NCBI RefSeq assembly: GCF_029846255.1 | Contig: NZ_JARVWQ010000002.1 | Location: 372,001-436,000 of the forward strand | Length of the DNA: 64,000 nucleotides | From: Amnibacterium sp. CER49 | GTDB taxonomy: Bacteria; Actinomycetota; Actinomycetes; Actinomycetales; Microbacteriaceae | Reading direction: 5' to 3' | Shown here: piece after piece, positions 1 through 64,000 of the stretch | How positions within the stretch are numbered: position 1 is the stretch's first letter | How the letters are laid out: each line of letters starts with the position of its first letter | Notes under the pieces: model-generated | What the model saw: only the letters and a program-made list of their open reading frames with translations | Database searches by the model: none | What the model was told of the DNA's origin: nothing | Position numbers and translations under genes: made by a program

Positions 1-1631
1 TCGGCGCCGCCCGGCGGGCCGAGGGTCTCGCCGCGAGACTCAGCGAGGCGGAGCGCGCCGAGGCCGCGGCGGCCGCCGAGAGCACCCGGGCGACGCGGTC
101 GGTCGAGCACCTCCTCGCGAGGCGCGTGCAGGGGCAGGCGTTCGAGCTCGCCGCTGCCCTCGTGCCCGAGCAGCCCTGCCCGGTGTGCGGATCCGCCGAG
201 CATCCAGCCCCTGCGACGACCGGCGTCCCGCCGGTGCTGCCGGCCGATGTCGAGCAGGCCCGGCACGCCGCGACACGGGCGGCTCGCGCGCTCGAGCAGG
301 CGGGTGAGCTCGTGCGGGGGGCCGAGCGCGAGCTCGCCGCGGCCCGGTCGGCCTCCAACGGCGGCGCGGTCGCCGACCTCGCGGATGTCCTCGCCGCGGC
401 GAACGCCCGGCTCGAGGCCGCCGGTGCCGCCGCCGCCGAGCGCGACCGCCTCGACGCCCAGGTGCTCGGCCTCGAGACCGAGGCCGAGCGCGGCCGCGAC
501 GACCTCGATGCGGCCCGAGCGACGCTCGCCCGGGCCGAGGCCGAGTGCGCCGCCGCTCGGGCCGAGGTCGCCGCCGACGCTGCTGCGATCGACGACGCGC
601 GCGGCGAGGCCGCGTCGGTCGCCGACCGGGTCGTCCTCGTCCGCGACGCGCTCGCCCGCCTGCGCCGGCTCGAGACCGCCGAGCGCGCGCTCGTCTCGAC
701 GCGGGGCGCGGCCGAGCGCGCCACCGCCGAGCGCGCCGCACGCCTCGCCGCGGCCGGCTTCCCCGATGCCGGCTCGGCGCGGGAGGCCGCGCTCGACGAC
801 GGCGCCAAGGCGCTCGCCGGCGCCCGCATCCGCGCGGCGGACGACGAGCGCGCCGCCGCGCAGGCCGTGCTCGCCGAGCCCGAGGTCGCCGCCGCGCCGG
901 ACGACGCGGTCGATCCCGAGCCGGCGCTGCTCGCCGGCGAACGGGCCCGCGCGGCGCTCGAGGCGGCCTCGGCGGAGTCGGGGCGGCTGCGCGGCATCGC
1001 CGACGACGTGGCCGCGACGGCGAGACGGGCGGTCGCCCTGCTCGCCCGCACCGAGGCGCAGCAGCAGCAGTACCGGGCGATCCGCGACCTCGCGGCGACG
1101 GTGCACGGCGACGAGCCGAACACGCGCCGCATGCGGCTCGAGACGTACGTGCTCGCGGCGCAGCTCGAGCAGATCCTCGCGGCCGCGAACCTGCGGCTGC
1201 AGCGCATGACCTCGGGCCGCTACAGCCTCGACCTCGACGACGAGCGGCAGCACCGCAACGTCGAGACCGGGCTCGGCATCGGGGTGCGCGACGCGCACAC
1301 CGGGCAGGTGCGGCAGGCCGTCTCGCTGTCGGGCGGCGAGATGTTCCTCGCCTCGCTCGCCCTCGCGCTCGGGCTCGCCGAGGTGGTGTCCGCCGAATCC
1401 GGCGGCGTCTCGCTCGACACGCTCTTCGTCGACGAGGGCTTCGGCTCGCTCGACGGCGAGACGCTCGACGTCGCGATGACGGCGCTCGACGACCTCCGGG
1501 CGGGCGGCCGCACCATCGGCCTCATCAGCCACGTCGAGTCGATGCAGGAGCGCATCCCCGCCAAGCTCGCGGTCGAGGTGCAGCCGGGCGGCGACAGCCG
1601 CATCGTGCAGGGCGCCCCGGTGGCGGTCTGA
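1..1631 (+). CDS. sbcC: Exonuclease subunit SbcC, C-terminal part (5' end outside window)
   Basis: ATPase subunit of the SbcCD nuclease, which cleaves hairpins and DNA ends in the cytoplasm. The frame is open from the window edge, so the start lies upstream. Visible parts are a zinc-hook CPVC near base 177 followed by GSAEHP, a long Ala/Arg/Glu-rich coiled coil, the ABC signature LSGGEMF near base 1330, and the Walker B region LFVDEGFGSLD near base 1425, with a D-loop and a switch His (SHVESM). This order of hook, second coiled-coil arm and C-terminal ATPase lobe is diagnostic of SbcC/Rad50 rather than SMC. The sbcD gene would be expected upstream. Confidence 0.93.
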   Translation, partial: GAARRAEGLAARLSEAERAEAAAAAESTRATRSVEHLLARRVQGQAFELAAALVPEQPCPVCGSAEHPAPATTGVPPVLPADVEQARHAATRAARALEQAGELVRGAERELAAARSASNGGAVADLADVLAAANARLEAAGAAAAERDRLDAQVLGLETEAERGRDDLDAARATLARAEAECAAARAEVAADAAAIDDARGEAASVADRVVLVRDALARLRRLETAERALVSTRGAAERATAERAARLAAAGFPDAGSAREAALDDGAKALAGARIRAADDERAAAQAVLAEPEVAAAPDDAVDPEPALLAGERARAALEAASAESGRLRGIADDVAATARRAVALLARTEAQQQQYRAIRDLAATVHGDEPNTRRMRLETYVLAAQLEQILAAANLRLQRMTSGRYSLDLDDERQHRNVETGLGIGVRDAHTGQVRQAVSLSGGEMFLASLALALGLAEVVSAESGGVSLDTLFVDEGFGSLDGETLDVAMTALDDLRAGGRTIGLISHVESMQERIPAKLAVEVQPGGDSRIVQGAPVAV

Positions 1632-1668
1632 CCCACCGCCTCCCGGGACGCGACTGCCGTCGGGACCG

Positions 1669-1944
1669 CTAGTGGTGCAGGGCCGGGATGATCAGGTAGA
1701 TGCCGAAGAGCACGACGAGCGCCGAGAGCACGAAGAACACGACGCCGCCCGCGGTGGCCGCGGCGGGGCGGGTCGGGCCCTCGACGTCGTCCATCTCCTC
1801 GTCGCGGGCCGCGCCGGCGGCCGCCGCGCCGACCGGCGGCGTGGCGAACAGTCGGATGGCGGTGGCGAAGAGCGCCACGACGACGCACGCGGCGACGATC
1901 GACGACACGAACACGACCACGAAGGCCAGCCAGTCGATGGTCAT
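1669..1944 (-). CDS. Small two-helix membrane protein paired with Pit transporter
   Basis: A 91-residue protein of unknown function. It has a hydrophobic segment at residues 5-33, an acidic linker (ARDEEMDDVEG) and a second membrane segment at about 66-87. The start ATG overlaps the stop of the upstream phosphate transporter gene in an ATGA, so the two are almost certainly co-translated. I infer an accessory or regulatory partner of the transporter, or a small membrane protein sharing its expression. No family is recognised. It could be missed by annotation because the frame is open far upstream inside the transporter gene. Confidence 0.7.
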   Translation of the reverse strand: MTIDWLAFVVVFVSSIVAACVVVALFATAIRLFATPPVGAAAAGAARDEEMDDVEGPTRPAAATAGGVVFFVLSALVVLFGIYLIIPALHH

Positions 1945-3119
1945 GCCGTCGCACCCCGCTTCTGCTTGGTCTTGCGCACCCGCACGACGGCGGCGCCCGC
2001 CGCGTTGACCTCGCGCTCGAGGCTGTTCGCGTCGACCCGGTTCGGCCGGGCCCGGAGGAACACCGCGACCATGAAGCCGACGCCGAGGACGGCGTCGATG
2101 ACGATGCCGGTCGGGCCGAGCTTCACGAGCAGCGCGGCGACGGCGCCGACGATCGCGGCGGCGGGCAGGGTGACGACCCAGCCCGCGACGATGCGGCGCA
2201 CCGTGCCCCACTGGACCTTCGAGCGTCGGCGGCCGATGCCGGAGCCGACCACGGATCCGGACGCGACGTGCGTCGTCGAGAGCGCGAAGCCGAGGTGGCT
2301 CGAGGCGAGGATGGTCGAGGCGGTGCTCACCTCGGCCGCGAAGCCCTGCGCGGGGCGCACCGCGGTGAGGCCGGTGCCGACCGTCTTGATGATGCGCCAG
2401 CCGCCGGTGTAGGTGCCGACCGCGATGGCGAGGGCGCAGGCCGCGATCACCCAGAGCTGCGGTGCCGTGCCGGGCTTCTGCAGGCCGGCCGTGATGAGCA
2501 CGAGCGTGATGACGCCCATGGTCTTCTGCGCGTCGTTCGTGCCGTGGGCGAGCGCGACGAGCGATGACGAGAAGAGCTGCCCGACGCGGAAGACGCCGCG
2601 CCCGTCGCGGCGCCCGTCGTTGCGGCGGGTGATCGCGTAGGCGATGCGGGTGGCGAGGATCGCGACGATGGCCGCGGTGAGCGGCGCGAGCACGGCCGGG
2701 ATGATGATCTTGCCGAGCAGCACGCCGTAGTCGATCGCGCCGAAGCCGGCGCCGACGAGCGAGGCGCCGATGAGGCCGCCGAAGAGCGCGTGGCTCGACG
2801 ACGAGGGCAGGCCGAAGTACCACGTCGTGATGTTCCACACGATCGCGCCGATGAGTCCCGCGAAGACGAGCTCCGGTCCGACCTGGACCGTCTGGCCCTC
2901 CTTGATGAGGCCGCCGGAGATGGTCTGGGCCACCGTGGTCGACAGGAACGCACCGATGAGGTTCAGCACCGCGGCGACGGCGACGGCGACGCGCGGCCGC
3001 ATGGCACCGGTCGCGATCGGCGTCGCCATGGCGTTCGCGGTGTCGTGGAAGCCGTTGGTGAAGTCGAAGACGAGCGCCAGCGCGATGACGAGCACGACCA
3101 GGGCGATGGCCGCGGTCAT
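1941..3119 (-). CDS. pit: Low-affinity inorganic phosphate transporter, Pit/PHO4 family
   Basis: A 392-residue cytoplasmic-membrane symporter taking up phosphate (family knowledge: metal-phosphate with H+). The two inverted PHO4 repeats are visible. The N-terminal one has GFHDTANAMATPI near residue 23, and the C-terminal one has AHGTNDAQKTMGVI in the middle of the protein. Multiple hydrophobic helices fill the rest, and the tail is basic (KTKQKRG). The ATG at 3119 gives the usual N-terminus, starting straight into a membrane helix. It is followed by a 4-nt-overlapping small membrane gene. No PhoU-like pit accessory gene is present here. Confidence 0.93.
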   Translation of the reverse strand: MTAAIALVVLVIALALVFDFTNGFHDTANAMATPIATGAMRPRVAVAVAAVLNLIGAFLSTTVAQTISGGLIKEGQTVQVGPELVFAGLIGAIVWNITTWYFGLPSSSSHALFGGLIGASLVGAGFGAIDYGVLLGKIIIPAVLAPLTAAIVAILATRIAYAITRRNDGRRDGRGVFRVGQLFSSSLVALAHGTNDAQKTMGVITLVLITAGLQKPGTAPQLWVIAACALAIAVGTYTGGWRIIKTVGTGLTAVRPAQGFAAEVSTASTILASSHLGFALSTTHVASGSVVGSGIGRRRSKVQWGTVRRIVAGWVVTLPAAAIVGAVAALLVKLGPTGIVIDAVLGVGFMVAVFLRARPNRVDANSLEREVNAAGAAVVRVRKTKQKRGATA

Positions 3120-3227
3120 GAGGGTCCGGCCCGGTGCAGGGGGTTCAGGAGCACCGCTGCATGGTATTGCCCGGCCGTCGGGGACGCCGTCAGGCCTGTG
3201 GACAGCGGCCGCCCCAGTAGAGGGGCG

Positions 3228-4355
3228 TCACACCGCGGTGGCCTCGGTCGTCTGCCGGGCGATCTCGAGCTCCTCGTTGGTCGGCACCACCAGCACGGCG
3301 ACCGGCGCCCCGTCGGGGGAGATGCGGCGGGCCTCCTTCGAGGACACCTCGTTGCGGTCCGGGTCGACCACGAGCCCGAGGTGCTCGAGGCCGGCGAGGG
3401 TGCGTCGGCGCAGCAGCGAGTTGTTCTCACCGACCCCGGCGGTGAAGACGAGCGCGTCGAGGCCGCCGAGGTGCGCGAGGTAGGCGCCGATGTAGCGCCG
3501 GATGCGGTGCCGGTACACGGCGAGCGCCGCCTCGGCCCGCTCGTCGCCCTCCGCGGCGGCCGCCTGCACGTCGCGCATGTCGCCGGAGCCGGTGAGGCCC
3601 TTCAGCCCGCTGTCGCGGTTCAGCATGGTCTCGAGCTCCTCGAACCCGAGGCCCGCCTGCCGGTGCAGGTGGAAGAGCGCGGCGGGGTCGAGGTCGCCGG
3701 AGCGGGTGCCCATGACGAGCCCCTCGAGGGGCGTCATGCCCATCGAGGTCTCGATCGAGCGGCCGCCTTCGACGGCGCAGGCGGAGGCGCCGTTGCCGAG
3801 GTGCAGCACGATGATCCTGGAGCGCTCGAGCGGGATCCGGAGGAACTCGGCCGCAGCCCGCGACACGAAGCGGTGCGAGGTGCCGTGGAAGCCGTAGCGC
3901 CGCACCCGGTACCGCTCGGCGAGGTCGGCGTCGATCGCGTAGGTGGCCGCGGCCGCCGGGATCGTGCGGTGGAACGCGGTGTCGAACACGGCGACGTGCG
4001 GCACGTCCGGCAGCACGGCGCGGGCGGCGCGGATGCCCTGCAGGTTCGCGGGGTTGTGCAGCGGCGCCAGCGCGGAGAGCTCCTCGATGGCCTGCTCGAC
4101 GCCGTCGTCGATGACGGCGGGGCCGTCGAAGCGGTCACCGCCGTGCACGACGCGGTGCCCGCAGGCATCGGGCCGTGGACCGCGCTCGATCCGGTCGAGC
4201 GCGGACCGCACGGCGGCCTCGTGGTCGGGGACGCCGCTGCCGGGCTCACCGATGCGCTCGATCGTGCCGGAGGTGTGCACCGCGCCGGTGCCGGGGTCGA
4301 CGAGCTGGTACTTGAGGCTCGACGAGCCGGCGTTCAGCACGAAGACCGCGGTCAT
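3228..4355 (-). CDS. ackA: Acetate kinase
   Basis: Converts acetyl phosphate plus ADP to acetate plus ATP, the last step of the Pta-AckA overflow and fermentation route in the cytoplasm. The 375 residues carry the family signatures: NAGSSSLKYQL at the N-terminus, VVHGGDRF, the phosphate-binding HLGNGASACAVEGG in the middle, and GVGENNSLLR near the end. It is slightly shorter than the usual 395-400 residues but complete. The ATG overlaps the pta stop by 4 nt (ATGA), giving a pta-ackA operon. Confidence 0.96.
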   Translation of the reverse strand: MTAVFVLNAGSSSLKYQLVDPGTGAVHTSGTIERIGEPGSGVPDHEAAVRSALDRIERGPRPDACGHRVVHGGDRFDGPAVIDDGVEQAIEELSALAPLHNPANLQGIRAARAVLPDVPHVAVFDTAFHRTIPAAAATYAIDADLAERYRVRRYGFHGTSHRFVSRAAAEFLRIPLERSRIIVLHLGNGASACAVEGGRSIETSMGMTPLEGLVMGTRSGDLDPAALFHLHRQAGLGFEELETMLNRDSGLKGLTGSGDMRDVQAAAAEGDERAEAALAVYRHRIRRYIGAYLAHLGGLDALVFTAGVGENNSLLRRRTLAGLEHLGLVVDPDRNEVSSKEARRISPDGAPVAVLVVPTNEELEIARQTTEATAV

Positions 4356-6472
4356 CGCAGCGCCTCCGCCCGCGCGGGCACCGGGTCCGGGGCGCCCTGC
4401 GCCTGGATCGCGGTGATCGCGATCGTGTTCACGATGTCGCGCACGAGCGCCCCTCTCGAGAGGTCGTTGATCGGTTTGTTGAGGCCCTGCAGGACGGGGC
4501 CGATCGCGAGCGCGTTCGACGAGCGCTGCACCGCCTTGTACGTGTTGTTGCCCGTGTTGAGATCGGGGAACACGAAGACCGTCGCCCGGCCGGCGACGGG
4601 GGAGCCCGGCATCTTCGTGCGCGCGACGTCGGGATCGGCGGCGGCGTCGTACTGGATCGGGCCCTCGACGAGCAGCTCGGGCGCCCGTTCGCGCACGAGC
4701 GCGGTCGCGGCGCGCACCTTCTCGACGTCGGCGCCGCTGCCCGACGTGCCCGTCGAGTACGAGAGCATCGCCACCCGCGGGTCGATGCCGAAGCGCTCGG
4801 CGGTCGCGGCGGCGGAGATGGCGACGTCGGCGAGCTGGTCGCTCGTCGGGTCGGGCAGCACGGCGCAGTCGCCGTAGACGAGCACCCGGTCGGCGAGCGC
4901 CATGAGGAACACGCTCGACACGACCGAGACGCCGGGCGCCGTGCGGATCAGCTCGAAGGCGGGCCGGATCGTGTGCGCGGTGGTGTGCCGCGCACCGGAC
5001 ACCATGCCGTCGGCGAGGCCCTCGTGCACGAGCAGGGTGCCGAAGTAGGACACGTCGGTGACGGTGTCGCGCGCCAGCTCGAGCGAGACGCCGCGGTGCG
5101 CGCGCTCCCGCGCGTACACCTCCGCGAACCGCTTGCGGAGCGGCTCGTCGAAGGGGTTCACGACGGCGGCGTGGCCGAGGTCGACGCCGAGGCCGATCGC
5201 GCGGGCGCGCACGGCGACCTCCTGGCCGAGGATCGTGAGGTCGGCGATGCCCCGCGAGAGCACGATGCCCGCGGCCTCGAGCACGCGGTCGTCGTCGCCC
5301 TCGGGCAGCACGATGCGCATCCGCCGCGACCGGGCCCGCGCGAGCAGCCCGTACTCGAACATGAGCGGCGTCACGACGTTCGGCACGTGCAGGTCGAGCG
5401 CTGCGAGCAGCCGGTCGACGTCGACGTGCTGCTCGAAGAGCGCGACGGCCTCGGCCGCCTTCTGCGGGCTCTCCGCGGCGAGCCGGCCCCGCGCCCCGGA
5501 CACCGCGGTCACGGTCTCGAACGTGCCGAGCCCGGTGCGGGCGAGCGGCAGGGTGAGCCCGAGGCCGTCGACGAGTCGCCGCACGTTCGGCGTGAGGTCG
5601 AGGCCGCCGGTGAGCAGGACGCCCGTGATCGACGGGAAGGTGGCGGAGGCGTGCGCGAGCAGCACCCCGACCAACGTGTCGGCGCGGTCGCCCGGCATGA
5701 CGACGAGGGCACCGGGCACGAGGCGGGGGAGCAGGTTCTCGAGCGTCATCGCCGCGACGACGATGCCGTTCACGTTGCGCTCGAGCAGCGCCGGATCGCC
5801 CGCGACGGCCTCGGCGCCGGCCGCGTCGAGCACCGTCGCGAGGGTCGGCGCGACGAGCTGCGGGCTCTCCGGCACCGTGGACACCGGGGTGCCCTCCGGC
5901 AGCAGCGCCGAGACGGCCGCCGCGACCTCCGCGAGGCGCTGCGGGTCGGCGCGGTTCACGACCACGCCGGCGAGCTCGGCGTGCTGGCCGCGGAACTCGC
6001 CGAGCGCGATCTCGGTCACCTGCGCGACCTCGCCCGGCGTCCGGGCCCGGGAACCGCCGGCGGCGCGGCCCGAGAGCACGAGCACGACCGCCGCGCCGAG
6101 GTTCGCGGCGACGCGGGCGTTGAAGCTGAGCTCCGTGGGCGTGCCGACGTCGGTGTAGTCGCTGCCGAGCACGAGCACCGCGTCGCACCCCTCGGCGACG
6201 GCCCGGAACCGCTCGACGATCGTGCCGAGCGCCGCCTCCGGGTCGTGGTGCACGGCCTCGTAGGTGGTGCCGACGGCCGCCGCCGCGGGCAGGTCCGCGG
6301 TCGTGTGCTCGAGCAGCAGGTCGAGCACGTAGTCGCCGTCCGCCGAGCGGCTGACGGGCCGGAAGACGCCGACGCGCCCGAGCCGCCGGGCGAGCGCCTC
6401 GAGCAGGCCGAGGGCGATCGCGGACTTGCCGGTGCTGCCCTCGGCCGAGGCGAGGTAGACGGTCGCGACCAT
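4352..6472 (-). CDS. pta: Phosphate acetyltransferase, long form
   Basis: Interconverts acetyl-CoA and acetyl phosphate. The 706 residues show the three-part long form. An N-terminal P-loop (ASAEGSTGKSAIALG, residues about 8-22) belongs to a BioD/CobQ-like domain, a central DRTGG-type domain follows, and the catalytic PTA_PTB domain takes up about the last 330 residues, with RIVLPEGDD and SYSTGTSGSGADVEKVR. The long form is usual in actinobacteria, and its N-terminal region is linked to allosteric control in other species. It lies 3 nt after the upstream MRJP-like gene and overlaps ackA, so all three are probably one transcript. Confidence 0.95.
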   Translation of the reverse strand: MVATVYLASAEGSTGKSAIALGLLEALARRLGRVGVFRPVSRSADGDYVLDLLLEHTTADLPAAAAVGTTYEAVHHDPEAALGTIVERFRAVAEGCDAVLVLGSDYTDVGTPTELSFNARVAANLGAAVVLVLSGRAAGGSRARTPGEVAQVTEIALGEFRGQHAELAGVVVNRADPQRLAEVAAAVSALLPEGTPVSTVPESPQLVAPTLATVLDAAGAEAVAGDPALLERNVNGIVVAAMTLENLLPRLVPGALVVMPGDRADTLVGVLLAHASATFPSITGVLLTGGLDLTPNVRRLVDGLGLTLPLARTGLGTFETVTAVSGARGRLAAESPQKAAEAVALFEQHVDVDRLLAALDLHVPNVVTPLMFEYGLLARARSRRMRIVLPEGDDDRVLEAAGIVLSRGIADLTILGQEVAVRARAIGLGVDLGHAAVVNPFDEPLRKRFAEVYARERAHRGVSLELARDTVTDVSYFGTLLVHEGLADGMVSGARHTTAHTIRPAFELIRTAPGVSVVSSVFLMALADRVLVYGDCAVLPDPTSDQLADVAISAAATAERFGIDPRVAMLSYSTGTSGSGADVEKVRAATALVRERAPELLVEGPIQYDAAADPDVARTKMPGSPVAGRATVFVFPDLNTGNNTYKAVQRSSNALAIGPVLQGLNKPINDLSRGALVRDIVNTIAITAIQAQGAPDPVPARAEALR

Positions 6473-6475
6473 CGG

Positions 6476-7615
6476 TCAGGCGAGCCGGACGGGACCGGCG
6501 TCGATCGGGAGCCGGAAGAGGCGGTACGGGCAGCGGCGGAGGTCGTCGCCGCCCTGGTACCGCGCCTGCCGGTGCAGCTGGTTGGCGGTGAAGTAGAGGT
6601 GCCCGTCGGCGGCGACCGACATCGTGTCCGGCCAGAGCATCCGCGGATCGTGCGCGATCGTCTCGATCGTGCCGTCGGGCAGCCGCCGCACGATCGCGTC
6701 GTGCTCCCAGTCCGTCGCGTAGATGCGCCCCGCGTCGTCGGACTCGAGCCCGTCGGCGCCCCCGCCCTTGTCGCCCTCGTCCCGCACGCGGTGAGCGACG
6801 TCGACCTCCTCGGCGTCGCGGTCGAGGAGCGCGGTCGTGGCGACGCTGTACCGGCGCCTGGACATGAGCGGGCAGTACCAGAGCCGCTCGCCGTCGGCCG
6901 AGATCGCGATGCCGTCGGAGCCCATCGAGATCGGCTTCGTGCCGCCGCCCGGATCCCGCTCGAGCAGCACGCGCCCCTCGGCGCGGGCGACGAGCTCGGG
7001 CGGGGCCGCGGCCTTGGTCGACGGGTGGTCGTGCAGCCGGCGCCACGAGTCGCCCGAGGCGAGATCGACGACGATGATGCCGTTCGGGCCCGACTCGGCC
7101 GAGTCGGTGATGAACGCGACGCCGGCCTTGCCCTTGCGCAGGTCGAAGCGGACGTCGTTCAGGTAGGTGGTCGGCAGCGCGACGTCCGGCGGGAAGGTGA
7201 TGATCTGCACCACCTCGTCGTCCCGGAGGTCGACGCAGACGAGCTTCGGGCCGCCCGGCTTCGTCTCCTGGAACAGGGGGCTGCCGGTGTCGAGGATCCA
7301 CAGCCGATCGGCCGGATCGACGACGACGCTCTGCACCGAGACGAGGGCGTGCTCGTCGTCGTCGCCCGCCGGGCTGTTCCAGCGCTCGTCGGGGTACGGC
7401 ACCACCTGCCCGTCGCGCAGCTCCGCGACCGTCGCCGGCACCTCGTCGCCCCACTTCGGGAAGTTCACGAAGATGCGGCCGGACGCCGAGACCGTGACCC
7501 CGGTCGGCATCGGGCCGTCCTCGAACTCGTGCACGACCTCGAGTCCCGGGATCGCCGTGTCGGTCGCTCCCCACTCGCCGGGAGCCGCGGCTCCGCCCCA
7601 GAACCCGTTCGTCAC
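6476..7615 (-). CDS. MRJP/yellow-family beta-propeller protein (SMP-30-like)
   Basis: A 379-residue protein of the major-royal-jelly/yellow family. It has propeller-like repeats such as PTGVTVSASGRIFVNFP, DRLWILDTG and GGADGLESDDAGRIYATDWE. Bacterial members are often labelled L-dopachrome tautomerase-related or lactonase-like, and the substrate is unknown. I chose the GTG at 7615 because AGGGAGG stands 4 nt upstream and the product then begins VTNGFWGG. The open frame continues 58 codons further but that part is low-complexity and Arg-rich. It has no signal peptide from this start, so it is probably cytosolic. It heads the operon with pta and ackA, an unexpected partnership. Confidence 0.8.
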   Translation of the reverse strand: MTNGFWGGAAAPGEWGATDTAIPGLEVVHEFEDGPMPTGVTVSASGRIFVNFPKWGDEVPATVAELRDGQVVPYPDERWNSPAGDDDEHALVSVQSVVVDPADRLWILDTGSPLFQETKPGGPKLVCVDLRDDEVVQIITFPPDVALPTTYLNDVRFDLRKGKAGVAFITDSAESGPNGIIVVDLASGDSWRRLHDHPSTKAAAPPELVARAEGRVLLERDPGGGTKPISMGSDGIAISADGERLWYCPLMSRRRYSVATTALLDRDAEEVDVAHRVRDEGDKGGGADGLESDDAGRIYATDWEHDAIVRRLPDGTIETIAHDPRMLWPDTMSVAADGHLYFTANQLHRQARYQGGDDLRRCPYRLFRLPIDAGPVRLA

Positions 7616-7809
7616 GACGCCTCCCTCGCGGCTGCCGGCGGGTCTCGACGCGGCCCGCGGAGCCGTTCGGCACCGTACGCCGGAGGCCCGTGGGAAGACC
7701 CCGAACGCTTCCTTCCGATCATTGAAGGGCTGCTTCCGCGGCGCCGCCCGTGGCCGCCCAGCCGCTAGCGTCGGCGTGCCCTGCAGCACGAGCGGAAGGA
7801 GGCACCGCG

Positions 7810-8718
7810 TTGAGCGACAGCCCGATGGCCGCCTCGCCGTACGAGGTGCTGGGCGTGCTCCCGACCGCGTCCGACGAGGACGTGCGGCGGGCCTACCGGC
7901 GGTTGCTGCGCGAGACGCATCCGGACACCGGCGGCGACGCGGCGCGCTTCATCGCCGTGCAGGTGGCGTGGGAGCGCATCGGCAGCCCGGACGCGCGTGC
8001 CCGCTACGACCGGGGCCGGATGCCCGACGACACCGCACCCACCTGGGCGCCGCAGCGGGGCGAGCGCGAGCGCTCGCGGCCGACGGCGCGGGCGTACGGG
8101 CACCCGGGCGGGTGGCGTCGCGAGCGCTACCTCGCGCTGCTGACCGAGTGGGTGGGTCGGGGGGCCGCGATCCCGGACCCCTACGACCCGGTGCTCGTGC
8201 GGCGCGCGCCGCGCGAGATCCGGCACCTGCTCGCCGACGCGCTCGCCGAGGAGGCGACGGCCCGCCGCCTCGCGCACCTCGGCATCGGCTACACGATCTG
8301 GCACGACGTCGCCGCGGGCGACTCGGAGGCGAAGATCGATCACCTCGTGCTCGGCCCCACCGGCCTCTTCGCGATCCAGTCGGAGGACTACGGGGGCCCG
8401 GTGCGGGTGCGCCGCGGCGAGCTCGCCGGCGACGTGCTCGCGGGCGAGCGGCCGATGCACGAGCTGGCCGTGCGGGCCAAGGCCGTGGCGCGCGCGGCGC
8501 GGGTGCGCTTCACCGGGCTGCTGCTCGTGCTGCCCGACGACGCGCTCGAGGACCCCGCGGTGTCGCTCGGCTCGGCTCGCGGCGCCGAGCTCGTGGTGCT
8601 GCAGGCCTCGACGCTGCTCACGGCGCTCCGTGACGGCCTGCCGGGCGGCCGCGCCGTCGGCGGCACCGAGATCTTCGAGGTGCGCACACGCCTGCAGGCG
8701 GCGGTCCGCTTCGCGTAG
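7810..8718 (+). CDS. J-domain protein with C-terminal NERD-like domain
   Basis: A 302-residue protein joining an N-terminal J domain (residues about 9-65, HPD at 37-39, YDRG end) to a nuclease-related NERD-like domain (AKIDHLVLGPTGLFAIQSEDYGG, about residues 177-200, followed by VRVRRGELAG). J domains stimulate DnaK. NERD domains are predicted nucleases, and their usual E-x-K step is here Q-S-E, so catalysis is doubtful. The TTG at 7810 is supported by GGAAGGAGG ending 7 nt upstream. A TAGCGT -10-like hexamer lies at 7766. Function is not known. It is soluble, with no membrane segment. Confidence 0.78.
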   Translation: MSDSPMAASPYEVLGVLPTASDEDVRRAYRRLLRETHPDTGGDAARFIAVQVAWERIGSPDARARYDRGRMPDDTAPTWAPQRGERERSRPTARAYGHPGGWRRERYLALLTEWVGRGAAIPDPYDPVLVRRAPREIRHLLADALAEEATARRLAHLGIGYTIWHDVAAGDSEAKIDHLVLGPTGLFAIQSEDYGGPVRVRRGELAGDVLAGERPMHELAVRAKAVARAARVRFTGLLLVLPDDALEDPAVSLGSARGAELVVLQASTLLTALRDGLPGGRAVGGTEIFEVRTRLQAAVRFA

Positions 8719-8727
8719 CGCCGCGCC

Positions 8728-8793
8728 TCGCGCGGTAGCTGTGGCGTCACGCGGTAGGCATGCACACCGCGCGGCGCCAGAACCACCGCGCGA
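8728..8793. repeat. 66-bp near-palindromic intergenic repeat, copy A
   Basis: Begins with TCGCGCGGT and ends with its complement ACCGCGCGA, centred exactly on GCATGC (8758-8763). An inner pair of ACGCGGT/ACCGCG arms flanks the centre. It lies 9 nt after the J-domain gene stop and 16 nt before the stop of the convergent SDR gene. The same 66-bp length, arms and centre recur at 23984 and 30050. It is probably a bidirectional terminator or REP-like element. Confidence 0.85.
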
Positions 8794-8809
8794 CCCTCGC
8801 GGGGGAGCG

Positions 8810-9613
8810 TCAGCCCTCGCGCCAGTCGTCGGCGGTGAGGTGCGAGCCGGCCTGCGGACCCATCTGCAGCATCCCGCCGTCGACCACCCACGAGGCGCCG
8901 GTGACGTAGCTCGCCGCCGGCGAGGCGAGGAACGCGACCACGGCCGCGATCTCGCTCGCGGCGCCCGGGCGGCCGAGCGGGACGCCGGGGCGGTGCACCT
9001 CGTGCGGGTCCTGGTCCTCCATGCCGGTCATGGGGGTCGCGATCTCACCCGGTGCGACGGCGTTCGCGGTGATGCCGTGCTGCCCGAGCTCGAGCGCGAT
9101 CGTCTTCAGCAGGCCGCCGAGGCCGTGCTTCGCCGCGTCGTAGGCGGAGGAGCCGACGCGCGGCTGGTGCTCGTGCACGCTCGTGATGCCGATGATGCGG
9201 CCGCCGTTCCCGGCCGCCACCATCCGCCTCGCCGCCGCCTGGATGCCGAGGAACGCGCCGTCGAGGTCCGCCGCGACCGTGTGCCGCCACTGGTCGAACG
9301 TCATCTCAAGCAGCGGGGCGTTGTCGCCGGTGCCGGCGTTGTTCACGAAGACGTCGAGCCCGCCGAGCTCCTCGGCCATCGCGTCGATCGCCGGCTGCAC
9401 CTCGTCGAAGCGGGTCACGTCGAGCCGGCGCACCACCGCCGTGCGCCCGTGCGCGCGCACCTCCGCGGCGGTGCCCTCCGCGCCCTCGCGCTCCGCGTCG
9501 TCCAGGTAGGTGATGCCGACGTCCATGCCCGCCGCGGCGAGGGCCACCGCCGTCGCCTTGCCGATGCCGGAGTCGGAGCCGGTCACGATCGCTGTCCTCG
9601 GTTCGAATGCCAT
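8810..9613 (-). CDS. SDR family oxidoreductase (glucose-1-dehydrogenase-like)
   Basis: A 267-residue classical short-chain dehydrogenase. It shows the Rossmann motif TGSDSGIGKATA (residues 10-21), the NNAG motif, a catalytic Ser in GITSVHEHQ, YDAAK as YxxxK, and the C-terminal YVTGASWVVDGG. The ATG at 9613 gives the standard short N-terminus (MAFEPRTAIVTG). The longer open frame upstream is intergenic. Substrate cannot be told from sequence; the closest-looking relatives are glucose-1-dehydrogenase-type SDRs. It is divergent from the NAD(P)-binding gene at 9795, which suggests a shared redox or stress control region. Confidence 0.88.
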   Translation of the reverse strand: MAFEPRTAIVTGSDSGIGKATAVALAAAGMDVGITYLDDAEREGAEGTAAEVRAHGRTAVVRRLDVTRFDEVQPAIDAMAEELGGLDVFVNNAGTGDNAPLLEMTFDQWRHTVAADLDGAFLGIQAAARRMVAAGNGGRIIGITSVHEHQPRVGSSAYDAAKHGLGGLLKTIALELGQHGITANAVAPGEIATPMTGMEDQDPHEVHRPGVPLGRPGAASEIAAVVAFLASPAASYVTGASWVVDGGMLQMGPQAGSHLTADDWREG

Positions 9614-9746
9614 GCGGCCATGCTGCGCGCTCGGGGCGGGCGGCGGCGCGGTTCCCAGAGGCCGGGGAGGCGGGTGCCAGCCGTCCGGAAGGCATCGCCC
9701 GAGCAAGGCGCAGGACGCGTCCGGCCGAGGCACATACCGTGGCCCA

Positions 9747-9776
9747 CGACACGTCCTGAACGCGACACGTCCTGAA
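9747..9776. promoter_or_regulatory. Tandem direct repeat, possible operator
   Basis: The 14-mer CGACACGTCCTGAA occurs at 9747-9760 and again at 9763-9776, a 16-bp period, just upstream of the ribosome binding site (AGGGAGG near 9782) of the gene at 9795. It sits in the divergent gap between two oxidoreductase genes. Two equally spaced copies suggest a regulator site, for example of HxlR or MarR type, but no regulator gene is adjacent. Confidence 0.4.
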
Positions 9777-9794
9777 GACGCAGGGAGGACCCGC

Positions 9795-10685
9795 ATGACC
9801 ATCGTCGTCACCGGAGCCACGGGCCGGTTCGGTCGCCGCGTCGTCGAGCGACTCCTCGAGCGCGGCGTGCCTGCGGGGCAGGTGCGGGCGGTGGGCCGGG
9901 ACCCCGAGCGCCTCGCCGTGCTCGCGGCGCACGGCGTCGAGACCGCACGGGTGGACTACGACGTGCCGCTCTCGCTCGACCCGGCCTTCGCGGGCGCCGA
10001 CGCCGTCCTGTTCGTCTCGAGCAGCGCGCTCGGCGACGCACGCACGGCGCAGCACGGCAACGTGGTCGAGGCCGCGAAGCGGACCGGCGTGCCCTGGCTG
10101 CTCTACACGAGCATCGTCCGCGCCGACACGGTCGACACCGTGCTCACCCCGGGTCACCGGGCGACGGAGGAGCTGATCCGCGCCTCCGGCCTGCGGCACA
10201 CGTTCCTCCGCAACACGCTCTACACGGAGGAGCAGGTGTCGAGCATCCTGCAGGCCGCAGCCCGGGGCGAGATCCTCGCCGGCTGGGGCGAGGGCGGCAT
10301 CGCGAGCGCGACGATCGGCGACCTCGCCGAAGGGACCGCGGTCGTCCTGCTGCAGGGCGCCCGGGACGCGGTGCTCGAGCTGACCGGCGACAGGGCGTGG
10401 AACGGCTACGACCTCGCCGCGGCGGCCACCCAGCTGCTCGGCCGGCCGATCGTCTACTCGCCGCGCACGACGGACGAGATGGAGATCGAGCTCGGCATCG
10501 AGCACGTCGGCCCGGAGGCGGCCGCGTTCCGGGTCGCGCTCGACGGCGACATCCGGAACGGCGCGTTCGGGCACGCGACGCACACGCTGTCGTCGCTGCT
10601 CGGTCGGCCGACGACGCCGCTCGTCGAAGGGCTTCGCGCGGCGCTGCCGCGTGACCTGCCGCAGACGCCCTCGACGATCCGCTGA
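9795..10685 (+). CDS. NmrA-like NAD(P)-binding quinone oxidoreductase (QOR2-type)
   Basis: A 296-residue atypical SDR. The N-terminal Rossmann motif MTIVVTGATGRFGRRVVE is followed by VLFVSSSALGDARTAQHGNVVEAAKRTGV and YTSIVRAD, the pattern of the NmrA/QOR2 (YtfG) NAD(P)H:quinone oxidoreductases. It probably reduces quinones or senses NADP(H) in the cytoplasm. The ATG at 9795 has AGGGAGG 8 nt upstream. The overlapping longer frame from 9510 is antisense to the neighbouring SDR. The divergent arrangement and the upstream direct repeat point to inducible expression. Confidence 0.87.
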   Translation: MTIVVTGATGRFGRRVVERLLERGVPAGQVRAVGRDPERLAVLAAHGVETARVDYDVPLSLDPAFAGADAVLFVSSSALGDARTAQHGNVVEAAKRTGVPWLLYTSIVRADTVDTVLTPGHRATEELIRASGLRHTFLRNTLYTEEQVSSILQAAARGEILAGWGEGGIASATIGDLAEGTAVVLLQGARDAVLELTGDRAWNGYDLAAAATQLLGRPIVYSPRTTDEMEIELGIEHVGPEAAAFRVALDGDIRNGAFGHATHTLSSLLGRPTTPLVEGLRAALPRDLPQTPSTIR

Positions 10686-10701
10686 GCCGCGCTGCGCTCC
10701 G

Positions 10702-11727
10702 TCAGCGGGCGAGCCAGGCGGACGCGTCGGCGGCGGCCACCTCGGCGCGCTCGAGCAGCGGTGCCGGCAGCACCTCGAGGGGCCAGACCCTCGGCGGCTC
10801 CGCACGGGCGTCCCAGGCGGCCACGAGCCGGCCGTCGACGGCGACGAAGGGTCGGAGGCGCCCGTTGCGGTCGGGGACGAGCGCCGCCAGCGGATGGGCG
10901 CCGAGCACCGCGTCGCGCTCGGCGTAGCCGATCACGAGCTCGTCGAACGACGGCAGCGCGAGCACGGATCCGGGAGCCGCGGGCTCGGCGCCCTTCACCT
11001 GCCAGGCGGGCGTCCCGGCGACGTCGACCGCCTCGAGCGCGTCGCCCGCGGCGGCGAACGCCCGGCGCGCCCAGGTGACGGGGATCGCCGCCCACCACGC
11101 GAGGTCCCGGTCGGTGACCGGTCCGTGGCCCGTCGCGTACCGGATGGCGAGCCGCGCGAGCGCCGCGTCGCGCTCGAGCGGCTCGAGCCCCCGTCCGCGG
11201 TGCATCCGGTACTGGCCGTCCTCCCGGGCGCCGACCTGCAGCACCCCTTGCGCGGCGAGCGCGAGGATCACGTGGTAGCCGCGGCTGCCGCCCGGGTCGA
11301 CGCCGGCGGCCCGAAAGGCCTCCAGCAGCTCCGGCCGGCGCAGGCCCGCGTCGTCGAGGGACTCCGCGACGGTCCGTGCGCGCCGGAGGTCGTCGTCCGT
11401 CACCCCTTCCCGTCGTCGCATCGTGGCGGTGCTCGCGAGCGTGCGCTCACCGGTCAGCGCGAGGAGCCAGGGCGCGTCCTCGACCGCGATCGCGTGCAGC
11501 GTGCCGCGCATCGTCCAGGTGCGCACCACCCGGCCGGACGCGAACGCGGCCTCGACCTCCGCCCGGCTCGCGCGCGGATGGGTCCGCTGCGCGATCGCGA
11601 GCAGCGGTGAGCCCACGTCCTGCGCCTGCACGGCGAGCAGCCGCCGCACCGCGCTCGCGGGGTCCGCCGTCCCGCCGTCGAGCCCCTGCGCACGGAGGCG
11701 CAGCAGGCGCGCGGCGGCGAGGTCCAC
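10702..11727 (-). CDS. Winged-helix DNA-binding protein, AlkZ-like (HTH_42)
   Basis: A 341-residue protein of the HTH_42 family, with WTMRGTLH, the QxQ-type AVQAQD near residue 32, and C-terminal GRLRPFVAVDGRLVAAWD. Characterised relatives (AlkZ/YcaQ) are glycosylases that unhook DNA crosslinks using the QxQ residues, so a DNA-repair role is plausible. The GTG at 11727 starts 1 nt after the stop of the acylphosphatase gene, implying translational coupling. The 3' end is 16 nt from the convergent gene. Confidence 0.82.
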   Translation of the reverse strand: MDLAAARLLRLRAQGLDGGTADPASAVRRLLAVQAQDVGSPLLAIAQRTHPRASRAEVEAAFASGRVVRTWTMRGTLHAIAVEDAPWLLALTGERTLASTATMRRREGVTDDDLRRARTVAESLDDAGLRRPELLEAFRAAGVDPGGSRGYHVILALAAQGVLQVGAREDGQYRMHRGRGLEPLERDAALARLAIRYATGHGPVTDRDLAWWAAIPVTWARRAFAAAGDALEAVDVAGTPAWQVKGAEPAAPGSVLALPSFDELVIGYAERDAVLGAHPLAALVPDRNGRLRPFVAVDGRLVAAWDARAEPPRVWPLEVLPAPLLERAEVAAADASAWLAR

Positions 11728-11728
11728 G

Positions 11729-12001
11729 TCAGCGGGTGATCTCGAAGGAGGTCGCGTCGATCGGGTCGATCGGCTCCGCATCGACGTCGGCGACCCGCGC
11801 CCAGCGCGGCCCGCGCTCGAGCCACCCCGCGAACTCCGCCATCGCGGCGTCCTCGCCCTGCGCGGTGACCTCGACGGCGCCGTCCGTGCGGTTCCGCACC
11901 CGGCCCACGAGGCCGAGGCGCTCGGCCTCGCCCTGCGCCGCCCAGCGGAAGCCGACCCCCTGCACCTCACCGGTGACCGTGAAGCGTCTGCTCGTCGTCA
12001 T
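11729..12001 (-). CDS. acyP: Acylphosphatase
   Basis: A 90-residue enzyme hydrolysing acyl phosphates. It carries the signature GEVQGVGFR with the phosphate-binding Arg19 and the catalytic Asn37 in VRNRTDG. Length and both active-site residues fit the family exactly. The ATG at 12001 is chosen because the family begins a few residues before the signature. It is coupled to the downstream AlkZ-like gene. Confidence 0.93.
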   Translation of the reverse strand: MTTSRRFTVTGEVQGVGFRWAAQGEAERLGLVGRVRNRTDGAVEVTAQGEDAAMAEFAGWLERGPRWARVADVDAEPIDPIDATSFEITR

Positions 12002-12055
12002 GACCGACCCCTCCTGCAGCGACCGTAGCCGCTTCGCTCCCATACCCTCGAGGCG

Positions 12056-12493
12056 ATGAGCGACAGCGACCTCGACCGGTTCGTGCACGCGCAGGACGAC
12101 GGCGGCCGGGACGGGGAGACGGTCTACCGGCGCGCCCTGGCCGAGCTGCGCGCCGGCCGGAAGTCGAGCCACTGGATGTGGTTCGTGCTGCCGCAGATCG
12201 CGGGTCTCGGGCACAGCGCGATGGCGCAGCGCTACGCGATCCGCTCGCTGGCGGAGGCGAAGGCGTACCTCGCGCACCCGGTGCTCGGACCGCGGCTCCG
12301 CGAGACCGCCCAGGTCGTGCTCGAGGCGCCGGCGTCGAGCGCCGAAGCGCTGCTCGGCGCGATCGACGCGCAGAAGCTGCGCAGCTCGATGACGCTCTTC
12401 GCCCGCGCGGATCCCGGCGCGGACGTGTTCGGCGCCGTGCTCGACCGCTGGTTCGGCGGCGAGGCCGACCCGGCGACCGACGAGCGGCTCTGA
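12056..12493 (+). CDS. DUF1810 family protein
   Basis: A 145-residue protein with the DUF1810 pattern: LDRFVHAQ at the start, SHWMWFVLPQIAGLGHS, and KLRSSMTLF near the end. The biochemical role is not established, and old annotations call it calpastatin without support. A TACCCT hexamer at 12043-12048 stands 7 nt before the ATG with no Shine-Dalgarno sequence, so the transcript is probably leaderless. It is 1 nt from the following hydrolase gene and probably co-transcribed with it. Confidence 0.88.
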   Translation: MSDSDLDRFVHAQDDGGRDGETVYRRALAELRAGRKSSHWMWFVLPQIAGLGHSAMAQRYAIRSLAEAKAYLAHPVLGPRLRETAQVVLEAPASSAEALLGAIDAQKLRSSMTLFARADPGADVFGAVLDRWFGGEADPATDERL

Positions 12494-12494
12494 C

Positions 12495-14045
12495 ATGGGC
12501 GGGCGCAGCATCCTGGTCGCGATCGCCGTCGCGGTGGTCGTCGTGCTCGGCATCGGCGTCGCGGTGGCCGTGACCGCAGGCCGCGCGCTCGCGCCCGCCA
12601 CGACGGCATCGGCAGCGACGAGCGCCGCACCCGAGTCGTCCTGGCCGACGCCGAAGGCGGTGTCCTGGCGCGCCTGCCGGGCCGCCGACCTGCGCGACGC
12701 GCAGTGCGCCTCGGTCGCGGTGCCGCTCGACTGGTCGCGGCCCCGCGGTCGGACGATCACGCTGGCGATCGCGCGGGTGCGGCACACCGCCGCGCCCTAT
12801 GCCGGCGTCATGCTCGCGAACCCGGGCGGCCCGGGGGAGAGCGGGCTCTCGCTCGCGACCCTCGGCTCCCACGTGCCGGGCGGCGTCGGCGAGCGCTACG
12901 ACTGGGTCGGCTTCGACCCTCGGGGCGTCGGGGACTCCCGGCCGCGCCTCACGTGCCAGGCCGACTACGCGAACGGGCCGCGGCCGCGCTACGCGCCACC
13001 GACCGACAGCACGGTGTCGACCTGGCTCGCCCGCGCGAGGAGGTACGCGTCGTCCTGCGCGAAGAACGGCCCGATCCTGCAGCACATGACCACGGCCGAC
13101 AGCGCCCGCGACATCGAGTTCCTGCGGCTCGCGCTGCGCGCGCCGAAGGTGAGCTACTACGGCTACTCCTACGGCACGTACCTGGGGCAGGTGTACGCGA
13201 CGCTGTTCCCGTCCCACGTCGCCCGCATGGTGCTCGACTCGAACGTCGACCCGCGCCGCGTCTGGTACGGCTCGAACCTCGACCAGGACGCCGCCTTCCA
13301 GACGACCATGGAGGCGTTCTTCCGCTGGGTGGCGCAGCACGACGCCGTCTACGGCCTCGGGACGACCCCCCGCGCGGTGGAGCAGGCCTACGCGTCGCTC
13401 GCCGGGCGGCTGTCCCGCAGCCCGGCCCACGGCGTCCTCGGGCCGGACGAGCTCGCCGACACGGTGCTCGAGGCCGGCTACGAGCAGTCGTGGTGGCAGG
13501 AGATCGCCGGCGGCCTCGCCTCGGCGCTGCGGCAGGGCGACGCCTCGCGGCTCGTCGCGGACTGGCGCTCGATCAACAGTCCCGACGACGACAACGGCTA
13601 TGCCGTCTACCTCGCGGTCGACTGCACCGACGCCCCGTGGCCGGCCGACTTCGCCACCTGGCGGCGCGACAGCAGCCGTGTCGACGCCGCCGCGAGCTTC
13701 GAGACCTGGCCGAACACCTGGTTCAACGCCCCCTGCCTCACCTGGCCGGCGAAGGCGAAGCAGCCCGTGCGGGTCGACGGGTCGAAGGCCCCCGCCGCGC
13801 TGCTCATCGACGAGACGCTCGACGCCGCCACGCCCTACCGGGGGAGCCTCGAGGTGCGCTCGCGCTTCCCCAAGGCGCGGCTGCTCGCCGAGCCGGGCGG
13901 CACCTCGCACGCCGACTCGCTGTCGGGCAACGACTGCGTCGACGGCGCCATCGCCCGCTACCTCGCGTCCGGCGCGCTGCCCGCGCGGAAGGCGGGACGC
14001 ACCGCGGATGCGACGTGCCCGCCGCTCCCGGTGCCGTCACCGTGA
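12495..14045 (+). CDS. Secreted alpha/beta hydrolase, TAP-like (tripeptidyl aminopeptidase family)
   Basis: A 516-residue exported hydrolase. Residues 5-28 form a signal or membrane anchor followed by an Ala/Thr/Ser-rich linker. LANPGGPGESG forms the oxyanion region, and YGYSYGTYLGQ is the nucleophile elbow with the catalytic Ser. The C-terminal TAP-like region has LLIDETLDAATPYRGS (Asp) and GGTSHADSL (His). Relatives of the Streptomyces Tap/SlpD group cleave N-terminal peptides outside the cell. Paired Cys residues in the mature part also fit secretion. Confidence 0.86.
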   Translation: MGGRSILVAIAVAVVVVLGIGVAVAVTAGRALAPATTASAATSAAPESSWPTPKAVSWRACRAADLRDAQCASVAVPLDWSRPRGRTITLAIARVRHTAAPYAGVMLANPGGPGESGLSLATLGSHVPGGVGERYDWVGFDPRGVGDSRPRLTCQADYANGPRPRYAPPTDSTVSTWLARARRYASSCAKNGPILQHMTTADSARDIEFLRLALRAPKVSYYGYSYGTYLGQVYATLFPSHVARMVLDSNVDPRRVWYGSNLDQDAAFQTTMEAFFRWVAQHDAVYGLGTTPRAVEQAYASLAGRLSRSPAHGVLGPDELADTVLEAGYEQSWWQEIAGGLASALRQGDASRLVADWRSINSPDDDNGYAVYLAVDCTDAPWPADFATWRRDSSRVDAAASFETWPNTWFNAPCLTWPAKAKQPVRVDGSKAPAALLIDETLDAATPYRGSLEVRSRFPKARLLAEPGGTSHADSLSGNDCVDGAIARYLASGALPARKAGRTADATCPPLPVPSP

Positions 14046-14139
14046 CGCAGGCGTCGACGCATGCTCTGGGAAGCCGCGGCGAATGCGCGCAGGGGTTCGA
14101 CGGCGCACGCCTCCCAGGCCTAGCGTCGGTCTGAACGGA

Positions 14140-14167
14140 CCCGTCCGGCCCTTTCGATCCGGACGGG
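14140..14167 (+). promoter_or_regulatory. 5'-leader hairpin upstream of baeRF2 gene
   Basis: Perfect 9-bp inverted repeat CCCGTCCGG / CCGGACGGG with a 10-nt loop. It lies between a TAGCGT -10-like hexamer (14121-14126) and the ribosome site GGGAGGAG (about 14171), so it would form the 5' leader of the mRNA. It could modulate translation or stability. Confidence 0.45.
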
Positions 14168-14183
14168 AGAGGGAGGAGTCGAC

Positions 14184-15317
14184 ATGGCGGAAGGGCTGCG
14201 GGCGCGGCTGACGGAGACGGTGCGGCAGCGAGGGACGTGGAGCACCGTCTACCTGGACCTCTCGCAGGACCGCGAGAACCCGGAGGGCCTGCAGGAGTCT
14301 CGGCGGCGCTCCATCCGTGACCGGCTGATCGAGGCGGGCGCGTCGGACGAGGCGGCGGAGGCCGTGTTCCTCCGGCTCGCCGACCCGAGCCGGCTCCCGA
14401 GCCCGTACTGCCGGTACCTGCTCGTGCGCGACGGCGAGATCGTGCTCGACGAGGCGATCCCCGGCACGCCCGTGGGCGAGCAGATCGTCTCGGTGGGGCC
14501 GATGCCGCTCATCGCACCGCTCGTGCGGTCGGGCGTCGAGGACTTCCCGTACCTCGTCGTGCAGGTCTCGCGCGACGGCGGCGACATCCAGGTGCGCCGC
14601 ACCGGGGCGTTCTTCCCCGAGGCGAGCACCACCCTGCAGGGCCGCACCGACTCGCTGCACAAGATCAAGGGCGGCGGCTGGGCGCACCTCAACCTGCAGG
14701 AGCACGTCGAGGAGATCTGGAAGCAGACGCAGACCGAGCTCTCGGCGGAGGTCGACCGGCTCGTGCTGGAGCACCGACCGCGGCTCGTGATCGTCGCAGG
14801 CGACATCAAGGCGCGCCGGCTGCTGCTCGAGGCGCTCTCGGAGCGCAGCCGGTCGCTCGCGGTCGAGCTGGCGAAGGACACCCGGTCGGGCGGCGCGGAT
14901 CCGTCGATCCTGCCGGAGTTCACCGGTCAGCAGGTCGAGGCGCTGCTCGAGCGCGACCGCGCGCAGCTCGTCGACCTGCTGCACACCCGGCTCGGTCAGC
15001 CGCACGGCTCGGCGAGCAGCGGCGTCCGCGGGGTGTGCGAGGCCCTGCGGCAGGCGCAGGCCGACACGGTGCTGCTCGACGTCGCCGCGCTCGAGGGCGA
15101 GGAGCTCGTCGCGCTCGACGACGTGCCGTGGGTCGCGGGCTCCGAGGACGACGCGGCCTCCGCCGGGGTGATCGGCCGCGTGCCCGCTGCCGAGGCGCTC
15201 ACGCGGGCGGCGCTCGTCACCGATGCGACGGTGCTCGAGGTGGCCTCGGTCGACCTCGACGGCCAGAAGGCCGCGGCGCTGCTCCGCTGGCCGGCGGACG
15301 TGGCGGCGACGGCCTAG
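14184..15317 (+). CDS. baeRF2-domain protein (eRF1-like, Rv2629 family)
   Basis: A 377-residue protein of the bacterial/archaeal eRF1-like family 2. The recognisable core is HKIKGGGWAHLNLQEHVEEI (about residues 154-173), followed by RPRLVIVAGDIKARRLLLEAL and a C-terminal region rich in short beta segments. Relatives include the mycobacterial dormancy protein Rv2629 and the Vms1/ANKZF1 superfamily of peptidyl-tRNA hydrolases in ribosome rescue. A ribosome-associated stress role is inferred, not shown. The ATG at 14184 has GGGAGGAG upstream, preceded by a leader hairpin. Confidence 0.8.
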   Translation: MAEGLRARLTETVRQRGTWSTVYLDLSQDRENPEGLQESRRRSIRDRLIEAGASDEAAEAVFLRLADPSRLPSPYCRYLLVRDGEIVLDEAIPGTPVGEQIVSVGPMPLIAPLVRSGVEDFPYLVVQVSRDGGDIQVRRTGAFFPEASTTLQGRTDSLHKIKGGGWAHLNLQEHVEEIWKQTQTELSAEVDRLVLEHRPRLVIVAGDIKARRLLLEALSERSRSLAVELAKDTRSGGADPSILPEFTGQQVEALLERDRAQLVDLLHTRLGQPHGSASSGVRGVCEALRQAQADTVLLDVAALEGEELVALDDVPWVAGSEDDAASAGVIGRVPAAEALTRAALVTDATVLEVASVDLDGQKAAALLRWPADVAATA

Positions 15318-15387
15318 CGGCGAGTCGCTCCGCGGTCCGGTCGCCGCCCCCGTCAGGGCCGGCGGCCGGACCGTCGGGCCCCCGGTG

Positions 15388-15729
15388 TCAGACCGGAGCG
15401 CCCTCGAGGGCGAGCTGCGCCTGCCAGAGCGTCGGGAACACGCCGCGGACGACGCCTGAGGCGCCGATCGCGGCGTAGCGGCCGTCGTTCTCGATCACGC
15501 CCACGTCCTCGCCCTCGACCCGGCCGAGCCACAGATGGTGGCCGGCGAGGTGCCATCCGGCGGTGCGGACGGGAGGTGCTGCAGTCATGGGGAGACGGAC
15601 CACCTTCGGCAGGGAGGAGGCGGGAAGCGCCGCCTCGGGATCGGGTCCCCGCCACGCTACGGCGACGCCGCGCTCCGCGTCGCGTCCCGGGCCCGGGTAC
15701 GCATGGGAGGCGGGGGCGACGACCGTCAT
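15388..15729 (-). CDS. Hypothetical protein, 113 aa
   Basis: No family recognised. The C-terminal half (WHLAGHHLWLGRVEG, DVGVIENDGRYAAIG, LWQAQLALEG) looks like a compact beta-rich domain. The N-terminal 45 residues are Pro/Ala-rich and less convincing. I chose the ATG at 15729 because it overlaps the stop of the upstream zinc-ribbon gene in an ATGA; a shorter start at 15588 is possible. It is soluble, with no cysteines and no signal. It is convergent with the baeRF2 gene. Confidence 0.6.
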   Translation of the reverse strand: MTVVAPASHAYPGPGRDAERGVAVAWRGPDPEAALPASSLPKVVRLPMTAAPPVRTAGWHLAGHHLWLGRVEGEDVGVIENDGRYAAIGASGVVRGVFPTLWQAQLALEGAPV

Positions 15730-15851
15730 GCGTAGGAGAGCACCCGGCCGCAGCCGGGGCACTCCCAGTGGCGCTCGCCGCTGTCGCCGCGGAGCACCAG
15801 CGATTCGTAGCAGGTGATGCAGAAGCCCTGGGTGAGCTCGTTCTCGTACAC
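15726..15851 (-). CDS. Small zinc-ribbon protein, 41 aa
   Basis: A mini-protein reading MYENELTQGFCITCYESL, then ending with WECPGCGRVLSYA. Two CxxC knuckles (Cys11/14 and Cys31/34) form a zinc ribbon. The GTG start at 15851 has AGAAGG about 8 nt upstream, and the stop overlaps the next gene. Such proteins are often missed because of size. A similar 47-aa ribbon occurs at 24065-24208. Function unknown; nucleic-acid or protein binding is plausible. Confidence 0.65.
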   Translation of the reverse strand: MYENELTQGFCITCYESLVLRGDSGERHWECPGCGRVLSYA

Positions 15852-15921
15852 GTTCGGACCTTCTCGTCGGGTGGGTAGGCGGGCCCGCACCGACCCTGGG
15901 TGAGGCCGGCCTGCGCGTCGC

Positions 15922-15981
15922 CTCCGTACTGTGACGGAGTTCGCCGAGAGTCAGCCGAACGTCGGATATCGGATCGATATC
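15922..15981. promoter_or_regulatory. Two inverted repeats in hutI / zinc-ribbon gap
   Basis: The gap 15852-16012 holds CTCCGT-N6-ACGGAG (15922-15939) and the AT-rich GATATCG-GAT-CGATATC (15965-15981), which has perfect 7-bp arms. The latter is unusually AT-rich for this genome. It could be an operator for the zinc-ribbon gene or part of the 3' end of hutI. Confidence 0.3.
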
Positions 15982-16012
15982 GAGCAGCCGACCGCCCGTC
16001 GCGCTCCGGCGC

Positions 16013-17188
16013 TCAGCCGATGACGCGCTCCCCGCCGCGCCACACCTGCGCGACGAGCGGCACGCCCGGCCGGTAGGCGAGGTGCACGTGGGAGGGTGCG
16101 TCGAGCACCACGAGATCGGCCCTCGCGCCCGGGCCGAGCGCGCCGACGTCGTCGCGGCGCAGCGCTCGCGCCCCTCCGGCGGTCGCGGCCCAGACCGCCT
16201 CGTCGGGCGTCATGCGCATCTCGCGCACGGCGACGGTGATGCAGAACGGCAGGTTCGTGGTGAAGCTCGAGCCCGGGTTGCAGTCGGAGGCGAGGGCGAC
16301 GGTGACGCCGGCGTCGAGCAGGCGCCGGGCGTCCGGGTACGGCGAGCGCGTCGAGAACTCGGCGCCCGGGAGGAGCGTCGCGACCGTCCGGCTGCCGGCG
16401 AGCGCTGCCACGTCCTCGTCCGTGACGTGGGTCACGTGATCGGCCGAGGCGGCGTCCAGCTCGACGGCGAGCCGGACGCCCGGTCCGGCCTCGAGCTGGT
16501 TCGCGTGGAGGCGGGGGAGCAGCCCCCGCGCGATGCCCGCGGTCAGGATCGCGCGGGCCTGGTCGCCGTCGAAGGCGCCGCGGTCGCAGAAGACGTCGAT
16601 CCACCTCGCGTGCGGCGCGCAGGCGTCGAGCATCGCGCCCGTGACGAGGTCGACGTAGTCGTCGGCGCGGCCCGCGTACTCGGACGGCACGACATGCGCG
16701 CCGAGGAACGTGCGCTCGTCGGTGACGAGCCCCGCGACCTCGAGGCTCGTGCGCTCGGCGTCGACGGTCAGGCCGTATCCCGACTTCGACTCGATCGTCG
16801 TGGTGCCCGCTCGCAGCGCCTCGGCGGCGAGCGCTGCGGTGCGGGCCTCGAGGGTCTCTCGCGACGCCGCGCGGGTCGCCTCGACCGTCGTCCGGATGCC
16901 GCCCGCGGAGTACGGCAGCCCGGACATCCGCGCGGCGAACTCGGCCGTGCGGTCGCCCGCGAAGACGAGGTGGGCGTGGCTGTCGACGAAGCCCGGCAGG
17001 ACGGCCCGGCCGCCCAGGTCGACGCGTGTGTCGGCGGCGGCGCGGCCGAGCGCGGCGCGTGGGCCCGCGAAGACGATGCGGCCGTCCTCGACCACCAGCG
17101 CGGCATCATCGACGAGCCCGAGCGGCCCGCGTCCCAGCGCGGGCTCGTTCGTGACGAGGCTCCCGATGTTCTCGAGCAGCGTGCTCAC
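16013..17188 (-). CDS. hutI: Imidazolonepropionase
   Basis: Third enzyme of histidine degradation, hydrolysing imidazolone-5-propanoate to N-formimidoyl-L-glutamate. The 391-residue amidohydrolase has the metal-binding [12 protein letters not shown], substrate-region [18 protein letters not shown], and the metal Asp in [11 protein letters not shown]. The GTG at 17188 overlaps the hutF stop as GTGA. It is the last gene of the minus-strand hut operon. Confidence 0.95.
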
Positions 17189-18519
17189 GGCAGCACCGCC
17201 TCGATCGCCGCGGTGAGAGCGCGGGGCACGTCGATGGTGGTGTGCCGGCCTTCTGCGACGAGGCGGCGCCCCCCGATCACCACGGCGTGGACGTCGGCGG
17301 CGGTCGCGGCGAAGACCGCGGACTCGAGCACTGTCTCCGGACGGGCACCGGCGAGGCGCACCGAGTCGAGCGCGACCGCGACGAGGTCGGCGGGAGCGCC
17401 CTGCGCGATCCGGCCGCCGCCCTGCCTCCCGAGGGCCGCGTGCCCTCCCGCTGAGGCGGCCTCGAGCAGCTCCGCCGTGCGGAACCGGCCGCGGCGCTCG
17501 CTCGCGAGCCGTTCGTCGAGCTCCATGCCTCTGGCCTCCTCGAGCAGGTCGATCACGGCGTTGCTGTCGCTGCCGAGGGCGAGCGGGGCGCCCGCGTCGG
17601 CGAGGGCGCGGGCGGGCCCGATGCCGTCGGCGAGGTCGCGCTCCGTGGTCGGGCAGAAGCACACCGTCGTGCGGGATCCGCCGAGCAGGGCCACGTCGTC
17701 GTCGGTGGGGTGCGTGGCGTGCACCGCGGTCGTGTTCGCACCGAGGACGCCCGCCTCGGCGAGGAGCGTCGCCGGGGTGCGGCCGGTGGCGGCGAGGCAG
17801 GCCTCGTTCTCGGCGCGCTGCTCCGACAGGTGCACGTGCAGCGGCGCGCGCCGGGCCTCCGCCCAGCCGGCCACCGTTCCGAGCTGCTCCGGCGGCACCG
17901 CGCGCACGGAGTGGACGGCGGCGCCGACGCGCGCGTCGCCCGAGGGCCGGAGCGCCGAGACGCGCTCGCCCCACGCGTCGGCGTCGCCATCGCCGAAGCG
18001 GCGCTGCGGGCCCTCCAGCGGCCGGTCGAAGCCGCCGCGCAGGTAGCAGGTGTCGAGCAGCGTGATCCGGATCCCCGCCTCCGCGGCGGCGTCGAGGAGC
18101 GCCTCGCCCATCGCATTCGGGTCGGCGTACGGCCGGCCGCCGGGCGCGTGGTGCAGGTAGTGGAACTCGCCGACCGCGGTGACGCCGGCGAGCACCATCT
18201 CGGCGAACACCGCCCGCGCGAGGTCGCGGTACGTGTCGGGGGTGAGCACCGCGGCGAGCGCGTACATGTCGTCGCGCCACGTCCAGAAGGTGCCGTCGCC
18301 GCGGTGCGTGCGGCCGCGCAGCGCGCGGTGGAAGGCGTGGGAGTGCACGTTCGCGAGGCCGGGCAGCACGAGGCCCCGCAGGTGCTCCGCGTCCGCGGGC
18401 TGCTCGGCGCCCGGCACCACGGCGGTGATGCGGCCGTCCGCGGCCTCGATCAGCACGTCGGTCGCGGCGGTGTCGCCGCCGAGCCAGGCGGCGTCGGCGA
18501 ACCAGCGCGTCACCGGCAT
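17185..18519 (-). CDS. hutF: Formimidoylglutamate deiminase
   Basis: Deaminates N-formimidoyl-L-glutamate to N-formyl-L-glutamate and ammonia, which marks the five-step form of the Hut pathway. The 444-residue amidohydrolase-superfamily protein carries [41 protein letters not shown] and [13 protein letters not shown], all typical of HutF. It overlaps the upstream amidohydrolase gene by 10 nt and hutI by 4 nt. The next step needs a formylglutamate deformylase, and no standard hutG is in the window. Confidence 0.94.
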
Positions 18520-19739
18520 GCGAGCTCCTCGAGCACGGCGGCGAGCGCCTCGATCCCGGCGACGCAGTCCTCCGGGTCGGCGGTCTCGGCGGGGCTGTGG
18601 CTGACCCCGCTGGGGTTGCGGACGAACAGCATCGCCGCGGGCACCTCGGCGGCGAGGATCCCGGCGTCGTGACCTGCGGCGGTCGGCAGCAGCGGCACGT
18701 CGCCGAGCACGGCGCGGATCCGGTCGCGGAGCGCCGCGTCGAAGCGCACGGCGGGGGAGCGGGACTCCTCCGTGCAGGTCACCTGGACGCCGTGCGCCGC
18801 CGCATGGGCAGCCTCGGTCACGCCGGCGACGAGGGCGTCGAGCACGGCGTCGTCCGCGGCGCGGGCGTCGAGCCACGCGTCGACGGCGGCCGGCACCGCG
18901 TTCGTCGCGTTCGGCGCGACCTGCACGCGGCCGACGGTGGCGACCGCACCCGCCTGCTCGGCGAGCGCGCGGGCGGAGGTGACGGCGGCGGCGAAGGGGA
19001 GCATCGGATCCTGCCGGTCGGCGAGCCGGGTGGTGCCGGCATGATCGGCGGCGCCGCGGAAGGCGAGGTGCCACCGGCCGTGCGGCACGATCGCGGTCGC
19101 CACGGCGACCGGTGCGTCGAGGTCCGCCAGCGCACGGCCCTGCTCGACGTGCAGCTCGACGTAGGCGCCGATGCGGGCGAGGGCCCGCTCGTCGCGGCCG
19201 AGGCCCTCCGGGTCGACGCCGGCGGCCCGCAGCGCCTCGGCGAGGGGGACGGCGTCGCGATCCGTCAAAGTACGCGCCGCCGCGGGGTCGAGGGCGCCGG
19301 TGAGCAGCCGGCTGCCGGCGCACGCGACGCCGAAGCGGGCGCCCTCCTCGTCCGCGAAGGCGACGACCGCGACGGGACGACGCGGCCGGTCGACGCGGTC
19401 GCGCAGCTCGTCGACGGCGAGGAACGCGGAGACCACACCGAGCGGGCCGTCGAACGCGCCCCCGTCGGGCACGCTGTCGAGGTGGCTGCCGGTGACGACC
19501 GCGCCGTCGGCGGCTTCGCCGTCCCACGCCCAGAGGTTGCCGTTGCGGTCGACCTCGCACGTCATGCCGCGGTCGGCGGCCTGCCCGGCGAACCAGTCGC
19601 GCAGCGCGCGGTCGGCCTCGGTCCAGGCGAAGCGGCGGTAGCCGCCGGTGCTCGGGTCGCGCCCGACCCGCTCGAGCGACGACCAGAGCGCCGCGAACCG
19701 CGCCGCGAGCGGCACCGCCGCCACTCCGCCTGCTGCCAT
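18510..19739 (-). CDS. M20-type allantoate amidohydrolase / N-carbamoylase-like hydrolase in hut operon
   Basis: A 409-residue zinc hydrolase of the allantoate amidohydrolase/beta-ureidopropionase group of family M20. Seen motifs are [38 protein letters not shown] and AGHDAGILA, which supply the di-metal ligands and catalytic Glu. No purine-catabolism gene is nearby. It lies between hutR-like and hutF genes with overlap, in the position where N-formylglutamate deformylase would be expected. I infer that it hydrolyses N-formyl-L-glutamate in place of HutG. The start at 19739 is preferred; 19790 is possible. Confidence 0.85.
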
Positions 19740-19804
19740 GCGCCCATCGCACACCCCGGAGGTGGCGCGGTCCCACGTCGGCGCACGCATCGCTGTCCGA
19801 GATC

Positions 19805-20611
19805 TCAGACGGCGGCGGCGGGGACGGGCGTGGTCCCGCCGATCCGGCGGCTCAGCTCCGCGGCCGCCCGAGCGACCTGGTGGGCGAGGCGGTCGGGATC
19901 CGCCGTCTGGTCGTCGGCGGGATACGTGACCGCCACCGCGGCGAGCGGCAGGCCGCTGTGGTCGTGCACCGCGACCGCGACGGAGGCGAAGCCGGGTGTC
20001 ACCTCGCCGTCCTCGCTCGCGTACCCGGTGCGGCGGACCTCGGCGAGCACGCGCCGGAGCTCCGGGAGCGACGTGGGACCCGAGCCGTGCCGGAGCACGA
20101 ACGCGCCCCGGGTCGGGAAGAGCGCACGGACGTGCTGCGGGGGCAGCTCCGCGAGGATCGCTCGGCCGGTCGCGGTGAGGTGCGCCGGCAGCCGCACGTC
20201 GACGTCGGTGACGAGCCGCGGCCGGTTCGGCGCCCGCTCCTCGACGAGGTAGAGGACGTCGCCGCCCTGGAGCACGGCGAGGTGCGCGGTGTGCCCGGTG
20301 GCGTCCACGAGCCGGCCGAGCACGGGCCGGGCGAGCCGGGCGAGCGGTGCCTGCCGCAGGTAGGCGGTGCCGAGCTCGAAGGCGCCGAGGCCCAGGCCGT
20401 AGCGGCGCTCCTCGGGCAGGTGCACGACGAGGCCCGCGGCGAGCAGCTCGCCGAGCAGGTGGTAGGTCGTCGAGCGCGGCAGCCCGAGGTCCCGCGCGAG
20501 CACGGCGGCCGGCAGCGGCGCGGGATGCCGCGCGAGCGCCTGCAGCAGGGCGAGCACCTGCCGAGCGGCGGGGACGCCGCCCCGGCGGTCCTGCTCCGTC
20601 GCCGTGCCCAT
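19805..20611 (-). CDS. IclR family transcriptional regulator of hut genes
   Basis: A 268-residue regulator with an N-terminal winged helix (ARQVLALLQALARHP, LARDLGLPRSTTYHLLGELLAAGLV, residues about 15-70) and the IclR effector domain (HLTATGRAILAELPP, SVAVAVHDHSGLPLAAVAVTYP). It stands at the head of the minus hut genes and divergent from hutH, so it very probably controls both arms in response to a pathway intermediate such as urocanate. A palindrome at 20631-20646 is its likely site. Confidence 0.9.
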   Translation of the reverse strand: MGTATEQDRRGGVPAARQVLALLQALARHPAPLPAAVLARDLGLPRSTTYHLLGELLAAGLVVHLPEERRYGLGLGAFELGTAYLRQAPLARLARPVLGRLVDATGHTAHLAVLQGGDVLYLVEERAPNRPRLVTDVDVRLPAHLTATGRAILAELPPQHVRALFPTRGAFVLRHGSGPTSLPELRRVLAEVRRTGYASEDGEVTPGFASVAVAVHDHSGLPLAAVAVTYPADDQTADPDRLAHQVARAAAELSRRIGGTTPVPAAAV

Positions 20612-20630
20612 GGAACGGCAGGGTAGCGCC

Positions 20631-20646
20631 GTCCGGGATACCGGAC
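20631..20646. promoter_or_regulatory. Candidate IclR operator
   Basis: Inverted repeat GTCCGG-GATA-CCGGAC in the 81-bp gap between the IclR gene and hutH. Position, symmetry and spacing fit an IclR-family dimer site controlling both divergent transcripts. Confidence 0.5.
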
Positions 20647-20692
20647 AGCAACCTCGGACGCCCGATGGCGGCGGCGAGTGCCCGGGTGTGGC

Positions 20693-22270
20693 ATGGCCGA
20701 CGTGACGACGACGACGCCGACGACGCAGCGGGTGGAGATCGGGACGGGGGCCCTCGCGGCCGACGACGTGGTGCGCGTCGCCCGGGACGGGGCGGGGGTG
20801 GTGCTGGCCGAGGAGGCGCTCGCCGAGATCGCCCGCACGCGAGCGGTCATCGAGGCGCTCGCCGAGGACGAGGCGCCGCACTACGGCGTCTCGACCGGCT
20901 TCGGGGCGCTCGCGACGAAGCGGATCCCGCCGGAGCGGCGCGCGGACCTGCAGCGGAGCCTCATCCGCTCGCACGCCGCAGGCTCCGGCCCGGAGGTCGA
21001 GCGCGAGGTGGTGCGCGCGCTCATGCTGCTGCGGCTGTCGACGCTCGCCACCGGCCGCACCGGGGTCCGTGTCGGCACGGCGCAGGCGTACGCCGCGATG
21101 CTCGACGCGGGCATCACGCCGGTCGTGCACGAGTACGGCTCGCTCGGCTGCTCCGGCGACCTCGCACCGCTGTCCCACGTCGCGCTCGCGCTCATGGGCG
21201 AGGGCGACGTCCGCGACGCGTCCGGGCGCCGGCAGCCCGCTGCCGAGGCGCTCGCCGCCGCCGGCATCGATCCGGTCGTGCTCGCCGAGAAGGAGGGCCT
21301 CGCGCTCGTCAACGGCACCGACGGCATGCTCGGCATGCTCGTGCTCGCCCTCGCCGACCTGCGGGCGCTGCTCGTCACGGCCGACGTCGCCGCCGCGTTG
21401 AGCGTCGAGTCGCTGCTCGGCACCGACGCCGTCTTCGCCGCCGACCTGCAGTCGCTGCGCCCGCATCCGGGTCAGGCCGCCGCCGCCGCGAACCTCCGCG
21501 CCGTGCTCGCGGGCAGCGGGGTGATGGCGAGCCACCGCGGACCGGAGTGCACCCGCGTGCAGGACGCCTACTCGCTGCGCTGCGCCCCGCAGGTGCACGG
21601 CGCCGCCCGCGACACCCTCGCGCACGCCGCGGCGGTCGCCGACCGCGAGCTCGCCGCCGCGATCGACAACCCCGTCGTCACACCCGACCTGCGGGTCGAG
21701 TCGAACGGCAACTTCCACGGCGCACCCGTCGCCTACGTGCTCGACTTCCTCGCGATCGCCGTCGCCGACGTCGCGAGCATGAGCGAGCGGCGCACCGACC
21801 GGTTCCTCGACCCGGCCCGCAGCAACGGCCTGCCGCCGTTCCTCGCCGACGACCCGGGCGTCGACTCCGGGCACATGATCGCCCAGTACACCGCCGCCGG
21901 CATCGTCAGCGAGCTGAAGCGCCTCGCCGTGCCGGCGAGCGTCGACTCGATCCCGTCGTCCGCCATGCAGGAGGACCACGTCTCGATGGGCTGGCACGCC
22001 GCGCGCAAGCTGCGGCGGGCGATCGACGGCCTCGCCCGCGTGCTCGCGATCGAGCTGCTCACCGCCGCCCGCGGCCTCGACCTGCGTGCGCCCCTGCAGC
22101 CCTCCGCGGCCACCGGCGCGGTCCGCGACGCGATCCGCGCGGCGGGCGTGCCCGCACCCGGCCCCGACCGCTTCCTCGCACCCGAGATCGAGGCGACCGT
22201 CGAGGCCGTCACGAGCGGCGCGATCCTCCGGGCGGCGCAGGGCGCGCTGCCCGGCCACGACCTGTCCTGA
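20693..22270 (+). CDS. hutH: Histidine ammonia-lyase
   Basis: First step of histidine degradation, giving trans-urocanate and ammonia. The 525-residue protein has the MIO-forming segment [16 protein letters not shown], here Cys153-Ser154-Gly155 instead of the commoner Ala-Ser-Gly. Other features are [20 protein letters not shown], and the C-terminal [17 protein letters not shown] typical of HAL. The ATG at 20693 is used; a GTG 15 nt upstream is an alternative, and neither has a strong ribosome site. It is followed 34 nt later by hutU. Confidence 0.96.
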
Positions 22271-22304
22271 CCGACCGACGAACGAGCGAAGGAGCCGAAC
22301 GACC

Positions 22305-23975
22305 ATGGACGGAGCACGACCGGTCCGCGCACCGCGGGGCACGACGCTCACCGCCCGCAGCTGGCAGACCGAGGCGCCGCTGCGGATGCTGCAGAACAAC
22401 CTCGACCCCGAGGTGGCCGAGCGTCCGGACGACCTCGTGGTCTACGGCGGCACCGGCCGAGCCGCCCGCGACTGGCGCAGCTTCGACGCGATGGTGCGCA
22501 CGCTCACGACGCTCCGCGACGACGAGACGATGCTCGTGCAGTCCGGCCGGCCGGTCGGCGTGCTCCGCACGCACGAGTGGGCCCCCCGGGTGCTCATCGC
22601 GAACTCGAACCTCGTGGGGGACTGGGCGACCTGGCCGGAGTTCCGGCGGCTCGAGCAGCTCGGCCTGACGATGTACGGCCAGATGACGGCCGGCTCGTGG
22701 ATCTACATCGGCACGCAGGGGATCCTGCAGGGCACGTACGAGACGTTCGCCGCAGTCGCCGCGAAGCGCTTCGGGGGCAGCCTGGCCGGCACGCTCACGC
22801 TGACCGGCGGCTGCGGCGGGATGGGCGGCGCGCAGCCGCTCGCCGTCACGCTGAACGGCGGCGTCGTGCTCATCGTCGACGTCGACGAGACCCGGCTGCG
22901 CCGGCGGGTCGACCATCGCTACCTCGACGAGGTGGCCGACGACCTCGACGACGCGGTCGCCCGCTGCCTCGCGGCGAAGCGGGAGCGCCGCGCGCTGTCC
23001 GTCGGGCTCGTCGGCAACGCGGCGACCGTCTTCCCCGAGCTGCTGCGCCGCGGCGTCGAGGTCGACGTCGTCACCGACCAGACCTCCGCGCACGACCCGC
23101 TCAGCTACCTGCCCGAGGGCGTCTCGGTCGAGGAGTGGCACGACGCCGCGGCGAAGGACCCGGTGGGCTTCACCGAACGCGCGCGGGCGTCCATGGCCCG
23201 CCAGGTCGAGGCGATGGTGGGCTTCATGGACGGCGGCGCCGAGGTGTTCGACTACGGGAACTCGATCCGCGACGAGGCGCGCCAGGGCGGCTTCGCCCGC
23301 GCGTTCGCCTTCCCCGGCTTCGTGCCCGCCTACATCCGGCCGCTCTTCTGCGAGGGCAAGGGCCCGTTCCGCTGGGCGGCGCTGTCGGGCGACCCGAAGG
23401 ACATCGCCGTCACCGACCGCGCCGTGCTCGACCTGTTCCCCGAGAACGACCACCTGCAGCGCTGGATCCGTGCGGCGCAGGACAAGGTCGCGTTCCAGGG
23501 CCTGCCGGCCCGGATCTGCTGGCTCGGCCAGGGGGAGCGCGACGTCGCCGGCCTCCGCTTCAACGAGCTCGTCCGGTCGGGTGACCTCTCGGCGCCCGTC
23601 GTCATCGGCCGCGACCACCTCGACACCGGCTCGGTCGCCTCGCCGTACCGCGAGACCGAGGCGATGCTCGACGGCTCGGACGCGATCGCCGACTGGCCGC
23701 TGCTCAACGCCCTCGTGAACACGGCGAGCGGCGCGACCTGGGTGTCGCTGCACCACGGCGGCGGGGTCGGCATCGGCCGCTCGATGCACGCGGGCCAGGT
23801 GACCGTCGCGGACGGCACGGAGCTCGCCGCGCAGAAGCTCGAGCGGGTGCTCACGAACGACCCGGGCATGGGCGTGCTGCGCCACGTCGACGCGGGCTAC
23901 GACATCGCCGAGCGGGTCGCTGCGGAGCAGGGCATCCGGGTCCCGATGCGCGAAGGCGCGGCGGTCGAGGTGTGA
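22305..23975 (+). CDS. hutU: Urocanate hydratase
   Basis: Adds water to urocanate giving 4-imidazolone-5-propanoate, using NAD+ as an electrophile. The 556 residues show [22 protein letters not shown], the NAD-binding [25 protein letters not shown], the active-site Cys in [10 protein letters not shown] and [17 protein letters not shown], all strongly conserved in the family. The ATG at 22305 has GAAGGAG about 9 nt upstream. A 66-bp palindrome follows 8 nt after the stop. Confidence 0.97.
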
Positions 23976-23983
23976 GGACGGCC

Positions 23984-24049
23984 TCGCGCGGTACGTGTGG
24001 CGTCGCGCGGTACGCATGCGTACCGCGCGGCGCCACGGCTACCGCGCGA
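23984..24049. repeat. 66-bp near-palindromic intergenic repeat, copy B
   Basis: Same 66-bp layout as the copies at 8728 and 30050: TCGCGCGGT ends, GCATGC centre (24014-24019). In this copy the inner 26 bp (24004-24029) form a perfect palindrome. It is 8 nt after the hutU stop and 15 nt before the stop of the convergent zinc-ribbon gene. Confidence 0.87.
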
Positions 24050-24064
24050 CGGTCGGGAGCAACG

Positions 24065-24208
24065 TCAGCAGCGGGTGAGGTCGGTCACCGCGTGGTCGGC
24101 GGTGAACCAGCCGCAGCCGCGGCACTCCCAGAACGGCGCCGCAGCGGGGCCGGCGGCCGTGAGGTTCCCGTCGCAGCGCGGGCACGGGCAGATCTCCCCT
24201 TCGAGCAT
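24065..24208 (-). CDS. Small zinc-ribbon protein, 47 aa
   Basis: Reads MLEGEICPCPRCDGNL, then WECRGCGWFTADHAV. The CPRC and CRGC knuckles (with an extra Cys7) form a zinc ribbon. The ATG at 24208 is the only sensible start. It resembles the 41-aa ribbon protein at 15726 in size and spacing of the second knuckle (WECxGCG). Function unknown. It lies downstream of tRNA-Leu and is convergent with hutU. Confidence 0.7.
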   Translation of the reverse strand: MLEGEICPCPRCDGNLTAAGPAAAPFWECRGCGWFTADHAVTDLTRC

Positions 24209-24266
24209 CTGCGCACGCTAACGGAGCACCGGCTCATGCAGGGCTGAGGATCGCCCGACGACGAAA

Positions 24267-24299
24267 GATCCCCGTGCCGCTGCATGCGGCACGGGGATC
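24267..24299 (-). terminator. Rho-independent terminator of tRNA-Leu
   Basis: Perfect 14-bp stem (GATCCCCGTGCCGC and its complement) with a 5-nt loop. On the minus strand it is followed by TTTCGT. It begins 7 nt after the tRNA 3' end. Confidence 0.85.
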
Positions 24300-24305
24300 C
24301 GTTCG

Positions 24306-24390
24306 TGTCCGAGGGGGGACTTGAACCCCCACGCCCGATAAAGGGCACTAGCACCTCAAGCTAGCGCGTCTGCCATTCCGCCACCCGGAC
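24306..24390 (-). tRNA. tRNA-Leu (anticodon GAG)
   Basis: An 85-nt class II tRNA with a 7-bp acceptor stem starting GTCCGGG and a G-T pair at position 6. The anticodon stem-loop is CTAGC-TTGAGGT-GCTAG, giving anticodon GAG and reading CUC/CUU Leu codons. It has a long variable arm and a GTTCAAGTC T-loop. The CCA end is not encoded. A strong terminator follows directly. Confidence 0.95.
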
Positions 24391-24486
24391 GAGTGCGGTG
24401 CCGCTTCCCGCGGCGCCGATCGAGATTAGCAGACCGGGCGACCCTGCTCCGGGCATCGCCCGCCCGCGGCGTGCCAGGCTCGCTGC

Positions 24487-25509
24487 ATGGCCTACGAACC
24501 CGACCCGACCCGCTACGACTCCTTCCCGTACCGCCGCACCGGGCGCAGCGGGCTGCAGCTGCCCGCGGTGTCCCTCGGGCTCTGGCACAACTTCGGCGAC
24601 ACCACCCCCTTCGACACGCAGCGCACGATCCTGCGCCGCGCCTTCGACGCCGGGGTGACGCACTTCGACCTCGCCAACAACTACGGGCCGCCCTACGGCT
24701 CGGCCGAGACGAACTTCGGCCGGCACTTCCGTGACGACTTCCGGCCGTTCCGCGACGAGCTCGTGATCTCCACGAAGGCGGGCTACGACATGTGGCCCGG
24801 GCCCTACGGGAACTTCGGCTCGCGGAAGTACCTGCTCGCGAGCCTCGACCAGTCGCTCGAGCGGATGGGCCTCGACCACGTCGACATCTTCTACTCGCAC
24901 CGGGCCGACCCCGACACCCCCCTCGAGGAGACGATGGGCGCGCTCGCGACGGCCGTGCAGTCAGGCCGCGCGCTCTACGCGGGTGTCTCGAGCTACTCCC
25001 CGGAGCGCACCCGCGAAGCGGCGCGGATCCTCGGCGAGCTCGGCGTCCCGCTGCTCATTCACCAGCCGTCGTACTCGATGCTGAACCGCTGGATCGAGCA
25101 CGGGCTGCTCGACACGGTCGGCGAGCTCGGCGTCGGCGTCATCGCCTTCTCGCCGCTCGCGCAGGGCCTGCTCACCGACCGCTACCTGCAGGGCATCCCG
25201 GAGGGCTCGAGGGCTGCGCGCGACCAGAGCGTGCAGGGCACGATCACGGAGGAGGCGCTCGCGCACGTCCGCGCCCTGAATGAGATCGCCGCCGGTCGCG
25301 GTCAGTCGCTCGCGCAGATGGCGGTCGCCTGGACGCTCCGCGACGAGCGCGTCACGAGCGCCCTCATCGGCGCCTCGAGCGTGCAGCAGCTCGACGACAA
25401 CCTCGCGGCGGTGACGAACACGACGTTCACCGCCGAGGAGCTCGCGGCGATCGACGAGCACGCGGTCGACGGCGGCATCAACTTCTGGCAGCGCTCCAGC
25501 GACGTCTGA
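24487..25509 (+). CDS. Aldo/keto reductase, YghZ/L-glyceraldehyde 3-phosphate reductase type
   Basis: A 340-residue NADPH-dependent reductase with a (beta/alpha)8 fold. The catalytic tetrad is visible: Asp and Tyr in HFDLANNYGPPYGSAE, Lys in ISTKAGYDMW, and His in FYSHRADPDTP. SALIGASSVQQLDDNLAAV forms the cofactor end. The phrase GPPYGSAE is typical of the YghZ/KvBeta branch, which reduces methylglyoxal and L-glyceraldehyde 3-phosphate. No ribosome site is seen. CAGGCT ends 6 nt before the ATG, so a leaderless transcript is likely. Confidence 0.92.
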   Translation: MAYEPDPTRYDSFPYRRTGRSGLQLPAVSLGLWHNFGDTTPFDTQRTILRRAFDAGVTHFDLANNYGPPYGSAETNFGRHFRDDFRPFRDELVISTKAGYDMWPGPYGNFGSRKYLLASLDQSLERMGLDHVDIFYSHRADPDTPLEETMGALATAVQSGRALYAGVSSYSPERTREAARILGELGVPLLIHQPSYSMLNRWIEHGLLDTVGELGVGVIAFSPLAQGLLTDRYLQGIPEGSRAARDQSVQGTITEEALAHVRALNEIAAGRGQSLAQMAVAWTLRDERVTSALIGASSVQQLDDNLAAVTNTTFTAEELAAIDEHAVDGGINFWQRSSDV

Positions 25510-25566
25510 CCCGCGCCCTTCCCGGCGCCGGTCGTGCGGAGCACACTGGCGTCGGGAGGGGAGCGG

Positions 25567-26385
25567 ATGGCGATCCAGCTGCAGGAGCGGACGGCGGAGC
25601 TCCTCGGCGAGCTCCGGGTCGCGGCGACCCCGTGGCGCATCCGCGGGATCCGCGCGAACGAGACGGTCGTCGACAGCCGGGATGCCGTGCTCGTCTGGGA
25701 GCCGAGACGGGTCACCCCGGTCTACGCCGTGCCCGACCCGGACGTCGCCGGGCGCATCGAGCCGCTCGGGCCGCCGCGGCCGCTCGATCCTGCTGAGGCG
25801 CGACGACCCGTGCTCGACCCGAGCGTGCCGTTCGACGCGCACACCGCACCGGGCGAGGCCCTCGCGGTCCACGCCGCCGGAGGCGTCGTGGCCGCCTTCC
25901 GGTTCGGCGACCCGCTGCTGGAGGGACGCATCGCCATCGACTTCGACGCGCTCGCCTGGTTCGAGGAGGACGCCCCGCAGGTCGCGCACCCGCGCGATCC
26001 GTTCCACCGCATCGACGTGCGGCCGACCCCACGCCATGTCGTGATGTCGCACCGCGGGGTCGTCGTGGTCGAGACCGACCGCGCGCGGCTGCTCGCCGAG
26101 ACCATGCTGCCGGTGCGCTGGTACGTGCCGGAGGACGCCGTCCGCGTGCCGCTCGAGCCGAGCGACACCACGACGACCTGCGCGTACAAGGGCCGGGCGT
26201 GCTACCGGTCGGCACGCGTCGCCGACGAGGTGCTGCGCGACCTGTTCTGGACCTACGACGAACCGCTGTCCGACGGCCGCGCCGTCGCGGGGCTGCTCGG
26301 CGTGTTCGCGGAGCGGCTCGAGGTCGTCGTCGACGGGGAGCCGCGGGTGCGGACGGGCGTGCTCGCGGTCCACCCCTCGGTCTGA
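25567..26385 (+). CDS. DUF427 domain protein (two modules)
   Basis: A 272-residue protein with two copies of the DUF427 fold. The first spans about residues 20-130 (ANETVVDSRDAVLVWEP). The second is clearer at about 155-270, with VVVVETDRARLLAETMLPVRWYVP and TTTTCAYKGRACYRS. The biochemical function of the family is unknown, although a nucleotidyltransferase-like fold has been suggested. GGAGGGG stands upstream of the ATG at 25567, which decides the start over a frame opening at 25534. Confidence 0.85.
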   Translation: MAIQLQERTAELLGELRVAATPWRIRGIRANETVVDSRDAVLVWEPRRVTPVYAVPDPDVAGRIEPLGPPRPLDPAEARRPVLDPSVPFDAHTAPGEALAVHAAGGVVAAFRFGDPLLEGRIAIDFDALAWFEEDAPQVAHPRDPFHRIDVRPTPRHVVMSHRGVVVVETDRARLLAETMLPVRWYVPEDAVRVPLEPSDTTTTCAYKGRACYRSARVADEVLRDLFWTYDEPLSDGRAVAGLLGVFAERLEVVVDGEPRVRTGVLAVHPSV

Positions 26386-26414
26386 CGGCATCGGCGCCGG
26401 TCTAGCGTGAACGG

Positions 26415-27710
26415 GTGACCGACGCGCTGAGCCCGACCGTCCGCTTCGCCCGCGACCTCATCCGCTTCCCGAGCGTGAACTGGGGGAACGGCCGCAGCGA
26501 CGGCGAGGCCGAGGCGGCGGCCTACGTCGAGGCCGAGCTGCAGCGCCTCGGGCTCTCGCCGCAGGTGTTCGAGTCCGAGCCCGGCCGCGCGAGCGTCGTC
26601 GCCCGGGTGCCGGGGGAGCGGCCGGGGCCGGCACTCGTCGTGCACGGGCACCTCGACGTGGTCCCGGCTGACGCGGCGAACTGGACGGTCGACCCGTTCG
26701 GCGGCGAGATCCGCGACGGCCTGCTCTGGGGCCGCGGCGCCGTCGACATGAAGGACATGGACGCGATGATCCTCGCGTCGCTCGGCGAGATCCTTCGGCA
26801 GGGCAGGCACCCCGCGCGCGACCTCGTCGTCGCGTTCTTCGCCGACGAGGAGGCGGGCGGCCTGCTCGGTGCGCACTGGCTCGTCGAGCACCACCCCGAG
26901 CTCTTCGCGGGCGCCACGGAGGCGATCAGCGAGGTCGGCGGCTACTCCGTCGACCTGCACGGCAAGCGCGCCTACCTGCTGCAGACGGGGGAGAAGGCGC
27001 TCGTCTGGGCGCGCCTCACCGCCCGGGGCCCCGCGGCGCACGGCTCCCGGCTCATCCGCGACAACGCGATCACCCGGCTCGCCGAGGCGGTCGCCGCGGT
27101 GGGGCGGAAGGACTGGCCGATCCGGCTCACCGACACGACCCGGGCCCTCGTCGACGAGCTCGGCCGGCTGCTCGACGTCGACCCGAAGGCGGCCGGTCCC
27201 GACGCGGTCGTGCTCGAGTCCGGCACGGCGTCGGGCTTCATCCTCGCGACCCTGCGCACCACCACGAACCCGACCGTGCTCGAGGCGGGGTACAAGCACA
27301 ACGTGATCCCCGACACGGCGACCGCGCTCGTCGACATCCGCACCCTGCCGGGCGAGGAGGAGCAGGTGCTCGCCGAGCTGCGCGAGCTCGTCGGCGACGA
27401 CATCGAGGTCGACGTCGTGCGCACCGACATCGGCCTCGAGAACCCCTTCTCTGGCCCGCTCGTCGACCGGATCGTCGAGCTGCTCGACCGCCACGACCCG
27501 GGCGCGCCCGTGCTGCCCTACCTCATGTCCGGCGGCACGGACAACAAGTCGCTCGCGCGGCTCGGCATCACCGGCTACGGCTTCGCACCGCTGCAGCTGC
27601 CCGCCGACCTCGACTTCCCGGCGATGTTCCACGGCGTCGACGAGCGCATCCCGCTCGCGGCACTCGACTTCGGCACGAGGGTGCTAACGGACCTGCTGCT
27701 CGAGTACTGA
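26415..27710 (+). CDS. M20/M25 family metallopeptidase (dipeptidase-type)
   Basis: A 431-residue di-zinc peptidase. Metal and catalytic motifs are VVHGHLDVVP (residues about 76-85), WGRGAVDMKDM, FFADEEAGG with the general-base Glu, and the late His region near LSG/MFHG. The central dimerisation domain has RGPAAHGSRL. The family cleaves dipeptides or deacylates amino acids, and the exact substrate is not evident. The GTG start is 6 nt from TAGCGT, with no ribosome site, suggesting a leaderless message. Confidence 0.92.
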   Translation: MTDALSPTVRFARDLIRFPSVNWGNGRSDGEAEAAAYVEAELQRLGLSPQVFESEPGRASVVARVPGERPGPALVVHGHLDVVPADAANWTVDPFGGEIRDGLLWGRGAVDMKDMDAMILASLGEILRQGRHPARDLVVAFFADEEAGGLLGAHWLVEHHPELFAGATEAISEVGGYSVDLHGKRAYLLQTGEKALVWARLTARGPAAHGSRLIRDNAITRLAEAVAAVGRKDWPIRLTDTTRALVDELGRLLDVDPKAAGPDAVVLESGTASGFILATLRTTTNPTVLEAGYKHNVIPDTATALVDIRTLPGEEEQVLAELRELVGDDIEVDVVRTDIGLENPFSGPLVDRIVELLDRHDPGAPVLPYLMSGGTDNKSLARLGITGYGFAPLQLPADLDFPAMFHGVDERIPLAALDFGTRVLTDLLLEY

Positions 27711-27731
27711 TGCGCGCGTAGGGTGCCGCCC

Positions 27732-28730
27732 ATGAGCGTCACCGAGCGGAACCCGGACCTCGTCGAGGGCGGCCCCGCGGACGTCCTCGGGCTCGGAGCA
27801 CCGGGGGCGCCGGAGCTGCTGCTGCCGCGAGAGGTGCCGCTCGGCGGCCCGCGTGCGATGCCGGTGCGACGCACGCTGCCGCAGCGCCGCCGCTCGCTGA
27901 TCGGCGCCTGGTGCTTCCTCGATCACTACGGCCCGACCGACACGGCCGGGAGCGGCGGCATGCGGGTGCCCGGCCATCCGCACATCGGCCTGCAGACCGT
28001 GACCTGGCTCTTCGCGGGCGAGGTCGAGCACCGCGACACCACCGGCGCCTCGATCGTGGTCCGGCCCGGCGAGGTGAACCTCATGACCGCCGGCGCCGGC
28101 GTCGCGCACTCCGAGTACTCGACGGGGGCGGGGACGATCGTGCACGGCGCGCAGCTGTGGGTCGCGCTGCCCGACGGCGCCCGCACCGGCGAGCGCCGCT
28201 TCGAGCACTTCGTGCCCGAGCCGCGGGAGATCGACGGGGCGCGGGTGCGGGTGTTCCTGGGGGAGTGGCTCGGCCTGCGCGCCGACCCGGCCGTCTTCAC
28301 CGCCCTGTTCGGCGCGGAGGTGCTGCTGCCGCCCGGCGCGGTCTGGCGCGCGCCGCTCGACCCCGCGTTCGAGACGGGCGTGCTCGTCGACCGCGGATCG
28401 GTCACGAGCGAGGGCGCCGAGGTCGCGCCGTCGCAGCTGCTCGCGCTGCCGGCCGGGCGGGATGCGCTGGTGCTCGAGGCGGGCGCGGAGGGCGCGCGCG
28501 TGCTCGTGCTCGGCGGCGAGCCGTTCGAGGCGCCCGTCGTCATGTGGTGGAACTTCGTCGGCCGCGACCACGACGAGATCGTCGCCGCCCGCGACGACTG
28601 GCAGCGGCAGGTCGCCGAGCACCGCGCCACGGGCACCGCCGACGGCCGGTTCGGCCCGCATCCGGGCGGCTGGGACGACGTGCTGCCGGCGCCCGAGCTG
28701 CCGACGGTGCGCCTGAAGCCGCGCGCCTGA
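27732..28730 (+). CDS. Pirin family protein
   Basis: A 332-residue bicupin. The pirin N-terminal cupin is shown by RSLIGAWCFLDHYGP, the metal-binding PHPHIGLQTVTW (written GHPHIGLQT here), EHRDTTGASIVVRPGEVNLMTAG and HSEYS. The C-terminal pirin domain follows (RVFLGEWLG). Bacterial pirins are iron-dependent, and some degrade quercetin; the native role here is unknown. A TAGGGT hexamer ends 7 nt before the ATG at 27732, so it is probably leaderless. Confidence 0.92.
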   Translation: MSVTERNPDLVEGGPADVLGLGAPGAPELLLPREVPLGGPRAMPVRRTLPQRRRSLIGAWCFLDHYGPTDTAGSGGMRVPGHPHIGLQTVTWLFAGEVEHRDTTGASIVVRPGEVNLMTAGAGVAHSEYSTGAGTIVHGAQLWVALPDGARTGERRFEHFVPEPREIDGARVRVFLGEWLGLRADPAVFTALFGAEVLLPPGAVWRAPLDPAFETGVLVDRGSVTSEGAEVAPSQLLALPAGRDALVLEAGAEGARVLVLGGEPFEAPVVMWWNFVGRDHDEIVAARDDWQRQVAEHRATGTADGRFGPHPGGWDDVLPAPELPTVRLKPRA

Positions 28731-28808
28731 CGTCCGGCGTCACGCCGGGGCGACGCCGGCGCTCCGCTTCAGTAGCCTCGCCGCGACGAGGAAGCGGGAG
28801 GACGTGCT

Positions 28809-30035
28809 GTGCGCGGAAGCGACGAGAGGATCCTGACCACCCACGCCGGCAGCCTGCCGCGCACGAAGAGCCTGATCGCGGCGAACCGGGCGAAGCGGGA
28901 GGGCGCGGCCGAGGGCTACGACGAGCTGCTGACCGGCGCGGTCACCGACGTCGTCGCGGCGGAGCGGAGCGCCGGGATCGACGTGCCGAACGACGGCGAG
29001 TACGGCAAGGCGATGTCGACCGACATCGACTACGGGGCCTGGTGGTCCTACTCCTTCTCGCGGCTCGGTGGCCTCGAGCTGCTGCCGTCCGGCGGCGAGG
29101 GCGACCCGTTCGCCGGGCCGCCGCGCCGCTCGAGCCCCGGCCACGTGCGGCTGACGACGTTCCCCGACCGGCGCGACTGGGTGCGGTTCGCCGAGGCCTA
29201 CCAGGACCCGAGGAGCGGTATCGCGCTCGGCGAGTCCGCCCCGCAGTTCCCCACCTGTACCGGGCCCCTCACCTACACGGGCCACGACCGGGTCGCGACC
29301 GACATCGCGAACCTCAAGGCCGCGCTCGCGGCGACCGGCACCGAGGAGGGCTTCCTCACGAGCCTCTCGCCCGGCAGCTGCTCCCGCATCGGCAACAGCC
29401 ACTACGCGACGGAGGAGGACTTCATCTGGGCGTGCGCCGACGCGATGCGCGAGGAGTACGTCGCGATCCTCGACGCGGGCCTCGTGCTGCAGATCGACGA
29501 CCCGTCGATCGCCGAGAACTGGGACCAGATCAGCCCCGAGCCGTCCGTCGAGGACTACGTCGCCTTCACCCGCATCCGCGTCGAGGCGCTGAACCACGCC
29601 CTCCGCGGGCTGCCGCAGGACCGCATCCGCTTCCACCTCTGCTGGGGCAGCTGGCACGGCCCGCACACCACCGACATCGAGTTCAAGGACATCGTCTCGA
29701 CCATGCTCGAGATCGACGCGGGCGCCTACTCGTTCGAGGCGGCGAACGCGCGCCACGAGCACGAGTGGCGCATCTGGGAGGACGTGGCGCTGCCCGACGG
29801 CAAGCTGATCCTGCCCGGGGTCGTCGGCCATGCCACGAACGTGGTCGAGCACCCGGAGCTCGTCGCCGACCGCATCGAGCGCTTCGCGCGGCTCGTCGGC
29901 CGCGAGCGGGTGCTCGGCTCGACCGACTGCGGCCTCGGCGGACGCATCCACCCGCAGATCGCGTGGGCGAAGCTCGAGTCGCTCGCGAAGGGCGCGGCCC
30001 TCGCCACCGACCGCCTCTGGCGCACGGCGGCCTGA
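28809..30035 (+). CDS. Cobalamin-independent methionine synthase (MetE C-terminal)-like protein
   Basis: A 408-residue single-domain protein of the MetE C-terminal/UROD superfamily. It shows the N-terminal TTHAGSLPR motif, ligand candidates RFHLCWGSWHG (His and Cys) and TDCGLGG (Cys), which bind the catalytic zinc that activates a thiol. Full MetE is about 750 residues, so this is the short stand-alone form, whose methyl or alkyl donor is unknown. The GTG at 28809 has GGGAGG about 9 nt upstream. The gene is alone, with a 66-bp palindrome after its stop. Confidence 0.87.
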   Translation: MRGSDERILTTHAGSLPRTKSLIAANRAKREGAAEGYDELLTGAVTDVVAAERSAGIDVPNDGEYGKAMSTDIDYGAWWSYSFSRLGGLELLPSGGEGDPFAGPPRRSSPGHVRLTTFPDRRDWVRFAEAYQDPRSGIALGESAPQFPTCTGPLTYTGHDRVATDIANLKAALAATGTEEGFLTSLSPGSCSRIGNSHYATEEDFIWACADAMREEYVAILDAGLVLQIDDPSIAENWDQISPEPSVEDYVAFTRIRVEALNHALRGLPQDRIRFHLCWGSWHGPHTTDIEFKDIVSTMLEIDAGAYSFEAANARHEHEWRIWEDVALPDGKLILPGVVGHATNVVEHPELVADRIERFARLVGRERVLGSTDCGLGGRIHPQIAWAKLESLAKGAALATDRLWRTAA

Positions 30036-32804
<2,769 letters not shown>

Positions 32805-32962
32805 CGGAGGCCCGTCCTCCTGCGGGCCCGCCGTCCCCGTCCCCGTTCCCGGGCCCCGACTTCTGGGGCGAGCGCTCGGAGCGTCCGCGTTGCAGCCTGG
32901 TCCGGAACCGTTCGGGCATCGCCCTGCCGCGGGCGCGGACCGCCGAGAACAGGAGCCCAGCG

Positions 32963-34207
32963 ATGCGGAGCACGGCAGCGCCGCGGCAGCGGTCCCGCGC
33001 GCTGCTCGTCTGCGCCGTCCGCGCCGCCGCGGTCTGCGCGCTGCTGGTCGGGCAGACCGCCTGCACCGCGACCACCGCGACCACCGCGGCAGGCTCCCCG
33101 CCGGCGTCATCCGCCCGGAGCCGGCCGCCCAGTGCGACGGCGGGTCCGGCGTCCTCGCCTCCCGTCGCCGTCCCGACTCTGGCGCCGTCCGCGCCGCTCC
33201 GAGCCCTCGGGGACCGGGTGGGGCTCCGTATCGGCACGGCCGTCACCGCGCCCGAGCTCGCCGACGGCGCGTACCGCTCCCTGATCGCTGCCGAGTTCTC
33301 GGCCGTGACGCCCGAGAACCAGATGAAGTGGAAGCGCCTCGAGCCCGTACGCGGTGCGGTCGACTGGCGTGACGCGGACGCCGTCGTCGACTTCGCCGCG
33401 GCGCACGGCGAGCTCGTCCGCGGTCACACCCTGGTCTGGCACCGGAGCCTTCCGGCCTGGCTGCTCACGGGGGTGGACACCGGCAGCATCTCCCGGATCG
33501 AGCTGCGGCGCGTCCTCAAGCAGCACATCCAGGACGAGGTCGCGCACTTCAGGGGCCGCATCTGGCAGTGGGACGTCGTGAACGAGGTGTTCTCCGATCC
33601 CGGCCTCCTCGGCGCGTCCGCCCCGAGCCGGTTCTGGGTCGACCATCTCGGCTCGGGCGTCCTCGCCGACGCGTTCCGCTGGGCGCACGAGGCCGACCCG
33701 AAGGCGCTCCTCTTCTACAACGACTACGGCATCGAGGGGATCGGCACGAAGAGCACCGCGGTCCTCGCCTGGGCGACGCGGCTGAAGGCGCAAGGAGTGC
33801 CGATCGACGGCGTCGGCTTCCAGGCGCACCTCGACGCGGGCCGACCGGTCCCGGAGGACGTCACCGCCAACCTGCGCCGGTTCGCCGACGCCGGGTTCCG
33901 CGTCGCGATCACCGAGGCGGACGTGCGCACGCGGACCGGGCCCGGAGCGGTGAACACCCCGGTGGGGTCCCGGGCCGTCGTGGAGCAGGGGGCGGTGTGG
34001 CGACGGCTCGCCGAGTCCTGCCTCGCCGTCCGCGCCTGCATCTCGTTCACCACCTGGGGCGTCTCCGACGACCGGTCGTGGGTGCCGTGGACCTACACCG
34101 CGCCGCAGCAGGGCGCGGCGCTGCTCTGGGACGGGCACCTGCGCCGCAAGCCGCAGGCCGCGCAGCTCGCCGACGCGCTCGCCACCGGCACGGGTGCGCG
34201 ACGCTAG
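32963..34207 (+). CDS. Secreted GH10 endo-1,4-beta-xylanase
   Basis: A 414-residue exported glycoside hydrolase family 10 enzyme. Residues 1-35 are a signal peptide ending near GQTACTAT (possible lipoprotein, though the -3 residue is weak), followed by a Ser/Pro/Ala linker to about 75. The catalytic domain has TPENQMKWKRLEP, HTLVWHRSLPAWL, the acid/base Glu in WDVVNEVFSD (about 206) and the nucleophile in ITEADVRT (about 318). SFTTWGVSDDRSW closes the barrel. No carbohydrate-binding module is present. AGGAG precedes the ATG. No other xylan genes are nearby. Confidence 0.93.
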   Translation: MRSTAAPRQRSRALLVCAVRAAAVCALLVGQTACTATTATTAAGSPPASSARSRPPSATAGPASSPPVAVPTLAPSAPLRALGDRVGLRIGTAVTAPELADGAYRSLIAAEFSAVTPENQMKWKRLEPVRGAVDWRDADAVVDFAAAHGELVRGHTLVWHRSLPAWLLTGVDTGSISRIELRRVLKQHIQDEVAHFRGRIWQWDVVNEVFSDPGLLGASAPSRFWVDHLGSGVLADAFRWAHEADPKALLFYNDYGIEGIGTKSTAVLAWATRLKAQGVPIDGVGFQAHLDAGRPVPEDVTANLRRFADAGFRVAITEADVRTRTGPGAVNTPVGSRAVVEQGAVWRRLAESCLAVRACISFTTWGVSDDRSWVPWTYTAPQQGAALLWDGHLRRKPQAAQLADALATGTGARR

Positions 34208-34245
34208 CGGTGGGTCCGTTCCGTCGATCTGGCAGGATGCTGGGC

Positions 34246-35229
34246 GTGCTCCGCCTCCCCGTGCTCCGGCTCGCCGCGTCCCTCGCGACGGCCGTCGTCC
34301 TCGCCACCGGTCTCGCCGGCTGCGCGGCGGGGGCGGGCGCGAGCGGCTGCACGCCGCAGGCGACGTCGGGATCGGGCTCCGACTCCGTGATCGCGAGCGG
34401 CCCCTTCGGCACGGCGCCGGCGGTGCGGTTCGCCACGCCGCTCGACGTCTCGACGACCCAGGTGACCACGCTGCGGCCCGGTTCCGGCGCACCCGTCGTG
34501 CCGAACCAGGAGCTCCTCGCCGACGTCACGATCCTCGACGGCACGACCGGCAGGGTCGTCACGAAGACCGACTACTCCGGCAAGGTCGACGCGAGCGGCT
34601 CGACGGGGCCCGCCACCATCGTCGTGAACAGCACCCTGCCCTCCGCGGGGCTGCGCAAGGCGCTCGTCTGCGCCCAGCAGGGCGAGCGTCTCGCCGCGGT
34701 GCTGCCGCCGAAGGAGGGCTTCGCGGCCGGCGCCCTCGGCACGAGCGTGAGGCCGACCGACTCCCTCGTCGTCGTGGTCGACGTGCGCCGCACCTACCTG
34801 CCCCGCGCGAACGGGGTGAACCAGGTGATGGGCAGCGGGCTGCCGGCCGTCGTGCTCGGCCCGGACGGTCGCCCCGGGATCACCGTGCCCCCGAGCGACC
34901 CGCCGAAGCAGCTCGTCGTCGCCGACCTGAAGAAGGGCTCCGGCGCGGTGATCCGCAAGGGCGACACCGCCGTCGTCCACTACACGGGTGTGCTCTGGAA
35001 GGGCGGCACGGTCTTCGACTCGAGCTGGCAGAAGGGCGCCCCCGCCGCGCTGCCCGTGAAGAACGGCAGCCTCGTCAAGGGTTTCGTCACCGCCCTCGAG
35101 GGCCAGCGGGTCGGATCGCAGGTGATCGCGATCCTGCCGCCGGGCGAGGCGTACGGGGCGCAGGGCAGCGGCGCGGTGCCGGGGGGCGCGACGCTCGTGT
35201 TCGTCGTCGACATCCTCGGCAAGGTCTGA
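34246..35229 (+). CDS. FKBP-type peptidyl-prolyl isomerase lipoprotein
   Basis: A 327-residue extracytoplasmic folding factor. The N-terminus is a lipoprotein signal with lipobox LAGC. A first FKBP-like module (about residues 80-190, VVPNQELLADVTIL to VVVDVRRTYL) appears degenerate. The second at about 235-327 is good: VVHYTGVLWKGGTVFDSSW, VKGFVTALEGQRVGSQVIAILPP, YGAQGSG and FVVDILG. The GTG at 34246 is preferred because CAGGAT ends 7 nt upstream (leaderless type); an ATG at 34237 overlaps that hexamer. It directly precedes pafB. Confidence 0.88.
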   Translation: MLRLPVLRLAASLATAVVLATGLAGCAAGAGASGCTPQATSGSGSDSVIASGPFGTAPAVRFATPLDVSTTQVTTLRPGSGAPVVPNQELLADVTILDGTTGRVVTKTDYSGKVDASGSTGPATIVVNSTLPSAGLRKALVCAQQGERLAAVLPPKEGFAAGALGTSVRPTDSLVVVVDVRRTYLPRANGVNQVMGSGLPAVVLGPDGRPGITVPPSDPPKQLVVADLKKGSGAVIRKGDTAVVHYTGVLWKGGTVFDSSWQKGAPAALPVKNGSLVKGFVTALEGQRVGSQVIAILPPGEAYGAQGSGAVPGGATLVFVVDILGKV

Positions 35230-35240
35230 GCGGCAGCCAG

Positions 35241-36215
35241 GTGGCGGCGATCCCGAACGAGGAGCGCCTGTTCAGCCTGGTGCTCGCGCTGCTCGCGACC
35301 GAGACCGGACTGACCAAGGCCGACGTCCTCTCCAGCGTGCAGGGGTACCGGCAGCGGTACCGCCCCGGCGGCGACAACGCGAGCCTCGAGCGGCAGTTCG
35401 AGCGCGACAAGGAGGACGTCCGCGAGCTCGGCGTGCCGCTCGAGTCGATCGAGCTGCCCGCCGACCAGGGCGCGGCGCAGTACACGCGGTACCGGATCCC
35501 GAAGGGCGCCTACGACCTGCCGGCCGACGTCGCCTTCACGCCCGACGAGGTGGCGCTGCTGAACCTCGCGGCGCTCGCGTGGCGCGAGGGCTCGCTGTCG
35601 GGGGAGTCGCGGCGTGCGCTGCTCAAGCTGCGCTCGCTCGGCGTCGACGTGCAGGAGCCGCTGCTCGGCTACGCCCCGCGCATCCGCGCCCGCGACACCG
35701 CCTTCGGGCCCCTCTCGACCGCGATCGAGCGGCACCGCGTCGTCCGGTTCTCCTACCTGAAGCCCGGCGACACCCGCGCCCGGGTCCGCACGCTGTCCCC
35801 GCTCGCGCTCGTGCAGTTCGGCGGGCGCTGGCACGTCTGGGGCCTCGAGGAGCGCAGCGGCGCCGAGCGCACCTTCCTGCTCTCGCGGATCGTGGGCACC
35901 GTCGAGGAGACGGGCGCCTCGTTCGAGCCGCCGGAGGGCGACGCGTCCGCGGCGGCCCTCGGCTCGCTCCGCGAGGTGGCGCAGCGCAACGTCGCGGTGC
36001 TCGAGGTGCAGCAGGACTCCGACGCCGCCTCACGGCTCGGCAGCCGTGGCGAGGTCCGCGGCGACGGCACGGTGGCGCTCCACTACGCCGACCTGCACCT
36101 GCTCGCCGACGAGATCGCGTCGTACGGGCCGGAGGTGCGGGTGCTCGAGCCCGGGGAGCTCGCGGACGCGGTGCTCGAGCGGCTCACCGCGGTCGCGGAG
36201 GCCCACCGTGGCTGA
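35241..36215 (+). CDS. pafB: WYL-domain regulator PafB
   Basis: A 324-residue transcriptional regulator. An N-terminal helix-turn-helix region (NEERLFSLVLALLATETGLTKADV) precedes a WYL domain (about 165-250, with RFSYLKPGD and LVQFGGRWHVWGLE) and a C-terminal WCX-like region. In mycobacteria PafB and PafC together activate the RecA-independent DNA-damage response. Linkage to pafC, tatA, tatC and helY confirms the assignment. GTG at 35241 lies 11 nt after the FKBP gene. Confidence 0.92.
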   Translation: MAAIPNEERLFSLVLALLATETGLTKADVLSSVQGYRQRYRPGGDNASLERQFERDKEDVRELGVPLESIELPADQGAAQYTRYRIPKGAYDLPADVAFTPDEVALLNLAALAWREGSLSGESRRALLKLRSLGVDVQEPLLGYAPRIRARDTAFGPLSTAIERHRVVRFSYLKPGDTRARVRTLSPLALVQFGGRWHVWGLEERSGAERTFLLSRIVGTVEETGASFEPPEGDASAAALGSLREVAQRNVAVLEVQQDSDAASRLGSRGEVRGDGTVALHYADLHLLADEIASYGPEVRVLEPGELADAVLERLTAVAEAHRG

Positions 36216-37233
36216 GGCCCAGCAGCCGCTCCGCGTGCAGGACCGCCTCGCGTTCCTGCTGACACTCGTTCCCTACCTCATCGACCGCGGTGGCCAGGGG
36301 GTCTCGGTCGCCGACGCCGCGGTGCACTTCGGCGTCTCCGAGCAGCGCGTCCGCGACGCCGTGACGCTCATCGCGATGTCCGGCGTGCCGGGGGAGAGCC
36401 GCCAGTACCAGCACGGCGACCTGTTCGACATCGACTGGGACCGCTTCGACGACCACGACGAGATCGCGATCACGCATCACGTCGCCATCGACGACGCCCC
36501 GCGGTTCTCGGCCCGCGAGGCCGCGGCGCTCATCGCGGGCCTGCAGTACCTCTCGGCGCTGCCCGAGAACGCCGACCGCGCGGCGATCGCCTCGCTCACC
36601 GCGAAGCTCACGCGCGCGGCCTCCGGCGCGCCGGCGCCGGTCGTAGTGGCCGGCGAGGCCGACGCGCGCCTCGGCGTGATCCGGGCGGCGATCGACGGCA
36701 ACCGGGTGCTGCGCTTCGACTACCTGAACGGCCGCGGCGAGCGCGAGGAGCGCAGCGTCGAGCCGCTCCGCGTCGAGAGCGTCGACGAGGTCTGGTACCT
36801 GCGGGCCTGGGACCGCTCCAGGGAGGCGCTGCGCACGTTCCGGCTCGACCGGATGCGCGGCGTCGCGGTCGACGAGAAGGCCCGCAGCCGCCGCCCCGCC
36901 GACATCCGCCTGCCCGACCGCATCTTCCAGCCGTCGAAGCAGGACCTCGCCGTCGTCATCGAGCTCGCCGAGCCCGCCGTGCCGCTGCTCGCCGACTACC
37001 TGCCCGACCGGCCGACGCTCACGAGGGCGAGCCGGCGGGGCTGGGTGCGCACGACGCTCCGCATCGCGCACCTGAACGGCCTGAAGCGGCTGGTCGCCTC
37101 GCATCCCGGGCTCGTGCAGGTCGTCGAGCCCACCGAGGCGCGTCGGGCGGTCGCCGAGTGGGCCGCCACCGGCGCGGCGCGCTACGGCACGCCGCCCGCC
37201 GGGGCACGCGACGCCCCGACGGATCCGGTTTAG
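36208..37233 (+). CDS. pafC: WYL-domain regulator PafC
   Basis: A 341-residue paralogue of PafB and its partner. It has an N-terminal winged-helix region (RVQDRLAFLLTLVPYLIDRG, SVADAAVHFGVSEQRVRDAV) and a WYL domain (NRVLRFDYLNGRGEREERSV, DEVWYLRAWD). GTG at 36208 overlaps the pafB stop by 8 nt, so the two are translated together at similar levels, as expected for a heterodimer. The stop codon TAG is also the first half of a TAGACT -10-like element for tatA. Confidence 0.93.
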   Translation: MAEAQQPLRVQDRLAFLLTLVPYLIDRGGQGVSVADAAVHFGVSEQRVRDAVTLIAMSGVPGESRQYQHGDLFDIDWDRFDDHDEIAITHHVAIDDAPRFSAREAAALIAGLQYLSALPENADRAAIASLTAKLTRAASGAPAPVVVAGEADARLGVIRAAIDGNRVLRFDYLNGRGEREERSVEPLRVESVDEVWYLRAWDRSREALRTFRLDRMRGVAVDEKARSRRPADIRLPDRIFQPSKQDLAVVIELAEPAVPLLADYLPDRPTLTRASRRGWVRTTLRIAHLNGLKRLVASHPGLVQVVEPTEARRAVAEWAATGAARYGTPPAGARDAPTDPV

Positions 37234-37285
37234 ACTCCCGGTTCAGGCGGCGCCATCGACGGGCCCGCCACCGAAGGAGCATCCG

Positions 37286-37552
37286 ATGGGGTTCTTTAGC
37301 GACCTGGGTTTCTGGAAGATCGTCATCATCGCCGTCGTGGTGCTGATCCTCTTCGGTGGCGCCTCGCGGCTGCCGATGTTCGCGAAGGGCCTGGGCCAGT
37401 CGGTGAAGGTCTTCCGCAAGGAGATGAAGGACGTCTCCGCCGACGTGCGTGAGGACCGCGCCGAGCGCGACCGCGACGCCGAGCCGGTCTACTCGTCCAC
37501 CGAGCCGCCGGCCGAGTCCGACCGCCGGACGCCGGGCTCGCGCCGGAGCTGA
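37286..37552 (+). CDS. tatA: Twin-arginine translocase subunit TatA
   Basis: An 88-residue membrane protein that forms the Tat export channel for folded proteins. It has a short N-terminal transmembrane helix (residues 10-24), the conserved Phe23-Gly24 hinge, an amphipathic helix (LPMFAKGLGQSVKVFRKEMK), and a polar acidic tail. GAAGGAG stands upstream of the ATG. A TAGACT hexamer at 37231 may give an extra promoter inside the pafBC operon. It is followed 5 nt later by tatC. The ABC binding protein at 52752 carries a possible Tat signal. Confidence 0.95.
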   Translation: MGFFSDLGFWKIVIIAVVVLILFGGASRLPMFAKGLGQSVKVFRKEMKDVSADVREDRAERDRDAEPVYSSTEPPAESDRRTPGSRRS

Positions 37553-37557
37553 GCGGC

Positions 37558-38331
37558 GTGGCGTCCTCGCCGCGCACCAAGAACACCGAGCGGCGGATGC
37601 CGCTGATCGAGCACCTGCTCGAGCTGCGTCGCCGCCTCGTCCGCGCCGTGCTCGGCGTGGTGGTCGGCGGCGTCGCCGGCTGGTTCCTCGCCGACCTCGT
37701 GCTCGCCGCGCTGCGTCACCCGCTGCTGGGGCGGCCGAACTCGCGCATCAACTTCACGGGCATCACGAGCGCGTTCGACGTGAAGTTCGAGATCGCGATC
37801 GTGCTCGGCATCGTGCTCTCGAGCCCGGTCTGGCTCTACCAGGTGTTCGCGTTCATCACGCCGGCGTTCACCCGGCAGGAGAAGAAGTACGTCTTCGGCT
37901 TCTTCTTCACGGCCGTGCCGCTGTTCTTCATCGGCTGCGCGGCGGGCTGGCTGCTCGTGCCGCACATCGTCGCGCTCATGACCGGCTTCGCCGGCACCCA
38001 GGACGCCACGCTCATCGATGCGAAGACCTACCTCGACTTCGTGCTGCGGCTCGTGCTCGTCATCGGTGTCGCCTTCGTGCTGCCGGTCTTCCTCGTGCTC
38101 CTCAACTTCATCGGGATCCTGCGCGGCAGCGCGATCCTCAAGGGCTGGCGGCTCGCCGTGCTCGCGACGGTCGTGTTCACGGCGCTCGCGACCCCGTCGG
38201 CCGACGTGATCTCGATGATGCTGCTCGCGGCCCCGCTCATCGCGCTCTACTTCGGCTCGGTCGGGGTGGCGCTGCTGCACGACCGCCGGGTCGACCGCCG
38301 CGCGCAGGCCGCGGTCACCGCGGCCCTGTAG
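37558..38331 (+). CDS. tatC: Twin-arginine translocase subunit TatC
   Basis: A 257-residue six-helix membrane protein, the signal-peptide receptor of the Tat system. Family motifs are MPLIEHLLELRRRL near the N-terminus (HLxELRxR), FKFEIAIVLGIVLSSPVWLYQ-type region, FITPAFTRQEKKY and the late LATPSADVISMMLLAAPL. GTG at 37558 follows the tatA stop by 5 nt. No tatB is adjacent, as is usual in actinobacteria. Confidence 0.95.
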   Translation: MASSPRTKNTERRMPLIEHLLELRRRLVRAVLGVVVGGVAGWFLADLVLAALRHPLLGRPNSRINFTGITSAFDVKFEIAIVLGIVLSSPVWLYQVFAFITPAFTRQEKKYVFGFFFTAVPLFFIGCAAGWLLVPHIVALMTGFAGTQDATLIDAKTYLDFVLRLVLVIGVAFVLPVFLVLLNFIGILRGSAILKGWRLAVLATVVFTALATPSADVISMMLLAAPLIALYFGSVGVALLHDRRVDRRAQAAVTAAL

Positions 38332-38367
38332 GAACGAGGGCGTGAACCCGACCTCCGGCGGTTCGCG

Positions 38368-40806
38368 GTGACCCTGAGTCCCGCCGAGCGCTACACCGCG
38401 TCGCGGCAGCGCCGGTCGCATCCGGCGACGCACGCCTTCCGCGAGCAGCTCGCCTTCGACCTCGATCCGTTCCAGGTCGAAGGCTGCCAGGCGATCGAGG
38501 ACGGCCAGGGCGTGCTCGTCGCGGCACCCACGGGCGCGGGCAAGACGATCGTGGCGGAGTTCGCCGTGTACCTCGCGATGGCGTCGCCGCGCGAGAAGGT
38601 CTTCTACACCGCGCCGATGAAGGCGCTGTCGAACCAGAAGTACAACGAGCTCGCCGAGCTCTACGGGTCGGACGACGTCGGGCTGCTGACGGGCGACACC
38701 GCCGTGAACCCCCGGGCGCGGGTCGTCGTCATGACGACCGAGGTGCTCCGCAACATGCTCTACGCCGAGAGCGACCTGCTGCACGACCTGTCGTACGTGG
38801 TGATGGACGAGGTGCACTACCTCGCCGACCGCTTCCGCGGGGCCGTGTGGGAGGAGGTGATCATCCACCTGCCGCAGGAGGTGCGGCTCGTGTCCCTGTC
38901 GGCGACCGTGTCGAACGCCGAGGAGTTCGGCGACTGGCTGAACACCGTCCGCGGCGACACGCGCGTGGTCGTCTCGGAGGAGCGTCCGGTGCCGCTCGAG
39001 CAGCACGTGCTCATGCGCACGAAGCTCGTCGACCTCTTCGACTCGACGCGGAACGCCTCCGGGGGAGCCGCGAAGGTGAACCCCGAGCTGCTGCAGATGG
39101 CCCGCTACAGCGGGCGCACCCTGTCCGCCCGGCAGATGCAGGACGTCGGGCGCTACCACTCGAAGGGCGGCCGGCCGCAGCGGTTCGGCATGCCCCGCAC
39201 CGACGTGGTCCGCCTGCTCGGCGACCACAACCTGCTGCCCGCGATCTTCTTCATCTTCAGCCGCAACGGCTGCGACGCCGCGGTGCGGCAGGCGATGCGC
39301 GACGGCATCCGGCTCACCGAGGCGTGGGAGCGCGACGAGATCCGCGCCATCGTCGACGACCGCTGCCGGACGCTGATGGACGAGGACCTCGCGGTGCTCG
39401 GCTACTGGGAGTGGCTCGAGGGCCTCGAGCGCGGCGTCGCCGCGCACCACGCCGGCCTGCTGCCCGCCTTCAAGGAGGTCGTCGAGGAGCTGTTCCAGCG
39501 CAAGCTCGTCAAGGTGGTGTTCGCCACCGAGACGCTCGCCCTCGGCATCAACATGCCCGCCCGCACCGTCGTGCTCGAGCAGCTCGAGAAGTTCAACGGC
39601 GAGGGTCGGGTGCCGATCACGCCGGGGGAGTACACGCAGCTCACGGGCCGAGCGGGGCGGCGCGGCATCGACGTCGAGGGCCACAGCGTCATCGTCTGGC
39701 AGGAGGGGCTCGATCCGCAGGCGATCGCCTCGCTCGCCTCGCGGCGCTCCTACCCGCTCAACTCGTCGTTCCGGCCGACCTACAACATGGCCGTGAACCT
39801 CATCGAGCGGTACGGCCGCGAACGCACCCGCGCGATCCTCGAGTCGTCCTTCGCGCAGTTCCAGGCCGACCGCGCCGTCGTCGACCTCGCGCGCAAGGTG
39901 CGGCAGCAGGAGGAGTCGCTCGGGGGCTACGAGCGGGCGATGCAGGACGAGACGGGCGCGTCCGGCGACGTCACCGAGTACGCCGCGATCCGCCGCGAGA
40001 TCAGCGACCTCGAGAAGGCCGGCGCCAGGCCGGGCGACCAGAGCGCCCGGACCAGGGAGCGGCGGCAGCGCGAGCTCGCCGAGCTCCGCCGCCGCATGCG
40101 GGCCCATCCCGCTCACACGTCGCCACGCCGGGAGGAGCTGTCGCGCTGGGCCGAGCGCTGGTGGCGGCTGAAGCGGCAGACCGAGCACCTCCAGGGGCAG
40201 ATCGCCACCCGCACCGGTGCGGTCGCCCGCATCTTCGACCGGGTCACCGACGTGCTGCTCACGCTCGACTACGTGCGGGCGGAGGACTCGGGGCTCGCCA
40301 TCACGACGCACGGCCGCGCCCTCGCACGGATCTACGCGGAGCGCGACCTGCTGCTCGCCGAGAGCCTGCGCCGCGGGGTCTGGCACGGCCTCGACGTGCC
40401 CGCGGTCGCCGCGCTCGCCACGACGTTCGTCTACGAGGCGCGCCGCGAGGAGGGACCGGTCAACGAGCGCTGGCTGCCGAAGGGACCGTTCCGCGACGCG
40501 TGGAACCGGCTCGAGGGGCTCTGGGAGCGCCTCGACGACCTCGAGCGCTCGCACGGCCTGCCCGGGTCGAGCACGCCGTCGGTCGGGCTCGTGAGCGCGA
40601 TGCACCGCTGGGCGCGGGGCGGGGCGCTCGATGCGGTGCTCCGCGAGGCGGATCTCGCCGCGGGCGACTTCGTGCGCTGGACGAAGCAGGTCGTCGACCT
40701 GCTCGACCAGGTCGACCAGGTCGCCGAGGGGCAGACCTCGCGCACCGCGCGCCAGGCGATCGAGGCGATCCGCCGCGGGATCGTGGCGTACTCGAGTGTC
40801 GGTTGA
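38368..40806 (+). CDS. helY: Ski2/Mtr4-like DEAD/DEAH helicase HelY
   Basis: An 812-residue superfamily 2 RNA helicase. Motif I APTGAGKTIVAEFAV (about residues 52-66), Ia APMKALSNQKYNEL, II MDEVHYLAD, III SLSATVSN, and VI QLTGRAGRRGID are all present. The C-terminal third has the DSHCT/rRNA-processing helicase arm region typical of Mtr4/HelY. It acts on structured RNA, probably in decay or rRNA processing. The position after tatC is conserved in actinobacteria. GTG start; the 3' end overlaps lnt by 11 nt. Confidence 0.93.
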   Translation: MTLSPAERYTASRQRRSHPATHAFREQLAFDLDPFQVEGCQAIEDGQGVLVAAPTGAGKTIVAEFAVYLAMASPREKVFYTAPMKALSNQKYNELAELYGSDDVGLLTGDTAVNPRARVVVMTTEVLRNMLYAESDLLHDLSYVVMDEVHYLADRFRGAVWEEVIIHLPQEVRLVSLSATVSNAEEFGDWLNTVRGDTRVVVSEERPVPLEQHVLMRTKLVDLFDSTRNASGGAAKVNPELLQMARYSGRTLSARQMQDVGRYHSKGGRPQRFGMPRTDVVRLLGDHNLLPAIFFIFSRNGCDAAVRQAMRDGIRLTEAWERDEIRAIVDDRCRTLMDEDLAVLGYWEWLEGLERGVAAHHAGLLPAFKEVVEELFQRKLVKVVFATETLALGINMPARTVVLEQLEKFNGEGRVPITPGEYTQLTGRAGRRGIDVEGHSVIVWQEGLDPQAIASLASRRSYPLNSSFRPTYNMAVNLIERYGRERTRAILESSFAQFQADRAVVDLARKVRQQEESLGGYERAMQDETGASGDVTEYAAIRREISDLEKAGARPGDQSARTRERRQRELAELRRRMRAHPAHTSPRREELSRWAERWWRLKRQTEHLQGQIATRTGAVARIFDRVTDVLLTLDYVRAEDSGLAITTHGRALARIYAERDLLLAESLRRGVWHGLDVPAVAALATTFVYEARREEGPVNERWLPKGPFRDAWNRLEGLWERLDDLERSHGLPGSSTPSVGLVSAMHRWARGGALDAVLREADLAAGDFVRWTKQVVDLLDQVDQVAEGQTSRTARQAIEAIRRGIVAYSSVG

Positions 40807-42415
40807 CGTCCTGCCGGAGCGGGCGGTGCGCGAGACGGTGAGCGCGTCCGGCCCGGTCCCTGCGACAGCGCGGTTCACCGCCCCGCTCCCCGTCGCGCTC
40901 CTGCTCGCGGCGCTCGGCGGCGGCCTCACCGCGCTCGCGTTCCCCGCGCCGAACGTCTGGCTGCTCGTGTTCCCCGGGGTCGGGCTGCAGCTCGCCGCGC
41001 TCCGGGGGCGCGGCCTCTGGACCGGCGCGCTGGTCGGGTTCGCCGCCGGGCTCACGTTCTGGTTCTCGCTGATCTCGTGGATCACGCTGTTCCTCGGCGC
41101 GGTGCCGCTGCTCGCCCTCGGCACCTTCGAAGCGCTGAACATGGCCGCAGGTGGCGGCCTCATCGCTCTCGCGTACCGGTCGGTGCCGCTGCTCTGGCGC
41201 TCGCGGTGGGGACGGGTCGGCGTCACGCCGCTCGTCGTCGCGCTCGCCTGGACCTGCCGCGAGGTGGTCGCGTCGACCTGGCCCTACGGCGGCTTCGCCT
41301 GGGGGCGCCTCGCGCTCAGCCAGTCGACGAGCCCGTTCGCGCCCCTCGCGGCCTGGACGGGCCTCACTGGGCTGTCGTTCGTGCTCGCCTGGCTCACGGC
41401 GTTCGGTCTCGCGGTGCTCGTGGAGCCGTCGGGCCGCTTCGGCGCGCTGCACCGGCGATCGCTCGACCTCTGGCTGCCGAGGGCCGCCGCGATCGCCGTC
41501 GCGTTCGGCCTCGTGCTCGCGGTGCCCCCGTTCCGGCCGACCGAGCAGGGCGTGCTTCGGGTGGCGGCGGTGCAGCCGAACACGCACGCGGGCTACTTCG
41601 ATCCGCGGAACGACCCGTCGAAGAACCTCGACGCGACGGTGCAGGCGACCGTTCCCGTGCTCGGCCGCGGCGCCGAGCTGGTCGTCTGGCCCGAGGGGGC
41701 GAGCGAGGGCGACCCCTTCGCCGACCCGTCGATCCGGACGCGCTTCGACAGCGTCGCGTCACTCGCGCAGGCGCCGCTGCTCGCCGGGGCGATCACGGTC
41801 CGCGACGGGGTCTACCGCAACTCGTCGATCCTCTGGCGAGCAGGGGAGGGGATCGTCGGGCTCTACGACAAGGTGCACCCGGTGCCCTTCGCCGAGTACG
41901 TGCCCGACCGCGCGTTCTGGACGCCGTTCGCGCCCGACCTGCTGAAGCTGATCGGCCGCGACTACGCCATCGGCACGCGCTCTCCGGTGCTCGACGTGGG
42001 CCGGGCGAGGATCGGCGTCGACATCTGCTTCGACATCGCCGACGACGGCCTGATCCTCGGCTCGGTCGCCGACGGCGCGCAGCTGCTCGTCGGGCAGACG
42101 AACAACGCCGACTTCGGCACGACCGAGGAGAACCAGCAGCAGCTCGCCATCGCCCGGCTGCGGGCCATCGAGACCGGGCGCAGCGTCGTGACCGTCTCGA
42201 CGGTCGCCTCCACGACGATCATCGCGCCCGACGGCGCCACGATCGACGCCGCGAAGCCCTTCACCCGGGCGGCCCTGCTCGACGCGGTGCCGCTCGCGAC
42301 GGGCACGACCCCGGCCGTGGCCTTCGGCATCGGCCTCGGCATCGTGCTCGCGGTGCTCGGCGGCGTGCTGCCCCTGCTGCTCGCGGCGCTCGCGCGGCCG
42401 CTGCGCCGCCGCTGA
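40796..42415 (+). CDS. lnt: Apolipoprotein N-acyltransferase
   Basis: A 539-residue membrane enzyme that N-acylates the N-terminal cysteine of lipoproteins. Several hydrophobic helices (residues about 25-240) precede an extracytoplasmic nitrilase domain with the catalytic Glu in VVWPEGASEG (about 300), Lys in LYDKVHPVPFAEYVP (about 359) and Cys in GVDICFDIADDG (about 411). A final helix closes the protein. Lnt in Gram-positives is confined largely to high-GC groups. GTG at 40796 overlaps helY; GTG codons slightly downstream are alternatives. Confidence 0.92.
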   Translation: MSVDVLPERAVRETVSASGPVPATARFTAPLPVALLLAALGGGLTALAFPAPNVWLLVFPGVGLQLAALRGRGLWTGALVGFAAGLTFWFSLISWITLFLGAVPLLALGTFEALNMAAGGGLIALAYRSVPLLWRSRWGRVGVTPLVVALAWTCREVVASTWPYGGFAWGRLALSQSTSPFAPLAAWTGLTGLSFVLAWLTAFGLAVLVEPSGRFGALHRRSLDLWLPRAAAIAVAFGLVLAVPPFRPTEQGVLRVAAVQPNTHAGYFDPRNDPSKNLDATVQATVPVLGRGAELVVWPEGASEGDPFADPSIRTRFDSVASLAQAPLLAGAITVRDGVYRNSSILWRAGEGIVGLYDKVHPVPFAEYVPDRAFWTPFAPDLLKLIGRDYAIGTRSPVLDVGRARIGVDICFDIADDGLILGSVADGAQLLVGQTNNADFGTTEENQQQLAIARLRAIETGRSVVTVSTVASTTIIAPDGATIDAAKPFTRAALLDAVPLATGTTPAVAFGIGLGIVLAVLGGVLPLLLAALARPLRRR

Positions 42416-42420
42416 ACGAG

Positions 42421-42459
42421 CGAGGCGCCCGGCCGCGGGATCCGCGGGCGGGCGCCTCG
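42421..42459. terminator. Nested hairpin between convergent lnt and rbpA
   Basis: Outer 11-bp perfect stem CGAGGCGCCCG (42421-42431) / CGGGCGCCTCG (42449-42459) and an inner 6-bp CCGCGG-GAT-CCGCGG hairpin. It begins 6 nt after the lnt stop and ends 18 nt before the rbpA stop. It has no T-tract, and is likely a bidirectional terminator. Confidence 0.65.
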
Positions 42460-42476
42460 AAGCGCGTCGACGAGGC

Positions 42477-42848
42477 CTACGAGGCCTTCTTGTCGTTCAG
42501 CTTGCCGCGGCGAGCGCGGAGGTACTGGAGCCGCTCCTCGAGCAGCTCCTCGAGCTCGGCGCGCGTGCGGCGCTCGAGCAGCATGTCCCAGTGGGTGCGA
42601 GCCGGCTTCGCCTCCTTGACGGTCGACTCGACGAGCGACCCGTCCTCCTCGAGCAGACGGCCCTCCTGCCCGGTCTTCGGGTTCGTCCAGCGCTCCGGGA
42701 TCTCGGCGTCCGCCGCGAAGGGCACCGAGAAGACGGCTCCATCCGTGGTGCGGAACTGCCGGACCGCCCGCTCCGTGAAGACGACGCCCTCCTCGCTCTG
42801 CAGGCTCTGCCCGCCGAGTCGCATGCCGCGCAGACTCCGATCAGCCAT
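42477..42848 (-). CDS. rbpA: RNA polymerase-binding protein RbpA
   Basis: A 123-residue actinobacterial transcription factor that binds RNA polymerase and principal sigma factors and stabilises the open complex. The N-terminus MADRSLRGMRLGGQSLQSE, the core domain FSVPFAADAEIPERW and the C-terminal sigma-interacting KPARTHWDMLLERR are all present. The protein contains no cysteine at all, so it cannot bind zinc as reported for some relatives. A SigR-type promoter may lie upstream. Confidence 0.95.
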   Translation of the reverse strand: MADRSLRGMRLGGQSLQSEEGVVFTERAVRQFRTTDGAVFSVPFAADAEIPERWTNPKTGQEGRLLEEDGSLVESTVKEAKPARTHWDMLLERRTRAELEELLEERLQYLRARRGKLNDKKAS

Positions 42849-42882
42849 GTGCTTTCCCCTTCCTCCCCGAGATGCCCGGTAT

Positions 42883-42908
42883 AACGGGCGTTCGTGCCCG
42901 GGACTTCC
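42883..42908 (-). promoter_or_regulatory. Possible SigR/SigH-type promoter of rbpA
   Basis: On the minus strand GGAAGT is followed after 17 nt by GTT, about 35 nt before the rbpA start. This resembles the GGAAT/GGAAC-N17/18-GTT promoters of thiol-stress sigma factors, which control rbpA in Streptomyces. It could be chance in GC-rich DNA. Confidence 0.35.
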
Positions 42909-42995
42909 AGGGTTCGGTGTTTCCCAGAGGTCTCCCAGAGGCTGTCCACCGAGCGGGAGCGGGACGTGCGGGAGGCGTGCAGCGCTCCCGATGCC

Positions 42996-43718
42996 TCATC
43001 GCAGCGCGCCGGCGGCCAGGTCGGGGCGGTCGGTGACGACGCCGTCGGCACCCCGGTCGACGAGCCACCGCATGCGCGCGGGGTCGTTCACGACCCAGTA
43101 GTGCACCTCGACGCCGGCCGCGTGCGCCATCGCGAGGAACCGTTCGCTCGTGGGATCGAAGACCGGAGTCGTGAGCGGCAGCTGCACCGCGTCGACGCGG
43201 GCGAGCGCCGCGGTGACGACCGGCTGCAGCCGCGTCGCGGCGCCGAGCAGGGCGCCCGCGACGCCGGTGCTCGACGCCGAGGTGGCGACCGGTGGCAGCA
43301 GAGCGAGCGCGGCTCGGCGCCGGGTGCCGCGGAACGACGTGATGAGCACGCGCTCGGCGGCACCCGCCTCGCGGATCGCTCGGGCGAGCGGTGCGGCGGC
43401 GGCCAGCGCCTTCACGTCGACGTTGAACCGCGCGGTCGGGAGCGCAGCGAGCGCCTCGGCGACCGTCGCGACCGCGGGCAGCCGGTGCCGGAGCTCCGCG
43501 AGGGTCAGGCCGTCGATCTCGTCGTCGCCGAGGCGCGGGTCGTGCACGAGCACCGCCTCGCCGTCGGCCGTCGCGCGGACGTCGGTCTCGAGGTGCGTGG
43601 CACCGGCCTCCAGCGCCGCACGGAAGGCGGCGACGCTGTTCTCGGGCGCGTCGAGCGTCAACCCGCGGTGGGCGAGGATGCGGGGGAGCGGCCCGTCGAA
43701 GAACCCGGTGCGGGTCAC
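42996..43718 (-). CDS. Glycerophosphodiester phosphodiesterase
   Basis: A 240-residue TIM-barrel enzyme hydrolysing glycerophosphodiesters to glycerol 3-phosphate. Diagnostic segments are AHRGLTLDAPENSVAAF (catalytic His), HLETDVRATADGEAVLVHDP (metal Glu/Asp and second His), FNVDVKA and YWVVNDPARMRWLVDRGADGVVTDRP. It has no signal peptide, so it is cytosolic. GTG at 43718 overlaps the SPFH gene stop as GTGA, placing it last in an NfeD-SPFH-GDPD operon. Confidence 0.94.
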   Translation of the reverse strand: MTRTGFFDGPLPRILAHRGLTLDAPENSVAAFRAALEAGATHLETDVRATADGEAVLVHDPRLGDDEIDGLTLAELRHRLPAVATVAEALAALPTARFNVDVKALAAAAPLARAIREAGAAERVLITSFRGTRRRAALALLPPVATSASSTGVAGALLGAATRLQPVVTAALARVDAVQLPLTTPVFDPTSERFLAMAHAAGVEVHYWVVNDPARMRWLVDRGADGVVTDRPDLAAGALR

Positions 43719-44722
43719 GCCGTCGCGGCGGGCGCCGCGGGCTGCTCCACGGGCTCCGGGACGGCCGAGGGGTGCGGCGGCCGGATCGAGGACGGCGCGG
43801 CCGGTGCGGGCGCCGATCCCTGCCCGGGTTCCTGGCCCGCGCCGGGCTTGAACGCGGCACCGAGCCCACGGAGCGCCTCGGACAGCTCGGAGGGCACGAT
43901 CCACACCTTGTTCGCCTGGCCCTCCGCGATCTTCGGCAGCGTCTGGAGGTACTGGTAGGCGAGCAGCGAGCTGTCGGGCCTGCCGGCGTGGATCGCGTCG
44001 AACACCGTGCCGATGGCCTTCGCCTCGCCCTCGGCGCGCAGCACGCGGGCCTGCGCCTCGCCCTCGGCCTGGAGGATCGCCGCCTGCCGCGAGCCCTCGG
44101 CCTGCAGGATCGCGGCCTGCTTGCCACCCTCGGCGGTGAGGATCTGCGCGCGGCGGCTGCGCTCGGCGCGCATCTGCTGCTCCATCGAGTCCTGGATGGA
44201 GGCGGGGGGCTCGATCGACTTCAGCTCGACCCGGTTGACGCGGATGCCCCACTTGCCGGTCGCCTCGTCGAGCACGACGCGCAGCTGCCCGTTGATGTTG
44301 TCGCGGCTCGTCAGGGTCTCCTCGAGGTTGAGGCCGCCCACGACGTTGCGGAGCGTCGTCGTGGTGAGCTGCTCGACGGCCACGAGGTAGTTCGCGATCT
44401 CGTAGGTGGCGGCTCGCGCGTCGGTGACCTGGAAGTACACGACCGTGTCGATCGAGACGACGAGGTTGTCCTCGGTGATGACGGGCTGCGGCGGGAACGA
44501 CACCACCTGCTCGCGGAGATCGATGAGCGGTCGCATGCGGTCGATGAACGGCACGAGCACGTTGAGGCCCGGCAGCAGCGTCTTCTGGTAGCGCCCGAGC
44601 CGCTCGACGACCCCGGCCCGCGCCTGCGGCACGACGCGGATGGCGCGGACGAGCACCGTGATCACGAGGACCACGACGACGAGCGCGAGCAGCACGAGCA
44701 CGGTCTGGACGACGTCGATCAT
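43715..44722 (-). CDS. SPFH/band 7 membrane protein (QmcA/stomatin-like)
   Basis: A 335-residue protein with one N-terminal membrane helix (residues about 5-27), an SPFH/PHB domain (VVPQARAGVVERLGRYQKTL to about 200), and an Ala/Glu-rich coiled coil with imperfect AEGxxQAAILQ repeats (about 205-245). A Pro/Ala-rich tail follows. Family members organise membrane microdomains and are typically paired with NfeD, as here. The start overlaps the nfeD-like gene by 1 nt. Confidence 0.94.
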   Translation of the reverse strand: MIDVVQTVLVLLALVVVVLVITVLVRAIRVVPQARAGVVERLGRYQKTLLPGLNVLVPFIDRMRPLIDLREQVVSFPPQPVITEDNLVVSIDTVVYFQVTDARAATYEIANYLVAVEQLTTTTLRNVVGGLNLEETLTSRDNINGQLRVVLDEATGKWGIRVNRVELKSIEPPASIQDSMEQQMRAERSRRAQILTAEGGKQAAILQAEGSRQAAILQAEGEAQARVLRAEGEAKAIGTVFDAIHAGRPDSSLLAYQYLQTLPKIAEGQANKVWIVPSELSEALRGLGAAFKPGAGQEPGQGSAPAPAAPSSIRPPHPSAVPEPVEQPAAPAATA

Positions 44723-45210
44723 CAGGTCTCCTGGCGCGGGATCGCGCGGGTCGGGGCGGGCGTCACCACGGCGGTGGCGCCATCGACCGCGAGCACGACG
44801 AGGCGGTCGTCCGCCTCCACCGGGACGCGGACGTGGGCGGGGTCGAGCCTCGCGCTCCAGGTCTCGCCGTTGGCGAGCCGAGCGAGCCCCCGCCCGTCGG
44901 TGAAGGCCGACGTCGCACGCGCCGACATGCCCTGGAGGGCGTCGATGCCGGTGGGCAGCGGGTCGCGCTTCGCGTGCAGCCGCCGGATCAGCGGCGGCCG
45001 CAGCCCGAGCAGCAGCAGTGCGGAGACGACCGCTGCGCCGACGATCTGCAGCGGCCACGGCAGGCCGAGCAGCCAGGTGCCGAGGCCGCCGACGAGCGCC
45101 CCGCCGGCGAGCATGAGGAACACGAGGTCGAGCGACACGATCTCGAGCACGACGGCCAGCACGACCACCACGAGCCACGCGAGCGGGGCGACGAGCGAGG
45201 GTTCGGGCAT
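44722..45210 (-). CDS. NfeD family membrane protein
   Basis: A 162-residue protein with three hydrophobic segments (about residues 5-22, 24-45, 47-66) followed by a C-terminal OB-fold NfeD domain (LQGMSARATSAFTDGRGLARLANGETWSAR). It is the short NfeD form without the ClpP-like protease part. It works with the SPFH protein encoded next, with which it overlaps. The ATG at 45210 starts directly before the first membrane helix and is preferred to the longer frame. Confidence 0.9.
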   Translation of the reverse strand: MPEPSLVAPLAWLVVVVLAVVLEIVSLDLVFLMLAGGALVGGLGTWLLGLPWPLQIVGAAVVSALLLLGLRPPLIRRLHAKRDPLPTGIDALQGMSARATSAFTDGRGLARLANGETWSARLDPAHVRVPVEADDRLVVLAVDGATAVVTPAPTRAIPRQET

Positions 45211-45283
45211 GGTGTTCGGGGTCTCTGACGGTGTCGGTTGCGGCGAAGGTAGCACCGGGGAGCGACGGGTAGTGTCGTTTCGC

Positions 45284-46060
45284 GTGACGAACGCACCAGC
45301 CCCCGGCTCGCTCGCCGGCAAGCGCGCCCTGATCACCGGTTCCTCGCGCGGCATCGGCGCCGACACCGCCAAGCTGCTCGCCGCGGCCGGCGCGTCCGTC
45401 GTCCTGAACTACCGCGACGAGCGCAAGGCCCGTCGGGCCGACAAGCTCGTCGCCGATATCGAGGCCGCCGGCGGCACGGCCTTCGCGGTCCGGGCCGACC
45501 TCACGGACGACCCGGCCGTCGCCGCGCTGCTCGAAGCGGTGCGCGAGCGGCTGGGCGGTCTCGACCTGCTCGTGCTGAACGCCTCCGGCGGCATGGAGTC
45601 GGGCATGGCCGAGGACTACGCCCTCAAGCTGAACCGCGACGCGCAGGTCGGGGTGCTCCGTGCGGCGCTGCCGCTGATGCCCCCCGGTGCTCGCGTCGTC
45701 TTCGTGACGAGCCACCAGGCGCACTTCATCCGCACCACACCGACGATGCCGGAGTACGAGCCCGTGGCCCGCAGCAAGCGGGCGGGCGAGGACGCGCTCC
45801 GCGAGCTGCAGCCCGAGCTCGCCGAGGCGGGCGTCGAGCTCGTCGTGGTCTCGGGCGACATGATCGAGGGCACGATCACCGCGACGCTGCTCGAGCGGGC
45901 GAACCCGGGTGCGATCTCGTCCCGGCGCGAGTCGGCGGGCAAGCTGTACAACGTGGGCGAGTTCGCCGCCGAGGTCGCCGCGGCCGCGGTCGACCCCGTG
46001 CCGGAGGGCTCCACCCGCTACGTGGGCGACACGAGCGCGTTCACGCCCGAGGGCGCGTGA
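45284..46060 (+). CDS. SDR family protein with altered active site
   Basis: A 258-residue short-chain dehydrogenase-like protein. The cofactor motif ITGSSRGIG (residues 17-25) and a VTSHQ serine (Ser143) are present. At the YxxxK position the sequence is V161-A-R-S-K165, so the catalytic Tyr is missing (nearest Tyr158), and NNAG is replaced by NASGG. It may be a non-classical enzyme or a binding protein. GTG start, 8 nt after TAGTGT, probably leaderless; the stop overlaps the NUDIX gene by 4 nt. Confidence 0.87.
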   Translation: MTNAPAPGSLAGKRALITGSSRGIGADTAKLLAAAGASVVLNYRDERKARRADKLVADIEAAGGTAFAVRADLTDDPAVAALLEAVRERLGGLDLLVLNASGGMESGMAEDYALKLNRDAQVGVLRAALPLMPPGARVVFVTSHQAHFIRTTPTMPEYEPVARSKRAGEDALRELQPELAEAGVELVVVSGDMIEGTITATLLERANPGAISSRRESAGKLYNVGEFAAEVAAAAVDPVPEGSTRYVGDTSAFTPEGA

Positions 46061-46599
46061 AGGAGCGATCGACCGCCCGTCTGGTCGTCGCCGATCCGAC
46101 CGGCGCGGTCCTGCTGTTCCTCACCTACGGGCCCGACCACGCCGAGCCGCCCCGCTGGATCACGCCGGGCGGGGGCGTCGATCCCGGTGAGGACTTCGCC
46201 GCGGCCGCGGTCCGCGAGCTGCGCGAGGAGACGGGGCTCGTCGTCGAGGCGGTCGGCGAGCCGTTCCGCATCGACGACCTCGCGGTCGACCCGCGGTGGC
46301 ACGAGTACGAGCTCGGGCACTGGGCGTGGTTCGCGCTGCGCACCGAGCGGTTCGCGCCGAGCGACGCCGGGTGGATGCCCGACGAGCGGGAGGACATCCT
46401 CGGCTCCCGCTGGTGGACCGCCGACGAGCTGGTGGCGTCCGGCGAGCGGTACGAGCCCGGCGACCTGCCGGACCTCATCCGCACCGGTCTCGCCCGGCTC
46501 GAGGAGGGTGCGGACTCGACCCCGCCGCTGACGATCGGCCCCGGCTCCCCGACGGCAGGGGATCAGGCGTCGCCCGCGTCCTCGGTCCAGGAGCGGTAG
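46057..46599 (+). CDS. NUDIX hydrolase
   Basis: A 180-residue pyrophosphohydrolase. The Nudix box is clear at about residues 35-57 (GGGVDPGEDFAAAAVRELRE then ETGL). The fold is otherwise standard, with WWTADEL near residue 122. The substrate, a nucleotide diphosphate derivative, cannot be deduced. GTG at 46057 overlaps the SDR gene as GTGA. The low-complexity C-terminus runs 37 nt into the convergent MarR gene. Confidence 0.92.
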   Translation: MKERSTARLVVADPTGAVLLFLTYGPDHAEPPRWITPGGGVDPGEDFAAAAVRELREETGLVVEAVGEPFRIDDLAVDPRWHEYELGHWAWFALRTERFAPSDAGWMPDEREDILGSRWWTADELVASGERYEPGDLPDLIRTGLARLEEGADSTPPLTIGPGSPTAGDQASPASSVQER

Positions 46600-47036
46600 G
46601 CCGCCGTCACGCGCTCGAGGTAGGCGCGGATCACCTCCCGCTGCTCATCGTCGAAGCCCTCGACCACCGCGTCGAGCTCGGCGAGCAGCCCGGAGAGCTG
46701 TGCCATCACCGCGGTGCCGGCGGCGGGGGAGGCGTGCAGCTCGATGCGGCGACGGTCGACCGCGGACCGCGTGCGGTCGAGGTGCCCGGCGCGCTCGAGG
46801 CGGTCGACGAGCTCGGTCGTCGCGCTGGGGGAGAGGCCGAGTCGCTCGCTCAGCTCACGGGCGCCGAGCGGATCCGGCGCGAAGGAGACGTGCTCCATCG
46901 CGGCGAGGTCGGTGGGGTGCATCGCCATCCGCCGGGCGAGCGCGAGCTGCGCGTCGGTGACCGCGGTCTGCAGGTGCCGGAGCGCGACGGTCTCGGGCGC
47001 GACCGCCTGTCGCGGTCCACGTTCCTGCTCGGCCAC
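46563..47036 (-). CDS. MarR family transcriptional regulator
   Basis: A 157-residue winged-helix regulator. The DNA-binding part is LGARELSERLGLSPSATTELVDRLERAGHLDRTRSAVDRR (residues about 57-96) with the wing DRRRIELHAS, flanked by dimerisation helices. GTG at 47036 has AAGGAG 7 nt upstream. Target genes are unknown. It overlaps the 3' end of the NUDIX gene in a convergent arrangement, so antisense interference is possible. Confidence 0.92.
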   Translation of the reverse strand: MAEQERGPRQAVAPETVALRHLQTAVTDAQLALARRMAMHPTDLAAMEHVSFAPDPLGARELSERLGLSPSATTELVDRLERAGHLDRTRSAVDRRRIELHASPAAGTAVMAQLSGLLAELDAVVEGFDDEQREVIRAYLERVTAAYRSWTEDAGDA

Positions 47037-47366
47037 TACCTGCTCCTTCCGTCGACGGTGTCACGGCCTCCGAACCGTTCGAGGGCCGAAGGGAACGGGC
47101 GTCCGGGAGATATCGGCGCGGCCGCCGGAGCGGCCTCGTCGCCATCCGCCTCGGCGTCGCACCGATCGTCGCCGACGCGACCGGCGTGGACGTCGCCGTG
47201 CCCTCCATCGTGCGCGATCGCACCCTGACGTCCACTGAGGTCCGGTCGGTGCGGGAGTCGTGTGCGCGCGCCTTCGCCGCGACGGGACCGCTGCTCGCCC
47301 TCACCCCTGTCGTGCAGGGAGGCGATGCCGCGGCGCCGGGGAGACGCCCGCGCGGGCGCCGGCGGC
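47037..47366 (+). other. 330-bp gap, possible decayed IclR-like C-terminus
   Basis: No convincing intact gene. On the plus strand around 47130-47330 one frame reads LVAIRLGVAPIVADATG and then TLTSTEVRSVRESCARAF. This loosely resembles the end of an IclR effector domain (PVxDATG, LTPER, VREAAxxL). There is no helix-turn-helix part and no good start. It may be a gene remnant or a chance frame. The MarR gene promoter should also lie here. Confidence 0.25.
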
Positions 47367-48290
47367 CTAGGGGAGCCGCAGCTCCTTCGGCTCGGCGATC
47401 ACGTCGACGAGTGCGCCGTTGCGGGCGACCGTGATCTCGATCGCTCGGTCGATGGCGTCCTCGAGCATGAGCCGCTGCACCGCCGTGGTCGTGACGACGG
47501 CGCGGCCGTCGAGCGCGACGAGCACGTCACCGCGGCGGAGACCCGCGACGGCGGCCGGGCTGCCGGGGGCGACGTCGGCGACGCGGAGGCCGGTGGGGGA
47601 GCCCACCCGCTGCTGCAGCTGGGGCGGCAGCGGCACCTCGGCGCCGACGATGCCGAGCCAGGCGCGTCGCACCCGGCCGTTTGTGCCGAGCGCATCGAGG
47701 ATGCCGCGGGTCGTGGCGTTGATCGGCACGGCGAGGCCGACGCCGATGCCGGCGAGCGCGGTGTTCACCCCCACCATCCGGCCGCGGCTGTCGGCGAGCA
47801 CGCCGCCGCTGTTGCCCGGATTGAGGGCGGCGTCCGTCTGGATGACCTCGTCGACCACGCGACCCGACGCGGTCGGCAGCGAGCGGCCGAGCGCCGACAC
47901 GATGCCGGCGGTCACGCTGCCGGCGAGCCCGAGCGGGTTGCCGAGGGCGACCACGAGCTGCCCGACCTTGAGCGCCGCGGCGTCGCCGAGCGGCACCGGC
48001 GGCGGCACGTCGCCGTCGGCGCGCAGCACGGCGAGGTCCGACAGGGGATCGCGCCCGACCACGCGGGCCCGCACGGTGCGGCCGTCGGGGAACGCGGCCT
48101 CCGCGCTGTCCGCGCCTGCCACGACGTGCGCGCTCGTGAGCAGATGGCCGTCGCCGTCGAGGACGGAGGCGCTGCCCGCGCCGGCGCCGCGGGCCGTGCG
48201 GACCGCGAGGCTCGCAACGCTCGGCAGCACCGATTCGGCCACCGCGACGACGGCGGCGGAGTACGCGTCGAGCGCGGCGGTGTCGTCCAT
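47367..48290 (-). CDS. Cytosolic trypsin-like protease with PDZ domain (HtrA-like)
   Basis: A 307-residue S1C serine protease. The catalytic triad is complete: His55 (LTSAHVV), Asp85 (SDLAVL) and Ser161 (NPGNSGG). A PDZ domain occupies about residues 215-300 (LRVADVAPGSPAAVAGLRRGDVLVAL). Unlike typical DegP/HtrA or mycobacterial HtrA proteins it has no signal peptide or membrane anchor from the ATG at 48290, so it should be intracellular. No earlier start adds a signal sequence. Confidence 0.9.
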   Translation of the reverse strand: MDDTAALDAYSAAVVAVAESVLPSVASLAVRTARGAGAGSASVLDGDGHLLTSAHVVAGADSAEAAFPDGRTVRARVVGRDPLSDLAVLRADGDVPPPVPLGDAAALKVGQLVVALGNPLGLAGSVTAGIVSALGRSLPTASGRVVDEVIQTDAALNPGNSGGVLADSRGRMVGVNTALAGIGVGLAVPINATTRGILDALGTNGRVRRAWLGIVGAEVPLPPQLQQRVGSPTGLRVADVAPGSPAAVAGLRRGDVLVALDGRAVVTTTAVQRLMLEDAIDRAIEITVARNGALVDVIAEPKELRLP

Positions 48291-48350
48291 GCCGGGATCC
48301 TGCTCCCGTCGGGCCGCACCACCGGCGCTGTTCGCCGGAGGCGGAGGGCG

Positions 48351-49130
48351 TCAGCCCTGGGGACGAGGGTGCAGCAGCGGCGCGGGGGAGCAGGTGGCCT
48401 GCGAGGCGACCCGCACGACATCGGCGTCGTCGCCCATGTGCGTCGCGATCGTCTCGGTGGCGCCGTTCGTCGCCGAGCGCCCGTCGGGGGACACCGTGAC
48501 GAGCGTGCCGGTGACCGTCCGGTCGCCGCTTCGTCCGGTGACCTGGAAGCCGAGCAGGCGACCGCCGCGGCAGCCCACGCCGGTGCCGTTGCCGCGGAGG
48601 TCCTGCTGGTCGAACGCGTAGGGCTTGCCGTCCACCCCGACGGGATGCACGAACCGGCAGTGCGCGAACGCGAAGAGCTGCGCGCCGCGGTGATCGCTCG
48701 GCAGAGCGACCACCGCGCCGTTGCCGAGCCGTGCGATGGCCACGGTCCGCTCAGCCGGACCTGCGAACGAGTACGACGCCGACGCGGTCGCGCCGCTCGC
48801 GGTGCGGACGCCGAACTCGACGGCGCCGGCCACCACGACCGCCCACTCGACGTCGGGCCTGCCGTCGCCGTCGACGTCCGTGGTGGTCGCCGTGACCGCG
48901 CCGGCCGGGATGCGGGCGGCGGTCGGCGCGCAGCCGGCATGCGCATCGGGCGGCGTCGGCCCGATGCTCGCGCTCGACGCCGGCGTCGCCACGGCCACGG
49001 GTGAGACCGAGGGCGCCGGGGCGGGCACCACCGCCGCGCTGGTGGCCGTCGCCGACGGCGCAGGTGCGGCCGGTGTGCAGGCGCTCAGCACGAGCACCGG
49101 GATCAACGCGAGCAGGAGGCGGCGACGCAC
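48351..49130 (-). CDS. Putative lipoprotein of unknown function
   Basis: A 259-residue exported protein. The N-terminus VRRRLLLALIPVLVLSAC gives a lipoprotein signal with lipobox LSAC, then an Ala/Pro/Thr-rich linker to about residue 60. The mature domain has a calcium-loop-like DVDGDGRPD and four Cys likely in disulfides. GTG at 49130 is chosen because TACCCT ends exactly 6 nt upstream (leaderless type); a frame from 49154 is possible. It is the last gene before the dif region. Confidence 0.75.
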   Translation of the reverse strand: MRRRLLLALIPVLVLSACTPAAPAPSATATSAAVVPAPAPSVSPVAVATPASSASIGPTPPDAHAGCAPTAARIPAGAVTATTTDVDGDGRPDVEWAVVVAGAVEFGVRTASGATASASYSFAGPAERTVAIARLGNGAVVALPSDHRGAQLFAFAHCRFVHPVGVDGKPYAFDQQDLRGNGTGVGCRGGRLLGFQVTGRSGDRTVTGTLVTVSPDGRSATNGATETIATHMGDDADVVRVASQATCSPAPLLHPRPQG

Positions 49131-49195
49131 GGGCGAAGGGTAGAGCGTGCGCACCCTCCGAACCAGAGTCCTCCGGCCCGTTCCGTCCCTCGACC

Positions 49196-49217
49196 TGACA
49201 TAAGAGCCCTTATCGGC
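49196..49217 (-). other. Second, inverted dif-like site
   Basis: The complement reads GCCGATAA-GGGCTC-TTATGTCA: both 8-bp arms are identical to the dif site 26 bp to its right, but in opposite orientation and with a different 6-bp centre. The mismatched centre should prevent Xer recombination between the two. It may be a decayed dif or a Xer accessory site. Confidence 0.6.
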
Positions 49218-49243
49218 ATCGCTCCTCCGCCAGCTTCAGCGCA

Positions 49244-49265
49244 GCCGATAATGCACATTATGTCA
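49244..49265 (+). other. dif: Chromosome dimer-resolution site dif
   Basis: GCCGATAA-TGCACA-TTATGTCA, two XerC/XerD-type arms around a 6-bp centre. It agrees with the actinobacterial dif core as I recall it (CCGATAAT-NN-ACATTATGTCA) at every fixed position. The AT-rich site stands out in this genome. The strand polarity of GGGGGAG reverses between 48,390 and 49,866, enclosing this site. Confidence 0.88.
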
Positions 49266-49319
49266 GCGGGAGTGGCGGGACACCGACGCGCGGGATGACG
49301 CGGCGGAGTCGGCGCAGCG

Positions 49320-50216
49320 TCAGCGCTCGAGGAGGTCGAGCGCTGCGACCACGGCCCCGAGCAGGCCCGAGTGGCCGCCGAGCCCGGGCGCGACGAGGAA
49401 GTCGTCGGCGTCGAGGCTGTCGGCGTGGCCCGCGCCCGGGCCGCCGCTGACCTGCGGCAGGCGCCGACGGACCGCGTCGAGCAGGCCGGGCGACGACATG
49501 ACGCCGCCGCCGAGCACGAACCGCTGCACGCCGACGGCGTACGACGTGGTGGCCGCGAGCTGCGCGAGGTAGAACGCGAGCACGTCGAGGCGCGCATCGC
49601 GCACGTCGTCCGAGAACGACGAGGCGTCGGCGCCCCAGCGGGCGAGCACCGCGGGTCCCGACGCGAGCCCCTCGAGGCAGTCGCCGTGGAAGGGGCAGAC
49701 GCCCTCGAAGTCGTCGTCGGGGTGCTTGCGGACGAGGATGTGGCCGAGCTCGGGGTAGCCGTTGCCGTGCAGCAGCCTGCCGCCGACGACGAGCCCGACG
49801 CCGATCCCGGTGCCGATCGTCGCGTACGCGACGCGGTCCAGGCCCGCGCCGGCTCCCCACCGCTGCTCCCCCACGGCCGCGCTGCCGACGTCGGCGAGCA
49901 TCACGGTCGGCACCCGCGCGGCGAGCGCGATGCCGCCGAGCAGGTCCGTGTGCGACCAGCCCTGCTTCGGCGTGCCGGTCACGTAGCCGTACCGCGCGGC
50001 GCCCGGCTCGACGTTGACCGGTCCGAACGACGCGACGCCGAGCGCGCGCACCTCGCCGCGCTGCTCCACGTCGGCGACGAACGCGTTGATGCGGCCGATC
50101 GTCTCCTCGGGCGTCGTCGTCGGGAAGCGGACCTCGTCGACGAGCTCACGTGGACGCGCCTCGTCCACCGCGCCGCAGACGACCTTCGTGCCACCCGTCT
50201 CGATGCCGACGATCAC
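49320..50216 (-). CDS. ROK family fructokinase-type sugar kinase
   Basis: A 298-residue ROK kinase. The N-terminal phosphate loop is GIETGGTKVVCG, followed by TIGTGIGVGLVVGG with the active-site region GYPELGHI. The metal/signature stretch is CPFHGDCLEGLASGPA, typical of the YdhR/fructokinase branch of ROK rather than glucokinases (CxCGxxGC). The predicted reaction is phosphorylation of fructose to fructose 6-phosphate by ATP. It has no helix-turn-helix, so it is an enzyme, not a repressor. It is the first gene to the right of dif. Confidence 0.9.
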   Translation of the reverse strand: MIVGIETGGTKVVCGAVDEARPRELVDEVRFPTTTPEETIGRINAFVADVEQRGEVRALGVASFGPVNVEPGAARYGYVTGTPKQGWSHTDLLGGIALAARVPTVMLADVGSAAVGEQRWGAGAGLDRVAYATIGTGIGVGLVVGGRLLHGNGYPELGHILVRKHPDDDFEGVCPFHGDCLEGLASGPAVLARWGADASSFSDDVRDARLDVLAFYLAQLAATTSYAVGVQRFVLGGGVMSSPGLLDAVRRRLPQVSGGPGAGHADSLDADDFLVAPGLGGHSGLLGAVVAALDLLER

Positions 50217-50274
50217 GCTGGCTCTCCCGTCCGCTCGATCCGTTCGCGCCCGAGCTCCACACGCATTGTGCCGC

Positions 50275-51504
50275 TCACGCCCCGAGCGCGTCGCGCACGG
50301 CCTCGAGCCCCGCGTGCACCTCGGCGAACGAGGTCGACAGGGGCGACAGCCCGACCCGCAGGCCGTCGGGGCGGCGGAAGTCGGGGATCACCCCGCGCTC
50401 CTGCAGCCGCGGGACGAGCGCCTCGAAGTCCGGGTGGTCGAGCGTGACGTGGCTCCCCCGCACCGCCGGGTCGCGGGGGCTGGCGAGCCGCACCCCGGCC
50501 GGCGCGAGCCGCGCATCGGCGTACTCGATCACGTACGCCGTGAGCGCCTGCGACTTCGCCCGCACCGCGTCCATGCCGACCGAGTCGAGCAGCGCGAGCA
50601 TGCCGGCGATCGGCAGCATCCCGACGATCGGCGGGGTGCCCGACAGCCATCGGCGCATCCCCGCGGCCGGCTCGTACCGCTCCCCCATCACGAACGGCTC
50701 GGCCGAGCCCATCCAGCCCTGCACCGGCTGGCGCAGCTCGTCCTGCAGCCGCTCGGCGCAGTAGAGGAACGCGGGCGCGCCGGGCCCGCCGTTCAGGTAC
50801 TTGTACGAGCAGCCGACCGCGAGGTCGACGTCGTCGGCGTCGAGCGCCAGCGGCACGGCGCCCGCGGCGTGGCTCAGGTCCCAGACGACGAGTGCGCCGG
50901 CGGCGTGGACCGCCGCGGTGATGCCGGGCACGTCGGCGAGGTGCGCCGAGCGGAACGCGACCGCGGAGAGCAGCACGAGCGCCACGTCCTCCCCCAGCGC
51001 CCCCTCGACGTCGGCGACGGTCACGCCGCCGTCCGCGGGCGGCTCGAGCAGCGTGATCGTCAGCCCGAGCTCGGCGGCGACGCCCTGCAGCAGGAACCGG
51101 TCGGTCGGGAAGTTCGCGGTGTCGGTGACGATGCGGCCGCGTCCCGGCCGCGCCGCGACCGCCGCGCGTGCCGCCTTGTAGAGCAGCACGGTCGTCGAGT
51201 CGCCGATCACCGTGCGGCCCTCCCCCGCGCCCAGCACGACCCGGCCGAGCTCGTCGCCGAGGCGCATCGGCTCGTCCATCCAGGAGCGCTCCCAGGACCG
51301 GATGAGACCGCTCCCCCACTCCCCCGCGACGAACTCCTGCAGCCGCGCAGCGGTGGCCCTGAGCGGCCGGCCGAGCGAGTTGCCGTCGAGGTAGGCGACG
51401 ACGCCCGGCGCGTCGACGAACGCGTCGCGATGCGCGGCGAGCGGATCGACGGCGTCGAGGTCGAGGGCGCGGGCGGCGAGGTCGACGTCGACGCGGGAGG
51501 TCAC
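50275..51504 (-). CDS. kynU: Kynureninase
   Basis: A 409-residue PLP enzyme cleaving kynurenine to anthranilate and alanine, or 3-hydroxykynurenine to 3-hydroxyanthranilate. Diagnostic segments are AYLDGNSLGRPL, the phosphate-binding GDSTTVLLYK, VVWDLSHAAGAVPL, the PLP-lysine motif CSYKYLNGGPGAPAF and QPVQGWMG. GTG at 51504 lies against GGAGG. No kynurenine monooxygenase, formamidase or tryptophan dioxygenase gene is in the window, so its pathway partners must be elsewhere. Confidence 0.95.
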   Translation of the reverse strand: MTSRVDVDLAARALDLDAVDPLAAHRDAFVDAPGVVAYLDGNSLGRPLRATAARLQEFVAGEWGSGLIRSWERSWMDEPMRLGDELGRVVLGAGEGRTVIGDSTTVLLYKAARAAVAARPGRGRIVTDTANFPTDRFLLQGVAAELGLTITLLEPPADGGVTVADVEGALGEDVALVLLSAVAFRSAHLADVPGITAAVHAAGALVVWDLSHAAGAVPLALDADDVDLAVGCSYKYLNGGPGAPAFLYCAERLQDELRQPVQGWMGSAEPFVMGERYEPAAGMRRWLSGTPPIVGMLPIAGMLALLDSVGMDAVRAKSQALTAYVIEYADARLAPAGVRLASPRDPAVRGSHVTLDHPDFEALVPRLQERGVIPDFRRPDGLRVGLSPLSTSFAEVHAGLEAVRDALGA

Positions 51505-51526
51505 CCTCCGATCCTGCCGCAGCCCG

Positions 51527-52594
51527 TCAGAAGGCGTACCGGATGCGGCACGACGGCAGCCGCTCGGCGACGAGCGCGGTGAAGGCCTCGAGGTGGCGCC
51601 GCTTCTCCCCCGCCCGGTACCGGACGTTGATCGCGCCGTTCTCGCTGCGCTTGTCCTCCTGCAGGTCAGGCCGCCAGAGCACCTCCTCGGCCTTCGGGTG
51701 CCAGCCGAGGTTCACCTCGTGGAGCGCCGCGTTGTGGGTGAGCAGGATCACCTCGGCCGCGAGCTGCGCCTTGGTCGCCGGCGACAGCGCGGCGTCGAGC
51801 TCGTCGAGCAGCACGGCCCAGTCGTCGAGCCACCCGTCGGTGACGATGACCGGCGAGAGGTTGAGGTGCACCTCGTAGCCCGCGGCGACGAAGTCGTCGA
51901 TGGCGGCGATGCGCTGCGGGGTCGGGGACGTGCGGATGTCGACGAGGCGCCGCAGGCGCTCGGGCATGAGCGAGAAGCGGATGCGCGTGCGCCCCTGCGG
52001 ATCCCAGTCGAGCAGGTCGCGGTTCACCCACTTCGTGGCGAACGAGGCCTTCGCGGTCGGCAGCGCGCGGAACAGGTCGACGAGGTCGCGCACGTTGTCG
52101 CTCACCATCGCGTCGACCGAGCAGTCGCTGTTCTCGCCGATGTCGTAGACCCACGCGGTCGGATCGCACTGGTTCGGCGCGGGCTTCTCGCCCTGCCGGC
52201 GCACGTGCCGGGCCAGGTAGCCCGAGATCTGCTCGATGTTCGCGAAGGCGGTGATCGGGTTGCTGTACCCCTTGCGCCGGGGCACGGAGCAGTACGCGCA
52301 GGCCATGGCGCAGCCGTTCGCGGTCGACGGGGCGATGAAGTCGGCGGATCGGCCGTTCGGCCGAGCGGCGAGCGACTTCTTCACCCCGAGCACGAGCGCC
52401 TCGGTCTTGATGCGCACCCACCGCCGCACGTTCGCCTCGTCGCCGTGCAGCTCGGGGATGCGCCAGTGGCTGTCGACCGGCACCAGCTCGGCGTCCGGCC
52501 AGCGCCCGAGGATCTGCTGCCCGCGGGGCAGCGACGCCGCGGCCTCCTCGACGTAGATGCGCCGCACGTCGAGCAGCGGAGCGGGAGCGGGCAT
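51527..52594 (-). CDS. Spore photoproduct lyase-like radical SAM protein
   Basis: A 355-residue radical SAM protein. The iron-sulfur motif CAMACAYC (Cys95, 99, 102) is the CxxxCxxC form. The surrounding SADFIAPSTANG and later HLNLSPVIVTDGW follow the spore photoproduct lyase family. SPL repairs UV thymine dimers in endospores. This organism group does not sporulate, so another DNA or nucleotide lesion is likely, and the conserved SPL cysteine was not identified. ATG at 52594; CAGCCT ends 6 nt upstream (leaderless type). Confidence 0.85.
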   Translation of the reverse strand: MPAPAPLLDVRRIYVEEAAASLPRGQQILGRWPDAELVPVDSHWRIPELHGDEANVRRWVRIKTEALVLGVKKSLAARPNGRSADFIAPSTANGCAMACAYCSVPRRKGYSNPITAFANIEQISGYLARHVRRQGEKPAPNQCDPTAWVYDIGENSDCSVDAMVSDNVRDLVDLFRALPTAKASFATKWVNRDLLDWDPQGRTRIRFSLMPERLRRLVDIRTSPTPQRIAAIDDFVAAGYEVHLNLSPVIVTDGWLDDWAVLLDELDAALSPATKAQLAAEVILLTHNAALHEVNLGWHPKAEEVLWRPDLQEDKRSENGAINVRYRAGEKRRHLEAFTALVAERLPSCRIRYAF

Positions 52595-52751
52595 CGGAGC
52601 AGGCTGCCAGCGGGGTCCGACAGCGCCGTCCGCCACCCCCTCGTCCTCGTAGAAGCCTGGGCATCCGCTGCCCGGAGCCCCCTCGGGCACGAATCCTTGC
52701 GGATCGAGCGATTGCCTAAGAGAGTTCCCTCACGCATCCGGAAGGACCCCG

Positions 52752-54062
52752 ATGAACCCCACCCGTCGCACCGTGCTCGCCGGCGCCGGCGCCGTCTCGC
52801 TCTCCACGCTCCTCGCGAGCTGCGCGGGCTTCACCGGCCAGAGCAACCAGGGAAGCGGCAAGGGGGGCTCCGGCTCGAAGACGCTCTCCTTCACCACGTG
52901 GGGCAGCGACCAGGAGAAGACGGCCTACCAGCAGCTCATCAAGGAGTTCGAGGCGGCGAACAAGGGCGTCACCGTCAAGCTGTCGATCGTCCCCTACGAG
53001 CAGGCGTTCACGAACCTCGACGCCCAGCTGCAGGCGGGCAAGGCGCCCGACATCTTCCGCCTCGGCTACGGGCAGATCGGCGGCTACTCGGACAAGAACG
53101 TGCTGCTCGACCTCTCCCCCTACTTCAGCTCGTCGGAGGCCGACGCGTTCCAGCCGCAGTTCTGGCAGGCGGTGAAGTACCAGGGCAAGCCCTACGGGGT
53201 GCCGCAGCAGACCGACACCTCGGCGCTCGTCTACAACACGAAGATGCTGAAGGACGCGGGCATCACCTCGGTGCCCGACAGCCTCGAGAACGCCTGGAGC
53301 TTCGACGAGTTCACGCAGGTGCTCGAGAAGCTGCGCAAGAACATGGACGCGAAGCACTTCCCGTTCGCCGACAACTGGCAGCTCGCGGGCGCCTTCCGCT
53401 GGCTCACGTGGCTCTTCAGCACGGGCGGCCGCATCCTCAGCAGCGACCTGAAGTCGCCGGCGATCGTCTCGCCGCAGGGCACGAAGGCGCTCGACTACAC
53501 CCGCGACTTCTTCGCGAAGCAGTACGTGCCGCAGAACAACTCGACGAAGTCGAACACCTACGCGGACACCACCTGGCTCGCCGGCACCACCGCGATGGTC
53601 TCGGCGGGCACCTTCCTGCTGCCCGGCTTCACCGGAGCGAAGTTCGAGTGGGGCGTCACCTACCTGCCGAAGGACGTGCGCGGCGCCGACGACCTCGGCG
53701 GCAACGCCCTCGTCGCCTCGGCGGCCTCGCCGAACAAGGACCTGGCGGCGAGGTTCCTGAAGTTCATGGTCAGCGAGAAGGCGATGAGCACCATGTGCGT
53801 GACCGCCTTCGAGCAGCCGACGCTCAAGTCGCTCGTCGGCAAGGACCTCGGCTGGAAGATCCAGTCGGGCGTCATGCCGGTCTACCTCGACCAGGCGACG
53901 ACCATCACGCCCGACGACGTCGCGCAGATCTCGATCCCGCAGTTCACGAGCATCAACACGACGCTGACGAACGAGCTCGAGGCCGCGTTCCGCCAGGGCC
54001 AGAGCACCTCGAAGACGCTCTCGAACATCGCGGACGGGGTGACGAAGGCGCTGCGGTCGTGA
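52752..54062 (+). CDS. Sugar ABC transporter substrate-binding lipoprotein
   Basis: A 436-residue binding protein of the carbohydrate family 1 type. The N-terminus NPTRRTVLAGAGAVSLSTLLASC has twin arginines and a lipobox LASC, so it may be a Tat-exported lipoprotein. The mature part shows LSFTTWGSDQEKTAYQQLI, KAPDIFRLGYGQ, PYGVPQQTDTSALVYN and PNKDLAARFLKFM, typical of oligosaccharide or polyol binders. GGAAGG precedes the ATG. It leads an operon with two permeases. Confidence 0.93.
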   Translation: MNPTRRTVLAGAGAVSLSTLLASCAGFTGQSNQGSGKGGSGSKTLSFTTWGSDQEKTAYQQLIKEFEAANKGVTVKLSIVPYEQAFTNLDAQLQAGKAPDIFRLGYGQIGGYSDKNVLLDLSPYFSSSEADAFQPQFWQAVKYQGKPYGVPQQTDTSALVYNTKMLKDAGITSVPDSLENAWSFDEFTQVLEKLRKNMDAKHFPFADNWQLAGAFRWLTWLFSTGGRILSSDLKSPAIVSPQGTKALDYTRDFFAKQYVPQNNSTKSNTYADTTWLAGTTAMVSAGTFLLPGFTGAKFEWGVTYLPKDVRGADDLGGNALVASAASPNKDLAARFLKFMVSEKAMSTMCVTAFEQPTLKSLVGKDLGWKIQSGVMPVYLDQATTITPDDVAQISIPQFTSINTTLTNELEAAFRQGQSTSKTLSNIADGVTKALRS

Positions 54063-55012
54063 GCGAGTCGGCCACCGCTCCCGCGGCCGCGGGGCTGCGG
54101 GCCGCCGAGCAGGCGCCGCGCCCGCGGCCGGGCACGCGACGTGCGCGGACGAGCGAGTGGCTCGCCGGCTACTCGTTCGCGGCCCCGAACCTCGTGCTGC
54201 TCGGGGTCTTCCTGTTCTGGCCCCTGCTCGCCGCGTTCGTGCTCAGCTTCCAGCGCTTCTCGGGCTTCGGCGATCCGACCTGGCTCGGCCTCGGCAACTA
54301 CGCGTCGCTCCTCTCGGACGCCGCCTTCTGGCGGGCGCTGCTCAACACGATCGTGTTCACGACCCTCACCCTGCTCGGCAGCGTCGGCCTCGGCCTCGCC
54401 CTCGCGGTGCTGCTGAACACGTCGCTGCCCGGGCGGAGCGTGTTCCGGACGATCATCTACATCCCGATGGTCGTCTCGGGGGTCGCATCGGGCCTCATCG
54501 GCGTGCTCATGTTCGACGAGAACACCGGCGTCATCGACAAGGGGCTGAACTTCCTCGGGCTGCCGCCCGTCCCCTGGCAGAGCGACGGCGCCGCGGCGAT
54601 GGCGGCGGTCATCCTCATGACCGTGTGGGGCCGCACCGGCTTCAACATGGTCATCTACCTCGCCGGCTTGCAGGGCATCTCGCCCGATCTCCACGAGTCG
54701 GCGCAGATCGAGGGCGCGAGCGCCTGGCAGCGCTTCCGGTCGATCACCTTCCCGCTGCTCGGGCCGTCGACGTTCTTCCTGCTGATCATGAACGTCATCT
54801 ACTCGTTCCAGGTCTTCGACATCGTGTTCGTGCTGACGGGCGGCGGCCCCGGCAACGCGACCGAGATGCTCACGACCTACGCGTACCAGACCGCCTTCAC
54901 GACGCGGGCCCAGGGGTACGCCGCCGCGATCGGCATGGTGCTGCTCGTGCTGATCCTCGCCTTCACGGGCGTGCAGTGGCGCACGAACCGCACGCGGGAC
55001 CTCGCCGGATGA
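54059..55012 (+). CDS. Sugar ABC transporter permease 1 (MalF-like)
   Basis: A 317-residue inner-membrane permease with about six helices after a cytosolic N-terminal tail (residues 1-40). The EAA-loop signature is LHESAQIEGASAWQRFRSITFPLLGP (about residues 219-244), which contacts the ATPase. FVLTGGGPGNATEMLTTYAY is also typical of MalF/UgpA types. GTG at 54059 overlaps the binding-protein stop as GTGA. The transporter must share an ATPase from elsewhere, as is common in actinobacteria (MsiK type). Confidence 0.94.
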   Translation: MSESATAPAAAGLRAAEQAPRPRPGTRRARTSEWLAGYSFAAPNLVLLGVFLFWPLLAAFVLSFQRFSGFGDPTWLGLGNYASLLSDAAFWRALLNTIVFTTLTLLGSVGLGLALAVLLNTSLPGRSVFRTIIYIPMVVSGVASGLIGVLMFDENTGVIDKGLNFLGLPPVPWQSDGAAAMAAVILMTVWGRTGFNMVIYLAGLQGISPDLHESAQIEGASAWQRFRSITFPLLGPSTFFLLIMNVIYSFQVFDIVFVLTGGGPGNATEMLTTYAYQTAFTTRAQGYAAAIGMVLLVLILAFTGVQWRTNRTRDLAG

Positions 55013-55908
55013 GCGCCTCCGCCGAGGCGCGGGCCCGCCGCCCCGCCCGCGTCGCCGCCGCCCGCACGGCCACCCGAGGCAGCCGCACCCGACGGCGCCG
55101 CCGTCTGCAGGTGATCCGCTTCCTGCTCGCGACGGTCGTCTGCATCGTGATGGTGTTCCCCATCTACTGGATGGCGGTCGTCGCCCTCTCGCCCCGGAAC
55201 GAGCTGTTCACGGACCGCTTCCTGCTCTGGCCGAGCGCGCTCACCCTCGGCAACTTCGCCGACGTGTTCACCCGGTTCGACGTGCTCACCTGGCTGCAGA
55301 ACTCGGTCGTCATCACGCTGTTCGTCACCGTGCTCAGCACCTTCGCGAACCTCCTCGCCGGCTACGCGTTCGCGAAGCTGCGGTTCCTCGGCAAGAACGC
55401 CCTGTTCTTCGCGGCGCTCTCGACGCTCGTGCTGCCGGTGCAGGTGACGATGGTCGCCCAGTTCCGCCTCATCACCCAGCTCGGGCTCTACGGCACCTAC
55501 TGGGCGGTGATCCTGCCGTCCGCCGCCACGGCGACAGGCATCTTCCTCGCGCGGCAGTTCATCCTCGGCATCCCCGACGAGCTCGTCGAGGCCGCGAAGC
55601 TCGACGGCGCCGGCCAGTTCCGCATCTTCCGGTCGATCGTGCTGCCGCTCTGCCGACCGCTCATCGCCGTGCTCGTCGTGCTCACCGCGATGGCGACGTG
55701 GAACGACTTCGCGTGGCCCCTCATCGCGCTCAAGCAGAACTACCTCTTCACGCTGCCGATCGGACTGCTCTTCCTGCAGGGGCAGAACACCCCGCAGTTC
55801 GAGGACGTCATGGCACTGTCGCTCGTCGCGGTGATCCCGATGATCGTGCTGTTCCTCGTCTTCCAGCGCTACTTCGTGCAGGGGGTCGCCCGCTCCGGCA
55901 TCCGCTGA
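55009..55908 (+). CDS. Sugar ABC transporter permease 2 (MalG-like)
   Basis: A 299-residue permease with an Arg-rich cytosolic N-terminus (residues 1-35) and six helices. Features are FPIYWMAVVALSPRNELF, NLLAGYAFAKLRFLGKN, and the EAA loop DELVEAAKLDGAGQFRIFRSIVLPLC. FLQGQNTPQFEDVMALSLVAVIP matches MalG-type C-termini. ATG at 55009 overlaps the first permease by 4 nt (ATGA). No nearby catabolic gene identifies the sugar. Confidence 0.94.
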   Translation: MSASAEARARRPARVAAARTATRGSRTRRRRRLQVIRFLLATVVCIVMVFPIYWMAVVALSPRNELFTDRFLLWPSALTLGNFADVFTRFDVLTWLQNSVVITLFVTVLSTFANLLAGYAFAKLRFLGKNALFFAALSTLVLPVQVTMVAQFRLITQLGLYGTYWAVILPSAATATGIFLARQFILGIPDELVEAAKLDGAGQFRIFRSIVLPLCRPLIAVLVVLTAMATWNDFAWPLIALKQNYLFTLPIGLLFLQGQNTPQFEDVMALSLVAVIPMIVLFLVFQRYFVQGVARSGIR

Positions 55909-56019
55909 CCTCCGTTCCTCCGCAGCCCGAGGATCCCCCGAAAGGTACCTGGGCCCCGGGTGGATCCCGGCTGCGCGACTGGCAGCATGGCTCCGTACCC
56001 ACTGGGGGAAGGAGCACGC

Positions 56020-56595
56020 ATGAAGGGCAGACTCGCTTTCGTCGCCGGACTGGCCACGGGTTACGTCGTCGGATCCCGCGCCGGCCGGCAGGCCTACGAA
56101 TCGCTGCGCCAGCGCGTCCAGGACGCGGCCGCGAACCCGCAGGTGCGGAACGTGCTCGGCAAGGCCAAGGACCTGGCCGAGCAGAAGGCCCCGCAGGTCT
56201 CGGGCGCCGTGGAGGGCGTCGCGAGCACGGTCGCGCACGTCGCCGGCGCGAGCACGTCGCAGGGCTCCTCGAGCACGTCGAGCACGTCGACCGAGGACGA
56301 CTCCTCGTCCGCGTCCGACTCGTCCTCGACCGACTCGGGCTCGGGTTCGGGCCGCGGCTCCCGCTCCCGCAGCAAGGGCAGCGGCAGCGCCGCGGCGAGC
56401 ACCGGCGCGGCCGCCTCGGTCGCGACCGGCACCCCGACGCCGGAGAGCGCGCAGGAGGCCGCCGAGGTGTTCGAGCAGCAGGGGCTGCTCTCCGAGCAGT
56501 CGGAGCAGTCCGAGCAGCTCGAGACCGTGCAGGGCGCGCAGGACGCGGCCGCCGAGGGCACCGACGAGTCGACCTCGCCGACCGCCACCGCCTGA
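56020..56595 (+). CDS. YtxH-like low-complexity protein
   Basis: A 191-residue protein. Residues 1-20 (MKGRLAFVAGLATGYVVGSR) form a short hydrophobic helix like YtxH/YoaJ-type membrane-tethered proteins. A coiled helix follows (RQAYESLRQRVQDAAANPQVRN to about 75), then a long Ser/Gly/Thr-rich and acidic low-complexity tail with EQSEQSEQ repeats. Function unknown; similar actinobacterial genes commonly sit next to envelope genes. GAAGGAG precedes the ATG. The next gene starts 1 nt after its stop. Confidence 0.75.
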   Translation: MKGRLAFVAGLATGYVVGSRAGRQAYESLRQRVQDAAANPQVRNVLGKAKDLAEQKAPQVSGAVEGVASTVAHVAGASTSQGSSSTSSTSTEDDSSSASDSSSTDSGSGSGRGSRSRSKGSGSAAASTGAAASVATGTPTPESAQEAAEVFEQQGLLSEQSEQSEQLETVQGAQDAAAEGTDESTSPTATA

Positions 56596-56596
56596 G

Positions 56597-57874
56597 ATGA
56601 CCGACACGAAGCAGCCGCGCACCGAGGGCGGGGCGCGCACCCTGGTGGGCGCCTCCGCCGTCTCGGCGGGCGTCGTCGCCCTCGTCGCGTCGACGGTCGG
56701 GCTCGCCCGCCGCACCGGCGCGATCCCCGAGACGCCCGAGCAGCGGCGCCGCGAGACCGCGCACCGACGGCACGACGAGCGGCTGCGCGAAGCGAAGGGA
56801 AAGGCGCCGTCGAGGACGGCGAGGATGACCATGTCACCACGGAACGCTCCCCCGCCCGACGACCCGAGCAAGCCCGAGGGTCCGGAGGACATGCACAAGC
56901 CGTCGCTGATGTACTCGCTGAAGCGCACGCTCTCCGAGTTCGGCTCCGACCAGTGCACCGACATCGCGGCCGCACTCGTCTACTACGCGGTGCTCGCGCT
57001 CGGACCGGCGATCGTCGCGATCGTGTCGATCCTCGGCCTGCTCTCCCCGAGCACGATCTCGAGCCTGTCGAACCAGATCCTGAAGCCGGCGCTCGCCGGC
57101 TCGCCGAGCACCTACACGCTGATCGACGGCCTGCTCACGAACGCGAGCAAGGCCCCCGGCGCCGGCATCGGCCTCGTCGTCGGCATCGTCGGCGCCATCT
57201 GGTCCGCATCGGGCTACGTGGGGGCGTTCGGGCGGGCGATGAACCGCATCTACGGCATCCCCGAGGGCCGCCCCGTCTGGAAGCTGCGGCCCACGCAGCT
57301 CGCGGTCACGCTCGCGGTCCTCGTGCTCGTCGTGCTCGGTGCGCTGATCCTCGTCTCGACCGGGCCGGTCGTCGAGCACATCGCCGGGCGCATCGGCATC
57401 GGCGGCCCGGCCTTCCTCGTGTTCTCGATCGTCAAGTGGCCGGTGCTCGTGCTCATCGCCGTCGCCTGCGTCGCGATCCTCTACTACTTCTCGCCGAACA
57501 TCCGGCAGCCGAAGTTCAAGTGGACGAGCATGGGCTCGGTCATCGCCCTGCTCGTCTGGGCGCTCGCGACCGTCGCGTTCGGGTTGTACCTGTCCTTCTC
57601 GGGTGGCGGCAGCTACGCGAAGTCGTACGGGCCCATCGCCGGCGTCGTGATCTTCCTGCTCTGGCTCTGGATCACGAACCTCGCGCTGCTCTTCGGCGCC
57701 GAGTTCGACGCCGAGATCGAGCGCGGGCGGGAGCTGCAGGCGGGCATGCCGGCCGCGCAGCAGATCCAGCTGCCGATGCGCGACGAGCGCGGTGCCGACA
57801 AGAAGGCCGCCAAGCAGAAGAAGCTCGTCGACCAGGCGCGGCGGCTGCAGAAGACGGACGGCCGCGAGGACTAG
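56597..57874 (+). CDS. YihY/virulence factor BrkB family membrane protein
   Basis: A 425-residue polytopic protein. A basic cytosolic N-terminus (1-110) precedes the YihY domain with about six helices, beginning at DIAAALVYYAVLALGPAIVAIVS and including GAIWSASGYVGAFGRAMNRIYG, YYFSPNIRQPKFKW, GPIAGVVIFLLWLWITNLALLFGAEFDAE. A Lys-rich tail ends the protein. Once called RNase BN by mistake; the actual role is unknown (transport suggested). It is 1 nt from the YtxH-like gene and probably co-expressed. Confidence 0.9.
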   Translation: MTDTKQPRTEGGARTLVGASAVSAGVVALVASTVGLARRTGAIPETPEQRRRETAHRRHDERLREAKGKAPSRTARMTMSPRNAPPPDDPSKPEGPEDMHKPSLMYSLKRTLSEFGSDQCTDIAAALVYYAVLALGPAIVAIVSILGLLSPSTISSLSNQILKPALAGSPSTYTLIDGLLTNASKAPGAGIGLVVGIVGAIWSASGYVGAFGRAMNRIYGIPEGRPVWKLRPTQLAVTLAVLVLVVLGALILVSTGPVVEHIAGRIGIGGPAFLVFSIVKWPVLVLIAVACVAILYYFSPNIRQPKFKWTSMGSVIALLVWALATVAFGLYLSFSGGGSYAKSYGPIAGVVIFLLWLWITNLALLFGAEFDAEIERGRELQAGMPAAQQIQLPMRDERGADKKAAKQKKLVDQARRLQKTDGRED

Positions 57875-57967
57875 TTCATACTCGCTCGGGAATGTGCCGC
57901 GTCCGCGGTCTCACCGCGAGCGGTATGGGGTGAGTCGCGGGCTCGCCGCGGTGGTGCGCAGCAGCGA

Positions 57968-58144
57968 TCAGCGCTGCAGCTGCATCGCCGGGGCGAGCAT
58001 CGCGGGGCTCGGCCGCGCCGCCTCGTTCCTGTCGCGGCGCTCCGCCGCGCCACGCACGAGCGGGCCCACGAGCAGCGCGAGCGCCAGCGACGCCACGCAC
58101 CAGGCGGTGACACCGGCCAGGACCCAGACGAGCGTGAAGAGCAT
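57968..58144 (-). CDS. Small membrane protein, 58 aa
   Basis: Reads MLFTLVWVLAGVTAWCVAS, continuing as one or two tight hydrophobic segments to about residue 31. A charged stretch (RGAAERRDRNEAAR) and a short tail follow. No family recognised. The ATG at 58144 is supported by CACGAT ending 6 nt upstream (leaderless type). The 126 nt between it and dhaM contain no other gene that I can see. Confidence 0.55.
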   Translation of the reverse strand: MLFTLVWVLAGVTAWCVASLALALLVGPLVRGAAERRDRNEAARPSPAMLAPAMQLQR

Positions 58145-58271
58145 GTCCGAATCGTGACATCCGGGCGGGGCTCGATCCGGTAACGGGGTCGGCGCGCCGC
58201 TCGGTCCACGCGGACGGTCCGGGGCGCTCCCGCCCACGGCGGTCCGGCCGTGCGACCGGGAGGCGACCGGT

Positions 58272-58949
58272 TCAGACCTCCGGACGGCCCGTCGAGAGCA
58301 GGGTCTGCACCGCGTCGACGGCGGTGGCGGCATCGCTCCCCCGCGCGGTGATGCGCACCTCCGCGCCCTGCCGCAGCCCCAGCCCGAGGATCGCGAGCAG
58401 GCTCCGGGCGTCGACGCCGTTCACCCGCACCGCGGCGTCGAAGGTGGCGGCGAGCCGCACGAGCTCGGCGGCGGGGCGGGCGTGGAGGCCGTCGGGATCG
58501 GCGAGCTCGGCGACGGCCTCCGCGCTGTCGTCGGGCGCCCCGCTCCCCGGACCCGCGAGGTTCGGCTCCTCCGGATCCGTGCCGCGGGCGGCGGCACGAG
58601 CGACCGCATCGACATCGGCCCCGGCCTGCGCCGCCACCGCGGCCGCGACGCCGCCCTCGACGAGCGGCCCGTCGACCACGCGCAGCGCGACGACGGGCGG
58701 ATCGATGAGGTCGGCGACCGCCTCGGCGGTCATGATCGCCGAGCCGAGGTCGCCGAGCACGACGACGCCGTCGCCCGAGTCGACCTGGCGGACCGCCGCC
58801 TCGATGCGCTCGTAGCTCGTGCCGATGCGGCCCTCCTCGGTGCCACCGGCGGCGGCGAGGGCGGCGTCCGGCGCCATCTGGCGGGCGAGCTCGACGAGCC
58901 CGTCGGCGATCGCGGCGCTGTGCGACACGAAGACGAGCCCGACGCCCAC
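58272..58949 (-). CDS. dhaM: PTS-dependent dihydroxyacetone kinase, phosphotransferase subunit DhaM
   Basis: A 225-residue fusion of an EIIA(Man)-type domain (residues 1-125, phospho-His10 in VFVSHSAAIADG) and an HPr domain (about 145-225, His156 in DGLHARPAAELV, with the Ser region SLLAILGLG). It passes phosphate from PEP via enzyme I to the ADP bound in DhaL. GTG at 58949 is 1 nt from the DhaL stop. In this operon the acceptor may be erythrulose rather than dihydroxyacetone. Confidence 0.92.
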   Translation of the reverse strand: MGVGLVFVSHSAAIADGLVELARQMAPDAALAAAGGTEEGRIGTSYERIEAAVRQVDSGDGVVVLGDLGSAIMTAEAVADLIDPPVVALRVVDGPLVEGGVAAAVAAQAGADVDAVARAAARGTDPEEPNLAGPGSGAPDDSAEAVAELADPDGLHARPAAELVRLAATFDAAVRVNGVDARSLLAILGLGLRQGAEVRITARGSDAATAVDAVQTLLSTGRPEV

Positions 58950-58950
58950 G

Positions 58951-59589
58951 TCAGCGGCTCCCGGCGGCCTCGGCCGCGGCGGCGAGCAGCAGCGCGCTCG
59001 AAGCGGCTCCCGGATCGCGATGCCCGACGGCGCGTTCGCCGAGGTAGCTCGCGCGTCCCTTGCGGGCCACGAGCGGCTCGGTGGCAGCGGCGCCCTCCCC
59101 CGCGGCGCGGGCCGCCTCCCGCAGCACCTCCGCGGGCTCGGCGCCGCCGGCCGCCGCCGCCGCCGCCGCGTCGACCGCCGGCGACCACGCGTCGACCATC
59201 GTCTTGTCGCCCGGCTCGGCCCGGCCCCGGAGCACGATCCCGTCGCGCGCGGCGGCGAGCAGCGCCGCGACCGCGGGACCGTCGAGCGTGTCCGCATCGC
59301 CGGCCGCCTCGGCCGCCTTGAGGAACGCGGTGCCGTACAGCGGACCCGCGGCGCCGCCGACAGTCGAGATCAGCGTGGTCGCGACGAGCCGGAGGACGGC
59401 GCCGGGGGTGCCCGCTGCCCCGTCCTGCACCTTCGCGAGCGCGGCGGTGAAGCCGCGGTCGAGGTTCTCCCCGTGGTCGCCGTCGCCGATGTCGCGGTCG
59501 AGCGCGCCGAGCTCGGCGCGGTGCTCGGCCACCGACGCCGCCGCGAGGCGCACCCAGTCGCGCGCCCAGTCCGCCGTCAGACCCGCCAT
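58951..59589 (-). CDS. dhaL: Dihydroxyacetone kinase subunit DhaL
   Basis: A 212-residue ADP-binding subunit with the all-helical DhaL fold. The nucleotide/Mg site is seen in LDRDIGDGDHGENLDRGF (the Asp triplet), STVGGAAGPLYGTAF, and RAEPGDKTMVDAWSP. GRASYLGERAVGHRDPGAASSA is the family C-terminus. It phosphorylates the substrate covalently held by DhaK. The ATG at 59589 is 13 nt after dhaK. Confidence 0.95.
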   Translation of the reverse strand: MAGLTADWARDWVRLAAASVAEHRAELGALDRDIGDGDHGENLDRGFTAALAKVQDGAAGTPGAVLRLVATTLISTVGGAAGPLYGTAFLKAAEAAGDADTLDGPAVAALLAAARDGIVLRGRAEPGDKTMVDAWSPAVDAAAAAAAGGAEPAEVLREAARAAGEGAAATEPLVARKGRASYLGERAVGHRDPGAASSALLLAAAAEAAGSR

Positions 59590-59602
59590 GGCCCGGCTCC
59601 TC

Positions 59603-60604
<1,002 letters not shown>

Positions 60605-60684
60605 CGTCGACGCCTCCTTCCCCGTCCGCACCCTAGCGAGCCAGGCGGAGCGAGCGCAGCGGGGCGGAACGGGGAGGCGGCCCC

Positions 60685-61710
60685 TCAGCGCTGCGGGTGC
60701 ACCACGCTCTTCAAGGTGCCGGGGCGCCGGGTCGAGGCGAGCGCGTCCTCGACCTCCGCGAGCCCGAAGTGGCCCGTGACCATGCGGTCGAGGTCGACCG
60801 CGCCGGACTCGACGAGGCCGATCGCCGTCGGCCAGGTGTTCACGTAGCGGAAGATCCCGGTGACGACGAGCTCGCGGTTCTGGATCACGGCGACCGGCAG
60901 CGGCATCTCGGGCGCCCCCATGCCGACGAGCACGACGCTGCCCGCGGGACGCACGGCGCGGACGCCCGCCGCGACCGCCGGCGCCGCGCCCGACGCGTCG
61001 ACGAAGGCGTCGACGGCGAGGTCGTCCGTGACCTCCCCGGGGGCGAGGGCACGGGTGGCGCCGAAGGTGAGCGCCTGCTCGCGCCGGGCCTCGTCGACGT
61101 CGGAGACGAGCACCTCAGCGGCGCCGTAGGCGCGGGCCACCTGCGCGACCGCGACGCCGATGGGGCCGGCACCCGCGATGAGCAGGCGCGACCCGACCGT
61201 GATGCCCGCCTTCCGGATGGTCGCCACCGCCACGGAGAGCGGCTCGAGCAGCGCGGCGGCCTCGTCGCTCATCGAGTCCGGCACGGCCCAGGCGAAGTGC
61301 GACTGGATCGCGGCGTACTCGGCGAACGCGCCGTCGGTGCCGGGGACGGCGTAGAAGCGCATGGCCGGATCGAGGTTGTAGTGCCCCGCGAGCGTCTCCG
61401 CGGAGAGCGGCTCCGGCCGCTGCGGCTCGATCGAGACGCGCTCGCCGATGCGCTCCCCCGGCACGTCGCGGCCGACGGCGACGATCACGCCGCCCGACTC
61501 GTGCCCGAGCACGAGCGGCTCCGTGACGGTCCACTCGCCGAGCGCGCCCTCGTGCCAGAAGTGCACGTCGGACCCGCAGACCCCGACCGCGGTGATCCTG
61601 ACGAGCACCTGGTCGGGCTCGAGCGCCGGCACGGGCCGCTCCTCGAGCTCCAGATGCTGCGCGCCGTGCAGCACGCTCGCCCGCATGGTCGTCGGAACCC
61701 CGTCGGTCAT
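60685..61710 (-). CDS. Medium-chain zinc alcohol/polyol dehydrogenase (candidate tetritol dehydrogenase)
   Basis: A 341-residue sorbitol-dehydrogenase-like enzyme. The catalytic zinc ligands are Cys45 (GVCGSDVHFW) and His70-Glu71 (LGHESGG), and the Rossmann motif is GAGPIGVAVAQVARA. The structural-zinc lobe has lost its four cysteines (EPQRPEPLSAETLAGHYNLD), keeping only YNL. In context it probably oxidises a sugar alcohol such as erythritol or threitol to erythrulose. ATG at 61710 overlaps the DeoR stop by 4 nt. Confidence 0.9.
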   Translation of the reverse strand: MTDGVPTTMRASVLHGAQHLELEERPVPALEPDQVLVRITAVGVCGSDVHFWHEGALGEWTVTEPLVLGHESGGVIVAVGRDVPGERIGERVSIEPQRPEPLSAETLAGHYNLDPAMRFYAVPGTDGAFAEYAAIQSHFAWAVPDSMSDEAAALLEPLSVAVATIRKAGITVGSRLLIAGAGPIGVAVAQVARAYGAAEVLVSDVDEARREQALTFGATRALAPGEVTDDLAVDAFVDASGAAPAVAAGVRAVRPAGSVVLVGMGAPEMPLPVAVIQNRELVVTGIFRYVNTWPTAIGLVESGAVDLDRMVTGHFGLAEVEDALASTRRPGTLKSVVHPQR

Positions 61711-62579
61711 CCCTCGTCCTCCTCCTCGATCTGCGGCTCGCCGCCCGGCTGGCCCGCCACGACGACCTCGACGCCCGAACGGCGCAGCCGGTCCACGGTG
61801 GGCTCCGGGGTCGCCTCGTCGACGACGACGACGTCGAACTCGGTGAGCGGCACGAGCGCGTGGAGCGCCCGCCGCTCGAACTTCGTGTGGTCGGCGAGCA
61901 GGATGCGCTTGCCCGCCGCCTCGAGCATCGCCCGCTTCACGTCGACGGTCTCGAGCGCCTGGTGGAACACGACGTCGTCGGTGATGGCGGCCGTCGACAT
62001 GACGAGGACGTCGGCGCGGAGCGATGCGATCATGCGGGTCGTCATCGACCCCATGAAGGCGCTGCACCAGTTGTAGTAGGTCCCACCGAGCCCGAGCAGG
62101 GTCACCCCGCGGGCGACGCGCAGCTCGTTCAGCAGCGGCAGGGCGTTCGTGATGACGGTGAGCGGCGCCTTCGCCGACAGGTGCCGCGCCATGTGCTGGA
62201 CGGTCGTCGAATCGTCGAGCAGCACCGCCTGCCCCGGCTCGAGGTGCTCCATCGCCGCGGCGGCGAGCGCCTCCTTCTCCCGCCGCTGCCGGGCGGCGCG
62301 GTAGACGTCGCTCGACTCGACGAGCAGCGACGAGGTGGCGGTGGCGATGCCGCGGCTCTTGCGCAGCAGCCCGCGCGCCTCGAGCTCGTCGAGGTCGCGG
62401 TGCACGGTCATGACGCTGATGTCGAAGCGGTCGGCGAGCTGCTCGATGCGGATCGTGCCGGCCGCCATCACCGCCTCGGTGATCGCGCGCTGCCGCGCCT
62501 GCTGCCGACCCTGCCGCGTCTCGGCGGCGGGCCCCTGGCCCTGCTCCTCCCCCGCGCCCTCGAGGTCCGTCGCGCTCAT
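61707..62579 (-). CDS. DeoR/GlpR family regulator of sugar operon
   Basis: A 290-residue repressor-type protein. The N-terminal winged helix is IRIEQLADRFDISVMTVHRDLDELEARGLLRKSRG (about residues 43-77). A DeoR sensor domain follows, with LDDSTTVQHMARHL, TVITNALPLLNEL, LLADHTKFERRALHALVPL and VVDEATPEP. This domain binds phosphorylated sugars. It lies inside the operon between the isomerase and dehydrogenase genes, overlapping both by 4 nt, so it is likely an autogenous local regulator. Confidence 0.93.
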   Translation of the reverse strand: MSATDLEGAGEEQGQGPAAETRQGRQQARQRAITEAVMAAGTIRIEQLADRFDISVMTVHRDLDELEARGLLRKSRGIATATSSLLVESSDVYRAARQRREKEALAAAAMEHLEPGQAVLLDDSTTVQHMARHLSAKAPLTVITNALPLLNELRVARGVTLLGLGGTYYNWCSAFMGSMTTRMIASLRADVLVMSTAAITDDVVFHQALETVDVKRAMLEAAGKRILLADHTKFERRALHALVPLTEFDVVVVDEATPEPTVDRLRRSGVEVVVAGQPGGEPQIEEEDEG

Positions 62580-63364
62580 CGCAGCGCCATCGCCTCGTCG
62601 AGCACGGCGGCGACCGCCTCGGGGTCGTGCGCGAAGCGGCCGAGGAACAGGCCGTCCACCGCCCCGTCGAGCCGGCCGAGCAGGCCGGGGCCCGCGCTGC
62701 CGCCGTAGATCACGGACGTCGGCGGCAGGTGCGGCCGGGTCGCGAGGAACGCGCGGATGCCGCTCGTCACCTCCGCGACGTGCTCGGGCGCGGCCGACGA
62801 GTCGGCCCCGATGGCCCACTCGGGCTCGTAGGCGATGAGGAGCCCGGCGCCCTCGGGCGCGTCCGGCAGCCCGTCGAGCGCCGCGGCGAGCTGGGCGGTC
62901 ACGTCCGCGATCGCGCCGGTCGCGTGCTGCCGGGTCCGCTCCCCCGCGCAGAGCACGGGGACGAGGTCGTTGCGGAGCGCAGCGGCGAGCTTGCGGCGGA
63001 TCGTGTCGTCGGTCTCGCCGAAGAACCGCCGCCGCTCGGCGTGCCCGATCTCGACGAGCTCGCACCCGACGGCGCGGAGGTCGGCGCCGCTGACGGCGCC
63101 CGTGTAGGCGCCGCGGTCCTCCCAGAAGAGGTCCTGCGCGCCGACGCGCACCGGCGTGCCCGCAGTCGCCTCGAGCACGCCGGCGAGGGCGGGCAGCGAG
63201 GGCAGGACGAAGACCCCCGCCGTGCCGCTCGCGGTCGCCTCGTGGTCGCGGACGATCTCGCCGATGCGCCGCGCCCAGGCGACGCTGCGCGCCGGGTCGA
63301 GGTACAGCTTCAGGCTGACCCCGATCAGGGGCCGGGGCAGCCCCGGCCCGGTGCGATCGGTCAC
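62576..63364 (-). CDS. Triose-phosphate-isomerase-like enzyme (candidate L-erythrulose 1-phosphate isomerase)
   Basis: A 262-residue TIM-barrel isomerase with all three catalytic residues, Lys19 (VSLKLYL), His108 (EIGHAERRRFFGE) and Glu180 (AYEPEWAIGAD). The canonical NWK and HSER are changed to SLK and HAER, as in divergent paralogues such as EryH/LerI. Neighbours are an RpiB-like isomerase and erythrulose-type kinases, which supports L-erythrulose 1-phosphate to D-erythrulose 4-phosphate conversion. GTG start; overlaps the DeoR gene by 4 nt. Confidence 0.88.
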   Translation of the reverse strand: MTDRTGPGLPRPLIGVSLKLYLDPARSVAWARRIGEIVRDHEATASGTAGVFVLPSLPALAGVLEATAGTPVRVGAQDLFWEDRGAYTGAVSGADLRAVGCELVEIGHAERRRFFGETDDTIRRKLAAALRNDLVPVLCAGERTRQHATGAIADVTAQLAAALDGLPDAPEGAGLLIAYEPEWAIGADSSAAPEHVAEVTSGIRAFLATRPHLPPTSVIYGGSAGPGLLGRLDGAVDGLFLGRFAHDPEAVAAVLDEAMALR

Positions 63365-63371
63365 GGGCGGC

Positions 63372-63842
63372 TCAGGCGTCCGAGCGCTGCTCGTACTCGG
63401 TGAGCACGGCGACCTTCTCGGCCGAGGCGCTCCCCTCGTCGAACTCGTACTGCAGCCACTCGCGGGCGAGCCGCCGGGCGAGCTCGAGCCCGATGACGCG
63501 CTGCCCCATGGTGAGCACCTGAGCGTTGTTGCTGAGCACGCTGCGCTCGACCGAGTAGCTGTCGTGGGCCGTGACCGCACGGATGCCCGGCACCTTGTTC
63601 GCCGAGATCGCGACACCGAGCCCGGTGCCGCACACGAGCAGGGCACGGTCGGCATCGCCGGCGGCGACCCTCTCGGCGGCCGCGATCGCGATCGAGGGGT
63701 AGGGGGTGTGGCTCTGCGCGTCCACGCCCACGTCGGCCACGAGCTCGACGTCGGGGTTGCCCTCGAAGTCCTTCTTGATGGCCTCCTTGTAGTCGAACCC
63801 GGCGTCGTCCGAGCCGACCACCACGCGCCACTTCCTCGTCAT
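63372..63842 (-). CDS. RpiB/LacAB family isomerase (candidate D-erythrulose 4-phosphate isomerase)
   Basis: A 156-residue sugar-phosphate isomerase. It shows [13 protein letters not shown], the catalytic Cys71 in [29 protein letters not shown], and [15 protein letters not shown]. It could be ribose 5-phosphate isomerase B. Together with the TPI-like gene it more likely makes D-erythrose 4-phosphate, as EryI/DerI do. AAGGAGG stands 6 nt before the ATG, which overlaps the upstream kinase gene by 4 nt. Confidence 0.9.
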
Positions 63843-64000
63843 TCGTCTCCTCCTTCGGCAAGGACCGCCGTCACAGCGGTCAGGGTTTGAGCCAGCGACA
63901 CGGCGCCCGGGTCGGGAGTGCCGCGGCTCTTCTCCACATGCGGACGGGCGCGTCCGAGCCGCGGCAGCAGGTCCGCGGTCGCCTCCGCGGCTGCGGTCGC
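63839..64000 (-). CDS. DhaL-domain kinase, C-terminal end (continues beyond window)
   Basis: The last 53 residues of a larger protein, read from the window edge: [17 protein letters not shown], then [16 protein letters not shown]. This is the C-terminus of a DhaL/DAK domain. Because a separate dhaKLM set lies downstream, it is probably the ATP-dependent DAK-type D- or L-erythrulose kinase (DhaK-DhaL fusion). The stop overlaps the RpiB-like gene start as ATGA. Confidence 0.75.

Follow-up and report, generated by a model that had tools for sequence, protein, structure and literature searches.

In Escherichia coli and Vibrio cholerae, the FtsK-orienting KOPS is GGGNAGGG, which is read by the gamma domain of FtsK (PMC5357621, PMC9764985); the key KOPS residues of this domain are given as S766, Q769 and N777 (PMC9764985). 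The SRS of Bacillus subtilis is GAGAAGGG (PMC9764985), and the KOPS of Lactococcus lactis is an A-rich heptamer (PMC5357621). FtsK and the Xer recombinases are described as acting close to dif (PMC5357621). Several Corynebacterium genome papers print G-rich octamers as architecture imparting sequences (AIMS), namely G(A/T/C)GGGGGA and (T/C)GGGGGAG (PMC2830990, PMC3164646, PMC3022926, PMC3219685, PMC3350403), and one of these papers labels them actinobacterial. For C. aurimucosum, a leading-strand bias of 856:61 is reported for both octamer groups, with credit for AIMS given to Hendrickson and Lawrence 2006 (PMC2830990). The AIMS passages of these papers do not call the word the signal of FtsK. 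In the full-text literature, no paper was found that names GGGGGAG as the actinobacterial KOPS, although a printed prediction may exist; a 2026 paper on mycobacterial FtsK mentions G-rich KOPS only generally in the passages concerned. From sequence comparisons, we conclude that GGGGGAG, usually in the form CGGGGGAG, is very probably a KOPS-type polar signal that orients FtsK in the class Actinomycetes.

GGGGGAG around dif and along the chromosomes

The window is the whole stretch of 64,000 nt analysed here, G000:C2:372001-436000, in a genome (G000) of two contigs and 3.36 Mb. By exact count it contains 39 copies of GGGGGAG, 24 on the plus strand (3315-48384) and 15 on the minus strand (49866-62939). 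The initial annotation had claimed about 24 plus-strand copies at 3.3-48.4 kb and about 14 CTCCCCC at 49.87-62.95 kb, none opposed in either interval, with a reversal exactly at dif. This description holds in the exact count: dif (49241-49268) lies between the two sets, about 0.86 kb from the last plus copy and about 0.61 kb from the first minus copy, and 0 of the 39 copies run the wrong way. The features are as follows:

3315-3321, plus: GGGGGAG copy, dif-directed
4598-4604, plus: GGGGGAG copy
5725-5731, plus: GGGGGAG copy
8801-8807, plus: GGGGGAG copy
12833-12839, plus: GGGGGAG copy
13840-13846, plus: GGGGGAG copy
16513-16519, plus: GGGGGAG copy
18753-18759, plus: GGGGGAG copy
23531-23537, plus: GGGGGAG copy
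26612-26618, plus: GGGGGAG copy
26987-26993, plus: GGGGGAG copy
28259-28265, plus: GGGGGAG copy
30237-30243, plus: GGGGGAG copy
31755-31761, plus: GGGGGAG copy
32327-32333, plus: GGGGGAG copy
35600-35606, plus: GGGGGAG copy
36390-36396, plus: GGGGGAG copy
39061-39067, plus: GGGGGAG copy
39624-39630, plus: GGGGGAG copy
43682-43688, plus: GGGGGAG copy
46725-46731, plus: GGGGGAG copy
46827-46833, plus: GGGGGAG copy
47595-47601, plus: GGGGGAG copy
48384-48390, plus: GGGGGAG copy, final one ahead of dif
49193-49220, minus: inverted dif-like twin, dif arms with centre GGGCTC, its centre 48 bp from the dif centre
49241-49268, plus: dif, a dif-like 28-mer with XerC arm GCAGCCGATAA, centre TGCACA and XerD arm TTATGTCAGCG
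49866-49872, minus: GGGGGAG copy, first past dif
50453-50459, minus: GGGGGAG copy
50680-50686, minus: GGGGGAG copy
50989-50995, minus: GGGGGAG copy
51220-51226, minus: GGGGGAG copy
51311-51317, minus: GGGGGAG copy
51319-51325, minus: GGGGGAG copy
51605-51611, minus: GGGGGAG copy
53114-53120, minus: GGGGGAG copy
56847-56853, minus: GGGGGAG copy
58336-58342, minus: GGGGGAG copy
59095-59101, minus: GGGGGAG copy
61453-61459, minus: GGGGGAG copy
62547-62553, minus: GGGGGAG copy
62939-62945, minus: GGGGGAG copy

With the switch fixed at dif, 39 of 39 in random orientation has an arithmetic chance of 2^-39. Dinucleotide shuffles of the window contain 16.6 ± 4.5 copies (maximum 25), and none of 100 reached 39. 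The backward word GAGGGGG leans in the same direction, far more weakly (6:1). GC skew in 2-kb windows stays inside ±0.1 with several sign changes.

Counting by replichore, which the initial annotation had asked for together with a plot of density against distance from dif and a comparison with related genomes, was carried out on 60 stretches of 20 kb (1,203,961 oriented bases, 1.20 Mb, about one third of the genome). The bias is present in this sample, with 346 copies directed to dif and 10 away (97% polarity), and CGGGGGAG reaches 248:1. Ranked by skew z, GGGGGAG comes first among 7681 pairs of 7-mers and CGGGGGAG first among 25032 pairs of 8-mers. Left out of the oriented counts were 20 bp on each side of dif, the mixed origin region L028 (3 forward, 7 reverse), and L053 and L057, which were taken as the gamma and ftsK genes and contain 1:5 and 0:4 copies (forward:reverse) where reverse is expected; L057 shares 4 kb with L046, while L053 overlaps nothing and its omission was unneeded. 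The whole genome holds 989 copies of GGGGGAG (313 forward, 676 reverse) and 214 and 278 of GAGGGGG. Its polarity flips twice, at dif and in a blurred switch between 1.38 and 1.44 Mb on contig 1, which adjoins dnaA (C1:1379718-1380203).

Density rises to 8.3 copies per 10 kb at 0-15 kb from dif, from 4.5 at 15-50 kb, 3.6 at 50-150 kb, 3.2 at 150-300 kb and 1.0-2.8 beyond, while GAGGGGG ranges over 0.8-2.2 per 10 kb with no trend. Since polarity does not tell how the two contigs face each other, the gradient was computed for both joins, which are identical to 300 kb and similar farther out, except that, with C2 inverted, the last and small bin of 60 kb comes to 1.0 per 10 kb.

Composition does not account for these numbers. 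Markov models of orders 1-5 expect 80-227 copies on the leading strand, against 346 observed, and 19-162 on the lagging strand, against 10, and Markov composition was thus rejected as the cause. Among the 21 single-letter variants of the word, 18 have more than 60 copies in the sample; their leading fraction is 0.42-0.53 for 12 and 0.63-0.83 for 6, compared with 0.97 for GGGGGAG. The leakiest are AGGGGAG (52:11), GGGGGAT (55:13) and GGGGGAC (98:37), and GAGGGGG, at 111:61, favours the leading strand too. With genes predicted by a simple rule of open reading frames and GC position, the dif-directed:away counts are 163:0 for genes of the leading strand, 106:5 for those of the lagging strand and 77:5 elsewhere, which agrees with the earlier statement that copies lie in genes of both strands. 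The effect is full and the density equal in the two gene directions (3.14 and 3.19 per 10 kb), and coding direction was therefore rejected as the cause. In leading-strand genes, 130 of the 163 sense copies share one frame (G|GGG|GAG), an effect of codon choice on the possible positions of copies.

The comparison with other genomes covered 20 kb on each side of dif in 40 relatives, 20 that share the family or order and a further 20 for the most part within the class. These were not a random choice but were selected for contig room around dif (20 of 30 dif-bearing genomes, 18 of 31 further ones and two of eight at phylum level), and G050, G056 and G094 fall short of 20 kb on one flank. Pooled, they contain 729 copies towards dif and 9 away. 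GGGGGAG heads the 7-mer ranking in 16 of the 20 genomes of the family and order set and in 13 of the 20 of the second set. At least five copies with zero exceptions were found in 31 of the 40, and the median switch interval is 2.5 kb in the 30 of them that have copies on either side. Wrong-way copies near dif, one or two each, occur in seven of the 40. Altogether, 37 of the 40 show the signal; the remaining three have fewer than five copies near a candidate dif (2:0 in G014, 3:1 in G041, which is also among the seven, and 0:0 in the phylum-level G106). The phylum-level search found dif sites in 10 of 60 genomes, our own included, so that beyond the class the only statement is that G106 lacks a copy near its candidate dif. 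The polar signal named in the initial annotation is therefore upheld, while its scope, a guide "of this lineage", was drawn too narrowly, as most examined members of the class have it.

Two relatives separate the word from base composition. Near dif, G068 and G092 have a C-rich leading strand (GC skew of -0.16 and -0.14), and GGGGGNG runs the wrong way (27:90 and 20:77), yet GGGGGAG is still 20:1 and 10:1. With the small, wandering skew of the window, this rejects GC skew as the cause and rules out mononucleotide skew as a full explanation.

Two further chromosomes were followed over their whole length. In G076, all 73 copies of CGGGGGAGCG fall into three blocks, on the minus strand to 1.433 Mb, on the plus strand at 1.656-3.932 Mb and on the minus strand again from 3.988 Mb, while the backward word has 8 occurrences. 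As dnaA lies at 1.420 Mb, two copies just past it are the only possible exceptions, and 71 to 73 of the 73 run the right way. A dif match is lacking in G076, which leaves its terminus switch without a link to dif. The G053 sequence forms one contig of 9.17 Mb, with dnaA at 4.50 Mb and no dif match at one mismatch or fewer. Of its CGGGGGAGCG copies, the 77 at listed places (to 4.31 Mb) are 70 minus and 7 plus, and the whole-genome total of 81:81 leaves 74 plus and 11 minus for the remainder. About 89% are oriented outward, and the word is thus directed mostly from the origin towards both ends. Judged by size and layout, G053 may be a streptomycete with a linear chromosome and G076 a mycobacterium.

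FtsK-gamma as the probable reader

An FtsK with a gamma domain, expected in this genome by the initial annotation, is encoded at C2:774 kb (976 aa, with 4TM, alpha, motor and gamma domains), and gamma was found in 59 of 59 genomes of the class. Among the records compared, none recognizably of the window's own genus, the nearest FtsK (65%) is in a MAG labelled Acidobacteria, presumably by mistake, with those of Microbacteriaceae next, which points to this family. GGGGGAG is over-represented, polar and directed to dif on both arms, with its switch at dif, and it occurs alongside an FtsK that has both motor and gamma, which is the set of features associated with KOPS. Gamma was read in 27 of the 40 relatives used for the dif flanks. 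A stretch of 21 residues in its recognition region is identical in 26 of 30 FtsK loci (own genome and relatives), in 74 of 80 named loci and in 12 of 13 class-level genomes, and the remaining stretches differ by one or two residues. In its place, E. coli and Pseudomonas aeruginosa have SIS.VQR...IGYNRAAR; where these two have GYNRAAR, the actinobacterial domain has a 10-residue segment. By spacing, the N of that motif is N777, and if this placing of the numbers by alignment spacing is right, the S and Q of the key KOPS residues are kept in the actinobacterial gamma and the N is replaced by A. A near-invariant reader beside an invariant word is as co-evolution predicts; it is a correlation and not proof, and conservation of much of gamma would be expected in any case.

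We infer that FtsK-gamma reads GGGGGAG, that loading at the word would set the direction of the pump and that selection would keep the pattern. On the leading strand, the word reads 5' to 3' from the origin to dif. The winged-helix gamma domains of septal FtsK would attach to a copy and place the hexameric motor on the DNA so that it faces dif, and DNA trapped in the septum would be pumped until the motor reaches XerCD on dif. Selection would purge wrong-way copies, of which 10 of 356 are left in the sample, and crowd the right-way ones close to dif, where taking the wrong direction would be costliest.

Polarity alone names no reader, and the word might instead serve another terminus-directed or strand-sensitive machine, such as an SMC loader or a nucleoid or replication protein, and be an AIMS in that sense. 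The Corynebacterium papers, in the passages concerned, print the word only as AIMS, used to locate dif, and it keeps its polarity on G053, which yielded no dif. We nevertheless regard a reader other than FtsK as unlikely, given that the switch falls at dif within a median of 2.5 kb in 30 genomes, that copies are densest over the final 15 kb, the zone of FtsK and Xer action, and that the gamma recognition stretch is nearly invariant wherever it was read.

Chi words, recognized by nucleases of the RecBCD/AdnAB type, are likewise G-rich, over-represented and on the leading strand. That GGGGGAG is a Chi is nonetheless very improbable, as a Chi would have no reason to peak within 15 kb of dif. The near-total removal of wrong-way copies would also go unexplained (97% polarity in the sample and 71 to 73 of 73 in G076, with about 89% in G053); E. 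coli Chi is about 75% polar. Finally, the shared frame of the 130 sense copies and the lean of GAGGGGG could hint at a side effect of codon choice, GC skew or mutation bias between the replication strands, the probability of which is negligible in view of the small or, in G068 and G092, strongly reversed skew, of the 12 unskewed one-letter neighbours among 18 and the little-skewed GAGGGGG, and of the full effect in both gene directions.

If GGGGGAG is the signal of FtsK, one word and one near-invariant recognition stretch have been kept together across much of the class, apparently also in mycobacterium-like and streptomycete-like genomes, which would allow DNA recognition by FtsK-gamma to be tested cleanly. 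The word would also serve as a composition-independent finder of origins and dif, and as an assembly check in GC-rich genomes of low skew. The end-directed polarity of G053, where no dif was detected, would mean that the direction of the pump matters even without dimer resolution.

An inverted dif twin and motorless gamma proteins in one genus

The inverted twin listed above sits on the XerC side of dif and was found 47-48 bp from dif in all seven examined genomes of the window's genus, by reading in G000-G005 and by a pattern in G380. Its XerD arm, TTATGTCA, is identical in the seven twins, and its XerC arm, CCGATAA, varies by 0 to 2 changes, while the spacer and the flanks are not conserved. 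The centre of the twin differs from that of dif in every genome; its last base is C in the six twins that were read, where dif has A, and the pattern used for G380 demands C. As single-stranded DNA, the two sites can fold (z of -4.0 and -3.5), and the pair resembles the attP1/attP2 pair described for CTX-type phages (PMC5357621). None of 292 other genomes of the family match the twin pattern, which requires one exact form of dif and the exact XerD end of the twin; as it missed G003 itself, variants in these genomes could be missed as well. Reading within 800 bp of dif at three mismatches or fewer revealed a second site in none of 38 other relatives.

The same genus carries additional gamma domains. 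At least three gamma matches occur in seven of seven genomes (one of those in G002 lies under the family cut-off), compared with more than one in only seven of the 292 other genomes of the family. In G000, two extra gamma genes lie 752 bp apart, and their predicted products of 162 and 187 aa, from GTG starts chosen by us, contain gamma and no motor according to Pfam, with a hydrophobic N-terminal segment recognized by eye; a similar frame is present in each of four other genomes. These short proteins are apparently membrane-anchored, and we conjecture that they bind GGGGGAG or XerD.

Seven of seven genomes of the genus thus have both traits, which were seldom or never detected in the 292 others of the family. 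It is conceivable, though rather doubtful, that the genus has rewired the activation of dif by means of the inverted twin and the motorless gamma proteins. Sharing the Xer arms but not the centre, the twin might turn XerD arms outward to both incoming FtsK motors; alternatively, the pair might fold on single-stranded DNA, as attP1/attP2 of CTX-type phages do. The motorless proteins would then find GGGGGAG or touch XerD and thereby locate or activate dif without translocation. Twin and proteins together would represent a natural variant of dif activation.

Comparison with known systems

The closest match in print are the actinobacterial AIMS, which, in the passages that describe them, share with GGGGGAG the word, the leading-strand bias and the role of indicating where dif lies. 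Over the sampled 1.20 Mb, (T/C)GGGGGAG counts 296:4 and G(A/T/C)GGGGGA 231:28, both biased to the leading strand, and abundance at the terminus, by which AIMS are also recognized, is seen here with 8.3 copies per 10 kb in the 15 kb nearest to dif and at most 3.2 beyond 150 kb. As the polar word is known in this form, the novelty is modest. Compared with the AIMS papers, this analysis includes 40 relatives near dif, controls for composition and coding, and a comparison of gamma. What is new is the step from AIMS to a probable FtsK signal for the class, with the composition control and the gamma comparison, as well as the polarity on a chromosome without detected dif, the genus-wide dif twin and the motorless gamma proteins.

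Like the SRS of B. subtilis and the KOPS of L. lactis, GGGGGAG is a lineage-specific polar word, and those two are read by FtsK/SpoIIIE-gamma. The words themselves differ, and GAGAAGGG, at 20:10 in the sample, was rejected as the signal here. With E. coli, the difference likewise lies in the word: GGGNAGGG is hardly polar here, with only 129:94 in the sample and 4:6 in the window, and it was rejected, so that GGGGGAG is not the E. coli KOPS by sequence. In its other traits, it resembles the KOPS of E. coli and V. cholerae, being a G-rich polar word of the leading strand that switches at dif, grows denser towards it and is accompanied by an FtsK with a gamma domain.

Dif-like sites beside dif

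An inverted, dif-like twin adjoins dif (window 49241-49268), retaining its arms around a different centre.

window 49193-49220, minus strand: inverted dif-like twin, arms as in dif, other centre

The twin was found at 47-48 bp from dif in all seven genomes of the genus examined, and an exact-pattern search, which misses variants, returned it in none of the 292 other genomes of the family. Another dif-like site lies near dif in the relative G074 and is possibly the trace of an element that used Xer.

L227 (stretch of G074), ~841 bp from dif, orientation as dif: second dif-like site, CCGATAAGATATATCATGTCA

FtsK-gamma domains in the genus

The gamma domain of FtsK has at least three matches per genome in 7/7 genomes of the genus (four in the Amnibacterium sp. 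CER49 genome, G000, and three in each of the remaining six), while more than one match occurs in seven of the 292 family genomes outside it.

G000:C2:216975-217903: two adjacent short gamma-domain proteins (loci L003 and L004)
G000:C2:1191406-1191573: further gamma domain in a short reading frame (locus L002)

The products of L003 and L004 combine a hydrophobic N-terminus with the gamma domain and lack the motor; the domain of L002 is close to that of FtsK itself.

Word polarity and chromosome arms

Both orientations of contig C2 relative to C1 are compatible with the polarity of GGGGGAG in G000. By arithmetic, the contigs as deposited give arms of ~1.07 and 2.29 Mb, and inversion of C2 gives ~1.56 and 1.80 Mb, an arm balance of the more usual sort.

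In G053, a single-contig genome, three wrong-way copies of a word lie in an otherwise mostly polar arm, making their span a candidate inverted or acquired segment.

G053:C1:1130821-1156054, ~25 kb: three wrong-way CGGGGGAGCG

In the two genomes examined of the family coded f30, G068 (L215-L216) and G092 (L237-L238), the GC skew of the leading strand near dif is strongly negative, and CCG/CACC-type words are very polar there (e.g., CGCCGCC, 176:34 in G068).

Nearest named FtsK

The closest named FtsK (65%), L066, comes from a metagenome-assembled genome labelled Acidobacteria, which is probably an actinobacterium under the wrong label.
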